A stretch of DNA of 56,804 bases, from positions 1 through 56,804 of the IMG/VR virus record IMGVR_UViG_3300032240_000220; one strand, 5' to 3'. This document shows, one piece after another, positions 1 to 56,804 of the stretch (positions are counted from its first letter, which is position 1; each line of letters begins with the position of its first letter). The translations under genes were made by a program, and so were the position numbers. The notes under the pieces were generated by a model. That model saw only the letters and a list, made by a program, of their open reading frames with translations, had not been told where the DNA came from and ran no database searches. Origin of the DNA: a virus.

Positions 1-123
1 CGGTAAGGTCAAAGATCAACGCAAGGGTTGCGAACGCCATTAAAACGCACCAGCAAATTTGAAACTCAGTTAGTTCTTCTGTTTTCATATTTCCTCCACA
101 GTTATGCGGTACTGCTTGCCAAA
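1..123. repeat. Terminal direct repeat, left copy
   Basis: Bases 1-123 are identical to 56682-56804. The repeat includes the end of one small gene and the start of the next. The reading frame that crosses it (33 codons, 56668-56769) is intact when the ends are joined, so this is best read as the overlap of a circular assembly. A true short terminal repeat of a linear virion molecule is possible, but no sequence feature of a packaging end is visible here. Confidence 0.95.
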
Positions 124-354
124 ACGGTCTTCTACCTCGATGGTCTTCTTAGTGGACTTGAAAGAACCATCCTCTGTCAAGTCATATTTTGGCTTGCTTA
201 CGCTTGAGAGTAGGCGCTCTTCGTCGTTGGCTTTGAGGTTTTTAGTGATCAATCCAGCAATGTAGTCACAGTAGGCAATGATGCCTTTGGTCTTGAAAGC
301 TGGGTTGCTGAAGAAGGTTTGGACAATCTCGTCCATGGTTTGAAAGTGATTCAT
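85..354 (-). CDS. Hypothetical protein, 89 aa
   Basis: I do not recognise this 89-residue soluble protein. It begins MNHFQTMDEI, has a mixed acidic/basic composition and shows no membrane segment. The C-terminal third is strand-rich (IEVEDRFGKQYRITVEE) and could be a small beta domain. Its stop codon overlaps the ATG of the 33-residue membrane protein that crosses the circle junction (ATGA overlap at 85-88), so the two are probably translationally coupled. It lies in the leftward string of tiny genes between the promoter near 1183 and the terminase genes, a place where phages often keep host-takeover proteins. No function is assigned. Confidence 0.75.
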   Translation of the reverse strand: MNHFQTMDEIVQTFFSNPAFKTKGIIAYCDYIAGLITKNLKANDEERLLSSVSKPKYDLTEDGSFKSTKKTIEVEDRFGKQYRITVEEI

Positions 355-364
355 GTTGGTTCCT

Positions 365-571
365 TTATGGATTTAAAAATGTGTTGTCTCTGACGGATTC
401 ATAAATACCTAACAATGCAATGTATTCCCCATAAGCTAGAACACGATCAAAGTCTGTTCTGTCCTTAATTTGGTTTGTCCCGTTGGTAGTAACAAATCCC
501 CACATGGTTTCCATCTTGGAGATTTGGTTCTCCAATTCGTTGATTAGGTTTTCTTTGCTGAAGCGAATCAT
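365..571 (-). CDS. Hypothetical protein, 68 aa
   Basis: A 68-residue protein of unknown function, predicted helical and largely soluble. It begins MIRFSKENLINELENQI and ends DNTFLNP. A Shine-Dalgarno-like AGGAG lies just upstream of the start on the minus strand. It sits 10 bases upstream of the 89-residue gene and 12 bases downstream of the 74-residue gene, all read leftward, so it belongs to the same small-gene operon. No family signature, metal site or signal peptide is visible. Confidence 0.75.
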   Translation of the reverse strand: MIRFSKENLINELENQISKMETMWGFVTTNGTNQIKDRTDFDRVLAYGEYIALLGIYESVRDNTFLNP

Positions 572-583
572 GTTGTGCTCCTG

Positions 584-808
584 TTAATAATCTTCGCCAG
601 CGCGGGCTGGTTGTGCACCCAAAAACTCAGGGTTATATGGCGCGTTTTGTTGCCATGTGATGGGTTGCTCTTGAGCAATTTGTTCGTTGGTAGCGTCAAT
701 GGCTAGGCGGATACGGTCAAGGCGTTCCCAGTCGCCTTCCGCAAAGCAGAGTTTTTCCTCAATTTGTAACGCCATCAAATGTTGTTGGAATTTGTAAAGT
801 TTGCTCAT
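584..808 (-). CDS. Hypothetical protein, 74 aa
   Basis: A 74-residue protein with an amphipathic helical N-terminal two thirds (LYKFQQHLMALQIEEKL...) and a proline-rich tail that begins at about residue 48. It contains no cysteine pair that would suggest a metal site and no transmembrane segment. It is the second gene after the 105-residue protein in the leftward small-gene operon, separated by only 10 bases. A strong start context (GGGGAAC before ATG) supports translation. Its function is unknown. Confidence 0.75.
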   Translation of the reverse strand: MSKLYKFQQHLMALQIEEKLCFAEGDWERLDRIRLAIDATNEQIAQEQPITWQQNAPYNPEFLGAQPARAGEDY

Positions 809-818
809 ACCGTTCCCC

Positions 819-1136
819 TTATGCTGTTGGAGAGACTTTGATCACGGCGCTAGATGCACCACGGAATTGCTCAGCTTGCTCGGCAGTGATGCCAAAGTGC
901 GCGCACAGAGCGTCGAGGTCGATAGAACCTTTGCGGTTCTCGATAGTGACGCGAACACCGTACTTCTCGCCACGATGCTTGCCTTCGCCAAAGGTGTTAG
1001 AAATACCGTCCTTGAGCACTTTGCACTGTGCAGTAAGGTCTTTGACCTGACGATCCAACACAGCAAGTGTGTCGATGTCGTTGGTGATGGACTCGACTGT
1101 TGCGAGAGCTTGGATAGTTGCTTGTACATCTGTCAT
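819..1136 (-). CDS. Conserved phage protein, 105 aa, coiled coil plus small C-terminal domain
   Basis: This is the first gene after the intergenic promoter region at 1137-1275. The N-terminal half (residues about 10-45) is a helical heptad-like stretch ending LTAQCKVLKDGI. It is followed by a GEGKHRGEKYGVRV segment and a C-terminal part containing DALCAHFGITAEQAEQF. I have the impression of having seen short proteins with a GEGxHRG segment in other aquatic phages, without a known role. The RBS AAAGGAA lies 6-8 bases before ATG. As the promoter-proximal gene it may be the most strongly expressed of the small-gene operon. No enzymatic residues are evident. Confidence 0.8.
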   Translation of the reverse strand: MTDVQATIQALATVESITNDIDTLAVLDRQVKDLTAQCKVLKDGISNTFGEGKHRGEKYGVRVTIENRKGSIDLDALCAHFGITAEQAEQFRGASSAVIKVSPTA

Positions 1137-1182
1137 ATATTTCCTTTAGGTTATCGTTCCCGCAAATTGGTGCGGTAAAGAA

Positions 1183-1218
1183 ATTATAAGAGAAAATTTA
1201 AACATTCAACACTGTCAA
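1183..1218 (-). promoter_or_regulatory. Leftward promoter region
   Basis: In the 139-base gap 1137-1275 the minus strand carries a perfect TATAAT (complement 1183-1188) inside AT-rich DNA, about 50 bases before the next start codon. A perfect TTGACA lies at complement 1213-1218, but the two are 24 bases apart. That is too far for a standard sigma-70 pair, so another upstream hexamer (for example TGTTGA, 17 bases from the TATAAT) must act as -35, or only one of the boxes is used. The position, between the Ref-like nuclease gene and the small-gene string, fits an internal leftward promoter. Confidence 0.5.
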
Positions 1219-1275
1219 CAATTATTTTTCTAAGGAAAACCCTAATACGCCACCATCATTTAAATACATCTGTTT

Positions 1276-1551
1276 TCATTTCTCTGCCATGATGTAATCA
1301 ATGACGTTTTCCACCGTCTTGTTGAGGGCATCGATCTCATCCATCTTGGCAATAGCCCATGCGCGCTTTTCACCGTGCCAACCCATCTTGCTTCCCTGAT
1401 GGCAGGACTTGCACAGAGCTACCACTGTGTACTGCCTGTGTTGTTTGACGTGATGCGCATCGCTTGGGGCAGACGCTCCACATACAGAGCAGGGCAGGAG
1501 CTTGACTAGCCCTACGTAGGATCGCTCCTTTGCTGTGAGTGTGTTGTTCAC
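1276..1551 (-). CDS. Ref-like HNH endonuclease
   Basis: A 91-residue protein with an HNH/zinc-finger nuclease pattern: Cys21-x2-Cys24, His33-His34, Cys47-x2-Cys50-His51, then a GWHGEKRAW segment. This order (CxxC, HH, CxxCHxG, WHG) is what I associate with the phage P1 Ref family, RecA-dependent HNH nucleases that cut at RecA-made D-loops. A role in recombination or host DNA attack is therefore likely. The gene is the last of the leftward replication/recombination block that also holds RusA, overlaps the preceding 112-residue gene by 4 bases, and is followed by the promoter-bearing gap 1137-1275. A generic HNH nuclease is the alternative. Confidence 0.7.
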   Translation of the reverse strand: MNNTLTAKERSYVGLVKLLPCSVCGASAPSDAHHVKQHRQYTVVALCKSCHQGSKMGWHGEKRAWAIAKMDEIDALNKTVENVIDYIMAEK

Positions 1552-1886
1552 AGAGTCGCTCCTTCAATCCGCCGATTGCTAGCCTCCTGAGAGCGCCATA
1601 CGTTGATACGCTCCTGAGCGGCGATCATCATCCAGCGCGCCTCCTCTCGCATCCTTACAGCCTCTTTAAGAGCGCCTAGATGCGCCTTGTACTTCTCAGA
1701 CCTGTAGGCTTCTCTCTCTTGAATAGCGGCGGTCTTGTGACCTATGTCCTCCGCCTCCTTCATGCACTCAGCCTTGATGGTCTTGCGCATCTCCTCCATA
1801 TAGACCTTGTTGCTTTCAGCTTCTGCATACTCCTTGGAGTTGTCGATCAAGAAGTCGACCGCGGTTTGTGGATCGTAATCTCTCAT
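1548..1886 (-). CDS. Hypothetical helical protein, 112 aa
   Basis: A 112-residue, strongly charged, nearly all-helical protein. Residues about 20-100 form an extended amphipathic stretch rich in E, K, R and A (for example LKEAVRMREEARWMMI), so a coiled-coil dimer is likely. It overlaps the preceding winged-helix gene (stop at 1883) and the downstream HNH gene (start at 1551) by 4 bases each, which implies tight translational coupling with the recombination genes. No catalytic motif is seen. It may be an accessory or architectural protein of that group, but this is inference from position only. Confidence 0.75.
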   Translation of the reverse strand: MRDYDPQTAVDFLIDNSKEYAEAESNKVYMEEMRKTIKAECMKEAEDIGHKTAAIQEREAYRSEKYKAHLGALKEAVRMREEARWMMIAAQERINVWRSQEASNRRIEGATL

Positions 1887-2284
1887 ATCGCCTCCACTCG
1901 TCCGTCACGGTAAAACAGCGTGTCACCGCGCCTGCTTGGGCATTTGAAGTGGTCGTCACCAGAGGTGCGTACTGATGGTTTCAATGTGTCTATACCGTCA
2001 TAAGTACCAACTGGCACAAATTTAGCTGAGTTAGGTAATTTAATTTTAATAATTCCAAGGTACAAAAGCAAGTCTTTGCCTGCTTCTGTAATTTTGTAAT
2101 GCGACTGGTCACGGTGTACGTACCCACCGTTGGTCAAGGGCATGATGATGTGCTCGTTAAAGCGAGGCATAGATGAAGTGAAGTCAATCTTTTTCTTTAG
2201 CTCTGATTCAGTCATCGGGACAAATCCCAAAACATTTAATGCCTGATGGATCTTTGAGTTCTTTACAAATTTTGACGGGTTCAT
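1883..2284 (-). CDS. Putative winged-helix DNA-binding protein, 133 aa
   Basis: A start at the ATG at 2284 is chosen because it forms an ATGA overlap with the RusA stop codon. A longer in-frame opening further upstream would lie inside rusA and reads as its shadow. The protein begins MNPSKFVKNSK. Residues about 20-70 (MTESELKKKIDF ... LTNGGYVHRDQSHYKITEAGKDLLLYL) have the helix-turn-helix plus wing layout typical of winged-helix proteins, ending in a YKIT-type strand. The C-terminal half, with GDDHFKCPSRRGDTLFYRDGR, is unassigned. It is probably a DNA-binding accessory of the replication/recombination block. Confidence 0.7.
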   Translation of the reverse strand: MNPSKFVKNSKIHQALNVLGFVPMTESELKKKIDFTSSMPRFNEHIIMPLTNGGYVHRDQSHYKITEAGKDLLLYLGIIKIKLPNSAKFVPVGTYDGIDTLKPSVRTSGDDHFKCPSRRGDTLFYRDGRVEAI

Positions 2285-2643
2285 TTGGTCTCCTGAATTT
2301 CTACAAGTAATTTTGCAGTTGCTTTGGTTCCAGCTACACGACGGATTTCGATAGGCTGGAAGAGTTTGTCGTTCACCATTAAGGCGTCTGACAAGCCGTC
2401 TAACGCGGCTTTGGATGCGGCGAGGCAGTTGTCTGCATCCCGCATTCTTTTGTCTGGCATGATGTAAGTGAGCTTGAGGTGTATCTCCCCTCCATCGTGC
2501 TTCCATCCCTTAAGTTGGCTTTTGGCTAACCAAGTAGATGACTCTCGGTAATCGGATTTAATTTGGTACAGCGTCCCCCAGTGCTTGCCTGCCGCCCTGT
2601 TGGGGAAGAGTTGCATCGGTGGGAAGTCAAGTTGTATTTTCAT
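2281..2643 (-). CDS. rusA: RusA-family Holliday junction resolvase
   Basis: A 120-residue protein that matches RusA in length and key residues. There is an N-terminal P-x-x-x-x-PNRAAGKHW segment, then Asp69-x-Asp71-Asn72, Lys78, Asp82-Gly83-Leu84 and Asp92. These correspond to the acidic metal-binding residues and catalytic lysine of RusA. The enzyme resolves four-way DNA junctions as a dimer, which would help clear branched replication or recombination intermediates before packaging. The gene overlaps the upstream 64-residue gene by 17 bases and the downstream winged-helix gene by 4, within the leftward replication operon. Confidence 0.92.
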   Translation of the reverse strand: MKIQLDFPPMQLFPNRAAGKHWGTLYQIKSDYRESSTWLAKSQLKGWKHDGGEIHLKLTYIMPDKRMRDADNCLAASKAALDGLSDALMVNDKLFQPIEIRRVAGTKATAKLLVEIQETK

Positions 2644-2821
2644 TCTCTGCTTTCAATTCATTAATTCGTTTTCTTACGTCAGCGCCTAATTTAATCCACA
2701 TCCTTGACTTGTCCTTCTCCATCTCCATGACCATGTGCCTTGCGTGATCGATTGATCCCTTGTGCATAGCCATTTGTGCGTAGTGCTCAATGATCTTTTT
2801 GTATCGCTCTTCAAGGCTCAT
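2627..2821 (-). CDS. Hypothetical protein, 64 aa
   Basis: A small, highly charged helical protein (MSLEERYKKIIEHYAQMA ...) with a methionine/histidine-rich middle and a lysine/glutamate-rich end. It overlaps the glycosyltransferase stop by 4 bases and rusA by 17 bases, so it is embedded in the same translational chain. No known family is recognised. It contains no cysteines and no membrane segment, and a short coiled-coil protein is the best structural guess. Confidence 0.7.
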   Translation of the reverse strand: MSLEERYKKIIEHYAQMAMHKGSIDHARHMVMEMEKDKSRMWIKLGADVRKRINELKAENENTT

Positions 2822-3681
2822 GCGGACACCAGTTTCATTCCAAAGTTGTTTACTTCATTCGGTACGTAAATGCCTTCAACTTTTTGTAGTTTGTTTTTCT
2901 TGAATGCGCGGTAGTCAACATGATGATGCCATCGATTGAATCGCCAAACAACTTTGGCTACGTCTGGATGCAAGTCTTCAATCATTTGCGACTTTGGAAG
3001 CGTTCCTTCTTTGGCATAGAACTCGTCGGTGTTTCCGCCCTTCATCTTCTGGGTGGTTGACTTCTCTTGCAAGAATGCGTTGAACTGCACAGTGCAGAGG
3101 CCAGCCTTGAGCACGCGCAGAGATAGGTCTGTGTCCTCGTTGTAGCGTCCACGCCAGCGCATGGGCAGGCTGTTATCAATGAGTAAACAGGAGTAGATGC
3201 GGGTGTTAAGCACAAAGGGAGGGATTTGCTCCTTGGCTTTGGCAAAGAAGTCGTAGTTAAAGCCTGCAATCGCGCAGTTGGTGTAGCGGTCGGCAAAGTC
3301 CTCAGCGACGCGGAAGATAGTGCCAGAAGTGACTTTGCACATGAGGTTGCGGTTGAGGCGGTTGAAGCTAGCGATGTTGTCGTCCATGACCCAGTGTCTA
3401 GCATGGGACAAGCTCACTGCGTGATCCCAGCAGAAGTTACGAGCCGCCCCGGGGCCTCTTCCCTTGTTGTCGCCTAGCTCGTCGCAGGTCTCATACTCCT
3501 TCAAGTATTTGGCAGGCAACACCAGCACCTTATCCGCTCCAACTGCCTGCGTGTATAGCTCGCGCTCGTGCTCCTCCACCACGATGTAGTAGGGCACGCT
3601 TATCTTGTCCAGCGCCTTGCTTGTCAGACGTGACTCCCACCGCCCTTTGGACACGATATAGATTGGATACTTAGGGTTCAT
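2818..3681 (-). CDS. TET-associated-type glycosyltransferase (putative DNA hypermodification)
   Basis: A 287-residue GT-A-like glycosyltransferase. The start ATG at 3681 gives MNPKYPIYIVSKGR; reading further upstream would only translate a shadow of the preceding gene. The features seen are an N-terminal YIVSKGR strand-turn, VPYYIVVEEHE at 29-39, an LP segment at 55-56, GPGAARNFCWDHA at 76-88, an acidic MDDN at 99-102 (DxD-like, nucleotide-sugar/metal site) and NEDTDLS at 181-187. This order matches the phage glycosyltransferases described alongside TET/JBP dioxygenases, thought to glycosylate hydroxylated bases in phage DNA. No TET/JBP or thymidylate-synthase-like hydroxymethylase is seen in this genome, so the substrate is open. 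It sits between rusA and the helicase. Confidence 0.75.
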   Translation of the reverse strand: MNPKYPIYIVSKGRWESRLTSKALDKISVPYYIVVEEHERELYTQAVGADKVLVLPAKYLKEYETCDELGDNKGRGPGAARNFCWDHAVSLSHARHWVMDDNIASFNRLNRNLMCKVTSGTIFRVAEDFADRYTNCAIAGFNYDFFAKAKEQIPPFVLNTRIYSCLLIDNSLPMRWRGRYNEDTDLSLRVLKAGLCTVQFNAFLQEKSTTQKMKGGNTDEFYAKEGTLPKSQMIEDLHPDVAKVVWRFNRWHHHVDYRAFKKNKLQKVEGIYVPNEVNNFGMKLVSA

Positions 3682-3916
3682 CGACGTACTTGTAAATTGA
3701 TGCTCTGCGTGGCTCCGCGTAGGGGAACCAAAGTGTTTTTTGTTTCTCAGTAATGCGCTGAGCCATGAGCTTCTCAAATTCAGCCACATCCTCAGCATTC
3801 CTGAAACGCACATTGATCACGCGGTAAGGGGTTAGGTCTTCCTGCACATACTCAGGCATGTTTTTCCATTCCTCGCGGAACGACTCCTCCAAGTCTTCAA
3901 ACAATTCTTTGGTCAT
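3671..3916 (-). CDS. Small conserved partner of the glycosyltransferase, 81 aa
   Basis: An 81-residue protein with the layout MPEYVQEDLTPYRVINVRF ... AEDVAEFEKLMAQRIT ... TLWFPYAEPRR. I associate this short module (an acidic MPE-x-x-QED segment, a strand with RF/HF, an F-x-x-L helix, then W-x-P) with phage genes lying next to base-modification enzymes, methyltransferases and ParB-like proteins. Here it precedes the glycosyltransferase and overlaps it by 11 bases. Its exact role is not known to me. A substrate- or DNA-binding helper for the modification enzyme is a reasonable inference. Confidence 0.7.
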   Translation of the reverse strand: MTKELFEDLEESFREEWKNMPEYVQEDLTPYRVINVRFRNAEDVAEFEKLMAQRITEKQKTLWFPYAEPRRASIYKYVDEP

Positions 3917-3917
3917 C

Positions 3918-4898
3918 TTAAAACTCCGAATAGAACTTCATCGGTGAGTCAGTTTCGTTTCCAAGGTACTGATTCGAGTCATTGTTAAACCATAAGGCGA
4001 TGCTTGGTTCATGGTCGCCGTTGCGTTGCTTCCTGCATAGCAGGCGTGCGTCTGGTTCTGTTTGGTGGTTGCTGTGCGCGCCTTTGATCTTCATGTCATC
4101 TTCTTTGCGCTTGTTTCTCCACACCATCATCACGTTGTCCACTTGGTCAGTAATAGAGCCTGAGCCTTTGTTGTCGTGCTTGTCAGGGACTTCGTTCTCG
4201 TCCTTGGGTTTGCGCAGGTGATGGACTAAGTGGATATGAACTCCGTAGTCACGCGCTATCGCTGTAATGGTGTCCACAAAATACTTCTGACCGTTGTAAT
4301 CGTCTTCACCCTTGACGCACTTCATCAGCGAGTCAATGAAAACATGTTGGATGCCTAGCTCGCTCGCGCAATACTTGACCATGCCAAGGACGGTCTCTGT
4401 GTCAGCGCTACCTTGCTGGTCGTAGAACCACATCCACTTCTCAATCCAACTGCCAAACTCGTCGTACAGGTCAAACAAAGTCTTGCGTCCTCCATCGCCC
4501 TCGAATGCTTCATGGTATGGATTCATGCCGATGTACTGGCGAACCATGCGCTTTAGGGTGGTGGCTGGCTTCATTTCAAAGCTAGCGATGCAAACCTTCT
4601 GGTCTTGACCGATGAGAGCTAGCGCAATCTGGCTTGTCATCATGGACTTGCCGTGACCGTTCTGTCCTGACCAAAGCGTGACCTCGCCTGCGCGAAAGTC
4701 AAACAATGGGTGAGTCTTGACCCATGGCAGATAAACCTTCTTTTTGGCAGGCGCTTCGGTCAAATCGTCCTTGATCTCCTCGATCCACTCCTTAGCTGGG
4801 CGGACTTTTGACTGCGCTTCAGTCATCGCCAAGTAGGCGGAAAAGTCAATGTCATCAGGAACGTAGTTAATAATTTGGTGCATACCATTCATCCTCAA
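3918..4898 (-). CDS. Replicative DnaB/RecA-type helicase ATPase
   Basis: A 326-residue P-loop ATPase of the RecA/DnaB (Twinkle, T7 gp4 C-domain-like) fold. The Walker A SGQNGHGKS is at residues 77-85, a Walker B-type strand HVFIDS is near 188-193, and HLVHHLRKP with a downstream GSGSITDQVDNVMMVWRNK segment matches motifs 3/4 of DnaB-like helicases. There is no fused primase domain, so priming must come from elsewhere. It follows the DUF1376-like initiator and the 120-residue gene, as in many small phage replication modules. The start is ambiguous between 4898 and the internal MHQ at 4883; both overlap the upstream gene. Confidence 0.88.
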   Translation of the reverse strand: MRMNGMHQIINYVPDDIDFSAYLAMTEAQSKVRPAKEWIEEIKDDLTEAPAKKKVYLPWVKTHPLFDFRAGEVTLWSGQNGHGKSMMTSQIALALIGQDQKVCIASFEMKPATTLKRMVRQYIGMNPYHEAFEGDGGRKTLFDLYDEFGSWIEKWMWFYDQQGSADTETVLGMVKYCASELGIQHVFIDSLMKCVKGEDDYNGQKYFVDTITAIARDYGVHIHLVHHLRKPKDENEVPDKHDNKGSGSITDQVDNVMMVWRNKRKEDDMKIKGAHSNHQTEPDARLLCRKQRNGDHEPSIALWFNNDSNQYLGNETDSPMKFYSEF

Positions 4899-5229
4899 TA
4901 ATTTTGTCGAAGTTAGTCCGTCTGTCGTAGAAGCGGAACCAGTTGCGTTTAGGGGACTCAGACCAGCCAGATGCCACGATCTCTACGCCAGCACGCTTAG
5001 ATGCTTCAAAAAAGCCCTTGGCGCGCTCCAAAGTGCGTGCCTCTATGTTGACCCTCAGACCAACAAGAAAACGCAAATCAGCGCGTTCTGGGCGGTCGTC
5101 GTAGATAGAAACCTCTGGGGAGTCAGTTGGTTCGCGCCACTTAGTCGACAGTGGACGGTCAACCAAGAAGACGAGTTCAGGCTTGAGACCTTGTAGTCTC
5201 ATCTCGATTAGCTCTTTGTGACCACGCAT
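4867..5229 (-). CDS. Hypothetical protein in replication module, 120 aa
   Basis: A 120-residue protein that I cannot place in a family. It is mixed alpha/beta, with FLVGLRVNIEARTL and KRAGVEIVASGWSES segments and an aromatic-rich end (RNWFRFYDRR ... WYAPNY). It lies between the DUF1376-like initiator (1-base overlap at 5229) and the helicase (32-base overlap), so it is almost certainly part of the replication unit. A helicase loader or small nucleic-acid-binding role would fit the position, but no loader motif (such as an AAA P-loop) is present. Confidence 0.75.
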   Translation of the reverse strand: MRGHKELIEMRLQGLKPELVFLVDRPLSTKWREPTDSPEVSIYDDRPERADLRFLVGLRVNIEARTLERAKGFFEASKRAGVEIVASGWSESPKRNWFRFYDRRTNFDKIIEDEWYAPNY

Positions 5230-5912
5230 CAGATGTCTCCAGCAAACGGGCTTACAGCCACATCCTCTTGCGTTTCATCTTCCCAGCATCGCTGGTTTAA
5301 CCAAGTAGCAGGGTTCTTGACAAATCCCTCCTTGACCTTCTTGGATAACTTGTACTTGCCAACAGCGATTGTTATCAATCCTCTCAGTCTGGCATCAGGT
5401 TTGATCTTCTTCCAAGATTTGTAGGCTTCACCCTTGCCTGTCTTCTGTGGATAAAAATCCCAAAACTCTTCAAACTCTTGTGTATATAACTGGTTATTGG
5501 TTTTGGTTATTGGTTCTTGGTTGGCTTTCGAGTGGGTTGCCTCTGGGATGCCACTGGCTACCGACTGGGAACCCACTGGGTTTACATCCGCATGTTTATT
5601 GGCTTTGGGGCGTCCACCAAGTTTGCCGTTCCTGCGGTTTTTCTCTGCCATTTCGTGATAGTCGGCAATCACTTGATCACACTTAAGGTGCTTCCATCCC
5701 TTTTCTGTCTCAACAAAGTAGTCTTTTAAAACCGAGGTTAAGGTGTCGGTTCCCACTCGCAACCGTCTGGCAACCCAATGGGTTTCCAGTGGGATGTATT
5801 GCTCAGTGTCGTAATACATTTCCAGCAGGCGACGGTATGCCAAGTCCTCTTCGTTGGACAAATGCATCGTGGCTGACTTGTAGTCACCGATGTGATGAGG
5901 GTAGTAATGCAT
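5229..5912 (-). CDS. DUF1376/YdaU-like replication initiation protein
   Basis: A 227-residue protein. The N-terminal domain (MHYYPHHIGDYKSATMHLSNEEDLAYRRLLEMYY) is the hallmark of the DUF1376/YdaU family: phage and prophage replication proteins with a winged-helix-like fold. The RNGKLGGRPKAN linker at about 92-105 is also typical. The C-terminal part carries EFWDFYPQKTGKGEAYKSWKKI, the short domain often found at the end of phage replication initiators of the O-protein type. It likely recognises the origin and recruits the helicase two genes downstream. The RBS AAAGG lies about 10 bases before the ATG. Confidence 0.88.
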   Translation of the reverse strand: MHYYPHHIGDYKSATMHLSNEEDLAYRRLLEMYYDTEQYIPLETHWVARRLRVGTDTLTSVLKDYFVETEKGWKHLKCDQVIADYHEMAEKNRRNGKLGGRPKANKHADVNPVGSQSVASGIPEATHSKANQEPITKTNNQLYTQEFEEFWDFYPQKTGKGEAYKSWKKIKPDARLRGLITIAVGKYKLSKKVKEGFVKNPATWLNQRCWEDETQEDVAVSPFAGDI

Positions 5913-6039
5913 GAAGTTTTACCTTTTTCCAGCACCTTTGAAGGAAGTTTCGGCAGGGGAAGGTGTAACCCTCTTCGGGCTGGGGAGCTACCCCAGTCCT
6001 AGCCGTCTTCCAAACCATGTTACACCAAAAACAGATCAC
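5884..6039 (-). CDS. Possible small cysteine-pair protein, 51 aa
   Basis: The gap between the HTH gene (stop 6020) and the initiator (start 5912) can be read from a GTG at 6039 as a 51-residue protein. It has CFWC near the start and CRNFLQRC at about residues 27-34, two cysteine pairs that could bind zinc. It overlaps the genes on both sides (20 and 29 bases). The start is GTG with only a weak GAG-type RBS, and the end VKLHALLPSSHR has no clear family. It may be chance reading through a regulatory gap that also holds a hairpin at 5980-5996. Confidence 0.3.
   Translation of the reverse strand: MICFWCNMVWKTARTGVAPQPEEGYTFPCRNFLQRCWKKVKLHALLPSSHR
5980..5996. other. GC-rich hairpin in leader of replication operon
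   Basis: A perfect 6-base stem with a 5-base loop (ctgggg-agcta-ccccag) lies in the 107-base gap between the HTH regulator and the DUF1376-like gene. It has no T-run, so it is not a classical terminator. An attenuator, RNA-stability or translation-control role is possible. Confidence 0.4.
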
Positions 6040-6238
6040 CTCGCAACTCTTCTTTGGTGACCAATCCTTGTGTAGCTTTTTCAATCTTCAGTGCTAGCTT
6101 TGGAGAAGCCTGCACCTTCCCGTAAATCAACTGAGACATCCAGACTTGGGTGATCCCAAGATACTCTGCCATCTCCTTGCGTGACCCATGGGGTTCTGTT
6201 TTGAAATACTCTTCTAGCGTCATCTTGGCATTGTACAT
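6020..6238 (-). CDS. Cro/YdaS-like helix-turn-helix regulator
   Basis: A 72-residue protein whose residues 17-50 read as a Cro-type helix-turn-helix (RKEMAEYLGITQVWMSQLI), with helix 2 at MAEYLG and the recognition helix at QVWMSQLIYG. It is followed by an SPKLALKIEKAT helix typical of YdaS/Cro-like phage regulators. It is the first leftward gene and faces the rightward operon across the 107-base control region, the usual place for an early switch protein. A perfect TAAATAA/TTATTTA inverted repeat overlaps its own start region. The start could also be the internal ATG five codons in (MTLEEY). No CI-type repressor or integrase is seen, so lysogeny is not implied. Confidence 0.8.
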   Translation of the reverse strand: MYNAKMTLEEYFKTEPHGSRKEMAEYLGITQVWMSQLIYGKVQASPKLALKIEKATQGLVTKEELRGDLFLV

Positions 6239-6252
6239 AAATAAATTATTTA
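6238..6252. promoter_or_regulatory. Candidate operator, 7-bp inverted repeat
   Basis: TAAATAA-a-TTATTTA is a perfect 7-base inverted repeat with a one-base centre. It abuts the start codon of the Cro-like gene in the divergent control region, which suits a small dimeric HTH regulator binding there to repress its own synthesis. Because the region is AT-rich, chance occurrence is possible. Confidence 0.45.
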
Positions 6253-6315
6253 AGAATACCCCTGTAAATTACTCCAGATTTAAATATTTTATTAAATTGT
6301 GGTCTAATTCTTTTG

Positions 6316-6328
6316 CGTCGATACGACG
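6316..6328. promoter_or_regulatory. CGTCG-ATA-CGACG inverted repeat upstream of rightward operon
   Basis: A perfect 5-base inverted repeat with a 3-base spacer lies 18 bases before the ATG of the first rightward gene. In this AT-rich gap it is conspicuous for its GC content. It could be an operator half of the switch or a 5-prime mRNA hairpin near the RBS (AAAGGAAAG). Confidence 0.4.
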
Positions 6329-6345
6329 ATCTTCAAAGGAAAGTA

Positions 6346-6630
6346 ATGACAATAAATTCAGTTCAACAGCCTGATCAGCCTACAACGATCACCCCCAAAG
6401 GCGCTACGCCAATAAGCACCAGCACAGGTGTTTTGATAGGCGTCTACTACAACCCTAGCCAACAACAAGACGTTACCGCAGAAGAAGAATTCTGGCGAGC
6501 GGTATTGCTTGACAACCCCAAAGTATACGTACTTAGCCGATTTGATTTAATCGTTGGCGCTGTACTTCTTGTTGGTGTTATTTGTTTGTTTGCATCCATC
6601 TTCACCATTACTTGGACGTATTCGTCATGA
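6346..6630 (+). CDS. Small membrane-anchored protein, 94 aa
   Basis: This is the first rightward gene. The ATG at 6346 is preceded by AAAGGAAAG, and a longer reading from a TTG is not needed. The N-terminal half is polar and rich in T, P and Q with no clear domain. Residues about 65-90 (DLIVGAVLLVGVICLFASIFTI) are a single transmembrane helix close to the C terminus, so the bulk would face one side of the inner membrane as a tail-anchored protein. Its place at the head of the early operon suggests a host-interaction or exclusion role, but this is inference. Confidence 0.75.
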   Translation: MTINSVQQPDQPTTITPKGATPISTSTGVLIGVYYNPSQQQDVTAEEEFWRAVLLDNPKVYVLSRFDLIVGAVLLVGVICLFASIFTITWTYSS

Positions 6631-6839
6631 CACCATTAAAAGCAATCTGGTTCTCAGGTGGCAAAGGAACCATCGGCATTGTCCGAGCCGAGTCAGATCA
6701 AGGAGAGATCGGTTACTACATAGGTACTGGAGACGGTATGCATGAAGTGATTGATGTCAACAACATAGCCGCCCTTGGGGCGAGGTTTCCAGACAACGCT
6801 GGAGATTTATTGTTCAACATAAAAAAGGGTAAAAAATGA
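6627..6839 (+). CDS. Hypothetical protein, 70 aa
   Basis: A 70-residue protein that starts at the ATG (6627) overlapping the previous stop (ATGA). It is beta-rich (KAIWFSGGKGTIGIVRAES ... GYYIGTG) with a short basic tail (IKKGKK). It overlaps the next small gene by 4 bases in the same way. No known domain is recognised, and tight coupling with its neighbours shows it is a genuine member of the rightward operon. Confidence 0.7.
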   Translation: MTPLKAIWFSGGKGTIGIVRAESDQGEIGYYIGTGDGMHEVIDVNNIAALGARFPDNAGDLLFNIKKGKK

Positions 6840-7000
6840 AAATGAAAGATAGCACCGAACACGAAGAGTGGAAGAGAGACAAAAAAGAACAAGAGGAATA
6901 TGAACTTTGGAGGATAGAGCAAGACATTAAACAGATACCAACCCATTTACAACAATCTTTTAAACAAATTTTTGGAGAGAAAAATGAGCTTTTACGTTGA
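6836..7000 (+). CDS. Hypothetical charged protein, 54 aa
   Basis: A short gene that starts at 6836 in an ATGA overlap with the previous stop, with AAGGGT as RBS six bases upstream. The 54 residues are extremely charged (STEHEEWKRDKKEQEEYE) and helical, and end LFQ-like in ...GEKNELLR. The last 17 bases overlap the start of the SSB-like gene. The overlap chain and RBS support translation, but the composition is low-complexity and no family is recognised. Confidence 0.6.
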   Translation: MKMKDSTEHEEWKRDKKEQEEYELWRIEQDIKQIPTHLQQSFKQIFGEKNELLR

Positions 7001-7619
7001 AGATACAGGAACAACATTTGCACCAGTTCCAGCAGGTCTACACCTAGCACGTTGCTACCGAGTCATTGACTTAGGTACGCAGGAAACTAACTACGAAGGT
7101 AAGCGCGACTTCAAGCGCCAGCTAAAAATTGTCTGGGAAGTTCATGGCAATGATGACGACGGTAACGCCATCGTGACTGGCAAAGGCGAGCCAATGATCG
7201 TTACCAAAGACTACAACATGACTTGGAACGACAAGGGAACCCTACGCAAAGACCTGCAAGCATGGCGCGGTAAAGCCTTCACAGAGGAAGAGCAAAAGCG
7301 CTTTGACATCAAATCCATCCTAGACAAGTGGTGCATGTTAAACATTGCTCACAAGCCTAAGAAGACAGGTTCTGGTGTCTACGCTAACGTGGTTGGAATT
7401 ACCCCAGTTGTAGCCGCTTTAAAGAACTCCTTGCCCAAGGGACACAACCAGTGTGGAATCTTCATGCTTGGTGAACCTGACATGGAAATGTTTGAGACTT
7501 TTGGCAAGTACCTCAAGGAAACTATTCAGAAGGCTCCAGAGTGGAAAGCAGTTCAAGATCGTCCGAAGCATGAGCCTGCTGGCGCTTTTGACGACATGGA
7601 AGATGATCGCCCATTCTGA
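6984..7619 (+). CDS. Putative single-stranded DNA-binding protein with acidic C-terminal tail
   Basis: A 211-residue protein. The start at 6984 (MSFYVEDTG) is chosen because GGAGAG lies 6-8 bases upstream; a TTG 12 bases earlier is less likely. The body is strand-rich (KRQLKIVWEVHG, EPMIVTKDYNMTW), consistent with an OB-like fold. The C terminus ends DDMEDDRPF, which copies the acidic tail plus terminal Pro-Phe of bacterial SSBs used to recruit replication proteins. The RecB-like nuclease further along the same operon suggests a recombination/replication pair. The SSB assignment rests on the tail and context, not on a recognised core motif. Confidence 0.65.
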   Translation: MSFYVEDTGTTFAPVPAGLHLARCYRVIDLGTQETNYEGKRDFKRQLKIVWEVHGNDDDGNAIVTGKGEPMIVTKDYNMTWNDKGTLRKDLQAWRGKAFTEEEQKRFDIKSILDKWCMLNIAHKPKKTGSGVYANVVGITPVVAALKNSLPKGHNQCGIFMLGEPDMEMFETFGKYLKETIQKAPEWKAVQDRPKHEPAGAFDDMEDDRPF

Positions 7620-7621
7620 TT

Positions 7622-7831
7622 ATGGAAGCACATCTTGACATTATCTTGAAGTGCTTGCGCAACCATGGTGCGCTTGGCAAAGATGGGATTTCTAGGGCTA
7701 CTGGTTTAGATGTAAATCAGTGCTCTAGAGCGCTTCCTATTTTGCAACGTCAGGGCTTGGTTGAATTAACAGGTAAAACTGTTATGTCTGACTCTAAGCG
7801 CCCTGAACGTGAGTGGAGGGCTGTGACATGA
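7622..7831 (+). CDS. Winged-helix protein, 69 aa
   Basis: A 69-residue protein made of a single winged-helix domain. The helices are LDIILKCLRNHG and KDGISRATGLDVNQCSRALPIL, followed by LVELTGKT ... EREWRAV as the wing strands. The pattern is that of small MarR/GntR-like or replication-associated winged helices. It starts 2 bases after the SSB-like gene, and its stop overlaps the ATG of the next gene. It is probably a transcriptional regulator of the early operon or a DNA-bound accessory. Confidence 0.7.
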   Translation: MEAHLDIILKCLRNHGALGKDGISRATGLDVNQCSRALPILQRQGLVELTGKTVMSDSKRPEREWRAVT

Positions 7832-8169
7832 GTCAGTTAGACATGTTTAATGAGCCTCCTAAACCACGCAGGCACTACGGCTCAATTCCATTAGCAAGAA
7901 ACACTGACCCTGAGACAAGCAGACAAGCTTACAAATATCTTGACACCAACAAGATTGAGAAAGAAGTTTGCTGGGCAATTGCACAGTTCCCAGAAGGGTG
8001 CATTTATGACGATGTGGTGGCTCTCTTGCCCCATCGCCGTGTACACAGCATTCAACCTAGATTTGCGCCTTTGTTGCGTAAGAGGTTTATTGTTTTGACT
8101 GGAGAGTCACGTTTTGGTCGCGCTGGACGTAAACAGCGAGTTTTTAAAATCAACAAGGAAAGATTATGA
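7828..8169 (+). CDS. Hypothetical protein with winged-helix-like C-terminal domain, 113 aa
   Basis: The start at 7828 (MSQLDMFNEPPKPRRHYG) makes an ATGA overlap with the previous gene; an upstream GTG would only add residues from the overlap. After a proline/basic linker, residues about 24-30 (NTDPETSRQAY) resemble the NTDPETSxxA motif found in small phage proteins with a winged-helix layout. Helices and wing then follow (VVALLPHRRVHSIQPRFAPLL ... FIVLTGESRFGRAGRKQRVF). It is likely a DNA-binding protein. It pairs with the preceding winged-helix gene. Confidence 0.65.
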   Translation: MSQLDMFNEPPKPRRHYGSIPLARNTDPETSRQAYKYLDTNKIEKEVCWAIAQFPEGCIYDDVVALLPHRRVHSIQPRFAPLLRKRFIVLTGESRFGRAGRKQRVFKINKERL

Positions 8170-8426
8170 AATATGTCGTGGCAATTGGGCTTTTAGCCCT
8201 TGTGGGGTGTAACACCACCTCAAACTTCCCAAGCCCTCCTCAGCAGTCCCTCATTGTGGACAGAGAGGTTCAGGGTATGAGCAGGAATGAAGTCATCATG
8301 GCTATACAGGAATGCGAAGCAGGCGGTTTACGTGCAGTCGTAATGACCACCAAACGCAAGATCAATGGGTACTCCTCAGACATTGTGTTTGATGTGACCT
8401 GCGCCCCTAAATTCAAAGTCTTTTAA
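8166..8426 (+). CDS. Small lipoprotein, 86 aa
   Basis: An 86-residue protein with a clear lipoprotein signal peptide: MKYVVAIGLLALVGC, where LVGC is a lipobox and Cys15 the lipidation site. The mature part (MSRNEVIMAIQECEAGGLRAVVMTTKRKINGYSSDIVFDVTCAP) has a second cysteine pair, and I think I have seen similar lipoproteins in other aquatic phages. Lipid anchoring in the cell envelope during early expression fits superinfection exclusion or envelope interference, but no function is proved. The gene overlaps the previous stop by 4 bases and is followed by the exonuclease RBS. Confidence 0.75.
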   Translation: MKYVVAIGLLALVGCNTTSNFPSPPQQSLIVDREVQGMSRNEVIMAIQECEAGGLRAVVMTTKRKINGYSSDIVFDVTCAPKFKVF

Positions 8427-8435
8427 GGAAACCAT

Positions 8436-9194
8436 ATGACTATTGTAGTAAGGGCGTCTGAGTCCCAGCACTGGTACACCAGAGCAGGTAGTCCGCAATA
8501 CACCGTCACCGCAAAGAACGGTAACCAGCGCAACACCACCCTCGCTGATGCACGCAAGATGGATTTGGTTCCCTCGGTGACCACCATTATGAGTTGCGCC
8601 GCTAAGCCCTCTCTAGAGGCTTGGAAGCTCAATCAAATGATGCTTGCCTGCATGACCCTCCCAAGGGTTGAAGACGAGCCTGAAGAGGCGTTTATTCAGC
8701 GAGTTGTCAAAGACTCCAAGGAACACGCCAAGATGGCGGCAGAGCGTGGCACAGCCGTCCACACCGCCCTCGAGTCATGGTACGAAGGGGTGATGCTCGC
8801 TGACCAAGCAGATTACCAGCTTGGGGTAGCGGAAGCTATCAAGGAGCACTTTGGAGAACCTGAGTGGAGCGTGGAGAAGTCTTTTGCTAACCAACTAGGT
8901 TTCGGAGGAAAGATTGACCTGCACAGCCTAGATGGAGAGGGGGTAGTAATTGACTTCAAGACGAAGGAGTTCACTGACCCTGATCAGGTTACAGGGTTTG
9001 AAGAGAATGTGATGCAACTCGCGGCGTATCGGGTAGGAATCCATATGCCAAATGCGAGGTGCGCAAACGTGTTTGTGTCTGTCACGAAGCCGGGTCTGGT
9101 CAAGATCATCGAGTGGCAACCAAATGAAATCGAACGTGGATGGGCTATGTTCGATGCTTTACGCCAATACTGGTATGCAAAAACGGGACTTTAA
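8436..9194 (+). CDS. PD-(D/E)XK exonuclease, RecB/Cas4-like
   Basis: A 252-residue nuclease of the PD-(D/E)XK superfamily. The motifs in order are RGTAVHTALE (His109), FGGKIDL (Asp161), VVIDFKTK (Asp173, Lys175) and VMQLAAYRVG near 192-201, the Q-x3-Y motif of RecB/Cas4-type nucleases. All active-site residues are present. In phages such a nuclease resects DNA ends for recombination, here probably with the SSB-like protein of the same operon. No single-strand annealing protein was recognised, which would normally be its partner. The RBS AAGGAA is 5 bases upstream of the ATG. Confidence 0.88.
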   Translation: MTIVVRASESQHWYTRAGSPQYTVTAKNGNQRNTTLADARKMDLVPSVTTIMSCAAKPSLEAWKLNQMMLACMTLPRVEDEPEEAFIQRVVKDSKEHAKMAAERGTAVHTALESWYEGVMLADQADYQLGVAEAIKEHFGEPEWSVEKSFANQLGFGGKIDLHSLDGEGVVIDFKTKEFTDPDQVTGFEENVMQLAAYRVGIHMPNARCANVFVSVTKPGLVKIIEWQPNEIERGWAMFDALRQYWYAKTGL

Positions 9195-9196
9195 AA

Positions 9197-9445
9197 ATGG
9201 TAAAACTTGAAATAGAAAAATGCGATGTTGCATTCATTTGTGAAGCAATAGAACAAAGAGCCTTATATCTGACTACAAATATTATGGGCGCTACGATGAG
9301 TTCAATAAAGGATCAAATAAATGAGTTAAACGATCTTGCTAGTTCAGACGAGGAGGAAGCTTCAACTCCCAAAAAACCTCATTGGACGCAAACCGCTAAG
9401 GGCAAAGCCATCTTAGCCAAACGCAAACGCAGAAAAGCCAAATGA
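9197..9445 (+). CDS. Hypothetical protein with basic C-terminal tail, 82 aa
   Basis: An 82-residue protein that starts at 9197, just after the nuclease stop; a longer reading upstream lies inside the nuclease gene. Residues 1-50 are helical (KLEIEKCDVAFICEAIEQRAL). The second half has an acidic patch (SSDEEEAS) and then a very basic tail (KGKAILAKRKRRKAK) that could contact DNA or RNA. It ends in an ATGA overlap with the last rightward gene. No family is recognised. Confidence 0.65.
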   Translation: MVKLEIEKCDVAFICEAIEQRALYLTTNIMGATMSSIKDQINELNDLASSDEEEASTPKKPHWTQTAKGKAILAKRKRRKAK

Positions 9446-9669
9446 CTGACAGATTGACACCTCAAGAAGTAGCAGAAGCATTCCGCAAGTGCTACCTCAA
9501 AGAGAACTACAACTTCTTAGAAGAAGACTTGCAAGAGTTGGCTAGAGGGCTAATCAAGGCGGCGGAACCCAAGATCGCCTTTGAGGAAAAGGAGAAGTGC
9601 ATCAAGTTTGTGCGCTCCCTCAACACTCAGGTAGCCCAAGCCTTACAAGACTTCAAAGGAGAAGTTTGA
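9442..9669 (+). CDS. Hypothetical protein, 75 aa
   Basis: This is the last gene of the rightward operon. The 75-residue protein is helical and acidic (RLTPQEVAEAFRKCYLKENYNF ... LARGLIKAAEPKI) with no membrane segment. I have no function for it. The 210-base gap that follows holds only the convergent terminator hairpins, so it closes the early transcript. Confidence 0.7.
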   Translation: MTDRLTPQEVAEAFRKCYLKENYNFLEEDLQELARGLIKAAEPKIAFEEKEKCIKFVRSLNTQVAQALQDFKGEV

Positions 9670-9770
9670 TGCGCCCGTAAGGTGTGAGTGGGGCTGGGTA
9701 TCCATACCGAAACCGCACCAATCAGAGCAAATAGCCTGACAGAAAACCTTCTATTTGTGATCTGGTCGAC

Positions 9771-9789
9771 TGACCCCCGTAAGGGGTCA
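9771..9789 (+). terminator. Hairpin at end of rightward operon
   Basis: TGACCCC-cgtaa-GGGGTCA is a perfect 7-base stem about 100 bases after the last rightward gene. It is followed by TAAAAAAG rather than a T-run, so termination in this direction would be weak or factor-dependent. It may act together with the second hairpin at 9797-9820. The remaining 9670-9770 shows no coding signal. Confidence 0.5.
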
Positions 9790-9790
9790 T

Positions 9791-9820
9791 AAAAAAGACC
9801 CCCCCAGTTAAGGGAGGGTC
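9791..9820 (-). terminator. Rho-independent terminator for the leftward late transcript
   Basis: On the minus strand GACCCTCCC-ttaact-GGGGGGGTC forms a GC-rich stem followed directly by TTTTTTA (complement 9791-9796). That is a textbook intrinsic terminator. It lies 60 bases after the stop of the last leftward gene (the lytic transglycosylase) and should end the long structural transcript where it meets the rightward operon. Confidence 0.85.
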
Positions 9821-9879
9821 GTCAAGCTCCTGTTTGTCGTGGCAACTGCTAGGAGCATTTGGGGGAGACACACCCAAAT

Positions 9880-10974
9880 TTATGGCTGAGGCATTCCTAA
9901 CATTGGGCGTTCCTCAGCCGATTTTTCTCTCATCTTGTCGAGCACCATGAGCGCCGCGGGAGATGCCATAGTCAATCCTGTTCCAACTGCTCTAGTCATA
10001 GGATGTGGAATCAAAGATAGGGCAGAACCCGCCGCTCCCGCCCCAGCTATACCAGCACCCACAGTATCACCTGCGTTGTAACGAGATAGTGCTTCTTGAC
10101 CAAATCCAGCTATGCCAGCACCACCCAAAACCCCTCTTACTGGCGGAGAGTTGAGTAAAGCACCACCAATGTTGGTAGCTTTTTGTAGGGGGGACGTTTC
10201 AATTATTGGAGGCTTGTTGGTTCTAAAAGTAGGTGTACGCACCTCACCAGTTAAAGGATTGCGAATAGTCGCTCCCTTGCGGGTTCCTTGCTCTGCTTGA
10301 TGAGCTTGCGCCATGGTGTCAGCACCACGTTGGTTGTACCCCATAGAAGCTGTCCACTTCTCGACTGGAGTCATTGCTTTGGCATTGGGGGAAGGGCCAA
10401 GGATGGCGGAACCAATCGAATAGGTTGTACCCAAACCAGCACCAATGCCACCACCAAGCTCCGCCGCTTGCAAGCTACGCATGTGATCAACTGATGCAGG
10501 CGTAATGTTGTCTGGTGGCTTAGGAGCCTCTTCCTTTGCAGGTGTAGGCGTGAACCCACCCAACTCGTTGATCTTGTTAACGTATTCCAAAGACTTTGCA
10601 GGAGGGCTATCAGCCTCTCCAAGCAAGAAGGGGTGGTCGTACCCTGCGTTGTATCCGATAGCCGCTAATTTGGGGCTTCCGTAGCGTTCTACGCCTTGTT
10701 TGAGATACCTCATCCCAGTCTCGATGTTGGTGTCTAGGTCTTGCAAACCTTTTGTATCAACACCAAGCATTTTTCCTGTGGGTGGCATGACTTGCATCAC
10801 GCCAATTTCACCACTTGTACCGATAGCACTCATCCTGAGACCGCTCTCAACGTAAGCTAAGGTTACAGCTAGGCGAGGATCTACCCCATACTCCTTGGCT
10901 TTGGTAATAACCTTAAAAGCAATCTCTCGTTGCTGGGGGTCTAGCTTGTCAATGAACGCTAATTCGTCAGCCAT
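9880..10974 (-). CDS. Virion-type lytic transglycosylase, 364 aa
   Basis: Residues about 15-130 form an SLT-type lysozyme-like domain. Catalytic Glu43 lies in AYVESGL, GEIGVMQVMP is at 55-64, NIETGMRYL follows, and YNAG precedes the closing YVNKI. The family cleaves peptidoglycan glycan strands to anhydro ends. The remaining 230 residues are Pro/Gly/Ala-rich with hydrophobic GAGIAGAGAAGSA-like stretches that could insert into membranes. Its location at the end of the late transcript, among other large virion-type proteins and apart from the endolysin, suggests an internal or ejected protein that opens the cell wall at infection rather than at lysis. Confidence 0.85.
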   Translation of the reverse strand: MADELAFIDKLDPQQREIAFKVITKAKEYGVDPRLAVTLAYVESGLRMSAIGTSGEIGVMQVMPPTGKMLGVDTKGLQDLDTNIETGMRYLKQGVERYGSPKLAAIGYNAGYDHPFLLGEADSPPAKSLEYVNKINELGGFTPTPAKEEAPKPPDNITPASVDHMRSLQAAELGGGIGAGLGTTYSIGSAILGPSPNAKAMTPVEKWTASMGYNQRGADTMAQAHQAEQGTRKGATIRNPLTGEVRTPTFRTNKPPIIETSPLQKATNIGGALLNSPPVRGVLGGAGIAGFGQEALSRYNAGDTVGAGIAGAGAAGSALSLIPHPMTRAVGTGLTMASPAALMVLDKMREKSAEERPMLGMPQP

Positions 10975-10982
10975 ACCAGTCC

Positions 10983-12572
10983 TTATTGGTTACCAAGTTC
11001 TTTTTTGAGGTCTTGTGCGGAAATCTTGCCAGCGGGTGTAGTCGTACCAGTTTTTGTAGTTGTGCCTTTTGAACTTGGGGACACAATGTTCATCAAGCGA
11101 TTCTGATACGCATTGAATATCGTATCGAACCTTGGAGTATCTTCAAACTGGTCATAAGACAACTTGCTACGTTTGAGTTCTTTTGCGAGTTCAATGTCAA
11201 ACTTAGCTTTCTCTTGCAAGAACTTGATCTTTTGCATGTAAGCGCCGTATGGATCATCTTGGCTAGGCGTTACGCGGTTAGCCATCATCTGTTCCATATT
11301 AGACACAGAAGTACCAGCGCCTAGACCTTTACGGCTTTCCATCTGCCACATAGCTTCGATTTGACCCAACTCAGCAAGCTTGTCGATCATCTCTTGTGGC
11401 GCGCCAGACTCAGTAATAATTTTCTTAACTGCTGGAATACCAATAGAGAAGTTACCAATCTTGAACGCTTCGTTGACCAAGTTACCCAAGGCAGAGGTCA
11501 CATCACCCCTACTTAAGACACCAAGATATTCTTTAATTCTTGGATCAGCCAATATTTCATTAGCGCGAGTAAAGCCTGCCTGAGAGCCTCGAGCGCCTTT
11601 GGCGGCGTCTAATGCGGCGTTGGTGCGCTCAGCCTCAGAGGTAGCCATCTTGACGGCGCGCTCTTTGTTGGCGGCGGCTTCTGCTTCCAAGGAAGATTGC
11701 GTAGTGCGATCACCACCACTAACGACAGGTGCTCCACCAGCAGGCACAGCGTCACGGGAAATGGGCTTAGAGGTGGCGTCAACGATGCTCCAATACTTCT
11801 TGCCGTCACCAGCACGACGAGCTTCGTCGAGAGCCATGGCGTCTTCTTCAGGCATTTTGATGATCCCGACCCCGGGGACGATGCGCTCCACCATCGGTTT
11901 GCCACCAAATGGCGTGTACTTGGGGCCACCCTGTGCAGTGACATCGACATAGCCCCCGGGTTGCACCTTGAATCCCTCGTTCTTCAGCTTCAAGAACTCC
12001 ATCGCTGACTTACCCAACTCCGTGTCATAGCGACCAATCAGGAACGCCTTCTCTGCTGTCATGTCCAAGAACCCTGAAGGAAACTGTTGACCATTGACAG
12101 AAATGGTTTTTGATTGATCACCAGCGGGCGCGCCAGCTTGAACGCCAGCTTGAGCAGGTGCACCAGTAGTGGTTGGCTTACCTGTACCAAACGCAATACC
12201 AAGCGCTTTGTTTTTAAGGTCTTGTTGGCGTTCAGCTTGAGCTAGTTGCAAACGGATCTGTGCGTTGTCTAGATTTTCTTTTTCTTCTTGTTGCTGGACT
12301 TTTAAGACGTTACCAGCCGCTTGCCCTACTCCCTCACCAAATGATCCTGTAGCAGTAGGTGCTAGCATTCCTTGAGAGATAGCCAAGAGGGTTGGGTTGT
12401 ATCCACGAGTTTGACGTGCATCTAACGCCGCCTTAATCTTTGCTAAAGCGTTTTTGTATTCCAGTTCCGAATCGGTCTGGTCGGTAAGATTCAAAGAACT
12501 TCCCTCAAGAGGGCCAACCCCAGAGGGTTTCAAAGAACCCGCGGCTAATGCTGTTAGTGCGCTTCCTCCCAT
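10983..12572 (-). CDS. Large putative internal virion protein, 529 aa
   Basis: A 529-residue protein with no recognised enzyme motif. The N-terminal 60 residues are Gly/Ser-rich. Residues about 85-125 form a Q/E/K-rich coiled coil (VQQQEEKENLDNAQIRLQLAQ). A middle strand-rich region and then a helical C-terminal half (EAEAAANKERAVKMATSEAERTNAA) are followed by a Thr/Lys-rich tail. It lies between the lytic transglycosylase and the 354-residue gene with gaps of 8 and 2 bases. By place and composition it is a candidate ejection (internal core) protein, as podoviruses have three such proteins downstream of the nozzle. Confidence 0.65.
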   Translation of the reverse strand: MGGSALTALAAGSLKPSGVGPLEGSSLNLTDQTDSELEYKNALAKIKAALDARQTRGYNPTLLAISQGMLAPTATGSFGEGVGQAAGNVLKVQQQEEKENLDNAQIRLQLAQAERQQDLKNKALGIAFGTGKPTTTGAPAQAGVQAGAPAGDQSKTISVNGQQFPSGFLDMTAEKAFLIGRYDTELGKSAMEFLKLKNEGFKVQPGGYVDVTAQGGPKYTPFGGKPMVERIVPGVGIIKMPEEDAMALDEARRAGDGKKYWSIVDATSKPISRDAVPAGGAPVVSGGDRTTQSSLEAEAAANKERAVKMATSEAERTNAALDAAKGARGSQAGFTRANEILADPRIKEYLGVLSRGDVTSALGNLVNEAFKIGNFSIGIPAVKKIITESGAPQEMIDKLAELGQIEAMWQMESRKGLGAGTSVSNMEQMMANRVTPSQDDPYGAYMQKIKFLQEKAKFDIELAKELKRSKLSYDQFEDTPRFDTIFNAYQNRLMNIVSPSSKGTTTKTGTTTPAGKISAQDLKKELGNQ

Positions 12573-12574
12573 TA

Positions 12575-13639
12575 TTATTCTCCTTCGCCTATTGCCGTAC
12601 CGCCACCAATTAACTGACCATTTGCATCGTAATATGATTTATTATTTGCATTTGATCCAATTAATGAATTAACGCCTTCAGTGGTTGTTCCGCTCATTCC
12701 AGTTTGATCAGAACTAAAAATATTACCAACATCGCCCCAGCTAGAGGTTGGGATTTTGTTTAATATGGTGGAGAGCCAGCCGGGCGTCGTAGTGCCAGCC
12801 GCATTTGTCGATGTGCTTAATCCACTACCAATCAACGCCCCTAGACCTGTAATCTGAGACAACGGAGAAGCGCTGTATACCCCAGCCATTGGGCCTCTGT
12901 ACGTCTCGGTAACCGATGTAGGAACCTGATACCCGCGCATGAGAGCGGCGGCGTTGGTAGCGTTCTTCAATGGCGCATCAATTTTCGCTTGGTTAAATGA
13001 TTGTTGCTCAGCACCTGCTTTGGTCATTGCACCTGCACCTGTAAGACCTAGCTCTTGCTCTTTTCCAGCCAAGTTTCCTTGAGTCTGAGCAACTTGATTT
13101 TGCAGTTGCGCCTCAGCGAGAGCGGCGTCCAGAGCGGATTTATAACCAGAACTTAAAGCACCATACTGTTGACCAGTAAGGTTGGATTGCCAGTCAGCGG
13201 CAGTCTGACCCAATGCGTTCGCATAGCGTTGGCTTCCCAAACCACCAGTACCAACAAACCCAGCCTTCAGTTGAGGCATTAAGTTTCGTTGGATGTTTTG
13301 ATTTTGCAAGCGAGCCATCTCATCTACCACGTTGGTGGTATACGGATTCATAAACCTGTTAATGTCTTGAGAGCTTACGCCAGACGCATTAGCCGCCGTT
13401 TGCTCGGCAGTAGTAAGTTGAGGTTTGTATGCATCAGCGGCGGTAGGAATTGCTCCATACCCTTTTGTTTGCAAGTCAGTCAGTGGAGCTACAAGTTGAT
13501 CAGCAGGGCGGTTAAGCGCTGTTGCACCTGCACCAGCAATTCCAGACAAATAGTCTGTAAAAAACTGTGGTGCTGTTGTTGCAGACGTCTTTGTGGTGTT
13601 AACGTCTGGTGCTACTTTACCTTGGAAAATATCAGCCAT
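12575..13639 (-). CDS. Putative internal virion protein, 354 aa, Ala/Gln-rich
   Basis: A 354-residue protein rich in Ala, Gln, Thr and Gly. It starts MADIFQGKVAPDV and contains a long helical middle (LNRPADQL ... SALDAALAEAQLQNQVAQTQGNLAGKEQELG). A segment DINRFMNPYTTNVVDEMARLQNQN near 115 looks like a conserved core, and I have the impression that similar blocks occur in other aquatic phages. The C terminus is Ser/Asn/Gly-rich. It fits the ejection-protein group together with its two large neighbours. No catalytic residues are visible. Confidence 0.65.
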   Translation of the reverse strand: MADIFQGKVAPDVNTTKTSATTAPQFFTDYLSGIAGAGATALNRPADQLVAPLTDLQTKGYGAIPTAADAYKPQLTTAEQTAANASGVSSQDINRFMNPYTTNVVDEMARLQNQNIQRNLMPQLKAGFVGTGGLGSQRYANALGQTAADWQSNLTGQQYGALSSGYKSALDAALAEAQLQNQVAQTQGNLAGKEQELGLTGAGAMTKAGAEQQSFNQAKIDAPLKNATNAAALMRGYQVPTSVTETYRGPMAGVYSASPLSQITGLGALIGSGLSTSTNAAGTTTPGWLSTILNKIPTSSWGDVGNIFSSDQTGMSGTTTEGVNSLIGSNANNKSYYDANGQLIGGGTAIGEGE

Positions 13640-13641
13640 TT

Positions 13642-16600
13642 TTAGCTCCTAGCCTTTGTGCGCTTAGTTTTGAGGAAGTCAAGAGGTGACTTAATCTCTG
13701 GTGGCAAATCTTGTGGTTTTGCCGATCTGACATGCGAACGGATGCCATGCATCATGTCATAGAGTTTATCTGAACCTGCCTTAGTTGACCCGTTTCCGAT
13801 TGCGGCTACAACGTCCGCAGGAAAAACAAATTCACCGTCTGCCAACATAGCTGGAATATCGTCTGATTGACCATCCCCTGCACCTGTTACAGCGTCTCCA
13901 GAGCGGAAGTCAACCCGCATTTTTCCACTATGGGGGATGACGTTGGCAGACAGACCTCCAGTAGCGTATTGTCCGTAGCGAGTACCAGTCATGCCACCCG
14001 CCGCCATCAAAGGAGTTGACATCAGCCCTCCTTCTTTGGCGTACATACCTGTGTCAGTTGACAACCCAAGGATGTCGTCAATGGACTGGTTTTGCCCATA
14101 GTTGTAAAAAGGATCATTCATATTTTGCTGGCTTTCAGGTTGCTGGACTGATTGAGTTACTGGTTGTTCTGGTAATTTGTACGGATTTTCGTCTGCAAAT
14201 GGCTGTGTTTGCAAGCGATAGAAAGCTTCAAGAGGATCTTTGAAGGTGTCTTGAGTTGCTTTAGATGTCAAGAATGTGGGTGCGAGTGCCGCCGCGGCAG
14301 TAAGCGCACCTGCTCCAGCAGACGAGAGTTGATCTCCAATACCACCCAATGTAGGAGCAGATCTTCCTAAGTTGGCTTTTTGAGTTGCAATTCTGTCAGC
14401 TTCCAGCTTGTCAGCGGCGGCTTTAGCGTCTGCCGCCGCCTTTGCGTCCGATGCGGCTTTAGCATCTGCAATGGCTTTAGCATCTGCCTCTGCTTTAGCT
14501 TTAGCCTCTGCATCAGCCTTAGCTTGAGCTTCCGCTTGTGCTCTTGCTTGCGCTTCCAAGGCGGCTTTAACCGCGGCTTCTTGTGCGGCTTTTTGCTCTG
14601 TGGCTACTTGCGCATCATGCGCCGCTTTTGCTTCAGCCGCTTGTTGAGCCGCTAACGCCTCAGCCTGTGCTTTGGCCTGAGCTTCTGCCTGAGCTTTTGC
14701 TTGCGCTTCTGCTGTAGCTTTATCAATTTCCGCTTGTCTTTCTTTAGCCGCTTGGGCTTCAGCGGCTACTTGTGCATCGTGTGCCGCTTGAGCATCCGAA
14801 GCGGCTTTAGCGGCGTCGGCATCTCGAGCCAATTTAGCATCAGCGGTGGCTTTATCTATTGCGGCTTGACGCTCTGCGGTGGCTTTGGCCTCTGCCGCTA
14901 CTTGAGCATCGTGAGCGGCTTGCGCATCAGCAAGGGCTTTAGCGTCAGCAATTGCTTTTGCTTGGGAAGCGGCTTGCGCATCTGCAAGAGCCTTTGCGTC
15001 AGAGGCGGCTTTATTGTCGGCGGCGGCTTTTGCTTCAACAATTTGTTGCGCGGCTATTTGATCTGAACGAGCTTTGGCTTCAGCAATTGCTTTTGCATCA
15101 GCCTCTGCTTTAGCTTGTGCTTCAGCTTGAGCTTTAACTTTAGCCTGCTCTTGAGCTTGCAATCTATCTTGTTCGGCTTGTTTTGCAATTTCTTCTTGTC
15201 TTAACGCTTCTTCCCTAGCGGCTTGAGCCGCCGCTTCTGCTCGAGCTTGGTCTTGAGCTTGTTTAGCAAGACGTGCAGACTCCGCTAGGTCAGCTTGTTT
15301 TTTAGCTTCTGCAAGCGCGGCTTCTTTGGCGGCTTGTGCATCACGTTGTATTTGTGCTTGTCGTTGAGCTTCTGCCTGCGCGTCTGCTTGCGCCTTAGCT
15401 TGGGCATCTGCTTGTGCCTTTGCTTGCGCCTCCGCTTGGGCTTTTGCTTGTGCATCTGCTTGTGCATCTGCTTGGGCTTTAGCTTGCGCTTCTGCCTGAG
15501 CACGAGCTTGTGCATCCGCTTGTGCTTGAGCTTGAGCTTGAGCTTCAGCCTGTGCTTGTGCTTGTGCTTGTGCTTGTGCTTGTGCTTGTGCTTTAGCATC
15601 TGCGTCTGCCTTGGCTTGAGCATCTGCCTTGGCTTGTGCTTCAGAAGCTAGACGAGCATCCTCCGCGGCTTTTTGGGCGTCAGCCTGCGCTTTGGCTTGC
15701 GATTCTGCTAGTTGACGTGCAATCTCTGCTTGTCTTGCGGATTCTTGACGAGCGGCTTGTGCGGCGGTTTCCGCCTTGGCTTGGTCTTGCACTTCTTTGG
15801 CAAGTCTGGCAGATTCAGCTAAGTCTGATTGGCGTTTTGCCTCAACGTCCGCGGCTTGCTTTGCCGCCAATGCATCTGCTTGTGCTTTAGCCTGTCTATC
15901 AGCCTCTTCTTGCGCTAATCTAGCCTGTTCTTGAGCTTGTTTGGTCGCCTCTTCCCGAGCGGTTTGCTCTTGCGCTAAACGATCTGCCTCCGCCTTAGCC
16001 TGCGCATCCGCTTGCGCTTTAGCCTGTGCATCAGCTTGTGCTTTAGCTTGGGCATCCGCCTGTGTTTTAGCATCAGTCTCTGCCTGAGTCTTGGCTTGTA
16101 ACTCAGCTTGCGCTAAACGCTCTACTTCTGCCTCAATCTGAGCGTCTTTTTGAGTGTCAACAGTATTAGTAGGAAGTAATTGTGTAGTAGTATCAGTAGG
16201 CGCATTTGTTTCTGTGCCAATTGATGTACCGCCAGTGGTTCCACCTAAACCCGTACTAGTGTCAGAAGTTGGTTCTGTTTTATCTGGCTTAGCTAATGAA
16301 GTAAACGAATAACCACCGCTACCCATCATCCAATAGCCATTGTTGGCCGCATCAACCCAAACGCCACGGTCTGGGTTCCATACAGCACCACGATCTGGCG
16401 GGAATACTTTGCTTACAGTGCCATTAGTCAAACCAGTGTTTGGCAATGTGGAATCACTAGATGCAACTTGAGTCCCAGTGTAATCAGACGCTACGTTTTC
16501 TGCTGTCTTGTAACCAGCCGTAACATCTTTAACCTCTTCTTGTGCTTGCTGTAACGGCGTTTTAGGTTCTTCAGTTTTTGCTTTGGCTTGTGCATCCGCC

Positions 16601-18792
16601 TGTGTTTTAGCGTCTGCTTGAGCCTTTGTTTCTGCTTCGGCTTGAGCTTTTGCTTGCTCTTGTGCCTGTTGATCAGCAAGTGCTTTAGCGTCAGCTAATG
16701 ATTTTTCATGCGCCGCTTGCTCATCAGCCAAACGCTTGGCTTCTGCTTGAGCGGCTACTCTTGCATCCTCAGCTTCTTTGGCGGCGGTTGCTTGGCGAGC
16801 AGATTCTTCCCTAGCCGCCTGCGCCGCCGTTTCCGCCTTCACTTGATCCTCTGTTTCTTTGGCGAGACGAGCGGCTTCGGCAAGTTCAGTTTGACGTTTC
16901 GCTTCTGCATCAGCCGAGGCTTTTGCGGCGTCAGCATCCGCTTTTGCTTTTGCTTGTCTGTCAGCTTCGTCCTGAGCTACTTTGGCATCCTCTGCCGTCT
17001 TCTTAGCCAACGCGCTAGCATCATCCACCGCTTTTTGTGCCGCTACTCTGTCCGCTTCTTGCGCTTTAAGAAATTCTTGATCTTTGTTGTATTGCGCTAC
17101 ATTTCCGCCATATAAACTGTATAACTTGTAATCAGGGAAACCTGTTTTTTGTGCAATTGCTTGTTGAGCTAATTGTTGATCGCTTTTATAAGCGTTGATG
17201 TCTCCGTTGTATTTATCAGATGTAAAAACATCTGGAAACCCAGCTTTTTGTGCCTCTTCATATTTTTTAGCATACTCAGCATTTTTTTGTTCTTCAGCTT
17301 GAGCATTTATATAACTGGCGTAATCAGGGTATCCATGCGCTTTAGCTTCTTCTAGTTGTGCATCGCCTGCAGATTGCCATAATAATCGACCTGCTTCTGC
17401 TTTATCCGCCGCCGCCTTGTCTGCCGCCGCTTTTTCATCTATTGCTTTTTGAGCTTCAGCTTTTTGTTGCTCTTCTAATTTTGCTTGCTCTGCTTTTTTT
17501 TGCTCTTCTAATTTTGTTTGTTGCTCTTTTATAAGAGCATTTTGCTCATCTGTTACTTGTTTTAATGCTGTTGGAGAAACTGATCCAGCCAAATCAGCAA
17601 CATACTTTTGAACTTCATTTTGATATTTAGTTATATCATCTGAATTTAATTTGACTAAATTAGTGTTATTGTTATTAAGTTCCGAAATTTGAGTATTAAT
17701 CTTTTCAAGAGGAACATTAAACAACTTCTCATATTGTTTTTCAAATGTTTTAACTTGTTCAAGATGATACGGAAGATTGTTATCAACCCATGATTGAGTA
17801 GTTCCTTGTTTTTGTTCAAGAATAGGTTGAAGATCATTTAACTTTGCAACAGCATCATTTGCTTTTGTATAAGCGTCATTGTTGCTTGGGTTAGCCTCAA
17901 ACGCCGCCTTGTTTTCTTCATAAACTTTATAAGTATCAAGAAATTGTTGTCTAGTAGTGTTGTAATCGTTAGTAAGAGAAACTGCTGTGTTATATGCATT
18001 TTGTGCATATTGAATAGCCTGTCTGTAACCACTGTTACCATAATAGGTATTGGCTTGCGAAACTAAATCTTCAGCTTGTTTGGCAAGTGATTTACCAATC
18101 TCATTGTTTTTATTGATTTGATCTGAACGCCCTTCAATAGCCGCAGACAAAGAAGTGGTTACAACTGAATTTGCAATTGCCTGTGTAACATCTTTACCAG
18201 CCAAAATGGCTTGCGTAGCGCTTTGTACAGCACCAGTAATTAGTTTGTTGTCTACCTTGGTGTAACCTTGATCTGTTAACTGAGCATTGACGTAGCTAGT
18301 TACCGCTCCAGTAACGCCAGCTTTAAGCACATCATCTAAACTTTTCCCTTGAAGCGCAGTGACAGCCGCTGATCCAGACGAGCTTATAACTATTTGTTTG
18401 ATTAACGCTTCATTTGCGTATTGGGGGCCAAGTTGTTGGAGGGTTTGGCTTTCAATTGGTGAGTAAATGTCACCAGCCTCAATACCAATTTTTCCACCCG
18501 CATAAGCCGTAGCCGCCGCAAGCGCAATGTTCTCCATCTTCCCGCCGTTGGCGGCGGCAACCGCGGCGCTAGCAAGCGTAGCGGCGTAGGCTTCTGAGGC
18601 GATTGCTAGACCTGCTGGGCCGAGGATTGCAGTTAACGCTACCGTTTCAATAATTGGTAGCGGGTTACGAATAATGTTGTCTACAGCCGTATTTACACTA
18701 CTAACAATCTTTTGAACGCCAGATGTAGTTTTGTCAAGAAGACTTTGACCTGAACTTTGTAGATTGTCTAATTCTTGGCCTGCATCAGACAT
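13642..18792 (-). CDS. Giant alanine-rich rod protein, 1716 aa (TolA-like coiled coil)
   Basis: Several zones can be read. (a) Residues about 1-230: Ala/Gly/Ser-rich with hydrophobic helices ([21 protein letters not shown]). (b) About 230-490: heptad coiled coil. (c) About 490-600: three copies of a GFPDY-type repeat. (d) About 600-1550: very long AKAQADAQ-type alanine/charged helix, like the periplasm-spanning domain II of TolA, broken at about 800-860 by a compact segment with [11 protein letters not shown]. (e) C-terminal 230 residues: Gly-rich, with a KEGG...AAGG motif and a block containing [20 protein letters not shown] and [16 protein letters not shown]. It is the largest candidate ejection/core protein. 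The rod could span the periplasm. No enzymatic site is seen. Confidence 0.8.
15551..15592. repeat. Perfect hexanucleotide microsatellite, seven copies
   Basis: TGTGCT is repeated seven times without error. On the coding (minus) strand it gives (AGCACA)n and encodes alternating Ala-Gln. Because the unit is 6 bases, slippage adds or removes two residues without breaking the frame, so the rod length can drift. Similar but degenerate repeats surround it. Confidence 0.9.
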
Positions 18793-19189
18793 TTACTGTT
18801 CCTCTGTACTGCGTTATGCCATTTTCATCAACGCCTAAGTTTTCTATTTTGATTGGATAACCAAATCTTTCAATCAGTTGTAATGTGGGTAAATTATCTG
18901 TTTTTCCAGACACATTTGTGTATCCAGCCACATGCATAGCTTTTGCAAATTCTCTAAAATTTCTAGCAAATTTGTTGGGCGGATCAGCGTTAAACATAGC
19001 AACTTCTGCTTTGTGCTCACCTTTGATAAAAATAATAAATAAAGAATTTCCAGAACGCATCATGCGCGCCGTGTTTGCTTGTATTAAATTTGCTACTTGC
19101 ACATAAGCTTTTTTCCAATCATGTCCAAACCTTTTTAGTTCTGGGCATTTTTGGAATATTTCTTGCGGAGTCATTAAATTTTTATCCAT
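18785..19189 (-). CDS. Gp13-like/GNAT-fold small virion protein, 134 aa
   Basis: A 134-residue protein. It has a GNAT-like rhythm: a helical start ([18 protein letters not shown]), a strand pair ([23 protein letters not shown]), a helix ([18 protein letters not shown]) and a closing [17 protein letters not shown], which resembles the end of acyltransferase-like domains. T7 gp13, encoded next to the nozzle and core genes, has a comparable layout and is a virion/tail assembly protein. Position supports this, since it overlaps the giant rod gene by 8 bases and follows the nozzle cluster. Whether it binds any acyl-CoA is unknown. Confidence 0.5.
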
Positions 19190-19199
19190 ACCACGTCTC

Positions 19200-19448
19200 T
19201 TATGCTGTATCAGGGTTAACAGCGTTTACTAACGCCGCCGCCCAATCTTGCCAGTTTTCAAAGGCATCGGTCATTGGTATTGCTTCATTGGCGAATACAT
19301 CTATGGCACGAAGCCCATTTCCCCACAACTTCCAATTGTCCTCAGAAGTCGGAATCTCTAAGTTTTGCGCCGCGTATGCCTCAACCATAAGATAAGCCCA
19401 CGATAAAAAATCATGGTATCTAGGGTCATATACAAGCGCAATTGTCAT
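19200..19448 (-). CDS. Hypothetical protein, 82 aa, next to nozzle gene
   Basis: An 82-residue protein, tryptophan- and alanine-rich (HDFLSWAYLMVEAYA, NWKLWGNGLRAIDVFA, NWQDWAAALVNAV), with the look of a small helical bundle. It overlaps the nozzle gene stop by 4 bases and so is translated together with it. I do not recognise a family. A tail accessory or assembly role is suggested by position only. Confidence 0.65.
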   Translation of the reverse strand: MTIALVYDPRYHDFLSWAYLMVEAYAAQNLEIPTSEDNWKLWGNGLRAIDVFANEAIPMTDAFENWQDWAAALVNAVNPDTA

Positions 19449-21427
19449 CCGTATGGTCTCGTATCGCCAATGTCAGCATCAAGAAGCACTCTACCAACTT
19501 GATAGTCACCACCAGCAATATTACTGACAAACTTTAGACGCAACTCGCGCCTTTGCTCACGCATGTCTATCTTTCCTGTGTCTGAATTAAATGGGTAAGG
19601 CCCTGTCGTGACATCTTCTGTTTGCGCAAAAGGTCTACCTGTAACGTACAGGTTCATCTCATTGGTTTGCAAGAAGTCAGGCTCCACACGCTCAAGACGT
19701 ATCCACTTGTTGTTGCCCATCAGAGATGGCTGAGAAGGCCCACCCGAGACCCAGCCAAGGTCATTAGTCTCAAAGTAGCTCTCAATCGCTGTAAAGTCCG
19801 ATCCACGGATTCTGTCAACACCAAATTCATGTTGCCATAGAGATACATAGTCCATCAGGTATGTAACTTCTATTTCAAACCCAGCACCACTTGGCAGGTC
19901 AGCAGACAAGAAGTCGCCTACTATGTAATCAAACCCGTGAGAATTAATTACACAGCTAGTTACTGCTCCGCCAGAAACAATAATTGTTGCTATCGCGCTA
20001 TTGCCTGCTCCACCAGTAAGAGGCACAAAGTTGTATGTACCGTCGTCATAACCAGAACCTGCATTGGTAATGGTAAACAAGGAAACGCCACCTCCAGCGT
20101 TTACAGTCCATTCCGCATTGATTGGATAGTGAAAAACTTGGGAGAAAAATCCAGCAGAGCGACGCGCTCCTAAAGCTTCGCCTGTGTCATACCATGTGTT
20201 CTCACGAATGTTATAGATGATGGCATCTGTACATTCAGTTGCATTACCCCTTGGGTAGAACCACCAAATCTCTCCAAACCGCGGAACCTTGGTCGCATAG
20301 ACTTTCTGTCTTTGAGCGTAGTTCAGGTTGTCAAAGAAGTAGTTCTGGTTCATGTTGTTAGGGATTTCCTTCACAACACCGTTATAGAGCAAGAAGCGGT
20401 CAACGCCACACCAGTAATAAATACCATCGTATTCAATTACAGATTGGCTAGACAGGATAGATGACTGGCTAGAAATAATGTCATAGCGCCAAAACTGAGG
20501 GGGTGTTCCCACACCACCGATGTAGGAGACGCGGATCAGGCTATCAAGGCTCCAAAACAGCCCAGAAGGCGCGTTAGAACCACCCCTGACGGGTAGCCCT
20601 TGGACAATCTTACTTGTCGCTACGTTGGTCTCATTAGCGTCCGCAGACACCCAGTCGTTTGTGTTACCTGCTGAGCAGTTCTTGATCAGACCGTTGTTGC
20701 CGTAAACAAATAAGTATGGATGCAAAGACACAACCCCACCAGAGACGGAAATGTTGTTGTTAAAAGTAACTGTGACCGTACCGTTAGCAGTTGCTGGGTT
20801 TGAGATAACTACGTTTACCGTAGAAACCGAGACCACAGTGGTATTGGCAGGAATACCAGTACCAGTCACCGTCTGACCTGCACCAATCAAGGGGTTGGAC
20901 GCACCAAGAACAATCGTGGTGCTTGTAATTGCTGTAGTAGCAGAATCCGTAAACTTACCAATTTGTGAAAGTGAAGTTCCAGATAAAGAGCCACCTAACA
21001 CTGGTGTATTAGTGGCGTTATCAATTTCGACAATGTCTTGGCTAGGATGAGCAACCAAGAGGTTACTGCCTGAACCACTGACATCGGTAAAGGTATCAAA
21101 CTGCCACAAATTTAAATCACTTGGAGTAAATTCAGTAAGGGTGAAATCTACAATACCAGCGCCAATACCATTGTTGGTAATAGGAATGACCTGTAAGCCG
21201 TTGTTATATCCGCTATACAGATTGTTAAAACCGCTTTGAGGGATGAGATAAACGCCCCGAGAAGGGCCTGCCAATTGGTCAGTAATCAGTCTATACCCAC
21301 CGATTTTGCGGGGACGACCGCGTTGGAAGCGTACCCAGCGACCGCTGTTGTAAAAGTCTTTGTCAAACACAGTGCCATCGCGTTGGACGCCCGGCTTCGT
21401 GTCGAGGGCAAACACCTTTGCTGTCAT
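19445..21427 (-). CDS. Tail nozzle/tubular protein B, P22 gp10-like
   Basis: A 660-residue beta-rich protein. The opening (FALDTKPGVQRDGTVFDKDFYNSGRWVRFQRGRPRKIGGY) and the ending (VGRVLLDADIGDTRPYG) are what I associate with P22 gp10-type packaged-DNA stabilisation/nozzle proteins. The body reads as WD/kelch-like propeller blades (LWQFDTF, LFVYGNNGLI, IYYWCGVDRFLLYNG). Residues about 165-225 look like a short Ig-like insert rich in Thr/Val. A second Gly-rich insert lies near 435-490. It would form the hexameric lower tail through which DNA leaves, joined to the gp11-like adaptor encoded two genes upstream. Confidence 0.82.
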   Translation of the reverse strand: MTAKVFALDTKPGVQRDGTVFDKDFYNSGRWVRFQRGRPRKIGGYRLITDQLAGPSRGVYLIPQSGFNNLYSGYNNGLQVIPITNNGIGAGIVDFTLTEFTPSDLNLWQFDTFTDVSGSGSNLLVAHPSQDIVEIDNATNTPVLGGSLSGTSLSQIGKFTDSATTAITSTTIVLGASNPLIGAGQTVTGTGIPANTTVVSVSTVNVVISNPATANGTVTVTFNNNISVSGGVVSLHPYLFVYGNNGLIKNCSAGNTNDWVSADANETNVATSKIVQGLPVRGGSNAPSGLFWSLDSLIRVSYIGGVGTPPQFWRYDIISSQSSILSSQSVIEYDGIYYWCGVDRFLLYNGVVKEIPNNMNQNYFFDNLNYAQRQKVYATKVPRFGEIWWFYPRGNATECTDAIIYNIRENTWYDTGEALGARRSAGFFSQVFHYPINAEWTVNAGGGVSLFTITNAGSGYDDGTYNFVPLTGGAGNSAIATIIVSGGAVTSCVINSHGFDYIVGDFLSADLPSGAGFEIEVTYLMDYVSLWQHEFGVDRIRGSDFTAIESYFETNDLGWVSGGPSQPSLMGNNKWIRLERVEPDFLQTNEMNLYVTGRPFAQTEDVTTGPYPFNSDTGKIDMREQRRELRLKFVSNIAGGDYQVGRVLLDADIGDTRPYG

Positions 21428-22674
21428 ACAAATGTACCCCCAGAAATTCCACCTTCAAAGTTCCCTGTACCTGTTGCTGAGATATTCCCAATTACATGCT
21501 CTCCTGTAGCCGAGTATTCCACCAACTCATTGCCAAGCACTGAAATTCCCATCAACCCAACCGATGGTCTAAAAATTCCCGTTGTTGGATCAGCCACAAA
21601 ACTAAGCGATGGATTAACCGAAGATCCATTGACCAAGCTAACTGAAGTACCGCCAGTAATCACCGTATTTGCGTTAAATAAGTTTGTTCCATCACAAACC
21701 AATGTTGCTTGCTGGTTGACTGGAACCGCTACTGTATTTCCATACGTAGTTGTAAAAGACAGAGTATATAAACCAGCAATTGTCTGGTTAGATACCACAA
21801 ACAACAACGATGCAGGAGGCAACACAATCGTTACGTCACCAGTCAAAGTTCCAATGTATTCCTGAATGACGTTATTTGCTTCGTTAACCGTCAAAACATA
21901 AGTACCACTTGTTACTGGCTTGACTAATGTTGTAAAAATAAATTGGGTACTCTGTCCATATCCAATCGTTATGTATTCTGACCCTGTGCATATAACAATA
22001 GCCGACTCGACTGGAGCAAAAGGTTTTGTTAAACCTCCATCAATCGTCTCGCCTGTAGAGGCGGTCATTGTCAAATAACCACTACCAATGTTTTTAAATA
22101 AGAAAAACCAGTTGTCGCCAAGACTCGCCGCGGGCGGTAGGTTCAATATTCCAGCACCTGAAGACCAAATCAAAGTTTGAGCGCGATCAGTTGAAGCTAC
22201 CGTATAACCATTAGAAAAACCACCTGTAGGATGGCTCTGGTTAAGGGTAGCGCCTTGGGCTAGCAGTCCGTAACCAGCTAAGACAGAAGCGTCTGGGTTT
22301 GATGTTCCAACACCAAAAGCAAAGATTCCCCATGTACCACCAACATTTGGGTTAGCGGTAACGTAGATGTACTTTGCTTCCCCAGCAAGGATGGTGACGA
22401 TTGTTCCACCACTGTTGTCCAGTACCGTAAAAGTCTCACCGCCTACGTTTTGAATCAGCGCGTCAGTTCCAACCGATGTTTGGTTGGCTGGGGGCATGGT
22501 AAGAGTTCTACCGCTAGTTGGGGCGGTAACTTCCATGATGCGAGCGGCGTAGTTGTCGGTTGCGTTGCCGTTGATAGGCCACGACAGCGTGACATCAGTA
22601 GTCAGCGTAATGGCGCGAAAGCTTACGTCCGTTGGAAGTATGACGTCGCCAGTAAAAGGGGAAACGTAACTCAT
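21424..22674 (-). CDS. Tail fibre/appendage protein, 416 aa
   Basis: A 416-residue, almost entirely beta, Thr/Gly/Val-rich protein. It opens MSYVSPFTGDVILPTDVSF, a start seen in phage appendage proteins with repeated strand-turn blocks (LTMPPANQTSVGTDALIQNVGG). The C terminus ends FEGGISGGTFV and matches the GVSGGTF end of the 1,222-residue fibre encoded at 33060-36728, so the two may share a trimerisation or attachment tip. It lies between the gp11-like adaptor and the nozzle, overlapping both by 4 bases. A host-range role is likely. Confidence 0.7.
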   Translation of the reverse strand: MSYVSPFTGDVILPTDVSFRAITLTTDVTLSWPINGNATDNYAARIMEVTAPTSGRTLTMPPANQTSVGTDALIQNVGGETFTVLDNSGGTIVTILAGEAKYIYVTANPNVGGTWGIFAFGVGTSNPDASVLAGYGLLAQGATLNQSHPTGGFSNGYTVASTDRAQTLIWSSGAGILNLPPAASLGDNWFFLFKNIGSGYLTMTASTGETIDGGLTKPFAPVESAIVICTGSEYITIGYGQSTQFIFTTLVKPVTSGTYVLTVNEANNVIQEYIGTLTGDVTIVLPPASLLFVVSNQTIAGLYTLSFTTTYGNTVAVPVNQQATLVCDGTNLFNANTVITGGTSVSLVNGSSVNPSLSFVADPTTGIFRPSVGLMGISVLGNELVEYSATGEHVIGNISATGTGNFEGGISGGTFV

Positions 22675-23306
22675 GAGTCAATCGCTACGGCTTGACGATC
22701 ACCCACGCGAGACTGATCCTCTGCTTTGAGGGTTTGCATGATGAGGTCATATTGTTGTTGCCACATAGGCGTGCGCTCATCGTTCTTGAGGAATGGCATA
22801 GCCTGCAAGAGCGAGCCATATAGCAACGCTTGTGGGGCGTAAATGGTGAACCAGTTGGTCTGGTTGCTTGAGTCCAAGGGTTGAATGCGCTCGTAGTACA
22901 GCACTTCAAACGAGTAGTTTGAGGTTGGTGTAGGGGCAATCAACCAGTGGGTGTAGTCATAGTCTGCGTAGTATTTAGGAACATCCGTCATGGTGGCGTC
23001 AGGCCAATACTCGCGCAGGTACTCATATTTTCTCAACAAGACTGGATTTCTTATGCCACCAACTGTGACGTTCATCGAGACTGTTTTGTGCCAACGAGCA
23101 GGCTTCTCAATGATTGCCTCTGTGGCAACCATGTTGCTTTCGTTGACTGTTAAATTACCAAGAAATTTGATCTGGCTAGCAATAATTTGCTCTGCCAGCA
23201 TGATAAAAGTTGGAATTTTTTGTAGGGTAGCTGTGTCGGTACGTTCCAGATAGGACTGGATGTTTTCAACCAAGCTGTCATAAGTCATTACCGCCGCCGT
23301 CGCCAT
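22671..23306 (-). CDS. Head-tail adaptor/tail tubular protein A, T7 gp11-like
   Basis: A 211-residue protein. The body MTYDSLVENIQSYLERTDTATLQKIPTFIMLAEQII ... and later YYERIQPLDSSNQTNWFTIYAPQALLYGSLLQAMPFL match the helical-bundle adaptor family (T7 gp11, P22 gp4-like) that joins portal and nozzle. The start is ambiguous. ATG 23306 has AAGG 8 bases upstream. The seventh codon, ATG 23288, sits in a TAATG with the stop of a short upstream reading frame and gives the family-like start MTYDSLV. Adaptor, appendage and nozzle are encoded in a run with 4-base overlaps. Confidence 0.8.
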   Translation of the reverse strand: MATAAVMTYDSLVENIQSYLERTDTATLQKIPTFIMLAEQIIASQIKFLGNLTVNESNMVATEAIIEKPARWHKTVSMNVTVGGIRNPVLLRKYEYLREYWPDATMTDVPKYYADYDYTHWLIAPTPTSNYSFEVLYYERIQPLDSSNQTNWFTIYAPQALLYGSLLQAMPFLKNDERTPMWQQQYDLIMQTLKAEDQSRVGDRQAVAIDS

Positions 23307-23371
23307 AGAACCGCCTTTTTTGTTTCAAGATTGTTTTGACGCCGCTTTTTCCAAACAGCCATTGCCTGCAT
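23288..23371 (-). CDS. Possible basic leader peptide, 27 aa
   Basis: The 77-base gap upstream of the adaptor gene contains ATG at 23371, preceded by AGAAGG at proper spacing. It is followed by a 27-codon frame rich in Lys and Arg (ends LWRRRR) whose TAA stop overlaps the second possible adaptor ATG as TAATG. It may be a translated leader that couples adaptor expression, or a chance frame. The coding evidence is only the RBS and the junction. Confidence 0.4.
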   Translation of the reverse strand: MQAMAVWKKRRQNNLETKKAVLWRRRR

Positions 23372-23383
23372 TTTAGCCTTCTG

Positions 23384-23860
23384 TCAAGATAAAAACAACG
23401 CCCTTTCGTCTTTGCGGCGGTTTTCCAGTCCCTTTAGGATCTTTCCACCCGCTTTGCAATACTTCAAGAGTTCCTCCGAAGCGCCTTCCATATCCCCGCG
23501 AAGAATCTTTTGACGCAGGGTTGAGCGCTGTAGTGTTCCCAAACCAACATTGAAGCTAAAAGATACAAGAGCATCGAACTGACCTCTGGTAAGTTGTACA
23601 GGGCAGAATAGAACCACACCTCGCTCAAACCTAGCCAAATCTGATTTAAGAATTGCATTGACTTCTTCCATGCTGAATGTGCGGTTGTCTGCGTCTTTGA
23701 GAGGGAACCCGTCTCTATCCTCTATCTTCATCTTGCCCTGCTCTGGATACAGAACATGCCCTACCCCAACCGTCCACAGCTTGGCTGGACAGCGGTAAGG
23801 CTTCTGACGCACCCCTTCATGGTGCTTGATCATCTCAATTGCTTTGTCAGAGATGTTCAT
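23384..23860 (-). CDS. Endolysin, GH24 muramidase (T4-type lysozyme)
   Basis: A 158-residue glycoside hydrolase family 24 lysozyme. Glu15 in the KHHEG segment, Cys24 and Thr30 give the E-x8-(D/C)-x5-T catalytic spacing of lambdoid lysozymes, and WTVGVGH follows. A C-terminal LENRRKDERALFLS is also typical. It hydrolyses the MurNAc-GlcNAc bond of peptidoglycan. No signal or anchor sequence is visible, so release would depend on a holin; a membrane protein with holin features is encoded immediately upstream, overlapping by 4 bases. The gene ends the lysis cassette. Confidence 0.92.
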   Translation of the reverse strand: MNISDKAIEMIKHHEGVRQKPYRCPAKLWTVGVGHVLYPEQGKMKIEDRDGFPLKDADNRTFSMEEVNAILKSDLARFERGVVLFCPVQLTRGQFDALVSFSFNVGLGTLQRSTLRQKILRGDMEGASEELLKYCKAGGKILKGLENRRKDERALFLS

Positions 23861-24363
23861 TTCTTACCGAATGCTTGTGTACCAAACCAGAACGACACCA
23901 CAGATGCCCAGATGATCTGTGTCTCGTTATCCCACAAAAGGTTTAGCGCCACATCAAACGGCACTTCCTTGTGATAGGCAAACCAGAACCCAAAGATCTC
24001 TACGAAGGCAAATAAGATAAACATGCCGTAGGTTATGGCAGGACGCACCATAGCGCGTGCATTAGTCACCCACTGGCTAGCCCCTTGACCGATAGCAATA
24101 TCGTGAGCATATAGGGCTTGACGTTCTTGCATAGCGGTCTGGGTGTTAGTCACTTCAGCGTTGATTTGGATCTGTTCGGTCTGGATATGCTCAATGCGTT
24201 CCTGCGCTTCTAGCCCAGCTTTCTTTAAGGTCAACTCACGCTCAGTCTGCATTTGAGCCAAAGCAAGCTCATGCTGTTTGTCAGCGCGGTCTTGAAAAAA
24301 ATCCATCAATTTGGGCAATCCCCCCATTAGGAAAGACAGTAAGGTTGAGAATAATGTCATCAT
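23857..24363 (-). CDS. Holin-like membrane protein, 168 aa
   Basis: A 168-residue protein with three hydrophobic segments: N-terminal LFSTLLSFLMGGL, then AITYGMFILFAFVEIFGFWFAY at about 108-130, and a third near 145-163 (IIWASVVSFWFGTQAF). A long charged coiled coil lies between the first and second (DRADKQHELALAQMQTERELTLKKAGLEAQERI). The layout and the place directly before the endolysin fit a three-TM holin. Two adjacent ATGs are possible (24363 and 24360). A pinholin or a DUF-type spacer protein is less likely. Confidence 0.75.
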   Translation of the reverse strand: MMTLFSTLLSFLMGGLPKLMDFFQDRADKQHELALAQMQTERELTLKKAGLEAQERIEHIQTEQIQINAEVTNTQTAMQERQALYAHDIAIGQGASQWVTNARAMVRPAITYGMFILFAFVEIFGFWFAYHKEVPFDVALNLLWDNETQIIWASVVSFWFGTQAFGKK

Positions 24364-24527
24364 TTTGATTCCTTTAGTTCACGTTTAAGTTTGCGCAATT
24401 CTTTGATCTCTTGCTTGAGTTGTGCTCGCATATATAGAGTTTCCACATATGCCATCGATGTAACTCCTACAACTATGCATATGGCTACCCCTATCAATAT
24501 CCACCAGACAAGCTTCGTAGTTGCCAC
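24360..24527 (-). CDS. Small one-TM protein in lysis cassette, 55 aa
   Basis: The apparent gap between the holin-like gene and the 213-residue gene reads from a GTG at 24527 (an alternative GTG lies 9 bases upstream). The 55 residues contain a clear membrane helix near residues 7-25 (LVWWILIGVAICIVVGV), then a cytoplasmic or periplasmic helix rich in Lys/Glu (LKQEIKELRKLKRELKESK). The stop overlaps the holin start. This layout resembles a small spanin or antiholin-type product. The RBS is weak, and it overlaps the end of the upstream gene by 34 bases. Confidence 0.55.
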   Translation of the reverse strand: MATTKLVWWILIGVAICIVVGVTSMAYVETLYMRAQLKQEIKELRKLKRELKESK

Positions 24528-25135
24528 ATTAGCCACCCAAAAAACATTGATATGAACATCACGGCAATCACCCCACTTATTAACTCAATGACTCGAATCT
24601 CGTCCTGTTCCTTGCGCCACCTAGCCAACCTAGACCTGCGAAGCGTCTCAGCCCTTGCCCACTCCTGTTCACGCTCAATCTTTCCATGCATCACTAAAAA
24701 CCTGCTGTACAGATTCTTAAGCTGAGGAGGCGCGTACACCATTACCTCTCTGACATCCTGCATCAAATCTTCAAGCTGAAGCTCAATAAGCACCCTCTCG
24801 ACCGCTTTTTTGCTGGTGTTTTGGGCTGGGTTGTAGCTAGTCTTTGATTCCTCTTCTAGAGCATGGTAGTGGTCGTTGATCTGTTGTTGTACGTCAAAGA
24901 GCGTTCCAAGCTGGAGTCCAATGTCGTTGAAGAGCTTAGTTTCCAACTCGTCGTAGGACTGTTGCTTGGCTTTGGCTTTCTTTTGCGCCACAGGCTTGGG
25001 GACATCGGCGGTGGGCTTGGTTGTGAAAAGACCGAAGAACCACTGGAAGACCCCCTTGATAGCCTTCGCGTCATCAATAACTTGCTCAGCAGTCTTTTTA
25101 GCGCCCTCGATCTCCAAGCGACCAGCGTGCAACAT
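24494..25135 (-). CDS. Membrane-anchored lysis-cassette protein, 213 aa or longer
   Basis: From the ATG at 25135 (AGGG upstream) the protein has a coiled-coil-rich, charged body (AKAKQQSYDELETKLFND ... TSKKAVERVLIELQLEDLM) and a C-terminal transmembrane helix (VIELISGVIAVMFISMFFGWLMWQL). In frame upstream, residues reading SLLLLAQTAVSAIKSGCD continue as good coding sequence to the TAG of the preceding gene, but without a standard start codon. A perfectly placed ATG at 25203 is in the other frame (see the entry at 25136-25203). The real product may therefore be about 236 residues. The function is unknown; a holin regulator or spanin-like role is guessed from position. Confidence 0.65.
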   Translation of the reverse strand: MLHAGRLEIEGAKKTAEQVIDDAKAIKGVFQWFFGLFTTKPTADVPKPVAQKKAKAKQQSYDELETKLFNDIGLQLGTLFDVQQQINDHYHALEEESKTSYNPAQNTSKKAVERVLIELQLEDLMQDVREVMVYAPPQLKNLYSRFLVMHGKIEREQEWARAETLRRSRLARWRKEQDEIRVIELISGVIAVMFISMFFGWLMWQLRSLSGGY

Positions 25136-25203
25136 GTCGCACCCTGATTTGATGGCAGAGACGGCTGTTTGAGCGAGGAGGAGGAGGCTAAAAATGGATC
25201 CAT
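25136..25203 (-). other. Frame break at the 5-prime end of the 24494-25135 gene
   Basis: An ATG at 25203 lies 2 bases after the upstream stop (TAG-AT-ATG) and begins MDPF, but in its own frame it becomes low-complexity Ser/Pro/Arg. One backward step at the T5 run (complement 25190-25194) would join it to FSLLLLAQTAVSAIKSGCDM and the long body. This looks like a one-base sequencing or assembly error, a mutation, or a slippage site. ATT at 25195 as a rare start is the other option. Confidence 0.55.
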
Positions 25204-25205
25204 AT

Positions 25206-25400
25206 CTAGATGCCTAAAAGCTTCTTGACAAACTCGCCCGCGACGCCGGGGCCAAACAACACGGCCACAATCACCGCATAAAGAATGTATTCAATGCGTT
25301 GCATACGGTCTTGCCCACTCTCCAAACGATCAGAGATAACCCGATACCGCTCTGAGCATATGGCTTCGTGGACAGCAAAGTCTTTCTCTATGTCACTCAT
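25206..25400 (-). CDS. XhlA/holin-associated-like membrane protein, 64 aa
   Basis: A 64-residue protein. The N-terminal half is a charged helix (MSDIEKDFAVHEAICSERYRVISDRLESGQDRMQRIEYIL) and is followed by one transmembrane segment (YAVIVAVLFGPGVAGEFV), ending KKLLGI. This arrangement (acidic helix, DRMxRIE, one TM) is close to XhlA-like haemolysin/holin partners. It overlaps the upstream 57-residue gene by 8 bases. It probably contributes to membrane permeabilisation at lysis. Confidence 0.6.
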   Translation of the reverse strand: MSDIEKDFAVHEAICSERYRVISDRLESGQDRMQRIEYILYAVIVAVLFGPGVAGEFVKKLLGI

Positions 25401-25566
25401 TTGATTCTGGCTCCTTGGGTGGTTCAGCGGCTACTTGAGCTATGCCCTGAACACGAATCTTGTTAAACAAGTCAATGACTTCATCCAATGGTCGCTTGCT
25501 CAATAAAGCAAGGATTTGGTCAACTTCTTTGACTGTTAGTTTAATTGTGATTTCTTTATTTTCCAT
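25393..25566 (-). CDS. Hypothetical protein, 57 aa
   Basis: A short gene with a very good RBS (AGGAGA, 6 bases before ATG). The 57 residues (MENKEITIKLTVKEVDQILALLSKRPLDEVIDLFNKI...) form a strand followed by an amphipathic helix, then a Pro/Glu-rich tail. I have the impression of short phage proteins of this type that carry a similar VDxILxLL motif next to lysis or fibre genes. It opens the lysis cassette and overlaps the XhlA-like start by 8 bases. Confidence 0.7.
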   Translation of the reverse strand: MENKEITIKLTVKEVDQILALLSKRPLDEVIDLFNKIRVQGIAQVAAEPPKEPESNE

Positions 25567-25578
25567 TTTCGTCTCCTG

Positions 25579-28500
25579 TTAAAACATTAAGAAAAAGTTT
25601 CCAGTGGCTGTTGCACTAAAAGTAAACACAAAACCCAATGATCCACCATTGGTTGAGTTATTTATAGACCAAGTAGTCGTTGTTGGATAAGCGCGCACAA
25701 ATGTTGGTACAACGTAGTTAACACCAGACAGAGATCCTGCGCCTGTATAAATCAACGTAGCAGGAGATAAGTAAGATGTTCCCGTGATGGTTAACAGGTT
25801 TCCAGAAGTTCCAGTGGCAGTCCATGCTCCTACTGTTTGAGTGGTAGTGCCTAAATCAATAGTATTTGCAACAGTTTTTATACTGGATATTTTTGCAAAT
25901 GTGTTGTTACCCGTGATGGTAAGTGTTGAAATACCTGTTGCACCACCAATAGATAGTTCTGGATAAGAAAGACCGCCACCTGCAAATGTTTTGGCTGTGG
26001 TTGACGTATCATTAAGAGATATGTTTCCTGTGCCTTTATTTATTGTGGCATTTGTGGAAGTTGCCATATTCCACACAGTGCCTGTACCTAATAAAACAAG
26101 AGAACTAGAGCCAAAAGTAAGGGTTCTAGTACCGCTACCAGATGAAGAAAATGTAGACGTGAATAATGCAAAGTTATTTAAATTTAGTGTTCCATTAGTT
26201 AATGTTGTTGAGACAACTGCGTTTGTTGAAAACGAATCTTGCAAAGTAACAGAACCACTTGGACTGTTAATGATAATAGGTTGAGAAAAAAGTTTAGAGA
26301 CACTTGTAATTGTTTGTGTAGTTCGTCCTGCAAATGTCATTGCTCCAGTGCCAGACAACGTAATCCCACTACCATTAATCCAATTACCATAAATAAATGG
26401 TGTAGCTGTACTTGTAGCTAACGTCATAGTATTTGACGTTCTCAATGACATATCTATTGTGCCAATGTTGTAGTTGGCGTTAATAGTTGTTGTTGAGCCA
26501 GACGCAGGGTATGTAGCCGCTGGGAAAATGGCGGTATCTTGTGCTAAAGGGAATCTATTTGCATTTGTTGCGCCACCCGACGTACTAGCCCAAGAACCTG
26601 TTCCAGTTGCACCCCAATTAGCAGAACCTGTTTGTGCAAAATAATGCGTTCTAGCGGAGGTAAATGTTATATTTCCACTATTACCGCCACAGTCACCTAT
26701 ACGAGTATTTACACCACCAACAGTCCACGTACCCGCACCCGTAATATCTTGAAAATCAACATCTGTTAAATCTATATTGGGAATAGTCAATGTGCGTGTA
26801 GTACCAAATACAGAGGATAAAATCATTATTCGATATGCCGAGGCAGTACCAGCAGTTACTGTTAGATAGTTAATTGTTTGGTCTGCGGCAAACGTTATTT
26901 TGCCGATTCCAATAGTAGTTCTACCAGTTATAGATACATTATTAAATGTATTTGCGCCTGTTATTGATGGTGTAGTAAGAGCCGTAGATGTAAAAGATAC
27001 GTCAGAAAATGTTTGTCCGCCACCAGCAAATGTTGCACCTGCGCCAGAAAGATTAATTGTTGATGTCCCAGCATTTAATGTAGCATTAGTGCTGGATGTC
27101 ATATTCCAAGGAATAGCGATTGAACTTAACGTAAGTGTAGAAGCATTTAAATTAATTGTTCTTGCATTTGCATTACTTGAAGAAAAAACTGAAGCAGTCA
27201 CAGCATAATTTCCAGATGATGATGTACTAAACGTGCCATAAGTAATCGCAACCGTATTACCGCCAATATTTAACGCACTTCCAAGCGTCCAAGTAGAACC
27301 AATACCGTTCACAGCGACTGAACTTCCTAGTGTTACTCCATTGGTTATAAATGTATAACTAGAATTACCAACGCAGTTTATTGTGCCTGTGTAAGTATTA
27401 GTAATACCTGTAGCGGCAAACGATACGTTACCGTGGAATGCAATATTAACAAATCCAGCAAAAGTCACGTTACCAGATGCAGGGCCAGCCATCGTAAACG
27501 ATGCACATCGAGCAATTGCTACACCAGCGTCAATTGTTGCTGTGTAAGCTGTAGCGTTAGATGCTGAGTTAAACGTGACTGTGTCCAAAGACATTGGAAT
27601 AGACGCGCCAGATGCACCGCCTGAGGATGTAGACCACTTAGTTGTTGATGACCAGTTACCTGTACCGCCTACCCAATACAGAGTTCGTGCGGCAGGTGTT
27701 GCTGTAAAGAAGATTGGGCCAGTGTTACCAGCGGTGTTTGTGCTATTTGCACCTACGTAGAACTCGCCTACGCTTGTTGTTGACACGGCGCAATAACTAA
27801 TTGACAAGTAATCGATGCCTGTGTTTGCAGGGCCAGTAATAAAAAGTGTATAAGCTGTAGCTACTGATGAGGGTTGAACAGTTACTACATTACCCGCCGT
27901 TCCTGTAACAGACCATTTCCCAATGGAGTAAATCTCAATTGAAAAAATTGTAATTGTGTGCGCTGTAGTTTTTGTAGACGCTAACTCCCCAAGAACAAAA
28001 GTCCCTCGTAAACTAAAGTTTGAAATGGCACTGCCACCAATTGTTATTTTGTTGTAATATTGACCAGAGGCGGCTACAAATCCACGAGGAGTTGTGGTGT
28101 TGTTAGAAAATACTATGTTTGATTGGCCCGTAAATATAGTGCTAGTAATAATACTTGTATCCCAAGAATAAAGTTGTGCGCCAGTAATAGTCCATGTACT
28201 ATTCCCCATTTTTAGCACACAATTAGCCCCTGAAATGCTAAAAAGACTTGCCGTCACAGCAAAGTTTGCTGAATCAAAAGTTCCGCTAGTTATAGATATA
28301 CCATTACCTGAAGTAAAAGCATCTGCAAGTTGTAAAACCGTATTAGGTGATGCTGGCGATACCACTAAACTTGAACCAAACGAAGCACCATTACAAGTAA
28401 TTGTTTGTGTGCCAAATTTTACAAAAAGTAAATTTGCAGAACCTGATGTAGCTACTCCTGTACCAAGTTTGAAATTTCCATAGATAGATGTGTTTACTGA

Positions 28501-30759
28501 AAAACTTAATGTCATTGCACTTGTTCTTGTTGAAGCGTCAAGTGTTCCTATGTTCCATATAGTTTGAACTGATACTGTTGTAATAGATCCTGCGTTATCA
28601 AATACGGCAGTATCTTGAGGTAATGGAAAATTGTTAACAGCAGGCGTACCGCCAGATGCTGTACACCATGCTGTAGCAGAATAATTGTTTGTCCCCGCCA
28701 AGTTCCAGTAAACAGTCTTAGGCGCTGGAAATGTTATGCCTGAATTGTTTCCACAATCTCCTGCTCTAGTAGGTGCTGTACCTGCCGCTGTTCCTGCAAT
28801 AGTTATATCGCGGAAATCAGTATCTGTAGCTGATAAGCTATTAACCGTTAACGTGATTTTTGTTCCAAGTACGCTTGACTGAACAAACCCGCGTTGTACG
28901 GCAGATCCGCCACCGCAAGTAAATGTTCCATTGATTGTTTGGTTTGCACTAAAAGTGCATGGCATATAACCAGCAGTTGCAGAAGCGGTAATTAATAAAT
29001 TATTAAAAGTATTTGCACCAGTAATATTAATAAATGCAGAATTGTTTCCTGTAAATGACACATTGTAAAAAGTTACGCCTGCGCCATTAAAAGATTTTGA
29101 AGAAGAAGAAGCGCTAGAGATAGTTATTGTTGATGTTCCAGCAGTAAATGTTAAATTAGTTGATGTTGTAAAAACAAATGGTGTATTAGCTGTTAACGTA
29201 ACTGCGCTTGAACCAAGGCTAATTGTTCTTACATTACTATTATCAGAAGATATTGCATCTGCTGTAACAGAAAAATTTGCAGTATTGAAAGTACCGTTGG
29301 TAACAGTCAGCGTATTTGCGCCAATATTAAACGCATCAGCAAGCTGAACAGTTCCACCGTATGTGTCTACAGCCATTTGGCAAGTAAATGCTATACCTGC
29401 GCTAGTGATGGTTTGTGTACTGCCACCAGATAATGTTTGAGTTTGAAATCCACTTAAAGTTGTGCCACTCCCGTTTTTCCAATTTCCATACCAAGTTGTT
29501 GCATTAGTAAAAGCTAATGTCATTGCACTTGTACGTGCAGACATATCTACAGATGAAATCCATAAAAATGCGCTATCTAATGTAATTGTTCCAGTTACGC
29601 TTCCTGCATTTGTAAAAGTAGCTGTATCTTGAGGTAATGGAAAATTATCAGTAGATGGCGTTCCTGTTGAAGTGGTTGCCCATGCGTTTGCTGACCAGTT
29701 TTGTGCGCCAGCCAAATTCCAATACACAATCTTGGGTGCATCAAAAGTAATGCCTGTGCAGTTACCACGGTTACCTATACGAGTACCACTGATAGGCGAG
29801 GCTGTGCCTATGACATAGATATCGCGGAAATCTGCATCTGTAAGACTTGCGGCGCTGTTACAAGTTAATGTCCATCCAATACCGTATGTAGAGGAAGCAA
29901 AAAACACACGTTGGTTACCTGCTGTGCCTGTTGTTGACAGGGTTCCGTTAATTGTTTGGTTTCCACTAAACGATACATACATCTGCCCCGTGGTAAAGGG
30001 GGCGGCGATAGATAGATTGTTAAAAGTGTTTGCACCGTCGTCTAATACAAAAAACCCAGAAGTAGTTTGGGTAACTGCTACGTTGTAGAAGGTTTTTCCT
30101 CCACCATAGAAATAAACAGTAGTGGATTTTGTGTTTAAGATATTTATCTGCGAAGTACCTGCATTAAAAGACAGGTTTGTAGACGTAAAGTTTACAGGAT
30201 TCCCCCCTGTGGTGGACGAACCTAGGTTTATGGTTGAATTGCTAAGGTTGATTGCTCTAATCGACGCGCTATTAGAATTAAGCGATAGCGTAGTGATTGC
30301 AAACCCGCCTGAATTAAATGTTCCATTGTTTACTGCAATTGAATTGGTTAATCCTGTAGTTAGCGCCGATCCTAACGTCCATGCACCACCAACTCCACTA
30401 AAAGTTAGCGAACCATTGAGGGTAGTTCCGTTAGTTGTAACTGTTTTGCCTGTTGTTGTTGCATTAAACGTAATAGCGCCAGTAGAACTCCATACAGTAC
30501 CAGCCAACAAAGACATTGACCCACTAATTGTTGGAGTACCAGTGCTACTAAACGTAACAGTGCCAGCAGAAACTGTAAAGTCAAGGCAAGTAAGTGCGCC
30601 TGTTAATGTGACCGTATAAGTTCCTGCTTGGTCAAAGAATACTGAGTCAGCGGCTGTAGGTACAGAAGCACCACTAGCTCCGCCAGATGAAGCAGACCAA
30701 TTGGTTGTGCTTGATGTGTTCCAAGTACCCGCTCCACCCACCCAATATCTATTAGCCAC
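25579..30759 (-). CDS. Giant repeat adhesin/tail fibre, 1726 aa
   Basis: A 1,726-residue Ser/Thr/Gly/Asn-rich beta protein made of five large units that begin near residues 3, 346, 684, 1029 and 1373, a period of about 340-345. Each unit opens with an aromatic (Y/H)(W/F) signature (RYWVGG, YWNLAG, YWNLAG, LYWVGG, HYFAQT), then W...SGG, then a P/FPL-x-QDT-x-x-F segment, and continues with beta-solenoid-like strands (ITITSGTFDSANFAVTA). No enzymatic pocket or chaperone domain is recognised at the C terminus. It is probably a trimeric receptor-binding fibre or head/tail decoration. Length is far above most podovirus fibres. Confidence 0.75.
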   Translation of the reverse strand: MANRYWVGGAGTWNTSSTTNWSASSGGASGASVPTAADSVFFDQAGTYTVTLTGALTCLDFTVSAGTVTFSSTGTPTISGSMSLLAGTVWSSTGAITFNATTTGKTVTTNGTTLNGSLTFSGVGGAWTLGSALTTGLTNSIAVNNGTFNSGGFAITTLSLNSNSASIRAINLSNSTINLGSSTTGGNPVNFTSTNLSFNAGTSQINILNTKSTTVYFYGGGKTFYNVAVTQTTSGFFVLDDGANTFNNLSIAAPFTTGQMYVSFSGNQTINGTLSTTGTAGNQRVFFASSTYGIGWTLTCNSAASLTDADFRDIYVIGTASPISGTRIGNRGNCTGITFDAPKIVYWNLAGAQNWSANAWATTSTGTPSTDNFPLPQDTATFTNAGSVTGTITLDSAFLWISSVDMSARTSAMTLAFTNATTWYGNWKNGSGTTLSGFQTQTLSGGSTQTITSAGIAFTCQMAVDTYGGTVQLADAFNIGANTLTVTNGTFNTANFSVTADAISSDNSNVRTISLGSSAVTLTANTPFVFTTSTNLTFTAGTSTITISSASSSSKSFNGAGVTFYNVSFTGNNSAFINITGANTFNNLLITASATAGYMPCTFSANQTINGTFTCGGGSAVQRGFVQSSVLGTKITLTVNSLSATDTDFRDITIAGTAAGTAPTRAGDCGNNSGITFPAPKTVYWNLAGTNNYSATAWCTASGGTPAVNNFPLPQDTAVFDNAGSITTVSVQTIWNIGTLDASTRTSAMTLSFSVNTSIYGNFKLGTGVATSGSANLLFVKFGTQTITCNGASFGSSLVVSPASPNTVLQLADAFTSGNGISITSGTFDSANFAVTASLFSISGANCVLKMGNSTWTITGAQLYSWDTSIITSTIFTGQSNIVFSNNTTTPRGFVAASGQYYNKITIGGSAISNFSLRGTFVLGELASTKTTAHTITIFSIEIYSIGKWSVTGTAGNVVTVQPSSVATAYTLFITGPANTGIDYLSISYCAVSTTSVGEFYVGANSTNTAGNTGPIFFTATPAARTLYWVGGTGNWSSTTKWSTSSGGASGASIPMSLDTVTFNSASNATAYTATIDAGVAIARCASFTMAGPASGNVTFAGFVNIAFHGNVSFAATGITNTYTGTINCVGNSSYTFITNGVTLGSSVAVNGIGSTWTLGSALNIGGNTVAITYGTFSTSSSGNYAVTASVFSSSNANARTINLNASTLTLSSIAIPWNMTSSTNATLNAGTSTINLSGAGATFAGGGQTFSDVSFTSTALTTPSITGANTFNNVSITGRTTIGIGKITFAADQTINYLTVTAGTASAYRIMILSSVFGTTRTLTIPNIDLTDVDFQDITGAGTWTVGGVNTRIGDCGGNSGNITFTSARTHYFAQTGSANWGATGTGSWASTSGGATNANRFPLAQDTAIFPAATYPASGSTTTINANYNIGTIDMSLRTSNTMTLATSTATPFIYGNWINGSGITLSGTGAMTFAGRTTQTITSVSKLFSQPIIINSPSGSVTLQDSFSTNAVVSTTLTNGTLNLNNFALFTSTFSSSGSGTRTLTFGSSSLVLLGTGTVWNMATSTNATINKGTGNISLNDTSTTAKTFAGGGLSYPELSIGGATGISTLTITGNNTFAKISSIKTVANTIDLGTTTQTVGAWTATGTSGNLLTITGTSYLSPATLIYTGAGSLSGVNYVVPTFVRAYPTTTTWSINNSTNGGSLGFVFTFSATATGNFFLMF

Positions 30760-30769
30760 TTACGGCTCC

Positions 30770-31063
30770 TTACGCTTTAACGTACCAAGAACTGTTTACT
30801 TCAATCAATACTGCTCCAGATGGAGGAGTTCCTTCAAGCAAGTTATATGTAGCACCAGCAATGGTAATTGTCTGCGCTGGTGGGGCAGGTGTTTCTTCAA
30901 CGGTTTCAGATGGGGGAGCATTCACAATAGCCCACCAGTTGTCATAGCGTTGTTGCTTCATCGCCTCAATTTCAGCATCTGTGAATGTGTGATCTTCTGG
31001 TAAATGAAGCGCATCACGAAATACGCCATTTGGTGAGTCAAATTCAAATTCAATCTTAATCAT
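30770..31063 (-). CDS. Fibre-associated protein, 97 aa
   Basis: A 97-residue protein between two fibre genes. Residues about 1-45 (MIKIEFEFDSPNGVFRDALHLPEDHTFTDAEIEAMKQQRYDNW) are a compact acidic domain that I associate with short proteins encoded beside phage fibres. After a Pro/Thr linker comes a strand-rich end (QTITIAGATYNLLEGTPPSG). It could be a fibre assembly chaperone or a small cap. It is separated from the adjacent fibres by about 10 bases on each side. Confidence 0.65.
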   Translation of the reverse strand: MIKIEFEFDSPNGVFRDALHLPEDHTFTDAEIEAMKQQRYDNWWAIVNAPPSETVEETPAPPAQTITIAGATYNLLEGTPPSGAVLIEVNSSWYVKA

Positions 31064-31073
31064 TGTGTGCTCC

Positions 31074-33059
31074 TTAAGCTTGTGTTGTTACAGCTACTAC
31101 GTCCCAGCGCGTATTGTTGGCGTTGTAAATACAACCCACATACGTTGTTTTGGTTGCTGTGGTCGCTACGGGTAATGTTACACCGATAACAGTGTAAGTT
31201 GCATTCCAAGTCAAAGTTCTAGTTGTTCCGTTATCTAACAATCTAAATATCAACTTGTCACCATCTACAGGCGTTCCTATTGGAGCATTGATGGTCAATG
31301 TAGCCGCCAACGCGGTAAATGCATACTCATCAAATGAGGCAAGGTCTGGAGTCACAGAAGACGCTGAAGCGGCGCTAGATACCCGTGGGTCAATTCGCTT
31401 GTTTGTCAAGGTCACCGCGCCAGCATTCGTCGTTACTGTGCCACTGGTAGGCAAAGTCAATGCCGTAGTTCCAGAAACTGTCAGCGTTGTGCCAAAGCTT
31501 CCTGAGATGGTTAAGGTACTAGCGGCATTGTTTGCCACGCCAGTGCCGCCATATGCCGCGCCTATTACCGAAGCATTCCACGTTCCAGAAGTGATGGTTC
31601 CAACACTTGCCAAACTAGACAATGTTGTAACAGCGGTGTTTACTAAAGTACCAGAAGTTGGCAATGTAACTGATGTAGTTCCACTTACTGTAAATGTAGT
31701 TCCAAAGTTTCCTGAGATGGTAATGGTGCTTGCCGCGTTATTTGCTACACCAGTGCCACCGTAGGCGGCTCCTATGACGCTTCCATTCCACGTTCCAGTT
31801 CCAATTGTGCCAATGCTAGTTAGGCTAGACAAAGTAGTCACAGCAGTGTTTACTAAAGTACCACTTGTTGGCAAAGTAACGCTAGTAAGAGCAGTTGTGG
31901 TCAGGGTGAGTCCAAACGCTCCAGCGGTCGTAAAAGCCCCTGCTGTAGAAACATTTCCAGCCAAAGTGATAGTGTTTGAGCCGTTATTTACGCCTGTACC
32001 GCCATAAGTAGCACCAATTAAGGTGCCATTCCATGTTCCTGAAGTAATTGTTCCTATACTTGCTAGGCTTGACAAAGTAGTAACAGCAGTATTTACAAGC
32101 GTTCCAGAAGTGGGCAAAGTAACACTAGTCAGGGCTGTAGTTGTTAAAGTAAGACCAAAAGCGCCTGATGTTGTGAAAGCACCAGCGGTAGAGATGTTGC
32201 CACTCAAAGTAATGGTGTTTGCACCATTATTTACACCAGTACCACCATATGTTCCACCAATAATTGAACCGTTCCAAGTGCCAGAGGTAATAGTGCCAAT
32301 GCTTGCAAGGCTAGACAGCGTTGTTACAGCAGTGTTTACCAGCGTTCCAGAGGTTGGCAGGGTGACGCTGGTAAGAGCAGTTGTGGTCAAAGTCAGACCA
32401 AAAGCTCCAGCAGTTGTAAATGCTCCAGCAGTGGAAATGTTTCCACCTAAAGTAATTGTGTTAGAACCATTGTTTACACCTGTACCACCGTTTGTACCTA
32501 TTAAAAGTCCAGCCAGAGTAATAGTTCCTGACCCAGTGATTGGGCCTCCTGAAGTGGTCAGGCCAGTTGTTCCGCCTGATACGCCTACGCTAGTAACCGT
32601 ACCTCCAGAACCAGTTGCTGACAACGTCCCAGCAACAAAAGATACCCCAGTTCCAATGGTGACGTTACTAAATCCACCAGAACCATCCCCATAAAGGATG
32701 GATGTTCCAGAGGTGGCAGGGGCGTAGTCTGTGCCAGAGGTAGCCGCGGAGATCGCTGTACCGTTGCCCTTCAGCAGTCCTGTGACGGTCGTAGATAGGG
32801 TAATGGCAGGTGTAGTCGTTGCAGTTGCTACAGTGCCTGCTAGACCGTTTGCAGAGACTACAGAAACAGATTGAACGGTTGCTGTTGCGCCTGTTGAAGA
32901 TGCAAGCAAAAATACTGCTCCGCCACTGTCTTTTGCATAAAGCTTCTTGTCAGCGAGGTTTAACGCTAACTCACCATTTAGGAGGTTTGTGTTTACTGGT
33001 ACAGCAGACGCAGTCGTGCTGTAGTAAAGCTGGATAGGGGTGTAGCCACTTTGTGCCAT
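31074..33059 (-). CDS. Repeat-built tail fibre, 661 aa
   Basis: A fibre protein. The N-terminal 30 residues (TPIQLYYSTTASAVPVNTNLLNGELALNLADKKLYAKDS) are a typical phage fibre attachment start. The middle consists of several near-copies of a roughly 95-residue block that contain GTGVNNG, LTLTTTALTSVTLPTSG and LASIGTITSGTWNG. The C-terminal 110 residues (FDEYAFTALAATLTINAPIG ... LIFRLLDNGTTRTLTW) are a non-repeated domain seen at the tips of many aquatic phage fibres. It is likely a receptor-binding trimer. The next fibre gene starts upstream with no gap. Confidence 0.75.
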   Translation of the reverse strand: MAQSGYTPIQLYYSTTASAVPVNTNLLNGELALNLADKKLYAKDSGGAVFLLASSTGATATVQSVSVVSANGLAGTVATATTTPAITLSTTVTGLLKGNGTAISAATSGTDYAPATSGTSILYGDGSGGFSNVTIGTGVSFVAGTLSATGSGGTVTSVGVSGGTTGLTTSGGPITGSGTITLAGLLIGTNGGTGVNNGSNTITLGGNISTAGAFTTAGAFGLTLTTTALTSVTLPTSGTLVNTAVTTLSSLASIGTITSGTWNGSIIGGTYGGTGVNNGANTITLSGNISTAGAFTTSGAFGLTLTTTALTSVTLPTSGTLVNTAVTTLSSLASIGTITSGTWNGTLIGATYGGTGVNNGSNTITLAGNVSTAGAFTTAGAFGLTLTTTALTSVTLPTSGTLVNTAVTTLSSLTSIGTIGTGTWNGSVIGAAYGGTGVANNAASTITISGNFGTTFTVSGTTSVTLPTSGTLVNTAVTTLSSLASVGTITSGTWNASVIGAAYGGTGVANNAASTLTISGSFGTTLTVSGTTALTLPTSGTVTTNAGAVTLTNKRIDPRVSSAASASSVTPDLASFDEYAFTALAATLTINAPIGTPVDGDKLIFRLLDNGTTRTLTWNATYTVIGVTLPVATTATKTTYVGCIYNANNTRWDVVAVTTQA

Positions 33060-36000
33060 TTAGAAGGTTCCTCCTGAAACTCCAGAGGTAATTTTACCTG
33101 TGGAGGGGTTTGCTGTCAGTCCTGTTGCGACCAATTGAGGAAGATTTCCTGTATTGGCGCTGACAACTGTGATGTAGTAGTCAGCGTTCGTGCTACTAGC
33201 AGTAATTGCTGTGTTCGTTGCGTTTGTTGCATTTGTTGCAGATCCAACAGATAAAGTCGACTGAGCTACATAAGTAGGGGCAGATGCTCCAGCGGTCAGA
33301 ACATAACCAGATGTACCCAAAGCCAGCGTTGTTGTAGCTGATGCCCCAGTCTGATAGACCAAAGACCCAGCCGCACCGCCTGTCACGTTTGTTGCCGTAG
33401 TAGCTGAGCCAACAGAAAGGGTTGATTGAGCTACATACTGAGGCGCAGATGCACCAGCCGTCAAAACGTATCCAGACGACCCTAACGCAAGACTAACAAG
33501 CGTAGATGTTCCAGAGGCGTATAAAAGATCGCCAATGGCGTAAGAAGTCAATCCTGTACCGCCGTAACCAACCCCAATTGTGCTGGCATTCCAAGTTCCT
33601 GTGCCAATCGTACCGAGAGTTGTCAAGCTCGTGCTACCAGCCAATGGAGAGGCTCCAATGCTGTTGTAGGACAAAGTAACAGCAGTTCCACCGTTAAATG
33701 TGGTTCCTGATACCGCCCCTAAACCACTATTACTAAGCGTCAATGCGTTAGTTGTATTGGCTGTAATCGTTGTAGATCCACCCAAGCTAACAGAACTACC
33801 ATTTATCGTAATAGAAGAATTTGCAAGATATGAATTAGCAATTGCCGTTCCATTCCAAACTCCTGCTGTAATTGTTCCAACGCCTGTAATGCCTGCGTAG
33901 GAGCCACTGATATAAGCAGAACCTACGGTTCCAGACGTAATCTGGTTGCCATTAATAGCAATTGTGACGTCTGTAGCTAAAGTAAGTTGACCTTGCGCAT
34001 TTACTGTAAAAGTTGGAACAACAGAGGAAGAGCCATACAAATTTGCGGTTACCCCTGTATTAGAAATATTAAAAGTCGTTGCTGGAGATAAATTTAAACC
34101 TGTGCCAGCGGTATATACAAGAGGCGCGTTGAACTGTATAAAAACTAATGGCGTTGTTCCTACAGTAATTGGCAAAGGTGTTTGCTGAACCCATGCAGTT
34201 GATGCATTTGTTCCTGAGATGACAAGCATGTAATCGCCTGCATCAATCTCGTTTGTTCCGCTTCCGCTTGAATCATAGTCAGTTGCGCGAGTCAAAACCC
34301 ATGCGGTTAAGGCAGAGCCAACAGATGTAACGGTATACACACCGTTATACGCATCAAAACCACCAACAGATGGCTCATCCTTAACAAGAACACGCTGTCC
34401 AACACTTGGGGAACCACCACCTAAAGACAAAGTGGCGTAAGGAACATTTTTTGTGATTGTTGCCCCTACCCCAGATGCACCGTTGTTATAGGTATAAGCT
34501 CCAAGGGCAGTAGTCGTTGCATAGTTGACTGGTTGGTGATAGTTCAATCCAGCCGCAATAGAGTCAACATATTGCTTAGTTGCTACTTGCAAATCTGCTG
34601 TTGGGTCTTGCGTTAGCGTAATAGATGTCAACCCAGATAAAGTAGTAACAGTTCCGCCTAAAGCAACATTAGTCGATCCAATCGTTACCGATGAATTGTC
34701 AAGCGCAGAATTTGGAATGTTGGTTAGCGTATTAGTTGACCCACTAATTGTCTTGTTTGTCAATGTCTGAGTACCAGTCAGTGTCGCTACCGTCGAATCA
34801 ATTGCAACCGTAACAGCACCAGAGCCGTTATAGCTAGCTCCAGTCAACCCTGTGCCAATAGTTAACGCATTTGGGTTAACAGCGGTTATGGTTGCAGAAC
34901 CACCCAAAGACACAGTAGAACCATTAAACGTCACCGAACTGTTGGTCAGGCTTGCGTTACCAATATTTGAAAGCGTATTGGTTGCACCGCTTATGGATTT
35001 ATTGGTAAAAGTCTGTATGCCAGTCAATGTAGCAACAGTAGAGTCAATTGCTACAGTAACTGCTGTACCGCCATTAAAGCTTGTTCCAGTTAAACCTGTA
35101 CCAATCGTAAGAGCATTTGTGGTAGACGCTGTAATTGTGTCTGATCCACCCAAAGAAATGGTCGTTCCATTAACAGTCAAAGAGCTATTGGTCAAACTTG
35201 CATTAGCAATGTCTGTCAATGTATTGCTTGAGCCACTGATTGTTTTATTTGTTAGGGTTTGAATACCAGTCAAAGTGGCGACTGTTGAATCAATAGCTAC
35301 CGTAACCCCGCTAGAGCCGTTGTATGACGTTCCAGATAAACCAGTTCCAATGGTTAAATCATAAAGATTATTTCCAAGCGCTACGCCAGAAATGGTGTCA
35401 TATACAAGCGCGCTGTTAGGAAGATCAGTAAATGTATTGTTAGTTCCACTGAGAGTTTTGTTTGTCAGCGTTTGAGTGCCATCAAGCGTAACGACTGTTG
35501 AATCAATTGCAATGGTAACTGGGGTGGAGCCGTCATAACTCGATCCCGTCAAACCAGTACCTATGGTCAAAGCATTTGAGGCTGTGGCTGTAACGGTAAT
35601 CGAGCCGCCTAAACTAACCAATGATCCATTGATCGTGATAGAGCTATTGGTCAGAGCAGAGTTGTCAATGTTGCTAAGCGTTCCGCCCAAAGTCAAACTA
35701 CCGCTAGTAGTGACGCTTCCTGTTAGCGTTAATCCGTTAACAGTGCCTGCGCCCGATACAGAAGTAACTGTGCCAACGCTAACAGAACCACCAAGGCTAA
35801 TTGGTGAGCCATTTATGGTTATGGAGCTATTGACAAGGCTACCGTTGCCAATATTGGTGAGGGTGTTGCTTGATCCAGAGATGCTCTTGTTAGTAAGCGT
35901 CTGAGCACCAGTCAAAGTCACCACGGTAGAGTCTATGGAGATAGTCCCAGATGTGGTGATTGGCCCACCCGTCAGACCTGTGCCAGTGTTGATGAGGGTA

Positions 36001-36728
36001 ACGCCACCAACAGAAAAGGGTGTCCAGCTACCGCCAGAAAATCCTTCATAGCGATCAATGTCTGAGTTGTAACGAATCTGTCCATCTACGCCAGAGGGTT
36101 GTTGAGCGGTGGTTCCAATTGGGAGGGTAACGGCACCGACCCCGGGGAACACCGCGTCGCTCGCCAACCCTATTGTTGGGCTACCCGCAACCCCATTCCC
36201 ATTCGTTACTGCTACCTGATTAGTCGTCCCAAGTATCGAACGTGGGGTAACTGTAGAAGACCCAGTCAAAGTCACCAACCCAGTCCCAGACATGCTCGCA
36301 AAAGCCAGCGCTAAACCGCTCAAGCTCAGCGTTGGGTTACCTGCTACCCCATTACCATCAGCAATACTCAATCCATTGCCAGAGACCCCAATAAGGCGGT
36401 TTGTGACGGTGTTAGAGGCTGTCTTGACAATGATGCCGTTTCCAGCCGTCTCTAGGCTTCCAGAAGCGCCGTTAAGCGTGATCCGAAGGTAAGACTGCGC
36501 TCCGCCATTTTGTAGCCCCAAACCAGTACCTGTGGACAAGTATTGGCTGTTTGCTAGCGTTGGCTCATTGACTACCGTTAGGAAGCTCTGCGCAGAGACG
36601 TTCGCGGCGGCTAGCGCGGCGGTTGTTGTCTGGCGAGTCTGCCCACCTTGAACAATAGGAACCGCCTCCGTCCCGAGGATTGGGCCAGCCACTGGGAGTT
36701 GGGTGATGGTGGTTTGTACTGATGACAT
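33060..36728 (-). CDS. Long repeat-built tail fibre, 1222 aa
   Basis: The start at 36728 (MSSVQTTITQLPVAGPIL) is chosen because it follows the stop of the zinc-ribbon gene by one base; the earlier ATG at 36746 overlaps that gene. The protein has several copies of a block of about 80 residues (TLTGTQTLTNKTISGSSNTL ... NSSITINGSxVSLGG), an inserted domain at about 750-880 with VLVKDEPSVGGFDAYNGVYTVTS (common in phage fibres), and repeats resembling the 661-residue fibre at the end. The last residues are GVSGGTF, shared with the 416-residue appendage protein. It is a long host-recognition fibre. Confidence 0.75.
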   Translation of the reverse strand: MSSVQTTITQLPVAGPILGTEAVPIVQGGQTRQTTTAALAAANVSAQSFLTVVNEPTLANSQYLSTGTGLGLQNGGAQSYLRITLNGASGSLETAGNGIIVKTASNTVTNRLIGVSGNGLSIADGNGVAGNPTLSLSGLALAFASMSGTGLVTLTGSSTVTPRSILGTTNQVAVTNGNGVAGSPTIGLASDAVFPGVGAVTLPIGTTAQQPSGVDGQIRYNSDIDRYEGFSGGSWTPFSVGGVTLINTGTGLTGGPITTSGTISIDSTVVTLTGAQTLTNKSISGSSNTLTNIGNGSLVNSSITINGSPISLGGSVSVGTVTSVSGAGTVNGLTLTGSVTTSGSLTLGGTLSNIDNSALTNSSITINGSLVSLGGSITVTATASNALTIGTGLTGSSYDGSTPVTIAIDSTVVTLDGTQTLTNKTLSGTNNTFTDLPNSALVYDTISGVALGNNLYDLTIGTGLSGTSYNGSSGVTVAIDSTVATLTGIQTLTNKTISGSSNTLTDIANASLTNSSLTVNGTTISLGGSDTITASTTNALTIGTGLTGTSFNGGTAVTVAIDSTVATLTGIQTFTNKSISGATNTLSNIGNASLTNSSVTFNGSTVSLGGSATITAVNPNALTIGTGLTGASYNGSGAVTVAIDSTVATLTGTQTLTNKTISGSTNTLTNIPNSALDNSSVTIGSTNVALGGTVTTLSGLTSITLTQDPTADLQVATKQYVDSIAAGLNYHQPVNYATTTALGAYTYNNGASGVGATITKNVPYATLSLGGGSPSVGQRVLVKDEPSVGGFDAYNGVYTVTSVGSALTAWVLTRATDYDSSGSGTNEIDAGDYMLVISGTNASTAWVQQTPLPITVGTTPLVFIQFNAPLVYTAGTGLNLSPATTFNISNTGVTANLYGSSSVVPTFTVNAQGQLTLATDVTIAINGNQITSGTVGSAYISGSYAGITGVGTITAGVWNGTAIANSYLANSSITINGSSVSLGGSTTITANTTNALTLSNSGLGAVSGTTFNGGTAVTLSYNSIGASPLAGSTSLTTLGTIGTGTWNASTIGVGYGGTGLTSYAIGDLLYASGTSTLVSLALGSSGYVLTAGASAPQYVAQSTLSVGSATTATNVTGGAAGSLVYQTGASATTTLALGTSGYVLTAGASAPTYVAQSTLSVGSATNATNATNTAITASSTNADYYITVVSANTGNLPQLVATGLTANPSTGKITSGVSGGTF

Positions 36729-36729
36729 A

Positions 36730-37071
36730 TCAAGGCTGTTGAACAATGCCCTCGACGTTACCGTCGGCTTCTGGGGTTTGACCGCTTTGTTGGGTAGAGA
36801 TGATGTATGCGCCGTAGCCGCCAGTCACCAACTGGTTGTTCTCCACCGCGACGCTGAGGTCAGGGCGAGGGAAGCGGATAGTGATGCGCTCGGTCTTACG
36901 GGCAGGTAGGCGGTAGGGATCGAACTGGTCGGCACAGCCTTGGTCACAGACTTGGAGACCGGGGAAGTTCGGATCGCTCCTCATCACCGAGTGCGCACGC
37001 TTCATCTTGCATCGGTCGCACACCGCAATCGCTATGTCCGCGTTGCCTAGCGTATCGAGGAACTTTGGCAT
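36730..37071 (-). CDS. Zinc-ribbon virion-region protein, 113 aa
   Basis: A 113-residue protein with CDRC at residues 18-21 and a second cysteine pair (CDQGC) near 42-46, the four ligands of a small zinc ribbon, set in a KRAHSVMRSDPNFPGLQV loop. The C-terminal half is strand-rich (ITIRFPRPDLSVAV). I have the impression of similar short zinc-ribbon proteins near the fibre and adaptor genes of other aquatic phages. It probably is a virion or assembly component, and is followed directly by the long fibre gene. Confidence 0.65.
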   Translation of the reverse strand: MPKFLDTLGNADIAIAVCDRCKMKRAHSVMRSDPNFPGLQVCDQGCADQFDPYRLPARKTERITIRFPRPDLSVAVENNQLVTGGYGAYIISTQQSGQTPEADGNVEGIVQQP

Positions 37072-37080
37072 AGAACCTCC

Positions 37081-38154
37081 TTATCGGGTGTAAACGCTAA
37101 TATTCGGGGCGAAGTAGATGGGCGACTTGTCTCTTTCTTCCTGTTCGGCGTCGTAGAGATACTTGTCAGCCATTTTCTCAAGGTATTGCATACGCGCAGG
37201 GTCAACCGCAGGTAACTCCAAGCTCATGCGGTGAGCTAGCATCATCTGAACCGCCTCATACCAGCGCTGAGGGATCTCCAACTCACCATAAAGCTCGCCC
37301 ACATCCATGATTTGGCGTGAATACCACACCACCATCTGCACAAATGGATCAGAGGGGACGGGCCACAGGTAAATCGTAGGCTCAGGGATCGTTCTGTCAA
37401 ACCAAAATTGGAAAGGCTGGTTCGCAGTGAAGTTTTTGTTCGGTAAGTTGGTGTAATCGTCACGATTTAGGCGCGCCATCGTGATTTCAGTCGAGTTATT
37501 GCCGAAATACACTTCTCTGACGTTCAAAGTCGTGCCGTTATAGGCTCGGATGCGGTAATACTGCACCGTTTGACCTTCTTGTATGTCAGTCCATATCCAA
37601 ACGCCGTCCTCAGCAGTGATTTCACCAAGGTCTAACAGCGTTTTCCATGTAATTCCATCTAGGGAATACTCAAAAATGATGGATTCCAACCCAGAAGAGT
37701 TGGGCAAATAGCCAATTGAGCCTACGTAGACTGGATTGTCAGTGCCGTAGTCCACCAAAATGTTGCCATTAGGGGCATCTTGCTCGCAATAGGTATTAAT
37801 GTTGCTGTCAAAAGCGTTTTCTACCACTCCGCCATCGCTTGAGAGATAAAAGCCTGTGCTATTGGGTGTAGGACGCGCCATACGGCGGTACAAGGCGTTC
37901 AAAACTTCTACCGAACCCTTGGGTAGCTTGTAGGTCATTTTGTCGGCTTGTAGCCCAAAAACTTCCTTGTTGATTGCCCAATATTGAATTCCTCGATTAG
38001 CGAGGTTGGAGAGCAGGAAGTACAGGCTTTCTCTGGAAGCGATTTGCTGTTCGGAGGTCAACTCCTCAGCAAGCTTTCCGCAACGACGAGCACCATGGTC
38101 AATCAGCGACTGAACCTGAATGACTGTTTGACCAATTGTGTTCGAGTAAGCCAT
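37081..38154 (-). CDS. Head-tail adaptor-like protein with discoidin-like insert, 357 aa
   Basis: The N-terminal part (AYSNTIGQTVIQVQSLIDHGARRCGKLAEELTSEQQIASRESLYFLLSNLANRG) and the C-terminal part (QRWYEAVQMMLAHRMSLELP ... YLEKMADKYL) look like a helical adaptor/head-completion fold, similar in rhythm to P22 gp4 and gp11. Residues about 105-220 (ENAFDSNINTYCEQ ... FEYSLDGITWKTLLDLGE ... QYYRIRAYNG) look like an F5/8 (discoidin) carbohydrate-binding domain inserted into that helical frame. A virion role with a sugar-binding surface is likely. Because a separate gp11-like adaptor is present, its exact place in the neck is unclear. Confidence 0.65.
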   Translation of the reverse strand: MAYSNTIGQTVIQVQSLIDHGARRCGKLAEELTSEQQIASRESLYFLLSNLANRGIQYWAINKEVFGLQADKMTYKLPKGSVEVLNALYRRMARPTPNSTGFYLSSDGGVVENAFDSNINTYCEQDAPNGNILVDYGTDNPVYVGSIGYLPNSSGLESIIFEYSLDGITWKTLLDLGEITAEDGVWIWTDIQEGQTVQYYRIRAYNGTTLNVREVYFGNNSTEITMARLNRDDYTNLPNKNFTANQPFQFWFDRTIPEPTIYLWPVPSDPFVQMVVWYSRQIMDVGELYGELEIPQRWYEAVQMMLAHRMSLELPAVDPARMQYLEKMADKYLYDAEQEERDKSPIYFAPNISVYTR

Positions 38155-38163
38155 GAATCTTCC

Positions 38164-38511
38164 TTACCAGTTAGATTGGCTTTTATTCTTTTGAGCGGTA
38201 GATACTCCGCAAGAACTAAGATTTATTTTTCCACCAGTTGTGTAATTTTTACTAACCGAGCCACCTTTTTTATACATGGTCGCGTTTGGTGGTGAGCCAC
38301 CACCACCACCCAAAGCACTTTGGGCTTGCCCAATAGCACTAGCAATCGTAGAGGCTCCAGTATTGACTTGACCAAGTCCGTCTTGGGCAGATCCACCACC
38401 ACCGCCTAAACCACCACCCGCAATTGGGCCTTTAGGCATTTGAGGGGTTGTATTTCCATCAGTAGGAACTATGTCGTTCATCATTCCTCCAAGTGTTGCC
38501 ATTGGTGTCAT
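38164..38511 (-). CDS. Gly-rich virion-region protein with KKGG motif, 115 aa
   Basis: The start at 38511 (MTPMATLGGMMNDIV) is chosen because GGAAAAAAA precedes it; the earlier reading overlaps the neighbour. The protein is Gly/Ala-rich (GGGLGGGGGSAQDG) and has a MYKKGGSVSKNYTTGG segment near the C terminus, one of several occurrences of a Lys-Gly-Gly motif in this genome. The end contains one cysteine. It probably is a small head or neck component, but no known family is recognised. Confidence 0.65.
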   Translation of the reverse strand: MTPMATLGGMMNDIVPTDGNTTPQMPKGPIAGGGLGGGGGSAQDGLGQVNTGASTIASAIGQAQSALGGGGGSPPNATMYKKGGSVSKNYTTGGKINLSSCGVSTAQKNKSQSNW

Positions 38512-38521
38512 TTTTTTTCCT

Positions 38522-38776
38522 TTACCAGTTAGGACAATTCCAACGCTTGAGCGACGCTTTCGCTCTTGGTGCGTCACCCTTAGCATGTTCTACAACCCCA
38601 CTCATGCGCGCACAAAAGGAATCCTTGCGTGCTCCGCCTTGGGGTTGAGGTGCTTTTAAATTGCTTCCAGTTTCACGGTTGTATTTTGCCCGACCTTTGG
38701 CTGTTAATCCAGCACCTTTTTCAACGGACAACTTCTCACCGCGACCAACTGCAAGATTAACTTTTTTTTTGCTCAT
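38522..38776 (-). CDS. Conserved small phage protein (DUF6321-like), 84 aa
   Basis: An 84-residue basic protein: MSKKKVNLAVGRGEKLSVEKGAGLTAKGRAKYNRETGSNLKAPQPQGG, then RKDSFCARM and a KGDAPRAKASLKRWNC end. This signature (GLTAKGRAKYNR, APQP, SFCARM, RAKASLKRW) recalls the DUF6321 family of phage head-region proteins. The role is unknown. High positive charge suggests contact with DNA or capsid interior. It overlaps the upstream gene by 4 bases and precedes the Gly-rich 115-residue gene. Confidence 0.75.
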   Translation of the reverse strand: MSKKKVNLAVGRGEKLSVEKGAGLTAKGRAKYNRETGSNLKAPQPQGGARKDSFCARMSGVVEHAKGDAPRAKASLKRWNCPNW

Positions 38777-39051
38777 TTCACTTTGGCGGTTTTTGCTGAC
38801 TGCTTAAAGTCTTGAGCCGTTGGAGCGCCTTTGCTACCAACTCGGCGCATCTTTTCGCCAGAGCCTTCAGCGATCCGCTCACGTTTTGCATTAATATTTT
38901 CATACAAGCCACCGCCTTTAAATTTCTTGCCCTCATCAGCCTTGGCAAACTCTTTACCAACCTTTTGAGGAATGCCAGTTTTTTTGGCAAACGCAGGGTT
39001 ATGTGCGACCGCCGCCATTAAACGATGTTGTGAAGGTGATTTGCTGGGCAT
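38773..39051 (-). CDS. Small basic head-region protein with KKFKGGG motif, 92 aa
   Basis: A 92-residue lysine-rich protein. The start MPSKSPSQHRLMAAVAHNPAFAKKTGIPQKVGKEFAKADEG resembles a known class of short phage proteins that begin P-x-K-S-x-x-Q-x-R-L-M (DUF3008-like). KKFKGGGLYENINAKRERIAEGSGEKMRRVGS follows. It may be an internal head protein or DNA condenser. It is also part of the shared Lys-Gly-Gly motif group. It overlaps the next gene by 4 bases. Confidence 0.7.
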   Translation of the reverse strand: MPSKSPSQHRLMAAVAHNPAFAKKTGIPQKVGKEFAKADEGKKFKGGGLYENINAKRERIAEGSGEKMRRVGSKGAPTAQDFKQSAKTAKVK

Positions 39052-39053
39052 GA

Positions 39054-39335
39054 TTAGCCACAGAAAATTGTTACAGCCGCTCCAGAGGGCAGAGTGACGT
39101 GAACATCAGTGGTGAAACGGATCCCGTTGCCGGGGATGAGCGTGGCGATCACCGCTGTATTTACAGTAATGTTTACCCTCAACAAAACATTTCCACCAGA
39201 ACCACCATCACGAAACACAATCTCACCCGCAGTTCCACCAGAAGCAAGTTGATAGCCAGCAACATTTGTTGCTCCATTGTAAATAGTTCCAGTTGAATCA
39301 GCGTGCGCAGAAAATACATTAGTCAATGTTGACAT
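39054..39335 (-). CDS. Capsid decoration/head fibre-like protein, 93 aa
   Basis: A 93-residue, nearly all-beta protein (GYQLASGGTAGEIVFRDGG ... RVNITVNTAVIATLIPGNGIRFTTDVHVTL). The C terminus ends GAAVTIFCG, a hydrophobic strand. It resembles small decoration or head-spike proteins of aquatic phages. It is the first gene after the internal terminator at 39347-39374, so its transcription may depend on read-through. Confidence 0.55.
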   Translation of the reverse strand: MSTLTNVFSAHADSTGTIYNGATNVAGYQLASGGTAGEIVFRDGGSGGNVLLRVNITVNTAVIATLIPGNGIRFTTDVHVTLPSGAAVTIFCG

Positions 39336-39346
39336 TTAAATCTCCA

Positions 39347-39374
39347 ATTAAAAGTGGGAGCCGAAGCCCCCACT
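39347..39374 (-). terminator. Internal leftward terminator after the capsid block
   Basis: On the minus strand AGTGGGGGC-TTCG-GCTCCCACT forms a 9-base stem (one G-T pair) with a UUCG tetraloop and is followed by TTTTAATT. It lies in the 44-base gap between the 342-residue gene and the decoration-like gene. It would lower transcription of genes downstream of the capsid block. Confidence 0.75.
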
Positions 39375-39379
39375 CAGGT

Positions 39380-40408
39380 TTAGCACTTTACAGAACCACC
39401 ATACTTTTTAGCTTTTTCACTTGTAATTACAGTTGTCTTTTTAACATCTGAGGGTTTACCAGTAATATAGTTTTTAGCCTTGGTGTAAGCCTCTTTTACC
39501 ATGCTTATGGGATTTAACGCCTCCTCAAGATCACGGCTAGCTTTGTCAGTAATTACCTTTGGGTCAACGCTATTGCTAACAATGTCCTTCGCGTAAGTAC
39601 TGTCTCCGCCTTCTGCCATTTTCTTGACTCGACCACCCTTCTTAAAAGTACCAGACAGTGCAGAAATGCTCACAGGGGGGGAAGGTTTCTTACGGCCTTG
39701 TGGCATTGACTGCGCACCACCGTCATCCTGCACTACCGCACCACCCCTAGCATACTTTTTTGCAGAGCCGCCCTTTTTAAAGCCACCTGCATTACCAAGT
39801 TTGACGCCACCAGTAGTCGTGTTAGTCACGCCAGCAGGAGTACCGCTCACGTTACCGTTAACACCACCACCCTTGACGCCACCACCAGCTTTGTAACCAG
39901 CAGGCTTGTTCAAGCCCACTTGACCAGTTTTACCTGATGTTTTGGTGTTACGTTCGGCTGTATCTATTTTGGATTTACCCGAAGTAGATTTGATAATGCC
40001 ACTAGAAGCTAATGCTAGACCGCCTTTTTTAAAGCCGCCTTGAGCCATTACAACACCGCCAGTTGCAAACTTCTTACCAGCCATTGCCTTCTTGATCATT
40101 GCACGATCCTCTGCCGCATCTTCATGCTTCATTGAACCGCCTTTTTTCATTGCAGGCATAGCTGGGGCAGGCATTGGCATAGCAGGCTTGCTTGCCATCA
40201 TAGCTTTGCGACGCATTGCCATTGAAGGCTTTGCGGGGCTAGCAGTGGGCATCATGCCTCCGCGAGCGGGCATTGTGGACGCCATGCCTGCCTGCATGGG
40301 CATATACCCACCGTCAGCCATCTTGCTCACTTTGCCACCTTTTTTGAGCTTCAGTTCTACTGTAGGCTCTGTGGTCATCATTTTGACCATTGGCTTGAAT
40401 TGACCCAT
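39380..40408 (-). CDS. KKGG-motif-rich virion-region protein, 342 aa
   Basis: A 342-residue Gly/Lys/Ala/Met-rich protein dominated by repeats of KKGG-x-V/x-x-K-M/Y-A-x-GG type. Examples are LKKGGKVSKMADGG near residue 25, MKKGGSMKHED, GFKKGGLALASSG, GYKAGGGVKGGG, FKKGGSAKKYARGG and FKKGGRVKKMAEGG. Between them are Pro/Met-rich (PAMPMPAPAMPAMK) stretches. The C-terminal 80 residues are helical and charged, ending GGSVKC. I cannot assign a family. It sits beside a decoration-like gene and two genes from the major capsid protein, so it is likely a head component. It is a main carrier of the motif found elsewhere. Confidence 0.7.
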   Translation of the reverse strand: MGQFKPMVKMMTTEPTVELKLKKGGKVSKMADGGYMPMQAGMASTMPARGGMMPTASPAKPSMAMRRKAMMASKPAMPMPAPAMPAMKKGGSMKHEDAAEDRAMIKKAMAGKKFATGGVVMAQGGFKKGGLALASSGIIKSTSGKSKIDTAERNTKTSGKTGQVGLNKPAGYKAGGGVKGGGVNGNVSGTPAGVTNTTTGGVKLGNAGGFKKGGSAKKYARGGAVVQDDGGAQSMPQGRKKPSPPVSISALSGTFKKGGRVKKMAEGGDSTYAKDIVSNSVDPKVITDKASRDLEEALNPISMVKEAYTKAKNYITGKPSDVKKTTVITSEKAKKYGGSVKC

Positions 40409-40418
40409 GTGCTACTCC

Positions 40419-40868
40419 TTAGACTTTCTGGGCGTAAACCACTGTCAAGCGGAAAACACCTTGGGTTGTAAGAATAGTACCGTTGGGGTCAACAGTGATG
40501 TACACAGACTGGTTAGTTGTGATGTCTGCCATCGCCGCGGTTTGAGCCGCGGTGGGAGCAAATGTCAAACGACCACCAGCAATTCCATCAGTAGAGGACA
40601 TATATTGCGTACCCGCGGCGGCAGTGCCAACCGTAGTAGCAATAGACGTAGCGGTTCCTGCGCCTGCTGAAGCCACAGTTGTACCGTCGACTTTGATGTC
40701 GATGATCTGTGAGCTTGCTGGAAGGTATACAGAACTGCTTGTAGCAGTACCTGCGGAAGCAGTAGTAACGGTAGTGGTCTGAGAAACAACAACGTATCCA
40801 CCATCGGTGGAATCGGTTAATGTATCAGAGCCAGTACGTAGGGTGGAACCAATGTAGGTTTGTGCCAT
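40419..40868 (-). CDS. Decoration-like head protein, 149 aa
   Basis: A 149-residue Thr/Ala/Ser-rich beta protein (YIGSTLRTGSDTLTDSTDGGYVVVSQTTTVTTASAG) with a final LTVVYAQKV strand. The low complexity and the location directly after the major capsid gene fit a capsid decoration or stabilising protein. A hairpin (40889-40908) sits between it and the capsid gene. No specific family is identified. Confidence 0.65.
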   Translation of the reverse strand: MAQTYIGSTLRTGSDTLTDSTDGGYVVVSQTTTVTTASAGTATSSSVYLPASSQIIDIKVDGTTVASAGAGTATSIATTVGTAAAGTQYMSSTDGIAGGRLTFAPTAAQTAAMADITTNQSVYITVDPNGTILTTQGVFRLTVVYAQKV

Positions 40869-40888
40869 AGTCTTTTCTCCTTGTTGGA

Positions 40889-40908
40889 GCAGGGGGCAAG
40901 CCCCCCGC
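40889..40908. other. GC-rich hairpin between capsid and decoration genes
   Basis: Minus strand GCGGGGGG-CTTG-CCCCCTGC makes an 8-base stem (one G-T pair) with no T-run after it. It lies in the 51-base gap just after the capsid gene stop. It may stabilise the capsid mRNA 3-prime end or partly attenuate what follows. Confidence 0.55.
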
Positions 40909-40919
40909 CATTGTGGTGA

Positions 40920-41834
40920 TTAGACGCCGGGCGTGCCGTACATTGCACGAGGATCAGTGAAGCCCACTTGGTAACGCTCTGTCGCTTTGTAGCGCATAGA
41001 GTCAGTTTCAAAGTCGCCTTCCATGGTCTTCTCGAGCTTACGACGCATCAAGAGCTTCATGCCCTCTGGAGCATCGGTCTGTACCCACCATGCGTTTGCG
41101 TTTGTCAAACGAGACAACACAGCCGCGCCTTCGTCCAGCAAACCAATCGATTTGATTGGATTGATGTCGTTGTTGGCGTTGCCAGCACGGAGAACAGACT
41201 TCAAGAGCACTTCGGCTTGGAAGACGTTGCCGGGTGCCACAACCAATTGGCGTGGAACCAAACGAATCTTCTTACCGTTGTTGTCCACAGCCTGACGGAT
41301 TTGGATCAACATCTGCTCGAGAGAAGTCTGAGACAGGTTAGCGGCGGTGCTCAGCAAGTTGCTGAATGTGCCGTTCACGATTGGGTGAGAAGCGCTGTTC
41401 AATTGCACGCCGTCACCGCCGGGGTACGCGCTGTTAAACGCGCGGTTCAACACGTTAGCCGACAAAGTTTCCTTTGTTTCGATCAACGACTGAGCCAAGT
41501 GACGTGCATACACCTGACCAATACGGATGTGGTCACCGTCTTCAACCAAAACTTTGGTCAAAGCAAATGCCAAACCAAATACTTGGTAGACGTAGCGTTG
41601 CAAGAACAGAACACCACCTTGTTGGTAGCTCACAGGTGTGCCATCAGGCAACTGTGGAGCCGCGCCGAAACCGTACAAGACGGGTTCTTCGTGGTAGTTA
41701 CGTGGAATACCTTCTTGCTCACGGAATACCCGTGACCATTCATCGGTACGTTGGTCATAGACTCCGTCAAAACATTCGTTGAGAATTGGTTCAACGATGG
41801 AACGGAAGTCCGTACTGCGCATTGGAGCGGCCAT
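40920..41834 (-). CDS. Major capsid protein
   Basis: A 304-residue protein with the features of an HK97-fold major capsid protein, without the propeptide of some families. After an N-terminal arm (FRSIVEPILNECFDGVYDQRTDEWSRVF), the spine region contains ALTKVLVEDGDHIRIGQVYARHLAQSLIETKETLSANVLNRAF. A P-domain-like strand follows (RLVPRQLVVAPGNVFQAEVLL), and the C-terminal end has RYQVGFTDPRAMYGTPG. It is encoded directly after a 200-residue head protein and two genes downstream of the scaffold, with a decoration-like gene following. Among the head genes it is the one with the clearest capsid pattern. Confidence 0.85.
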   Translation of the reverse strand: MAAPMRSTDFRSIVEPILNECFDGVYDQRTDEWSRVFREQEGIPRNYHEEPVLYGFGAAPQLPDGTPVSYQQGGVLFLQRYVYQVFGLAFALTKVLVEDGDHIRIGQVYARHLAQSLIETKETLSANVLNRAFNSAYPGGDGVQLNSASHPIVNGTFSNLLSTAANLSQTSLEQMLIQIRQAVDNNGKKIRLVPRQLVVAPGNVFQAEVLLKSVLRAGNANNDINPIKSIGLLDEGAAVLSRLTNANAWWVQTDAPEGMKLLMRRKLEKTMEGDFETDSMRYKATERYQVGFTDPRAMYGTPGV

Positions 41835-41847
41835 GGTTCACTCCTCC

Positions 41848-42450
41848 TTATATAGCTGTACCAGCAGTACCAGCGAACTGGAACTTGGCAATAGTTGCAC
41901 GAACGATGACATAGTCATCACCCCAAGCGTTATCAGCATAGGGAGCGAGGTTAACAATCCGCATCTGAGCACTGCTACCAGAACCTACGAGCGAATTAGA
42001 TAAAGTTGCTTGTGACAAACCAGTGGTGGTAGAACCAGCAGTGGTGTTGCTCAAGTCAGCTTCGTCGCCAACAGAGGTTTGGGCAATAGTGCCGTCAGTT
42101 TGAATTTCGTAAACAATGTTAGGGTCAGAGTAGAAATAAGTTACAACTGAACCAACTTGGAACGACTCGTTGGCGGGCCAGTAATTGCTGACGCGACGAC
42201 GACCAGTGCTGTCAGTCCATTCGACGCCACTGAAGGCTCCGAGGAATGCATCACCAGCGGCGGCGACAACAATGTAACCTCCAGTGTTTTGCTTGACGGG
42301 CTGACCCTTCAAGATGGTTGTTGCATAACCAGCGGAGACGTTTCCGCTAGTTGACACAGCTTGAATACCGTTGGCGAGCGCCGTAGCGCGATCCAGACCT
42401 GATGGGTGGAAAGCAGGACGCAAACCGAACGGAGCGTTTGTTGAAGACAT
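41848..42450 (-). CDS. Head decoration/stabilisation protein, 200 aa
   Basis: A 200-residue beta-rich protein that begins SSTNAPFGLRPAFHPSGLDRATALANGIQ, a start I associate with capsid-adjacent decoration or vertex proteins of aquatic phages. The middle has strand-turn segments (AFLGAFSGVEWTDSTGRRRVSNYWPANE) and the end is an acidic/aromatic strand (DDYVIVRATIAKFQF). It is encoded just before the capsid gene, 13 bases away. The function is inferred from position and fold type. Confidence 0.7.
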   Translation of the reverse strand: MSSTNAPFGLRPAFHPSGLDRATALANGIQAVSTSGNVSAGYATTILKGQPVKQNTGGYIVVAAAGDAFLGAFSGVEWTDSTGRRRVSNYWPANESFQVGSVVTYFYSDPNIVYEIQTDGTIAQTSVGDEADLSNTTAGSTTTGLSQATLSNSLVGSGSSAQMRIVNLAPYADNAWGDDYVIVRATIAKFQFAGTAGTAI

Positions 42451-42474
42451 AGTCTTACTCCTATTTGGTTGCCT

Positions 42475-43026
42475 CTAGCCCTGAAAAACAGGAGCTTTGG
42501 ATGAGGCGTTTTGGTCAAAATTGCCAAACCCATCTCCTTCAACCTGCGTCAGACTTCTGCCTGAGCTATCGCGTTGACCTTGCATTTGTTCGACTTGGAG
42601 CTTGATTTTGTCAGCCTCTTCCATCGGCAATTCATGGTGCATGTGCAACATAAGGTCTTGGTAAATTTCCATAGGAATTTTGCACAAGAGCATTTCGTTA
42701 CACGCAATAAAACCAACGTGCTCGCCAGCCTTTACGCGGTAGTTGTCGAAACCGGGGAACTCTTCAGACTTAACTGGAACGTACCCAATCCGAAACCGCT
42801 TATCGATGCTGTCATAACTGTTAGTGGTTGATAACCAGATGAGATGCCACCCTTCTAACTCGGGTGTCTTTGGCAGTGCGCTTTGTGTCCACTCATCACT
42901 CCACATCTTGCGACGTTCCTGTGCTGACATGAACTTCCCTTCGGGGGCAGACCTTGATGCGTCCTCACTTGCGCGAGTTTCGCGTCCACCAGCGGAGAGA
43001 GATTTTTTGAGACGAGATTCTGTCAT
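42475..43026 (-). CDS. Hypothetical head-region protein, 183 aa
   Basis: A 183-residue protein. After a basic, polar start (LKKSLSAGGRETRASEDASRS), residues about 35-130 form a compact alpha/beta domain (MWSDEWTQSALPKTPELEGWHLIWLSTTNSYDSIDKRFRIGYVPVKSEEFPGFDNYRVKAGE), followed by a Q/D-rich tail. I do not know the family but have the impression of having met the WHLIWLSTTN block near head genes of other aquatic phages. It lies between scaffold and decoration genes and is probably a head assembly or virion protein. Confidence 0.7.
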   Translation of the reverse strand: MTESRLKKSLSAGGRETRASEDASRSAPEGKFMSAQERRKMWSDEWTQSALPKTPELEGWHLIWLSTTNSYDSIDKRFRIGYVPVKSEEFPGFDNYRVKAGEHVGFIACNEMLLCKIPMEIYQDLMLHMHHELPMEEADKIKLQVEQMQGQRDSSGRSLTQVEGDGFGNFDQNASSKAPVFQG

Positions 43027-43035
43027 GTTTAGTCC

Positions 43036-43992
43036 TTAGTAGTTGTTGTTACGTGCTTCAATTGCATAACGCTTGATCATCTTTGCGCGCTTTTCTTTGT
43101 CATCCCAAAAGCCTGCGTCCTTCATAGCTCTCACTTGTTCTGGTTTCAGAATAAATGAATTTCTTGAGCCATTGCCAGAAAAATTTTCGCGTCCTGAGCT
43201 AGTTACAACACTCCTTGGTCTTGCACGAGTAGGTCTCTCGTCGGTGTCGTCAGTATACCTATGTGGAAGGCGCTTTTGCAAGCGTTTATCCAACTCTTCC
43301 CAATATTCTGATTGATTGGGGTTCCAACCTTCTTTCACCAACTTTTGATCGATGATCTTGGCTATCTCGCTATCCTCGTCATCACCCTGTGGGTCATACC
43401 AAGAATTTCGCTCCATCCAACGTCCAGCTTGGCGTTGTAATTCACGGTTGTCTTCTGGTGAAGCTGAAGTGTGCTTAACAGCAGACTCCTTCATGCCCTT
43501 GAGGCTTTCAACCTGTCTGCGGGTGTCGTACCACATCTCTTGCGCTTTGGCAAAAGCGTCTCCGTCACCAGCAGAAGTTGCCTCAGACATCTTCATGCGG
43601 GCATATTGCAGGCGCAGTTCCTGATCCTCGATGGCTTTGTCCATGCGGGCTAAGTCTGCGCTGTTGGTCTTGCGTTCCACAACCGAGAGGCGTTCTTGCA
43701 ACTCTTGGTTCTGGCGCAGTAGGTTTTGCATACGAACGTCTTTTTCGGCGTTGGTCTGCTTGATGTATTCTTTCTTAGCCTTACGGCGCGAGCGACGAGC
43801 GGCTCGGATGGCTTCAGTGTCGTCAGGATGATCGTCGTCTCCGCCATCATCTCCTGCGGCACCACCTTCGGCACGCTGTTCGTCTTCACCCTCGTCGTCT
43901 TGGGCTAAGTGATCTGGAAGTTCTACAACGGCTCCGCCGTCCTTCTCTTCCATGACTTTAATGTCGTCTGACTCTTTGATTTCTGTACTCAT
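43036..43992 (-). CDS. Capsid scaffolding protein
   Basis: A 318-residue acidic protein with a strongly negative N terminus (residues about 30-75, DDEGEDEQRAEGGAAGDDGGDDDHPDDTEA). A basic patch follows (RAARRSRRKAKKEY), then a long coiled coil (QNLLRQNQELQERLSVVERK ... EDQELRLQYARMKM) and a charged C-terminal part. This is the common profile of podovirus scaffolding proteins, which steer capsid assembly and then leave. It sits between the co-chaperonin and capsid genes, as expected. The function is inferred from composition and order. Confidence 0.8.
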   Translation of the reverse strand: MSTEIKESDDIKVMEEKDGGAVVELPDHLAQDDEGEDEQRAEGGAAGDDGGDDDHPDDTEAIRAARRSRRKAKKEYIKQTNAEKDVRMQNLLRQNQELQERLSVVERKTNSADLARMDKAIEDQELRLQYARMKMSEATSAGDGDAFAKAQEMWYDTRRQVESLKGMKESAVKHTSASPEDNRELQRQAGRWMERNSWYDPQGDDEDSEIAKIIDQKLVKEGWNPNQSEYWEELDKRLQKRLPHRYTDDTDERPTRARPRSVVTSSGRENFSGNGSRNSFILKPEQVRAMKDAGFWDDKEKRAKMIKRYAIEARNNNY

Positions 43993-44423
43993 ATAAAAGC
44001 TTTCATTGCTAGGGGGTCACCAGTTAATTTGGCAATGACTTCGTGGTCGTTAAGCACCATGAAAAGTGCTGGATCCTCTAAGTCATCTTCGTTTGGGACT
44101 TTTACTTCCCAACGATCTCCGCCCCATTTAGGGACTCGGATATAGTCACCAATATCAACCCATGTGCCTTCGGGCCATGGTTGCATGGTGTCACGGTGCT
44201 TGAACGCAATCGGCCCTATCGCCAATACTTTTGCAACCATGTTTTGCCATTTCTCGGTTTCCTTGGTCTCATTGATCAAGATAATCCCTGCGCTTGTTGC
44301 CTTCTTCTGTGTTCGACGGAGTTGAACCAAGATTCTTCCGCCAAGAGGTAGTGCGCCGGGGTCAACGCTCGGGAATGCCCAAGCTAATTCAGCGTCGTTA
44401 GACGCTACGGTGCTATCACTCAT
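43989..44423 (-). CDS. GroES-like co-chaperonin
   Basis: A 144-residue Cpn10-type protein. PLGGRILVQLRRTQKKATSAGIILINETKETEKWQNMVAKVLAIGP is the GroES core, with the mobile loop around KKATSAGIIL, and GDYIRVPKWGGDRWEV is the closing barrel strands. Host GroES is about 97 residues. The extra length lies in the N-terminal 20 residues, a middle insert and a C-terminal extension. Phage-coded GroES homologues (T4 gp31 is the classic case) help fold large capsid proteins in the GroEL chamber. Its place between the portal-side small genes and the scaffold fits that role. Confidence 0.85.
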   Translation of the reverse strand: MSDSTVASNDAELAWAFPSVDPGALPLGGRILVQLRRTQKKATSAGIILINETKETEKWQNMVAKVLAIGPIAFKHRDTMQPWPEGTWVDIGDYIRVPKWGGDRWEVKVPNEDDLEDPALFMVLNDHEVIAKLTGDPLAMKAFI

Positions 44424-44601
44424 CTTTGTCTTCTTCCTTTAAGAAATTATTTATGATGTCCAAAGTTTCTTGTAAACCTTGGTGATGTCCAACCAGTCGC
44501 TGGTAAGCCTCCCACGTAACCGCGTTACCACGCGATAGGGAAAAACTGATTTCAGTTTGTGAGGCTTTGATTGCGCCGATTAAGTCTCCTATGCTTCTCA
44601 T
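44416..44601 (-). CDS. Hypothetical protein, 61 aa
   Basis: A 61-residue helical protein (MRSIGDLIGAIKASQTEISFSLSRGNAVTWEAYQRLVGHHQGLQETLDIINNFLKEED). The pattern of an amphipathic helix with GHHQGL resembles short phage proteins encoded near the portal. Its start sits in a TAATG with the stop of the 49-residue gene, and it overlaps the co-chaperonin by 8 bases. The function is unknown. Confidence 0.7.
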   Translation of the reverse strand: MRSIGDLIGAIKASQTEISFSLSRGNAVTWEAYQRLVGHHQGLQETLDIINNFLKEEDKDE

Positions 44602-44750
44602 TATTTTTTCTTCGCGTTAGCCAGTCCTCCTTGTTTTGGGGCGTTTCCACCCTTTGGTTGCATAGATGTACCGTCAAGCTTCTCACCCATGGCGATGCGC
44701 TTGTGTTGTGGTACGTTGATACCTTTTTGCTCTTGATCACTGGTAGCCAT
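44601..44750 (-). CDS. Small basic KGG protein, 49 aa
   Basis: A 49-residue gene whose ATG overlaps the portal coding end by 14 bases, with GGAAA upstream and its stop shared as TAATG with the next gene. The protein is polar and basic (VPQHKRIAMGEKLDGTSMQPKGGNAPKQGG, ending KKK). It carries a minimal KGG/QGG relative of the motif found in other head-region proteins. Confidence 0.65.
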   Translation of the reverse strand: MATSDQEQKGINVPQHKRIAMGEKLDGTSMQPKGGNAPKQGGLANAKKK

Positions 44751-47256
44751 TTTGATTTCCTTGGTTCAGGGTGGTTAATGCAGAATTTCTCTGCTCAATT
44801 TGCATCTTGGCTTTGTCGCGGGTGAGGCGAGCCGCTTCGATGCGCTCTTTAGTCTCGTTATCACCTTCAGCGATAGCGAGCTTGAGTTGGTTGTCTTCCG
44901 CGGCAATAGCCATCTCGTCTTGATGCTTTTGCTGGGCAAGTTGTACGTCTGCTTGGTCGCGCTTGGCTCGGCGCTCTGTCTCTGCCATGCTTGTTTGCTG
45001 AAGAACCATTGCCTCTGGCGTCATTGGAGGCTTAGGCGCGTACTGTTGCATTTGTTGCATCATCTGTTGGATCACAGGCATGATTCCGCTAAAGACTTGC
45101 TCAGTATCCAAGTTCACATGGCGTGAAGCCAAGGCAAACAACTGGTCAATCTGCTCAGTCTTCTCAGAGTCGTCGTAATCCTTCACAGGGTGTCCAACAG
45201 ACTTGGTGACGTATCCATTCATGCGGTTCAAGTACCACAGCGTTAAGTGCTGTTTAACGTGCTCCATGGCATGTGGAATGAATGCTGGCGCAATCAATGG
45301 GTTGCCACCCAAGATTGGATCTTTGGCAAAGTCCAAATGAGACTGGATGTGAGCCAAGTGGTCTTGCTCGATGTACGCAAACGCCGCCTGCCCAATCGCC
45401 ATAGCCACGTTCTCGTTGGCTGGGTCGCGCTTCTCTGGGTCTGGTACATCCTTTAATAATTCATTTATGGATGGAACCTTCAACTGCTTGAGCAGACGCT
45501 CTTCCACAGCTTTGACGTTGTACAACTCTGGGTGCTTGTCAGCGCGAGACACGACTGCCTGAATCTGCGCCATGCGCTGGGTTTCAGAGAAGATGTGTGG
45601 GTCAGAGACTGGGACAACGTCGGTGTTGCGCATGAAGTCTTCGCGCTTGACCTCAAGGTCAGCAACAACGTCACCACGCTTTTGTTCGTCCAAGTACCAG
45701 CGGTTGAGGCGTGACAAGACCTTCAGGACACGGCTCTGGGACTCGTGGAGGCGGGCGTGGATGGCGGAGAACACAGCCGCTCCCTGCTCAATCAGCGCCT
45801 GTGTGGTGCCTACAGGAGCGTTGGCGTTGATGTCAGCAATCTTCTCCTCAGCGGTGGTGACCACACCTTTGGCTGACGTCTCCAAGAAGCCCATGAGCTT
45901 GAACAAGACCTCGCTAGGAGGGTTGAAGGGCATGGGCATGGCGATCTTGCGGATGTCATCGACGCCCGGCGCGCCCTCAATCTCCGCTATCTGCGTTACT
46001 TCGACCTGCTGGGATTGTCCCGAGATGCGCGCTCCTTTGAGCTTGAGCATTGTCGCGGCGTTATTGATGTGAGCCGAATCAAGCAAAGCACGAAGAGACC
46101 CAGTAAGAGCGGCGCTGAGACCACCGATAAGATGAGGTAAACCAATTGCATAAGCACCCCTCCAAGGAATGAACTTGAACTCGATAATGTGATCGAGCTT
46201 GGTCATCGTGTCGTCGCCCTCTTCCCAGTTACGGTAGAGACCAACCACAGTGTTGTCCATCTCGTCGACCATCAAGATGTATGGAGCCATTTCTCCGCCA
46301 GTTCTGCGGTCGTCCTCTAACTCCATGTATGTGTAGATGTGATAGACGCGACGGATACCGTCCTCGCTGTCTTCAAACTTCTTACCCTCAATCTTGTTAG
46401 ACGCCTTCTCTGGGCCTGTCGGATCGGGTTCCATGGTTGCACGAACATAGTTCGTGTCACGGTACAGACCTGAACGCACGCGGTTCTGATACTCCCAGTC
46501 TGATATGTCCATCACCTCTGTCACGCGCTGAGCGGTGTAAAAGTTGGCAGACGCAAAGGGGAGGAGGATGTTGTCAATCGGGACAAACTCAGCGCATGGG
46601 CGTCTCTTCTTCTCGTCGTAGTAGAGCTTTAGGAACTGTGAGCCACCCAGAGGTAGCTGGGTCAGCATCTGCTCTTGCTCGTCGCGGAATTCCTCGATCT
46701 GCTCGGTCAATTGCCAGTTCATGTAGTCACGCTTGCGCTCAGCGACGGCAGTCTTCTCTTCGTCTACGTCACCCAAAATCTTGGTGCGGGTTGGGCCATC
46801 AGGTGGAAACAATTCCTTGATAGCACGAGCGGCAAAGTCAACGCAGGCTTCAGCCATGACAGGGTGGACAACTTTGCTAGCGCCGTTGAAGTTCGCTCCG
46901 CCGGGGGCGTCATTCCCCATGCCTGTGCGTCTGATTCCATCCTCGTACTGCTTGTCACGCTCCTTGCGCGCATCCTTGTCCTTCTCCGCTAGACCGATGT
47001 AGCGCAGGGCGATAGAGTCCAAGTCATAGGATGAGATGTCATCGCTGTCCGCCAAATTGGCGTAGAAGTCTTCATCCTCGGAGGGGCCTTTGTAGTCCTC
47101 CATCGTGACAACAGCCGAGCCGTCAGGAAGCTCCTCGATCTCTGAGTCATCAAGGTTGATGTCGACAGCAACGCTACCGTCTTCTTGTTCTTGCATCCCT
47201 GAAATACCTTCGATATTGCGGTCGAATTCGGGATCAATGGGCATTTCTGTAGCCAT
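44737..47256 (-). CDS. Portal protein
   Basis: An 839-residue portal with an acidic N-terminal arm (about 1-75) and a core containing RYIGLAEKDKDARKERDKQYEDGIRRTGMG, EFVPIDNILLPFAS and HIIEFKFIPWRGAYAIGLPHLIGGLSAALTGSLRALLDSAHINN, the last resembling the wing/stem signature of P22-like portals. A stem-crown region (TTAEEKIADINANAPVGTTQALIEQGA) follows, then a long alpha-helical C terminus (QQMMQQMQQY ... DQADVQLAQQKHQDEMAIAAEDNQL) that would form a barrel. The length fits large P22-type portals. It makes the dodecameric DNA gate. RBS AGAAGG. Confidence 0.9.
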   Translation of the reverse strand: MATEMPIDPEFDRNIEGISGMQEQEDGSVAVDINLDDSEIEELPDGSAVVTMEDYKGPSEDEDFYANLADSDDISSYDLDSIALRYIGLAEKDKDARKERDKQYEDGIRRTGMGNDAPGGANFNGASKVVHPVMAEACVDFAARAIKELFPPDGPTRTKILGDVDEEKTAVAERKRDYMNWQLTEQIEEFRDEQEQMLTQLPLGGSQFLKLYYDEKKRRPCAEFVPIDNILLPFASANFYTAQRVTEVMDISDWEYQNRVRSGLYRDTNYVRATMEPDPTGPEKASNKIEGKKFEDSEDGIRRVYHIYTYMELEDDRRTGGEMAPYILMVDEMDNTVVGLYRNWEEGDDTMTKLDHIIEFKFIPWRGAYAIGLPHLIGGLSAALTGSLRALLDSAHINNAATMLKLKGARISGQSQQVEVTQIAEIEGAPGVDDIRKIAMPMPFNPPSEVLFKLMGFLETSAKGVVTTAEEKIADINANAPVGTTQALIEQGAAVFSAIHARLHESQSRVLKVLSRLNRWYLDEQKRGDVVADLEVKREDFMRNTDVVPVSDPHIFSETQRMAQIQAVVSRADKHPELYNVKAVEERLLKQLKVPSINELLKDVPDPEKRDPANENVAMAIGQAAFAYIEQDHLAHIQSHLDFAKDPILGGNPLIAPAFIPHAMEHVKQHLTLWYLNRMNGYVTKSVGHPVKDYDDSEKTEQIDQLFALASRHVNLDTEQVFSGIMPVIQQMMQQMQQYAPKPPMTPEAMVLQQTSMAETERRAKRDQADVQLAQQKHQDEMAIAAEDNQLKLAIAEGDNETKERIEAARLTRDKAKMQIEQRNSALTTLNQGNQNGYQ

Positions 47257-47269
47257 GTTTTAGCCTTCT

Positions 47270-49264
47270 TTAATTTCTACTTATAAGATCAAGCAACATT
47301 GTGTCTGGATTCTGAGACATATGAACTCGACCACCTCTTTTAAATACTGTTCCTTGGATGACGTTACCGCCGTCTTGCATGTCTGGATCAGTGTTGTATT
47401 CGCCACCTACTGCCGCCTTTACTACGCCACCATCAGCAAACATAGGCAAGCCTTGGGTGGTTATCTCTTGGCGCATCTGAGGGGTGATGTCAAAACTGTG
47501 GAACGGAATTGTTTTGACTTCAGGCTCTTCAACCAATATGCCAGCTTCATTTTCATACGGGTTTAAAAATCCAGTTTCAACTTCATGAGGATGGTGCATT
47601 TGCACTTGGGTGTTGTACTTCTTGCCGAATTCATTGAGGTATGAGGGGATCATCTTGTCGTAGAAGCCCTGCATTCCTTCGCCACCGACTTGCAGATCAA
47701 GACCACTCAATGACCGTTTTCCTTCGCTCACGCTTCCAGCAGGGTACTCAGTGCCTTGGTTTTGTATGATTTTCTGAGCCATCTCTTTGCCGACAGTATC
47801 TTCTAGCTCAGACTGAGAAAGGTTTGATTTGCTTATGGCTGGTCTGTTGTTCTTGTCAATTGCTGTTATCGAGTAAGTGCCATCAGGATTTACGCCATAA
47901 CTGATTTCATTGATCTGCTTGCTGAGGTCATAGCGCTTGGCTTGCTCCGCCCCGGGGGTAATCGCTATCTTGTCATATCCATTTTCCGCGGCGTAGTTGA
48001 GCAGGCGTTTCATCGCTAGCTCGTGCCAGTTCTTTTTAAATGGCGCGTCAGGTACGGCTTCTTGCTCATTTAATCTTGCTTGATGCATTGCTATTCTTTT
48101 ATCTTCTTCACCAGCAAATTTAGCAAGCCCTATAGGATTGTCAGCCATCCTTTTTGCCATCTTATCTGCAAGTTCTTCTGCTCTTTCATCAGGGACACCG
48201 CTTGTCAAATAATCTTGTTTTACGGTTTGCTTTACTCTTTCCTGCAAATCCTTTAAATAATCTACGTATTCTTGTTCGGCATTTCCTCTGTATCCCTTCT
48301 TACGCCCCTCTTGATGCCAGTCAGACTGAATCTCTTCGACGTGGAGAACTTTTTGTGTAGCGCCTGTGGTGTCTACGTTCCTAAAACCTTTGGCGTGGGA
48401 GAACTGAGCCGCCTCTAACGGAGTGATCACCCCTCTTTGTACAGCAATGCTAGGCGCTCCACTTGCTAAGCTCTTTGCATCAACACCCAAGGATTCAGCC
48501 ATTCTCTTGCCGATGTCTTCAATCTGAGCCTTGGTGTAGGTTGGAGTTATCCTGTCCTGCACACGCATGTGGGCTAGCACGTTAGGTTCATCCCAGTGTT
48601 TGGACTGGTAATCTTGCTTGGGGTTTTTGGCTAACTCTCTGAGTTGATTTAACTCTTGCATCTCTTCTGGAGTAATGTTGCCAAAGTTGCGACCAACTGA
48701 TGACCGTCTCTCCTTGGCTTCTAACTCAAACATGCGTTTTTGATTTTTCTTTGCGTCAGAAGGTAGACGCATCAGTATCTCGCGGTAGTTTTGTCCACCC
48801 TCAGTTTTGTAATCGTGGTATTTAGTTCCCAACCCTTGATCAATGATGTGCTCACGAGCAAGATCGAGGTATCTTTGTTCCTCGTTATACATCTTGTCCT
48901 CAAAGATAGCGTCGACATCATCCTCAGTCTCAAAGCGGTTACGGCTATTCATGCCTGCTTCTTCAACAGCATCATCGTGCATGAACTGTTCAGCAAGCTC
49001 GCGCACCTCTTTCTGGGTGGGTTCTCCAATTTGCGTCTCACGCAATTGAGGAGGAGGGAGTTCTTTCAGCTTGGTGAGGAACTCTTCTTTGGACATCTTG
49101 GGCATCTCAATGATGCGTTCGAGCTTGCGAGCTTGTATCTCTATGGGTTTTACCCCTTTGATCTTGGAAAGCTCAGTGATGAATTCTTTGCCAGTTCCTT
49201 TGTTGCGCTTGAGCGCCTCAGCCGCCTTGTCTAGCGCGGAGTAGAAGCCTTTGATCTTGCTCAT
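47270..49264 (-). CDS. Polyvalent-type protein, 664 aa
   Basis: A 664-residue protein. The first 230 residues are charged and helical. Residues about 310-325 (VLHVEEIQSDWHQEGRKKGY), a following PFKKNWHELAMKRLLNYAAENGYDKIAITPG segment and GMQGFYDKMIPSYLNEFGKKY near 540 match the large-polyvalent-protein-associated domains described in phage polyvalent proteins. The C-terminal 60 residues hold MFADGG and FKRGGRVHMS, the shared Gly-Gly motif. Polyvalent proteins are thought to be ejected with phage or plasmid DNA and to disarm host defence. No clear toxin or enzyme module is seen. It lies just upstream of the portal. Confidence 0.7.
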   Translation of the reverse strand: MSKIKGFYSALDKAAEALKRNKGTGKEFITELSKIKGVKPIEIQARKLERIIEMPKMSKEEFLTKLKELPPPQLRETQIGEPTQKEVRELAEQFMHDDAVEEAGMNSRNRFETEDDVDAIFEDKMYNEEQRYLDLAREHIIDQGLGTKYHDYKTEGGQNYREILMRLPSDAKKNQKRMFELEAKERRSSVGRNFGNITPEEMQELNQLRELAKNPKQDYQSKHWDEPNVLAHMRVQDRITPTYTKAQIEDIGKRMAESLGVDAKSLASGAPSIAVQRGVITPLEAAQFSHAKGFRNVDTTGATQKVLHVEEIQSDWHQEGRKKGYRGNAEQEYVDYLKDLQERVKQTVKQDYLTSGVPDERAEELADKMAKRMADNPIGLAKFAGEEDKRIAMHQARLNEQEAVPDAPFKKNWHELAMKRLLNYAAENGYDKIAITPGAEQAKRYDLSKQINEISYGVNPDGTYSITAIDKNNRPAISKSNLSQSELEDTVGKEMAQKIIQNQGTEYPAGSVSEGKRSLSGLDLQVGGEGMQGFYDKMIPSYLNEFGKKYNTQVQMHHPHEVETGFLNPYENEAGILVEEPEVKTIPFHSFDITPQMRQEITTQGLPMFADGGVVKAAVGGEYNTDPDMQDGGNVIQGTVFKRGGRVHMSQNPDTMLLDLISRN

Positions 49265-52200
49265 AGTGGGCGTTCCTCAATGATTAGGTCGTCGCCAGTG
49301 ATCTCGCCACCCTCAGCCATTTTCTTAACCTTGCCACCCTTTTTCTTACCAGTGAGCTTCTTCATCATGTCTTCGTACTGTTTGATCTCGTCAATCATTT
49401 GCTGGTCAATGACTTGGCGAGGGCCTACCATCTTGAAGCTACCGAACTCTTGACCTGCTTGGGCGGGGTTCTCGCGGACGGACTTTAGGGTGTCAGGGAA
49501 GGACAGTTCGTAGGGGACAGGGTACTTAAGACCCCCGAGGAATTGACCGGGGATGTCGTGCGAGTACGTCGGATGGGAGGACAACTTCAAGTCTGTCACA
49601 TCAGGCTTCATCAACCCTAGCGACTTACCTGTCACCCCAATCTCGAGGTCACGCAGGCTTGGCTCCGTCACCGCATGGGCTACGTCCAATCCGCTTGGCA
49701 TGTTGAACTTCTCAGTCACCGTGGGCATTTGCATCAGGTTGCCAAAATGCTTGCGCATGTCTGGGTCAAGTGCGAACTGTAGATACATCTCTTCTGGGCG
49801 CTCGATCCCGGGGAACGAGGGGAAAATGCGCTGGCGCTTCACCTTCTTGCTGTCCACATATGGATAGCCCTCACGCACCATCTTGTTAAAGCCCTCGATC
49901 TGCCTCTTAGTCATCTCTTCTGGGCGAAGGTTTTGAATGTTTGTGTCCGCAAAGTGCTGGGCGTAACTGTAGGAGTCAGGCCCCATCATCACGTAATTGC
50001 CAACCACTGGCGACTCATGCAACTCAGACAGAGCCTTGGCGCGGTTCTGCACCCCTTGCGCCGCTCCAAGGTTTGATGCCCAGAACTCATCATCCTTGCC
50101 TAAGCCGTACAAAGGGCCTCCATGCTGTGGAGCAGGCGAGCGCAGGGTTCTGCCAGCCACTGAATGGATCGTCTGTCCTGAGATGGTTGGATCGCCTGAG
50201 ATACCCATCATCACGTTGCCCTTTAGGCTCTCGATGTCCACAGGGTTGACTGGCGGACGCTCAACACCTTCCGTTGGGCGGATGTCGTGCTCTAGCGTCT
50301 TCTCGCGCTCGAACTGCTTCTGAGTCTTGCCTGCCACAGTCTTCGCGGTCTTGTCACTTGCGCGGACGTACTCACCAGTCATCTGAGGTGCAATGCGTTG
50401 GGCGATGGCTTCAATCTCTGCCTTGCTCTTAGCAGGGGCGCGTGCAAGCTTGATGAGCTTCTCAACTGCTCCGCCTTTGCCTTTGTTTTGTTCACGTTCT
50501 GCCTGCTCACGAGCCATGCGATCCATCTCTTCACGAATCTGCTCGTTGGTCATCTGGAAGGGTTTGACCTCGTTGTACGGGATTGAGGCGGTCTCAGCCT
50601 TGTACTTGTTCATCAGGTTGACTCTGGCTTGGAACTCAGGCTTCAACGCCTTCATGCGCTCGAGTGCCTCGATAGCCGCCTTGCTCAGTGATCCACCTGC
50701 ACTCATGTGCTGATCCATCACAGCCATGTGTTGGCAGTCGGAGTTGTCAGAGATGGAGACCTTACCGCCCTTCTTCATGCCAGCTTCTGGTGGGGGAGGA
50801 ATGTCAATGCCTAATTCTTTTTTGGCTTGGTTAATCTTTTCTATTGCACGAGCAATAGGAGCGTATTTTGTTTCGCCGCTCTCCATCCAGTCTTCTGGTC
50901 TAGTCAAAAGCGCTTTTAATTCGTTGTAAGTGTAAGGAACATTCTTTGAGATTGTCTTACCTGCATTGGTTTGCAACTCAGTGTATTCAGGGCTTGGTAT
51001 GGCTCCACTGAATTCATCAAAAGCTTTATTGCTAAGTCGATGCTGTTCAAGCGCAGGATGCGTGTCTAAAAAGTTTACAGCCTCAGAAACCAAAGGCTGA
51101 TACTTTGCTTCTGCTTCTGGATGAGTCAAATAGTCAGAACCAAACTTACTCAAACCAGTGTTTCGCAAGTCGCCAACGTCTGACCATTGATCACCTCGCA
51201 CAAAATCCTGTACGTAAGGCAGATACTGTTCTTTAGGCGCTTGGTTTTGTTTGCCTTTGATCTGGACAATTTGAGGAGGCATTTCGCTTTGCTTCTTGTC
51301 TAGCAATGCAAATTGCAACTCTTTTACTCTGTTGTTATAGAACTGATCGCGCTGAGGAAATGTTGCAAAGTTTTGAGCGTTGGCTTCATTGTTTGCCTGC
51401 TCATAAATTGCATTCATTTCGTTATGGTCAGTGCGCGCTTGGCTTGGTCGAACCTCAATAGTCACATGAGGCTCACCACGCTTATCACGCAGGCTATAAA
51501 TGCGTGACCTGCCCTCTATTACATCAGGACAGTAGCCACCTACGCAGTGACCCATGGTGTCGCCTTCGTACTTGAGGGCGTTTTCAAGCAACTGCCTTGG
51601 ATTGCCGGGCGCGTCTGGATGCCTGTTATACAAGTTTTTAATAAGATCAGGCAAGTCACTTCCAATAACTCGCACGCCTTCAGGAGATACAGCGCGCACA
51701 ACACCACCTTTTGGCTCAATCATTTTCCAGCCTTTAGGAAGTACATTTGGCATTTTTGGCGTAGCCAACTCAACCCACTTGTATCCCTCTGGATATTCTT
51801 TGTGCAGTGGCATTCCCTCAGTGTTCTTGATCTGAGTCTCAGCCATCTTCTTAGCCTGCTCAGCGTTGAAGTCCGCGGCGCGCTTGATCGCTTGATCTAC
51901 CGTGATCTTGTTGAGTTGCTCAGGGCGGATGCGACCCGCCATAACGTCTTGCTTGAGGACGTCAACAACATGGTCAAAGCCAAGGTTGTAAATGTCGCCA
52001 GAGTAAAGCGTGGCTTCTGGGTCGAGCTTGCTTATCCAAGGATTTTGTTCGCCAGTTACGAAGTCGTTGCCTGAGAGCCTACCTTGTAAGTTGGCTTGCT
52101 TGACTCGAAGTTGCCCAAACTCTTCGCCCTCGCCAATCATGTTCGCCTTGTCATACGTGGACATCTTGTCCATCAAGCTTTCTAATTCATCTGGCTTTAA

Positions 52201-53460
52201 GACAACTTTGCCTTCCAAATATTTTCTAAATTTCTGATCTATCTCAAGTTCTTTTTCTAATAGCTGTTGCGTTACCTTCTGAGCTTCTGGCATTATTCCC
52301 AAAGCTTCTTGGATGTCTCCAGCCCTTCTGGTTTGGATGGCTTCATCACTAAGGTTCTCCCATGCTTTGGCAGGCATAGACTTAGCCTCACCCTCGGGAT
52401 TAAAGCCAGCCTTCTCACGCTGTCCTCGCATGTCCCTGTCAGAGACGTATTTTGCTGATTCTTCCACTTCATCCGCTGGCATGTGGGTGATGTGCTTCAT
52501 AGCAAAGTCGCGGTCAAACTCAGCCTCAGACGCTAACCTGTCAGCCTCTCGGGTCAGGTTGGCTTGTCTGCGTGGGTCAGCTTCTTGTTGGGCACGCTCT
52601 TTTGTACGGTTAGCGCGCTCCATGTCCTTGGCGTACTTGCTCTCGACCTCTTGCACGCGATTCTCAAACATCAAGCGCACTGGATCGTTTGGCGTAGCCA
52701 TCTGCTTCTTGACGTAGTTGCCAAGGTTCTGGGTTACCCACTTGTCGAGCGCCGCCTCTTTCTTCGTTGTGTCAAGGTGACGCTGAATGATTGCGCGACC
52801 ATCATCATTTATGGCTGGGTCTAGCAACGCACGCTCATGCAAAGGAATGCGTTCAGCAGGTGTTTGGTTAACAATAGTTGGCGTGGTCAGTCGATTGAGC
52901 GATCTGTCCACGCTGTTCATCAAGTCGCCACCAGTCCAGTTACCGCCTTCAGGCTTGACCACATTTGTTATCGCCATGCGTGGGGCTAGGGCGGAGAGTG
53001 GGCCAGAGGACAGAGGGCCAGTCTGGTGAATCAGGGCATCATTGATTGCTTTGCCAGTCATCCGCGTGCCAGCGCCGAGACCACGTCCTAAGCCGTAGGT
53101 CACAGCTTTAGCCGCTGTGCCAGACAACGGAGCAGGGGCAAACTCACCCATCGATCCATACATCTCAGCGGTGTGCTTGCGTGATGGGGATGCGTTCTGC
53201 GGTACAGCAGGAGGAAGCATCTGGTTCATCTCTTCAGTCGTTGGCATGACGCGACGACCAAAAACGGATTGCATTGTCTCTGGTGCTATTGCGCGTGCAA
53301 CATCGCTGATGTCACCAGCCGCGCCCGCTGTGCCTGCAACAGAACCACGCAGTGCGCCTGCCATCATGTCGCCCAATGCTTGGGCTGGTTCTGCAAAGCT
53401 CTTGAGGTCAGAGACTACTCTATCAAGCGTGAGTTGGCGTTGAGCGCGAGGGTTGGGCAT
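49261..53460 (-). CDS. Giant polyvalent-type protein with PcfJ-like domain, 1399 aa
   Basis: A 1,399-residue multidomain protein. An N-terminal Ala/Gly-rich helical part is followed by a long coiled-coil region (about 230-430) and a helical centre. Near residues 635-665 the GHCVGGY segment and following RIYSLRDKRGEPHVTIEV match the PcfJ-like domain seen in polyvalent and conjugation proteins. KKGGKVSISDNSD is near 897. A conserved block around 1115 (QHGGPLYGLGKDDEFWAS) is typical of large polyvalent proteins. The C terminus carries KKKGGKVKKMAEGGEITGDDLI. It overlaps the 664-residue partner by 4 bases. A DNA-co-injected defence-countering or transfer protein is the best inference. Confidence 0.7.
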   Translation of the reverse strand: MPNPRAQRQLTLDRVVSDLKSFAEPAQALGDMMAGALRGSVAGTAGAAGDISDVARAIAPETMQSVFGRRVMPTTEEMNQMLPPAVPQNASPSRKHTAEMYGSMGEFAPAPLSGTAAKAVTYGLGRGLGAGTRMTGKAINDALIHQTGPLSSGPLSALAPRMAITNVVKPEGGNWTGGDLMNSVDRSLNRLTTPTIVNQTPAERIPLHERALLDPAINDDGRAIIQRHLDTTKKEAALDKWVTQNLGNYVKKQMATPNDPVRLMFENRVQEVESKYAKDMERANRTKERAQQEADPRRQANLTREADRLASEAEFDRDFAMKHITHMPADEVEESAKYVSDRDMRGQREKAGFNPEGEAKSMPAKAWENLSDEAIQTRRAGDIQEALGIMPEAQKVTQQLLEKELEIDQKFRKYLEGKVVLKPDELESLMDKMSTYDKANMIGEGEEFGQLRVKQANLQGRLSGNDFVTGEQNPWISKLDPEATLYSGDIYNLGFDHVVDVLKQDVMAGRIRPEQLNKITVDQAIKRAADFNAEQAKKMAETQIKNTEGMPLHKEYPEGYKWVELATPKMPNVLPKGWKMIEPKGGVVRAVSPEGVRVIGSDLPDLIKNLYNRHPDAPGNPRQLLENALKYEGDTMGHCVGGYCPDVIEGRSRIYSLRDKRGEPHVTIEVRPSQARTDHNEMNAIYEQANNEANAQNFATFPQRDQFYNNRVKELQFALLDKKQSEMPPQIVQIKGKQNQAPKEQYLPYVQDFVRGDQWSDVGDLRNTGLSKFGSDYLTHPEAEAKYQPLVSEAVNFLDTHPALEQHRLSNKAFDEFSGAIPSPEYTELQTNAGKTISKNVPYTYNELKALLTRPEDWMESGETKYAPIARAIEKINQAKKELGIDIPPPPEAGMKKGGKVSISDNSDCQHMAVMDQHMSAGGSLSKAAIEALERMKALKPEFQARVNLMNKYKAETASIPYNEVKPFQMTNEQIREEMDRMAREQAEREQNKGKGGAVEKLIKLARAPAKSKAEIEAIAQRIAPQMTGEYVRASDKTAKTVAGKTQKQFEREKTLEHDIRPTEGVERPPVNPVDIESLKGNVMMGISGDPTISGQTIHSVAGRTLRSPAPQHGGPLYGLGKDDEFWASNLGAAQGVQNRAKALSELHESPVVGNYVMMGPDSYSYAQHFADTNIQNLRPEEMTKRQIEGFNKMVREGYPYVDSKKVKRQRIFPSFPGIERPEEMYLQFALDPDMRKHFGNLMQMPTVTEKFNMPSGLDVAHAVTEPSLRDLEIGVTGKSLGLMKPDVTDLKLSSHPTYSHDIPGQFLGGLKYPVPYELSFPDTLKSVRENPAQAGQEFGSFKMVGPRQVIDQQMIDEIKQYEDMMKKLTGKKKGGKVKKMAEGGEITGDDLIIEERPL

Positions 53461-53513
53461 TCTGACCTCGGTTAGTTAGGTGTGCTAATCATACAGACTC
53501 AAGCTTGTCAAGT

Positions 53514-54956
53514 CTACACAGCATATGGGTTTTCTCGTCTCTGTCTTCCGCTGTCAATGTAGTCGTCCTCGTCATACGCTTCTGGTGGTTCGCCATCAAT
53601 GTCGATCCAGCCTGAGTCCCTCAAGTACCTAAGAGCCTGCGTGGTCATGTCCACAAAGTCGTCGTGGCTCGTGTCAGGGAAAGCGCACAGTTGGCTGAGC
53701 CACGGTTCGCACCAGTCTTTGACGAACTTGGGACGCTCACTGCTCTCTGGTGCCCAGACTCTGCCACGAGCGAAGATGCTGGAGACGACGTTCAGGCGTT
53801 GCATCTTGTCCGCGTGCCCCGGGTTATACGCTCTCACAGGCAGATGCGACCTCCCCAAGTCTTGGATCAACTGCGTCCCTGCGCTTTTGTCCTCCACCAG
53901 TATCAGGTCTACCCTCTTCCTGTCTTGCCCCTCGCCATACACCACCTCGTACTCCTCCGCCACCTTCGGGCGTAGGTCAGGGTATTGCAGGCGGTCTTGC
54001 CAACAGTCGATGAGCATCACGGACATGGGGCCATCCAACGGTTTGAACACACCCCACGTTCCCGCGGCGGTTGGGTCATTGACCGTCTTCTCGCTCGTTG
54101 CGCAGTCATAGCTCTGGAGGATGTACTCAAACTTGGGGAAGGTTTTGCCGTTGGGCCACAGCTTAATCATCTCGCGCTTGATGATGCCTGACTCCTCTGG
54201 ATCGATGATCTCCGCATGGATCTCCTGCCTACCGATCTTGGTTCCCTCGTACTGAAGGATCTGCTTCTGGAAGGTTGTGGATAGGTTGGCAAGGTTGGCG
54301 TAGGTCGAGGCGGTAGTTACCGTCACATCGTCACCATCCCTGCCCACCAAGTCAACGATCAAGTCTTTGGGCTGTGGAGTAGTTGTGCATAAGATTTTGT
54401 TGCCTAAGTCTGTGAGGGGTAAGCGGACGGAGAACATGATCTGATCCCACGCCTCGTCCAAGTAATCCCATGCCGCTAGCTCATCGCACCACGCTCCGTG
54501 GAACTGAGGGCCTCGGAAGCGACTAGGTTCAGACGCTGGGATGCCCTTGAGTATTGAGCCATTGAGTAGCACCATCTCATGGAGCGCCTTGTTGTAGTCA
54601 AGCACCAACTCCTTGGGGATGATGTTGACTAGCCCTGAGTCACCCTCAAAGCACGTACCACGCACGTCCGCAGAGGTAGGAGCCGACACCAACCATCGAG
54701 TGTTAGGGTATGACCACGCCCACCAGCCGATCTGCTCCGCCGCGGTTCTGGTCTTACCCGCTCCACGACCTGCGAGGAGGAGCCATATCGTCCACCAGTT
54801 CCCCTTTGGTAGCGTCTGGTGCTGGTGCTGGGTAGCGTACCAACCCATGCGCCATGTGAACGCTATCTGTGACGCTACAGGTAGGGCAAGGAACTGCTTA
54901 CGGGTATCAGGGTGCTTGAGCGCCTCAAGCGTCTCTGACACTACATCGCTATCCAT
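53514..54956 (-). CDS. terL: Terminase large subunit
   Basis: A 480-residue packaging motor of the Terminase_6 type. The Walker A AGRGAGKT is at 62-69. A Walker B with the catalytic acid pair lies in AWCDELAAW. A coupling motif-like CTTTP follows. The nuclease domain has the acidic residues in YDCATSEK, LVEDKSAG and DDFVD, the RNase H-like triad. It cuts and translocates concatemeric DNA into the prohead through the portal. TerS overlaps by 8 bases. The family by itself does not settle headful versus cos packaging. Confidence 0.95.
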   Translation of the reverse strand: MDSDVVSETLEALKHPDTRKQFLALPVASQIAFTWRMGWYATQHQHQTLPKGNWWTIWLLLAGRGAGKTRTAAEQIGWWAWSYPNTRWLVSAPTSADVRGTCFEGDSGLVNIIPKELVLDYNKALHEMVLLNGSILKGIPASEPSRFRGPQFHGAWCDELAAWDYLDEAWDQIMFSVRLPLTDLGNKILCTTTPQPKDLIVDLVGRDGDDVTVTTASTYANLANLSTTFQKQILQYEGTKIGRQEIHAEIIDPEESGIIKREMIKLWPNGKTFPKFEYILQSYDCATSEKTVNDPTAAGTWGVFKPLDGPMSVMLIDCWQDRLQYPDLRPKVAEEYEVVYGEGQDRKRVDLILVEDKSAGTQLIQDLGRSHLPVRAYNPGHADKMQRLNVVSSIFARGRVWAPESSERPKFVKDWCEPWLSQLCAFPDTSHDDFVDMTTQALRYLRDSGWIDIDGEPPEAYDEDDYIDSGRQRRENPYAV

Positions 54957-55509
54957 TCTTGGCTTGTAACTTTAGTTCTACGTTCTTGAGCAGGGCGTCG
55001 AACATGGTCATACCAAGTTTCTCTGGGTTATCTGGGTCGCCACCGATCTGTACCTTGTCACCGTACTTGCGGGGCTTGAGCTTCATAGCTGTCCACTTAC
55101 GTGCCTCTATGCGTTGCTTCTGCCAAGCAATGTAGGTAGGGTCTAGGGTAGTGCGCCCCTTTTCGTCGGTGTACTCAGGGGGCATTTCGTCAGCAATAGC
55201 GAGGATTTGGTCAGCGTTTGTATCCGCCTGCTCTTCTCGTGCGCGCACGTACATCTCTGAAAACTCTTCGTGCCTCAACAACCACACGTACACAGTCGAC
55301 TGCACAGGCATGTGATCATCGTTCGTTATCTGTACTAAAGACTCTCCGTTACTTAGTCTTTCACATATGACTCTAGCTGTCTCTATGTTGTATGAGGAGG
55401 GTTTACCTACTTTTTTCTTTTCCTTTGTTGGCGGCTCAACTGTAAGTTGCGCGAAAGCTTCTACAAAGGGTGTTAGGTTCTCTACTGTTTTTGTCTTAGT
55501 CTTAGCCAT
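54949..55509 (-). CDS. terS: Terminase small subunit
   Basis: A 186-residue protein. The start at 55509 (MAKTKTKTVENLTPF) is preferred to a TTG three codons earlier. After a lysine-rich arm (KEKKKVGKPSSYN), residues about 42-85 (ARVICERLSNGESLVQITNDDHMPVQSTVYVWLLRHEEFSEMY) form the helix-turn-helix typical of small terminases, followed by REEQADTNADQILAIAD and a DPTYIAWQKQRIEARKW helix that could mediate oligomerisation. It recognises phage DNA for packaging and hands it to TerL. The C-terminal tail (LGMTMFDALLKNVELKLQ) may contact TerL. Confidence 0.88.
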   Translation of the reverse strand: MAKTKTKTVENLTPFVEAFAQLTVEPPTKEKKKVGKPSSYNIETARVICERLSNGESLVQITNDDHMPVQSTVYVWLLRHEEFSEMYVRAREEQADTNADQILAIADEMPPEYTDEKGRTTLDPTYIAWQKQRIEARKWTAMKLKPRKYGDKVQIGGDPDNPEKLGMTMFDALLKNVELKLQAKNG

Positions 55510-55544
55510 GGTCAACAATTCTTTCAGTTGATAGTTGGCATATT

Positions 55545-55697
55545 TTAATCTGAACTTTCAATTTCTTTCAAGCGCTCAGAGAGTATCCTGAGTTCCTCCT
55601 CCATGTTGGTGAGGAGGGTTTGTAAGGACTTGATAGCAGTAACCGCTAGCTCTGGGTTCCTCCTAATGTATTCAGGACTCCATATTTCCTCAGTCAT
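55545..55697 (-). CDS. Small coiled-coil protein, 50 aa
   Basis: A 50-codon gene: the ATG at 55697 overlaps the previous stop (ATGA), and TAA is at 55545. The protein MTEEIWSPEYIRRNPELAVTAIKSLQTLLTNMEEEL ... is a Pro/Trp-containing start followed by a helical heptad stretch. The 35-base gap that follows leads to terS. The overlap pattern supports a real gene; the function is unknown. Confidence 0.65.
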   Translation of the reverse strand: MTEEIWSPEYIRRNPELAVTAIKSLQTLLTNMEEELRILSERLKEIESSD

Positions 55698-55891
55698 GTG
55701 TTTTTATCCTTTAATTTGGCTTCTGCCCATTCAACAGCAAGTTCCCAAACTACTGCATCATTTGATGAGGTTGGCTTACTTGCTTCAATCTCTTCTTCTG
55801 TCAACCCAACCCAAGGTTTCTTGTAGTCTTGGATGTCATCGTCCTCTTCCACTCTGCGGTGTGGCACTGATATGCCGATTGGTCTAGTCAT
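55694..55891 (-). CDS. Hypothetical acidic protein, 65 aa
   Basis: A 65-residue acidic protein (RRVEEDDDIQDYKKPWVGLTEEEIEASK ... WELAVEWAEAKLKDKNT). A PWVGLTEEEI motif is one I associate with short proteins in many phages. It has 4-base overlaps with both neighbours. No domain with known activity is recognised. As part of the small-gene string before the terminase, an early accessory role is possible. Confidence 0.7.
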   Translation of the reverse strand: MTRPIGISVPHRRVEEDDDIQDYKKPWVGLTEEEIEASKPTSSNDAVVWELAVEWAEAKLKDKNT

Positions 55892-56091
55892 GCTTGTCCC
55901 CTTGCACGAACTCGGTCAGCCAAATATTGCTCATCACATTCTTTTTCAAGCCACACAGCAATCGCCTCACGCTCATGCTCTGCTACCAGTTTGGCAAAGG
56001 CTTCAACTTGCTTCATGGAATCTTCACTTATGTATTTCAAGTAATCCATTCCAACCTGTCTAGCCATCTCAATGATTTCATCTTGTGTCAT
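55888..56091 (-). CDS. Hypothetical helical protein, 67 aa
   Basis: The start at 56091 (MTQDEIIEMARQVG) is chosen for its ATGA overlap with the upstream gene; a longer reading from 56154 lies within that gene. The 67 residues are helical (LKYISEDSMKQVEAFAKLVAEHEREAIAVWLEKECDE), a pattern that I associate with the FAKLVAEHER phage proteins of unknown role. It ends with a basic RVRARGQA. Confidence 0.75.
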   Translation of the reverse strand: MTQDEIIEMARQVGMDYLKYISEDSMKQVEAFAKLVAEHEREAIAVWLEKECDEQYLADRVRARGQA

Positions 56092-56279
56092 GTGTTCTTC
56101 TCCTTTGCGGTTTGCATCAAAACTTTTAACTGTTCTTTGTTGATCTTGTACCAAGGTCTATGTCCACCAGCTTTGTACCCAGCAGAATAGATTGTTTTAA
56201 TTTGTTCTTTAAATTCTTCATTCCTAAAAATGTTGTCTTCCTCTTCCCACCACATCTCAAAGTCGTTATCAAGGTTCAC
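56088..56279 (-). CDS. Hypothetical protein, 63 aa
   Basis: A 63-residue acidic, Trp-rich protein (MNLDNDFEMWWEEEDNIFRNEEFKEQIKTIYSAGYKAGG) with a basic second half (YKINKEQLKVLMQTAKEK). The WWEE-type block with a GYKAG-like motif recalls small phage proteins without known function. It overlaps the previous gene by 4 bases and the next by 4 bases. Confidence 0.7.
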   Translation of the reverse strand: MNLDNDFEMWWEEEDNIFRNEEFKEQIKTIYSAGYKAGGHRPWYKINKEQLKVLMQTAKEKNT

Positions 56280-56476
56280 CGCTTCATGCCTCGCACGTAG
56301 GCGGCGAAGCTCGCAGGCGTGTCCCCAACCATCTTCTCAATCTCCAGCGCCACTTCCTCAAGCACTGTGTTGCGGTCAGGGATAGACCTCAAGTTCTCCA
56401 CCAGATCACGCACCAAGTTCTGTGATCCGTCGGTCACCCCAGTTGATATTGCCATCTGGTCTTCCTTGTAACCCAT
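56276..56476 (-). CDS. Hypothetical protein, 66 aa
   Basis: A 66-residue protein. MGYKEDQMAISTGVTDGSQNLVRDLVENLRSIPDRNTVLEEVALEIEKM is a polar N terminus then an amphipathic helix, ending FAAYVRGMKR. No cysteine or membrane segment is seen. It lies 3 bases after the stop of the 63-residue gene upstream. The function is unknown. Confidence 0.7.
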   Translation of the reverse strand: MGYKEDQMAISTGVTDGSQNLVRDLVENLRSIPDRNTVLEEVALEIEKMVGDTPASFAAYVRGMKR

Positions 56477-56479
56477 GGC

Positions 56480-56671
56480 TTACTCCTTGGTGTTAGTTAA
56501 CTTTTTGCCATCTTGAACTGGGTAAGCGGTGTTTTTGCCCTTCAAATGTGAGATCAGGTCACCTAAGAACATGTGGTGGTGCTTGGCATACCTCTCAATC
56601 TCGTGGACGATGAAGTCGCACCCAGACTCGAAGCCTCGGATGTAGTCTTTGTTGAGGTATGCATCCATCAT
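56480..56671 (-). CDS. Hypothetical protein, 63 aa
   Basis: A 63-residue protein (MMDAYLNKDYIRGFESGCDFIVHEIERYAKHHHMFLGDLISHLKGK...) with a histidine-rich centre (HHH) and a short hydrophobic helix. Its first ATG overlaps the stop of the 33-residue membrane gene (ATGATG). No known motif is present. It belongs to the small-gene string. Confidence 0.7.
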   Translation of the reverse strand: MMDAYLNKDYIRGFESGCDFIVHEIERYAKHHHMFLGDLISHLKGKNTAYPVQDGKKLTNTKE

Positions 56672-56769
56672 GGTCTCCAGACGGTAAGGTCAAAGATCAA
56701 CGCAAGGGTTGCGAACGCCATTAAAACGCACCAGCAAATTTGAAACTCAGTTAGTTCTTCTGTTTTCAT
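56668..56769 (-). CDS. Small membrane protein across the circle junction, 33 aa
   Basis: A 33-codon gene, complete here and truncated at the other end of the window (its first 88 bases are 1-88). It begins MKTEELTEFQ and has one hydrophobic segment (ICWCVLMAFATLALIF) before a short end (DLTVWRP). ATGA overlaps exist on both sides. It is likely a tiny inner-membrane protein of the early-type small-gene string. Its intact frame through the overlap supports a closed circle. Confidence 0.6.
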   Translation of the reverse strand: MKTEELTEFQICWCVLMAFATLALIFDLTVWRP

Positions 56770-56804
56770 ATTTCCTCCACAGTTATGCGGTACTGCTTGC
56801 CAAA
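56682..56804. repeat. Terminal direct repeat, right copy
   Basis: This is the exact copy of bases 1-123. Merging the two ends gives a 56,681-bp circle with no interruption of the leftward small-gene string. Confidence 0.95.

Follow-up and report, generated by a model that had tools for sequence, protein, structure and literature searches.

Introduction

The ejection proteins of phages are difficult to study, and position and size are the usual grounds for matching them from one phage to another. Those described in podophages include gp14/15/16 of T7, gp7/20/16 of P22 and the five ejection proteins gp20-24 of SU10 (PMC9509320). Large size differences between phages are known for gp15 and gp16 (PMC8954989), and changes in its ejection proteins allow P22 to evade SieA, an inner-membrane exclusion protein (PMC10883804). 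Siphophage tape-measure proteins, such as gp16 of Douge (PDB 8zdo), are very long, helix-rich and ejected, and they share a 37-residue motif, G.G.G.SD.IPA.L.DGEFV....V...G.G, which is sometimes duplicated. In HTVC010P-type pelagiphages, a hypervariable island lies beside tail fibre genes and has 3' reads with an internal virion protein (PMC6487183, PMC10504331).

The 1716-residue protein analysed here is encoded in a 56,804-nucleotide viral DNA stretch (IMG/VR record IMGVR_UViG_3300032240_000220; hereafter, the window). Like podophage ejection proteins, it is encoded beside tail genes and clustered with a transglycosylase and a relative of DNA ejection proteins, here called P2. Unlike them, it carries the tape-measure motif and has no detectable sequence relation to them, and cassette exchange in its family is far stronger than their reported size variation. 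It resembles siphophage tape-measure proteins in this motif, in its length and predicted helices and, if the role proposed below is correct, in being ejected. However, its gene set is that of a short-tailed phage with no tail tube to measure, its length is unconserved, and its motif stands at the C-terminus instead of inside the protein. The HTVC010P-type island belongs to a different phage family and its variation was seen by read recruitment, whereas here DNA breakpoints resolve the variation to a single gene and, within it, to the N-terminal and middle parts. TolA domain II has a similar Ala-rich, charged composition and is likewise presumed to form a long helix, but the rod protein lacks the membrane anchor and C-terminal domain of TolA.

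The gene cassette

The reading frame begins with ATG and has exactly the extent and size given in an earlier note on this DNA, which left its strand (minus) unstated (Table 1). Neither Rfam nor tRNA searches gave a hit in the window. In every relative examined, the cassette has the same order: adaptor, 416-aa protein, 660-aa protein, small genes, the protein at the rod position, P2, P3 and the SLT protein. The SU10-type adaptor indicates a short-tailed phage; motif, P2 and N-terminal profiles gave no match to SU10 proteins. The counterpart of the 660-aa protein in MW202545 is annotated as a 'phage stabilization protein', and the 134-aa gene is itself variable, with one pair of close relatives at 62%.

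Table 1. Features of the rod protein gene and its cassette in the window.
Feature	Residues	Position	Strand	Basis
SLT transglycosylase domain protein, 364 aa; also phrog_342 (T7 gp16-type)		9880..10974	(-)	
529-aa cassette protein without family match		10983..12572	(-)	
P2, 354-aa relative of DNA ejection proteins (phrog_4287)		12575..13639	(-)	
Rod protein gene, 1716 aa		13642..18792	(-)	ORF and relatives at same cassette position
Conserved C-terminal region	1500-1716	13645..14295	(-)	
Tape-measure-like motif [37 protein letters not shown]	1632-1668	13789..13899	(-)	
Ala-rich rod 2, without Gly/Pro	875-1475	14368..16170	(-)	
Repeat block copy 3	1157-1214	15151..15324	(-)	
Repeat block copy 2	979-1036	15685..15858	(-)	
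Non-rod insert with [18 protein letters not shown]...YSFTSL module	745-880	16153..16560	(-)	
Ala-rich rod 1, without Gly/Pro	564-742	16567..17103	(-)	
Repeat block copy 1	625-682	16747..16920	(-)	
Helical stretch, predicted long helices	205-401	17590..18180	(-)	
N-terminal Ala/Gly-rich domain, weakly hydrophobic	1-235	18088..18792	(-)	
134-aa gene overlapping rod gene start		18785..19189	(-)	
660-aa tail/nozzle-type protein in syntenic block		19445..21427	(-)	
SU10-type adaptor protein		22671..23306	(-)	

The P2 gene begins 2 bases past the stop codon of the rod gene, and six of ten P2 members match the 'DNA ejection protein' family phrog_4287. The rod protein itself has no ejection-family match; only its neighbour P2 has one. 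The SLT protein has a match, at 3e-11, to the T7 gp16-type family 'internal virion protein with endolysin domain'. A motif-bearing protein adjoins a P2 relative even in distant phages, namely Caulobacter RW/GB2A, pelagiphage HTVC027P, Planktothrix Pag-Yong1, DSL-LC04 and MW202545; the Caulobacter phage gene lies at MK929790 34432-36174. In one relative, L102, the two are fused: the motif domain (residues 262-344, E 2e-18, from a model built without L102) is followed by the DNA ejection protein (phrog_4287, residues 412-744, E 7e-16), and the N-terminal part is encoded as a separate gene. In alignments A2 and A4, L102 is represented by the ejection-protein part of its fused ORF and not by the motif; for L018 and L019, which are included in the A2 profile, only the A4 scores are independent. 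Because the rod gene lies in an ejection-type cassette beside a transglycosylase and a relative of DNA ejection proteins, a role of its product with the ejection apparatus is likely.

Conserved ends and the tape-measure motif

Sequence comparison among relatives indicates that only the two ends of the protein are conserved, a feature on which the earlier note did not remark. Matches to the C-terminal end occur in at least 589 stretches of viral contigs. Each of five tape-measure PHROG families is matched by at least 61 of 65 C-termini, a similarity at the level of the motif only, and five reversed C-termini used as a control had no match. Searched against the PDB, the C-terminal profile found the Douge tape-measure protein (3e-5), in which the motif occurs twice. 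The protein does not have a length in proportion to a long tail tube, as its gene set is of the short-tailed kind and its relatives range from 294 to 2749 aa.

The N-terminal domain is clearly conserved in nine loci; an HMM detects it in 43 of 85 N-termini, and transitive similarity extends an Ala/Gly-rich helical theme to 63 of the 85. Its hydrophobicity is modest (19-residue Kyte-Doolittle maximum, 1.44). In the predicted structure, residues 221-390 reach a pLDDT of about 70-93, the N-terminal 156 residues stay below 50, and the C-terminus was modelled with low confidence (pLDDT 56.5). With models of this quality, both a C-terminal dock and an N-terminal membrane domain are putative.

Exchange of the middle part

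Between these ends, the family is highly variable. The coefficient of variation of total length is 0.41, compared with 0.02-0.19 for neighbouring genes. Ala-rich rods are found in about 10 of 88 relatives, and in other relatives this place is taken by middles that are collagen-like, Pro-rich or Gly/Thr-rich. Middles differ even between phages whose flanking DNA is about 92-99% identical. For example, in one pair (L037/L041) flanks of 99.0% and 96.4% DNA identity enclose 1.1 kb and 1.9 kb that cannot be aligned, and in another (L009/L008) the middle is exchanged between flanks that are 91.8% and 95.4% identical. The pairs L093/L098 and L028/L042 show the same pattern. In five of the eight pairs compared, the right exchange boundary falls about 570-720 bp before the stop codon, near the start of the conserved C-terminal region. 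These alignments indicate that the middle is swapped by wholesale cassette exchange, which could equally reflect relaxed constraint and recombination, not diversifying selection.

Proposed role of the protein

On balance, the protein is probably carried in the virion and ejected, one of its ends being a conserved dock and its host-facing part diversifying through the exchange of cassettes. The phage would be short-tailed and infect freshwater or aquatic Gram-negative bacteria, and the protein would be a component of its ejection module. The C-terminal ~200 residues, with the tape-measure motif, would act as a phage-side dock that loads or holds the protein in the virion together with the adjacent P2. 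The Ala/Gly-rich helical N-terminus would leave the particle first and meet the host membrane, and the long middle would form an extended spacer or connector facing the host. Wholesale cassette exchange would renew this host-facing part, its right breakpoints falling where the C-terminal module begins, a pattern to be expected under selection for novelty by host inner-membrane factors or exclusion systems. In this phage, the spacer would take the form of an Ala-rich helix with three old repeat blocks.

The same layout could belong to a surface-exposed, fibre-like tail appendage, in which the variable middle is an exposed shaft that varies with the receptor as in tail fibres. Receptor-binding proteins typically show cassette variation and keep one end conserved, the Pfam scan found collagen repeats and CBM_14 matches in some relatives, and the ORF neighbouring the L102 fusion ends in an S74 intramolecular chaperone, which is usual for fibres. 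In addition, a structural protein with a lectin domain is encoded in a hypervariable region of pelagiphage Skadi-1 (PMC10504331). However, the tape-measure motif and the adjacent P2 suggest a protein that is internal or ejected, the Ala/Gly-rich N-terminus does not resemble that of a fibre, and the window has separate large fibre-like genes at 25579-30759 and 33060-36746. An appendage is thus an unlikely reading.

The Ala-rich rod and its repeat blocks

The rod on which the earlier note centred is real and clearly above chance. The best A/K/Q/E/D/R segment, residues 881-1467, has a score of 392, whereas the highest score among 1000 protein shuffles was 63. The composition of the rod is 34% A, 13% Q, 9% K, 9% E and 8% D. 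Its length had been put at close to a thousand residues, but Gly/Pro-free sequence comprises one run of 601 contiguous residues and another of 179, about 780 in total, split by a non-rod insert whose YSFTSL module occurs at other positions in L099 and L101. The coiled-coil check proposed in that note revealed no heptad (3.5) periodicity of large hydrophobics (power 4.3 at 3.46 residues, compared with a shuffle 95th percentile of 7.4), and a canonical coiled coil is therefore rejected for the rod.

The three near copies of the block [18 protein letters not shown], with cores at residues 637, 991 and 1169, are confirmed by pairwise alignment scores of 179-202, whereas the best of 500 shuffles that preserve composition reached 94-110. 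An origin of the block outside this lineage found no support, as a scan of viral contigs, a single-sequence search that reaches close relatives only, matched just the contig of the closest relative; the block is also visible in L099.

These blocks bear on whether the middle is an unselected low-complexity spacer, with no function but to join the ends, that recombination and repeat expansion cause to drift. The wide range of composition and length among relatives is what such drift would produce. In contrast, the blocks keep their order and sequence between the window and L020, pairing 1-1, 2-2 and 3-3 with a dN/dS of about 0.15-0.21, similar to the 0.22 of the neighbouring P2. Within the window, the copies retain 60-64% protein identity while synonymous sites are at or near saturation, which rejects recent repeat expansion. 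By these substitution patterns, the three copies are old and under purifying selection. Middles of up to 2000 residues would also be costly for a 57-kb phage, and an unselected spacer is about as improbable as an appendage.

Other readings

A conserved C-terminus with an exchangeable remainder is also the layout expected for tagged cargo, in which the C-terminus would be a packaging tag and the variable N-terminus and middle an effector carried into the cell. In a Pfam scan of 35 diverse relatives, however, no enzyme or toxin domain was found, the matches being repeats and low-complexity families, and the recurrence of the helical theme in most N-termini further argues against an effector. Delivered cargo is accordingly a still weaker candidate than the two preceding ones.

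The earlier note proposed a trans-periplasmic ejection conduit or a mimic of TolA, with a helix long enough to cross the periplasm. Its ejection-type setting holds, given the transglycosylase and the relative of DNA ejection proteins in the cassette, whereas TolA mimicry and a periplasm-spanning length do not. The TolA model (tolA_full, TIGR02794) matches only residues 1376-1493, an Ala-rich stretch (E 5e-4), at 19.5 bits against a cut-off of 59.45. The unrelated ClfB Ser-Asp repeat model reaches 49.7 on this rod, which shows the TolA match to be compositional. No TolA family is among the Pfam matches, and the C-terminus belongs to the tape-measure-motif family, not to TolA domain III. Despite the similar composition, homology to TolA is therefore rejected and a TolA mimic is very improbable, as the score is far below the cut-off, the TolA C-terminal domain is absent and the rod is missing from most relatives.

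Length fares no better as an envelope ruler. A continuous 601-residue helix would, by arithmetic (0.15 nm per residue), measure ~90 nm, several times a periplasm. The comparison among related phages that the earlier note had suggested gives no fit to the envelope: because the rod is rare and total length so variable, length cannot be matched to it. The varied middles and lengths instead point to the rod as an exchangeable spacer rather than a periplasm ruler.

Implications for DNA entry

These observations correct the attractive but mistaken view that such an Ala-rich rod mimics TolA. They describe a widespread family with a recognisable signature, a link to tape-measure proteins and natural chimeras that swap all but the putative dock. 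Such chimeras provide a ready allele set for asking how the host-facing part of a DNA-entry machine functions and what selects it.

More tentatively, short-tailed phages may have a counterpart of the tape-measure protein, made of a C-terminal dock and an exchangeable part, with this locus a site of allele exchange driven by host inner-membrane or exclusion factors that act on DNA entry. Although we regard this broader proposal as doubtful, it would, if true, connect the DNA-entry machinery of long-tailed phages with that of short-tailed ones and place a post-adsorption arms race in a single gene.

Gene context and phage type

The open reading frame described in the earlier note is confirmed: a single frame of 1716 codons, on the minus strand, fills its interval and encodes the rod protein (P0001; coordinates of all features are given in the table). 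The 56.8-kb virus record carries a short-tailed-phage gene set, with terminase, portal, GroES-like protein, capsid protein, SU10-type adaptor and lysozyme. Among named phages, the portal is nearest to that of Caudoviricetes MW202545 (Manatee Spring; 65% identical), followed by Caulobacter phages RW, KcrB, RLK and GB2A (46%) and Roseobacter phages CRP-901/902 (33%). Close relatives occur in a Limnohabitans metagenome-assembled bin (C-terminus 64% identical) and in a second such bin, of a betaproteobacterium. Because binning of phage contigs is unreliable, these give only a hint of a freshwater betaproteobacterial host.

Coordinates of the rod protein, its parts and other features
Feature	Location	Strand	Description
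Rod protein gene	window 13642-18792	-	1716 aa
Ala-rich stretches	rod protein residues 564-742 and 875-1475		entirely without Gly and Pro
Tape-measure-like motif	rod protein residues 1632-1668		within conserved C-terminal region
P2 gene	window 12575-13639	-	354-aa DNA-ejection-protein relative
Thr/Ser/Gly-rich protein	window 25579-30759	-	1726 aa; several similar units, VYWNLAG..NWSA.AW....GTP...NFPLPQDTA.F; probable internally repetitive tail fibre or spike
GroES-like co-chaperonin	window 43989-44423	-	phrog_3188; phage-encoded; adjoins portal and capsid genes; at the same place in related Caulobacter, Roseobacter and Pelagibacter phages
1399-aa protein	window 49261-53460	-	between terminase and 664-aa endolysin-like protein; family matches short only, to families of unknown function
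Natural fusion	L102:10084-12318		one 744-aa frame: tape-measure-type motif domain, DNA ejection protein, S74 intramolecular chaperone
Doubled C-terminal motif	L103:8001-10775; L013:5075-6994		tape-measure-type motif in two copies
Collagen-like middle	L021:4326-8489; also L023/L024		long SG.SG repeat in rod-protein relatives

A conserved C-terminus within a probable ejection module

The last ~150 residues of the rod protein find matches in at least 589 viral contig stretches, and across 60 relatives their core, [47 protein letters not shown], hardly varies. Several PHROG families named 'tail length tape measure protein' are matched by more than 60 of 65 members, and a profile search matched the gp16 tape-measure protein of mycobacteriophage Douge (PDB 8zdo) at 3e-5; five reversed C-termini, used as a control, gave zero matches. 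Douge gp16 shares the motif with the rod-protein relatives and holds it in two copies, a duplication also present in two relatives (L103, L013). The part of gp16 modelled by its authors is 1658-1699 (PMC13033339), and the motif region, 967-1003, lies outside it.

All syntenic relatives keep one gene order: adaptor, 416-aa protein, 660-aa protein, small genes, rod protein, P2, P3 (a 529-aa cassette protein) and the SLT protein. P2 matches phrog_4287, 'DNA ejection protein', in 6 of 10 relatives, and the SLT protein matches a T7-type internal virion protein with an endolysin domain. The motif protein and a P2 relative stay paired in Caulobacter phages, pelagiphage HTVC027P, Planktothrix phage Pag-Yong1 and phage DSL-LC04. 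HTVC027P and Pag-Yong1 are members of the C-terminal alignment A2; a second alignment, A4, built without both, still matches them at 3e-13 and 1e-20, respectively. In the L102 fusion, a single polypeptide joins the motif domain to the ejection protein, and a gene of its own encodes the N-terminal part. Of all the evidence, this fusion argues most strongly that the rod-protein C-terminus may work with the ejection protein. An external appendage is one rival reading.

A hypervariable middle exchanged between related phages

Complete relatives range from 294 to 2749 aa, with a length coefficient of variation of 0.41 vs 0.02-0.19 in neighbouring genes. Among 88 relatives, Ala-rich rods, Gly/Ser/Thr-rich stretches and Pro-rich middles number 10 each; two types occur together in some relatives, and the remainder have other middles. 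The Ala/Gly-rich N-terminus, the other conserved end, is predicted to be all-helical; confidence in this is limited to residues ~210-390. Its profile (A1) detects 43 of 85 N-termini. By similarity, 63 of the 85 group together, and there are nine smaller clusters. AlphaFold models are too weak to bear a docking or membrane claim.

In several phage pairs, both flanks are near-identical and the interior of the gene differs. For example, L037 and L041 share 99% protein identity in the adaptor and tail protein, 100% in the 660-aa-type protein and 98% in P2; their rod proteins are 39% identical at the N-terminus and 99% at the C-terminus. In DNA, an unalignable segment of 1.1 vs 1.9 kb is flanked by sequence that is 99.0% identical to its left and 96.4% identical to its right. 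L009/L008, L093/L098 and L028/L042 follow the same pattern. The left breakpoint in these four pairs falls somewhere from ~510 bp upstream to 94 bp downstream of the start codon; in five of the eight pairs compared, the right one is ~570-720 bp upstream of the stop codon. The window and L020 conform on the right (85% beginning 670 bp ahead of the stop) and are generally diverged on the left as well. Modules also change position between relatives. One of them, [12 protein letters not shown]...YSFTSL, interrupts the window's rod; in L099 it comes after the rod, and in L101 it is found at residue 494. All loci are metagenome contigs and any single pair may be chimeric; that the frames are open and the pattern recurs in independent samples argues against chimeric assembly as its source.

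The Ala-rich rod

Both the Ala-rich rod and its three repeat blocks, noticed earlier from the sequence, stand up to shuffling, the composition of the two stretches being far above expectation. Between block copies, synonymous sites are saturated or nearly so, and the protein is still 60-64% identical; the blocks are therefore old. Each best matches its own counterpart in the closest relative, L020 (72, 76 and 79%), with dN/dS of 0.15-0.21. The rod is thus selected as a protein, and recent slippage is ruled out as its origin. The same dN/dS result weakens the view of the middle as a spacer under little selection. Delivered cargo is likewise weakened, by the absence of enzyme domains from 35 relatives scanned.

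The resemblance to TolA does not hold: with a cut-off of 59.45 bits, the curated model reaches 19.5, over an Ala-rich stretch only, and the same rod gives 49.7 with a Ser-Asp-repeat adhesin model. Both scores are composition effects, and TolA identity is rejected. We infer helix content from composition; a search of the rod for a heptad signal found none. A helix of 601 residues would extend ~90 nm, too long to lie straight across a periplasm.

Implications for DNA entry

Read most simply, the protein would belong to an ejection module, its C-terminus keeping the phage-side contacts constant and its host-side parts being exchanged. The five ejection proteins of SU10 are inferred to form a channel across the periplasm (PMC9509320), P22 escapes inner-membrane exclusion by SieA through ejection-protein changes (PMC10883804), and the hypervariable island of HTVC010P-type pelagiphages includes an internal virion protein (PMC6487183). 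Given these precedents, selection at DNA entry would be a reasonable cause of the exchange.

Follow-up and report, generated by a model that had tools for sequence, protein, structure and literature searches.

Recurrent Lys-Gly-Gly tails on head-region proteins of an aquatic phage group: candidate C-terminal capsid-loading tags

Described head-loading signals and the polyvalent-type proteins of the window

In the passages of the cited papers considered here, the capsid targeting sequence (CTS) of T4 is N-terminal, comprises 10–20 residues and is removed by gp21 (PMC5694885); ten N-terminal residues are required for the incorporation of IPIII, and from one relative to another the T4 internal proteins change, whereas CTS-like sequences turn up repeatedly (PMC9026906). 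The first 30 residues of P1 DarB are enough to bring a heterologous reporter into the capsid (PMC9024508). Polyvalent proteins are described as large, encoded beside portal and terminase, and predicted to be packaged and injected (Iyer et al., 2017, PMC5512222).

In the window (the whole 56,804-nucleotide stretch of viral DNA analysed; Table 1) and in its relatives, gene order places polyvalent-type genes next to those for portal and terminase. The only domain passing a cut-off in the window's polyvalent-type proteins is a PcfJ-like segment in the 1399-aa protein (residues 628–683; PF14284 PcfJ, 29.6 bits, cut-off 25). For the structural model of the 664-aa protein, BFVD returned 22 fold matches at E 0.001, of which 4 bear names of polyvalent-protein domains, and the matches include LPD- and ART-PolyVal-named proteins; a PDB fold search with the same model gave 182 matches at E ≤ 10, none of them at E ≤ 0.001.

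Table 1. Features of the window discussed in the text.
Feature	Coordinates	Residues	First base	Strand	Basis or remark
YKKGGSVSKNYTTGG, 140-aa protein	38230..38274	near C-terminus		-	core motif; strict form failed
FKGGGLYENIN, 92-aa protein	38890..38922	mid-protein		-	weak carrier
342-aa hub protein	39380..40408			-	very basic, low-complexity, multi-KGG; downstream of capsid gene
Hub C-terminus GGSVKC	39383..39400			-	terminal cysteine, also last in most distinct hubs
KKGGRVKKMAEGG, within FKKGGRVKKMAEGG, hub	39605..39646	255–268	39643	-	strict motif; pattern
KKGGSAKKYARGG, within FKKGGSAKKYARGG, hub	39740..39781	210–223	39778	-	near-strict; misses by one position
KKGGKVSKMADGG, hub	40307..40345	22–34	40345	-	strict motif; pattern
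Major capsid protein	40920..41834			-	Phage_capsid_4 / Mu gpT-like; marker defining relatives
Scaffold-like 318-aa protein	43036..43992			-	position and composition; acidic N-terminus; candidate docking partner
664-aa polyvalent-type protein	47270..49264			-	start codon overlaps 1399-aa gene stop
FKRGGRVHMSQNPDTMLLDLISRN, 664-aa C-terminal element	47273..47344	641–664		-	NxDTM tail type
664-aa tail, predicted disordered with short end helix	47273..47431	612–664		-	AlphaFold2
1399-aa polyvalent-type protein	49261..53460			-	ORF; between terminase large subunit and 664-aa genes
KKKGGKVKKMAEGGEITGDDLIIEERPL, 1399-aa C-terminal tail	49264..49347	1372–1399		-	strict motif and EERPL tail type
KKGGKVKKMAEGG, 1399-aa protein			49344	-	strict motif; pattern match
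KGGAVE, 1399-aa internal element	50461..50478	995–1000		-	sequence; missed by first-pass annotation
GMKKGGKVSISDNSDCQHMAVMDQHMSAGG, 1399-aa internal element	50692..50781	894–923		-	diverged copy of K(K/R)GGxVxISxNPDTM element

Carriers of the motif in the window

The first-pass annotation reported one motif, (K/R)(K/R/E)GG-x-(V/L/M)-x-x-(M/Y)-A-x-GG (the strict motif), in five unrelated virion-region proteins and, in weaker form, in two more (49 and 1716 aa). The strict form occurs at three sites in two proteins (twice in the 342-aa and once in the 1399-aa protein), every site being on the minus strand, and a core form ([KR][KR]GG.[VAILM], i.e., K(K/R)GG-x-(hydrophobic)) at nine sites in the 342-, 1399-, 664- and 140-aa genes. 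Over the 69 called genes, the three strict sites compare with none in 300 global and none in 300 local shuffles, which rules out low complexity or chance as the source of the motif; the core motif averaged 0.37 (global) and 0.33 (local) sites against the nine observed. The core-motif element of the 664-aa protein is FKRGGRVHMSQNPDTMLLDL, which fails the strict form, and the protein annotated as 115 aa is a 140-aa ORF (38164–38586) read from Met26. The 92-aa protein, a weak carrier, has matches in six PHROGs families, of which two are annotated as virion structural protein. Two of the seven proposed carriers were rejected. The 49-aa protein has only PKGGNAPKQGG and belongs, judged by the matches listed, to its own family with a GGL..AKKK end; a 42-aa protein in the same place in Caulobacter phage KcrB ends DGPKGKC. 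In the 1716-aa protein, the 17-letter candidate stretch fails the strict form and precedes DxIxAxLxDGE(Y/F)V, a C-terminal stretch that recurs near the end of a 580-aa KcrB protein; among the KcrB genes viewed, there was neither a 342-aa protein nor a polyvalent protein. The motif is better described as several tail types with a GG core common to all.

The suggested placement near the C-terminus holds for the 1399-, 664- and 140-aa proteins, but the 92-aa element is mid-protein and the 342-aa copies lie along the whole length. The first-pass annotation also missed the element at residues 894–923 of the 1399-aa protein (also written GMKKGGKVSISDNSDC...GG); the K(K/R)GGxVxISxNPDTM element is internal in relatives too. 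Structure prediction was proposed as a check on the tails. In the 664-aa protein, residues 612–651 have pLDDT <50 and precede a low-confidence helix at 653–663 (AlphaFold2); a model of residues 881–1399 of the 1399-aa protein (mean pLDDT 48.5) gave no usable structure. That the motif has no named family agrees with our searches of Pfam, PHROGs and NCBIfam, which returned no tail family for the tested small and large carriers and no match at E 0.01 for the 342-aa protein; tblastn of two tail peptides against phage records gave matches at E 4–9 only. The titles and abstract openings surveyed mentioned neither the motif nor a proteomic study of virions for any carrier.

The 342-aa hub protein has a net charge of +38. 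A very basic multi-KGG protein is likewise encoded downstream of the capsid gene in relatives: a hub was detected in 71 of the 80 loci chosen by their capsid protein (the best of 583 confirmed), and the capsid gene lies upstream, 61–1768 nt away, in 170/188 complete hubs. Across 157 distinct hub proteins, the net charge has a median of +38 (range 23–50), with ~14% K and ~16% G, and cysteine is the last residue in 138; all 64 hub C-termini carry K/R..GG in the last 45 residues. Of 21 phage records with a capsid match, 12 were examined through chosen genes of each stretch; among the genes viewed, the hub was absent from KcrB (capsid 77% identical), Roseobacter phage CRP-901 and Alcaligenes phage QDWS535 (37–43%), and in CRP-901 the 526- and 857-aa proteins encoded next to the portal bear no tails of this kind. 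Named tail-bearing relatives include Planktothrix phage Pra-JY27/Pag-Yong1, which is cultured, and DSL-LC04.

Shared tails across related loci

Two sets of loci, one selected by the 664-aa protein and the other by the capsid protein, were pooled. In this pool, where position decided the placing of any protein that lacked an assigned class and related sequences are counted several times because de-duplication uses identical last 40 residues only, K/R..GG occurs in the last 45 residues of 105/140 distinct C-termini from proteins encoded in the terminase–portal interval, compared with 6/75 for portal, 5/58 for terminase, 4/67 for scaffold, 0/29 for capsid and 0/43 for p357, and with 450/2815 internal windows of the same terminase–portal proteins. 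Of the 35/140 C-termini without K/R..GG, 16 nonetheless terminate in ERxL or NxDxMxxEL, and others, such as those of L393, L405 and L406, have no recognisable tail. Among loci selected by capsid only, drawn from the best 80 of 583 confirmed loci and thus close relatives (capsid 94–100% identical to the query), K/R..GG is present near the C-terminus in 27/42 for terminase–portal proteins, against 5/47 for portal, 0/9 for terminase, 3/51 for scaffold, 0/24 for capsid and 0/42 for p357; two of the 80 (L138 and L166) are outside the pooled count. This phage group is well represented in metagenomes from aquatic habitats.

No other segment is shared as widely as the C-terminal 40 residues, as the first-pass proposal of a common signal would have it: 129 proteins fall into 15 single-linkage clusters, which can chain, compared with 32 for the N-terminal 40 residues, 42 for positions -80 to -40 and 70 for mid-protein segments. 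Shuffled C-terminal 40-residue tails yield no link, which rules out chance sharing. Sharing extends to the N-termini, which form clusters of 38 and 31 at E 1e-3, and a signal at that end, like those of T4 and P1, may therefore exist as well. In other strict-motif carriers, the last motif is ≤35 residues from the C-terminal end in 85/107. One short peptide is common to proteins with different domains, mostly of two gene families with varying pre-tail segments. Both tail types stand in tandem in L213, L264 and L261 (among 80 of 92 stretches), and in L293 and L312 (among 80 of 89 stretches) GEYQKQMKALTGKKKGG, similar on visual comparison to the 1399-type end, is followed by an NxDTM tail; judged from such arrangements, tails recombine or swap between proteins.

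The EERPL type ends all 79 in-frame pattern carriers (among 80 of 92 stretches), and the DDL/EERPL tail is C-terminal in 135/135 occurrences in the loci examined (not de-duplicated). The patterns behind the latter count and the following nucleotide and start-overlap counts fix part of the peptide, so that conservation there is partly by construction. The 69 distinct nucleotide tails encode 23 peptides and differ at 4-fold sites in 46% of comparisons; divergence at first and second codon positions is low (12%), in part by construction, many of the residues concerned being set by the search pattern. The peptide count and the 4-fold divergence support selection acting on the tail at the peptide level, with variation at synonymous sites. 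NxDTM-type sites are at the C-terminal end in 33/95 cases and have at least 53 residues following in 62/95 (80 of 89 stretches), so this element is not purely a C-terminal tag. Widely shared tails, varying synonymous sites, recombination and the lack of a named-family match support a common, selected signal in the carriers.

Candidate functions and comparison with known systems

Among the functions initially offered for the signal, the analogy with T4 and P1 favours capsid loading. We tentatively regard the elements as C-terminal capsid-loading tags working like the N-terminal tags of those phages, a possible reading of short C-terminal and inter-domain peptides on head-region proteins of one large aquatic phage group. 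Each tag would consist of a flexible Gly/Lys tether, [F/Y/M]K(K/R)GGxV, and, after it, a short terminal piece (KKMAxGG...DDLIxEERPL, NPDTMxxELxxK, or GGL plus basic residues). Polyvalent-type proteins, which otherwise vary in domain content from one relative to the next, bear the tags, and the basic hub holds several copies of related K(K/R)GG elements. During prohead assembly, the tags would tether the polyvalent-type proteins to a partner inside the head (hub, acidic scaffold or shell), such that a single interface could serve to load enzymes with different domains, which would later enter the host together with the DNA. Virion location, for which gene position is the basis, is inferred, as are a docking partner, loading and injection; injection of the large tailed proteins into bacteria is probable. 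A more specific version, in which interchangeable KGG tails of several types form a loading code for phage effectors, read by the multi-KGG hub as adaptor, perhaps anchored or released by its single C-terminal cysteine, appears unlikely. Docking of basic tails to the acidic scaffold through charge (net charge -20 over the N-terminal 60 residues of the scaffold-like protein) is not specific, since relatives without the hub share the acidic scaffold N-terminus.

Somewhat unlikely, in our estimate, is that the tails and linkers are domain-shuffling seams, i.e., flexible Gly/Lys linkers and gene ends retained for flanking exchanged domains and, with EERPL, for the next-gene start region that the DNA also holds, with no dedicated partner. 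NxDTM elements lie between domains as well as at ends, the last leucine of the EERPL tail uses only CTA or CTG codons (69/69), and the tail overlaps a possible next-gene start in 77/77 distinct tails (71 ATGA/GTGA; 6 TAATG, these read directly from the sequence), so that a constraint on translation start may account for some of its conservation. A canonical Shine-Dalgarno 4-mer, present in 31/70 tails, is however missing from 39/70 (17 nt examined), the start region does not include the shared GG, I/V and DDL, all located upstream, and the synonymous divergence and the shared tails of the hub and small carriers argue against seams. Were the elements instead to bind DNA or charged polymers, as basic Gly-rich tethers that hold proteins in the packaged genome or condense DNA, the charge and the K and G content of the hub would be accounted for; we consider this decidedly unlikely, given that the C-terminal 40 residues carry a net charge of +2 (1399-aa) and -1 (664-aa) and that DDLIxEERPL and NPDTMxxEL, the end pieces, have an acidic or helix-like character, not a basic one. 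Least probable is processing, in which a protease cuts at GG and removes tails or separates polyvalent domains. GG elements do lie between segments of large proteins, multi-site cleavage of T4 and SPN3US head proteins is reported in the part of PMC5694885 considered, and the window capsid matches head maturation protease families (phrog_4523, phrog_133), along C-terminal capsid-like parts only; but 20 further window proteins gave no match to a separate prohead-type protease (Pfam), and residues after GG are strongly conserved in the EERPL type, unlike a discarded stub. Searches for related solved structures returned none for the capsid and one match for the portal (E 0.37).

If the capsid-loading reading is true, the tails would give a sequence rule for spotting head-borne, injected phage proteins, would mark unknown proteins bearing them as candidate early effectors, and would provide a C-terminal counterpart of the T4 and P1 signals usable to load chosen proteins.

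The repeated Lys-Gly-Gly core is reminiscent of the Pfam KGG stress-induced repeat, but none of ten proteins scanned matched it at E 0.01. The window's large proteins resemble polyvalent proteins in their place by portal and terminase, the PcfJ-like segment and the LPD fold matches. They differ in the tail: the passages of PMC5512222 considered here describe no shared C-terminal Lys-Gly-Gly tail, the words “glycine”, “linker” and “C-terminus” occur 0 times in its text, and “C-terminal” occurs 20 times, partly within those passages. As with the T4 CTS on IPIII, IPII and Alt, a short peptide is common to different proteins; the T4 peptide has been shown to load the head, and is N-terminal and cut off, whereas the elements described here are C-terminal or inter-domain, and no separate protease was found in the window proteins searched. 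With P1 DarB, whose signal sits at the N-terminus of a very large antirestriction protein, the likeness is a candidate signal on a very large protein.

Strict motifs and gene order in the window

The first-pass annotation had named seven carriers of the motif (K/R)(K/R/E)GG-x-(V/L/M)-x-x-(M/Y)-A-x-GG; this strict form occurs three times, in two proteins. Of the seven, the 92-aa protein is a weak carrier, and the 49-aa and 1716-aa proteins cannot be counted as carriers. Its recurrence above chance was borne out: across the 69 called genes, three strict sites compare with none in 300 shuffles, and nine sites of the shorter form [KR][KR]GG.[VAILM] with a shuffle mean of 0.37. The 1399-aa protein contains internal copies at residues 894-923 and 995-1000, overlooked in that annotation.

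The window, 56,804 bases long, corresponds to a single IMG/VR virus record. In comparisons of terminase and capsid protein, the nearest phage records are the uncultivated Manatee Spring phage MW202545 (capsid 88%) and four Caulobacter phages (capsid 77%). The Cpn10/GroES-like gene inside the head module is annotated in all 11 phage records whose examined stretch spans that place. The DUF6321 protein stands alone in the window; several PHROGs families carry the same stretch as the C-terminal end of longer proteins, and it may therefore represent another mobile C-terminal module. Two SU10 adaptor-like proteins are encoded, and the strong match to a TET-associated glycosyltransferase hints that the phage DNA carries modified, glycosylated bases.

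Late genes of the window, in order from the terminase to the 357-aa protein, and two further features
Feature	Coordinates	Strand	Remarks
Terminase	53514-54956	-	
1399-aa polyvalent-type protein	49261-53460	-	
664-aa polyvalent-type protein	47270-49264	-	
Portal	44737-47256	-	PHROG portal match; then 49-aa and 61-aa proteins
Cpn10/GroES-like protein	43989-44423	-	
Scaffold-like 318-aa protein		-	Acidic N-terminus; then two more proteins
Capsid protein	40920-41834	-	Phage_capsid_4; then 149-aa protein
342-aa multi-KGG protein	39380-40408	-	
93-aa and 92-aa proteins		-	
84-aa protein	38522-38776	-	DUF6321
140-aa protein		-	
Adaptor-like 357-aa protein	37081-38154	-	Weak SU10 adaptor match and possible F5/F8 type C (discoidin) segment, both below cut-off
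SU10 adaptor-like 211-aa protein	22671-23306		Strong match (E 1.9e-24)
TET-associated glycosyltransferase	2818-3813		Strong match (E 1.5e-46)

Tails of the proteins between terminase and portal

The position of K/R..GG was scored in stop-terminated ORFs of 300 or more residues from 158 loci. It fell inside the final 45 residues in 105 of the 140 distinct C-termini of proteins placed between terminase and portal, compared with 6/75 for portal, 5/58 for terminase, 4/67 for scaffold, 0/29 for capsid, 0/43 for the 357-aa protein class and 3/95 for unclassified plus-strand ORFs; internal windows of the terminase-to-portal proteins scored 450/2815. Sixteen of the 35 C-termini failing the test nonetheless close with an ERxL or NxDxMxxEL pattern. 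Capsid-selected loci gave 27/42 for terminase-to-portal proteins, with controls at 5/47 (portal), 0/9 (terminase), 3/51 (scaffold), 0/24 (capsid) and 0/42 (357-aa class). When equal 40-residue segments of 129 terminase-to-portal proteins were clustered at E 1e-3, the C-ends fell into 15 clusters, the N-ends, also common to these proteins though less so, into 32, the segments at -80..-40 and -120..-80 into 42 and 47, and mid-protein segments into 70; shuffled C-ends gave no link. At 1e-5 the C-ends formed 21 clusters, chiefly two of 49 and 45. The clustering thus indicates that the tail is kept within each of two gene families and that the segments directly ahead of it vary in both.

Relatives of the 664-aa protein number 229; in the best 80 of them, two tail types were recognized in adjacent genes: 664-type proteins frequently end in K(K/R)GG(K/R)V....N(P/R)D(T/A)MxxEL (the NxDTM type) and 1399-type proteins in (K)xAxGGxIxxDDLI(L/I)EER(P/K)L (the EERPL type). 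An IMG/VR pattern scan for the latter, in which no stop codon was demanded, matched 92 stretches; the 80 examined held 79 in-frame carriers, all of which (79/79) stop exactly two residues past the match, and in one stretch (L210) the match lies at the contig end. Across all loci examined, and without de-duplication, the 135 occurrences of GG.[IV]..[DE]DL[ITL] in ORFs of 100 residues or more all lie within 20 residues of the C-end. The NxDTM type yielded 95 sites in 80 examined loci of 89 matched, 33 of them exactly eight residues ahead of the C-end and 62 followed by at least 53 residues, the latter often in the form GMK(R/K)GGxVxISxNPDTMxMEL...GG. Both types stand in tandem in L213, L264 and L261; in L293 and L312 the NxDTM type is preceded by GEYQKQMKALTGKKKGG, a stretch similar by eye to the 1399-type end. 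Further GG-bearing ends comprise (K/R)GGL with basic residues and a PD(M/V/I)(S/T)D element; as (Y/F)(N/D)TxPD(M/V/I)(S/T)D, the latter recurs at the C-termini of large proteins by the portal (L002-L407), beside or replacing the KGG tail, and matches 16 of 140 distinct C-termini. Leaving aside the 342-aa protein and its counterparts (the hub), 107 distinct proteins carry the strict motif, and in 85 of these its final copy sits no more than 35 residues from the C-end.

The model of the 664-aa protein (mean pLDDT 76.6) falls below 50 at residues 612-651 and closes with a short, low-confidence helix at 653-663. Foldseek returned 22 BFVD matches at E ≤ 0.001, of which four have names referring to large polyvalent protein or ART-PolyVal domains, and no PDB match at that threshold; the model of the C-terminal part of the 1399-aa protein was too poor for use.

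The multi-KGG hub and its distribution

Of the 80 capsid-selected loci, 71 yielded a hub, whether the 342-aa protein with its MGQFKPMV start or a similar multi-KGG protein; eight of the other nine have less than 1.3 kb past the capsid gene, the exception being L404 (2.1 kb). The capsid gene lies 61-1768 nt upstream in 170 of 188 complete hubs; 17 of the remaining 18 have too little upstream DNA, and in L446 no capsid gene was found. Distinct hubs (n = 157) have 180-557 residues, a median net charge of +38 and 1-10 copies of [KR]GG (median 6). Cysteine is the last residue in 138 of them (in the window, codon 39383-39385) and 116 have a single cysteine; 47 of 103 distinct tails of non-hub strict-motif carriers also end in cysteine. 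The hub is thus a basic, low-complexity protein with, in most cases, a thiol at its C-terminus.

Relatives of window genes, mostly of the head region, are encoded on 118 of 120 strict-motif contigs (at least 120 contigs matched), so the strict form is for the most part a trait of a single phage group carrying this head module. Selected genes were compared in 12 of the 21 phage records with a capsid match. MW202545 encodes a hub rich in copies and, in addition, an 890-aa protein that holds several. Among the genes examined, DSL-LC04, Pra-JY27/MinM2 and ct7L0027 have several such elements each and HTVC027P has a few GG ends; in CRP-901, QDWS535, HTVC023P, ct2G2228 and ct2os315 the hub is absent and the elements are rare or lacking altogether. 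For Caulobacter phage KcrB no hub was seen and no protein gene is annotated between terminase and portal. The head module does not need the strict form. Hub starts on two contigs from bacterial genome bins, labelled Betaproteobacteria and Akkermansia, are only hints of the host.

Constraint on the tails and their possible role

The 69 distinct EERPL nucleotide tails encode 23 peptides, and the share of comparisons showing a difference is 46% at 4-fold sites against 12% at first and second positions (33% and 15% for 14 distinct NxDTM cores), the low first- and second-position values being partly built in by search patterns that fix many residues. The 4-fold divergence shows that the tail DNA itself is not frozen. 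A possible next-gene start abuts the EERPL tail in 77/77 distinct cases (ATGA 58, GTGA 13 and, read off the sequence, TAATG 6); in the window, the 1399-aa stop overlaps the actual start codon of the 664-aa gene by ATGA at 49261-49264. This overlap suggests translational coupling; near the start, 39 of 70 tails have no canonical Shine-Dalgarno 4-mer. ATGA or GTGA arises automatically wherever CTA or CTG directly precedes TGA, but no other codon serves for the last leucine (CTA or CTG in 69/69 tails).

Such a start-region constraint may explain the EERxL end in part, and it is no explanation for the GG, I/V and DDL of the same tail. Because the tails are short, modular, common to proteins with different domains and, in one predicted case, flexible, we tentatively favor a C-terminal capsid-loading tag, a reading that we hold to be possible and place above every single rival. 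Tails that are seams of domain shuffling combined with the start-region constraint, that bind DNA, or that are processing sites are each less probable still. According to PMC5512222, packaging and injection of phage polyvalent proteins are proposed from gene context and a few cases. PMC9026906 describes ten N-terminal residues of T4 IPIII as required for incorporation and fusions bearing the IPIII N-terminal sequence as packaged, and PMC9024508 describes a reporter directed to the capsid by the first 30 residues of P1 DarB. Those signals are N-terminal, whereas the tails described here would, by expected behavior, be their C-terminal counterpart.
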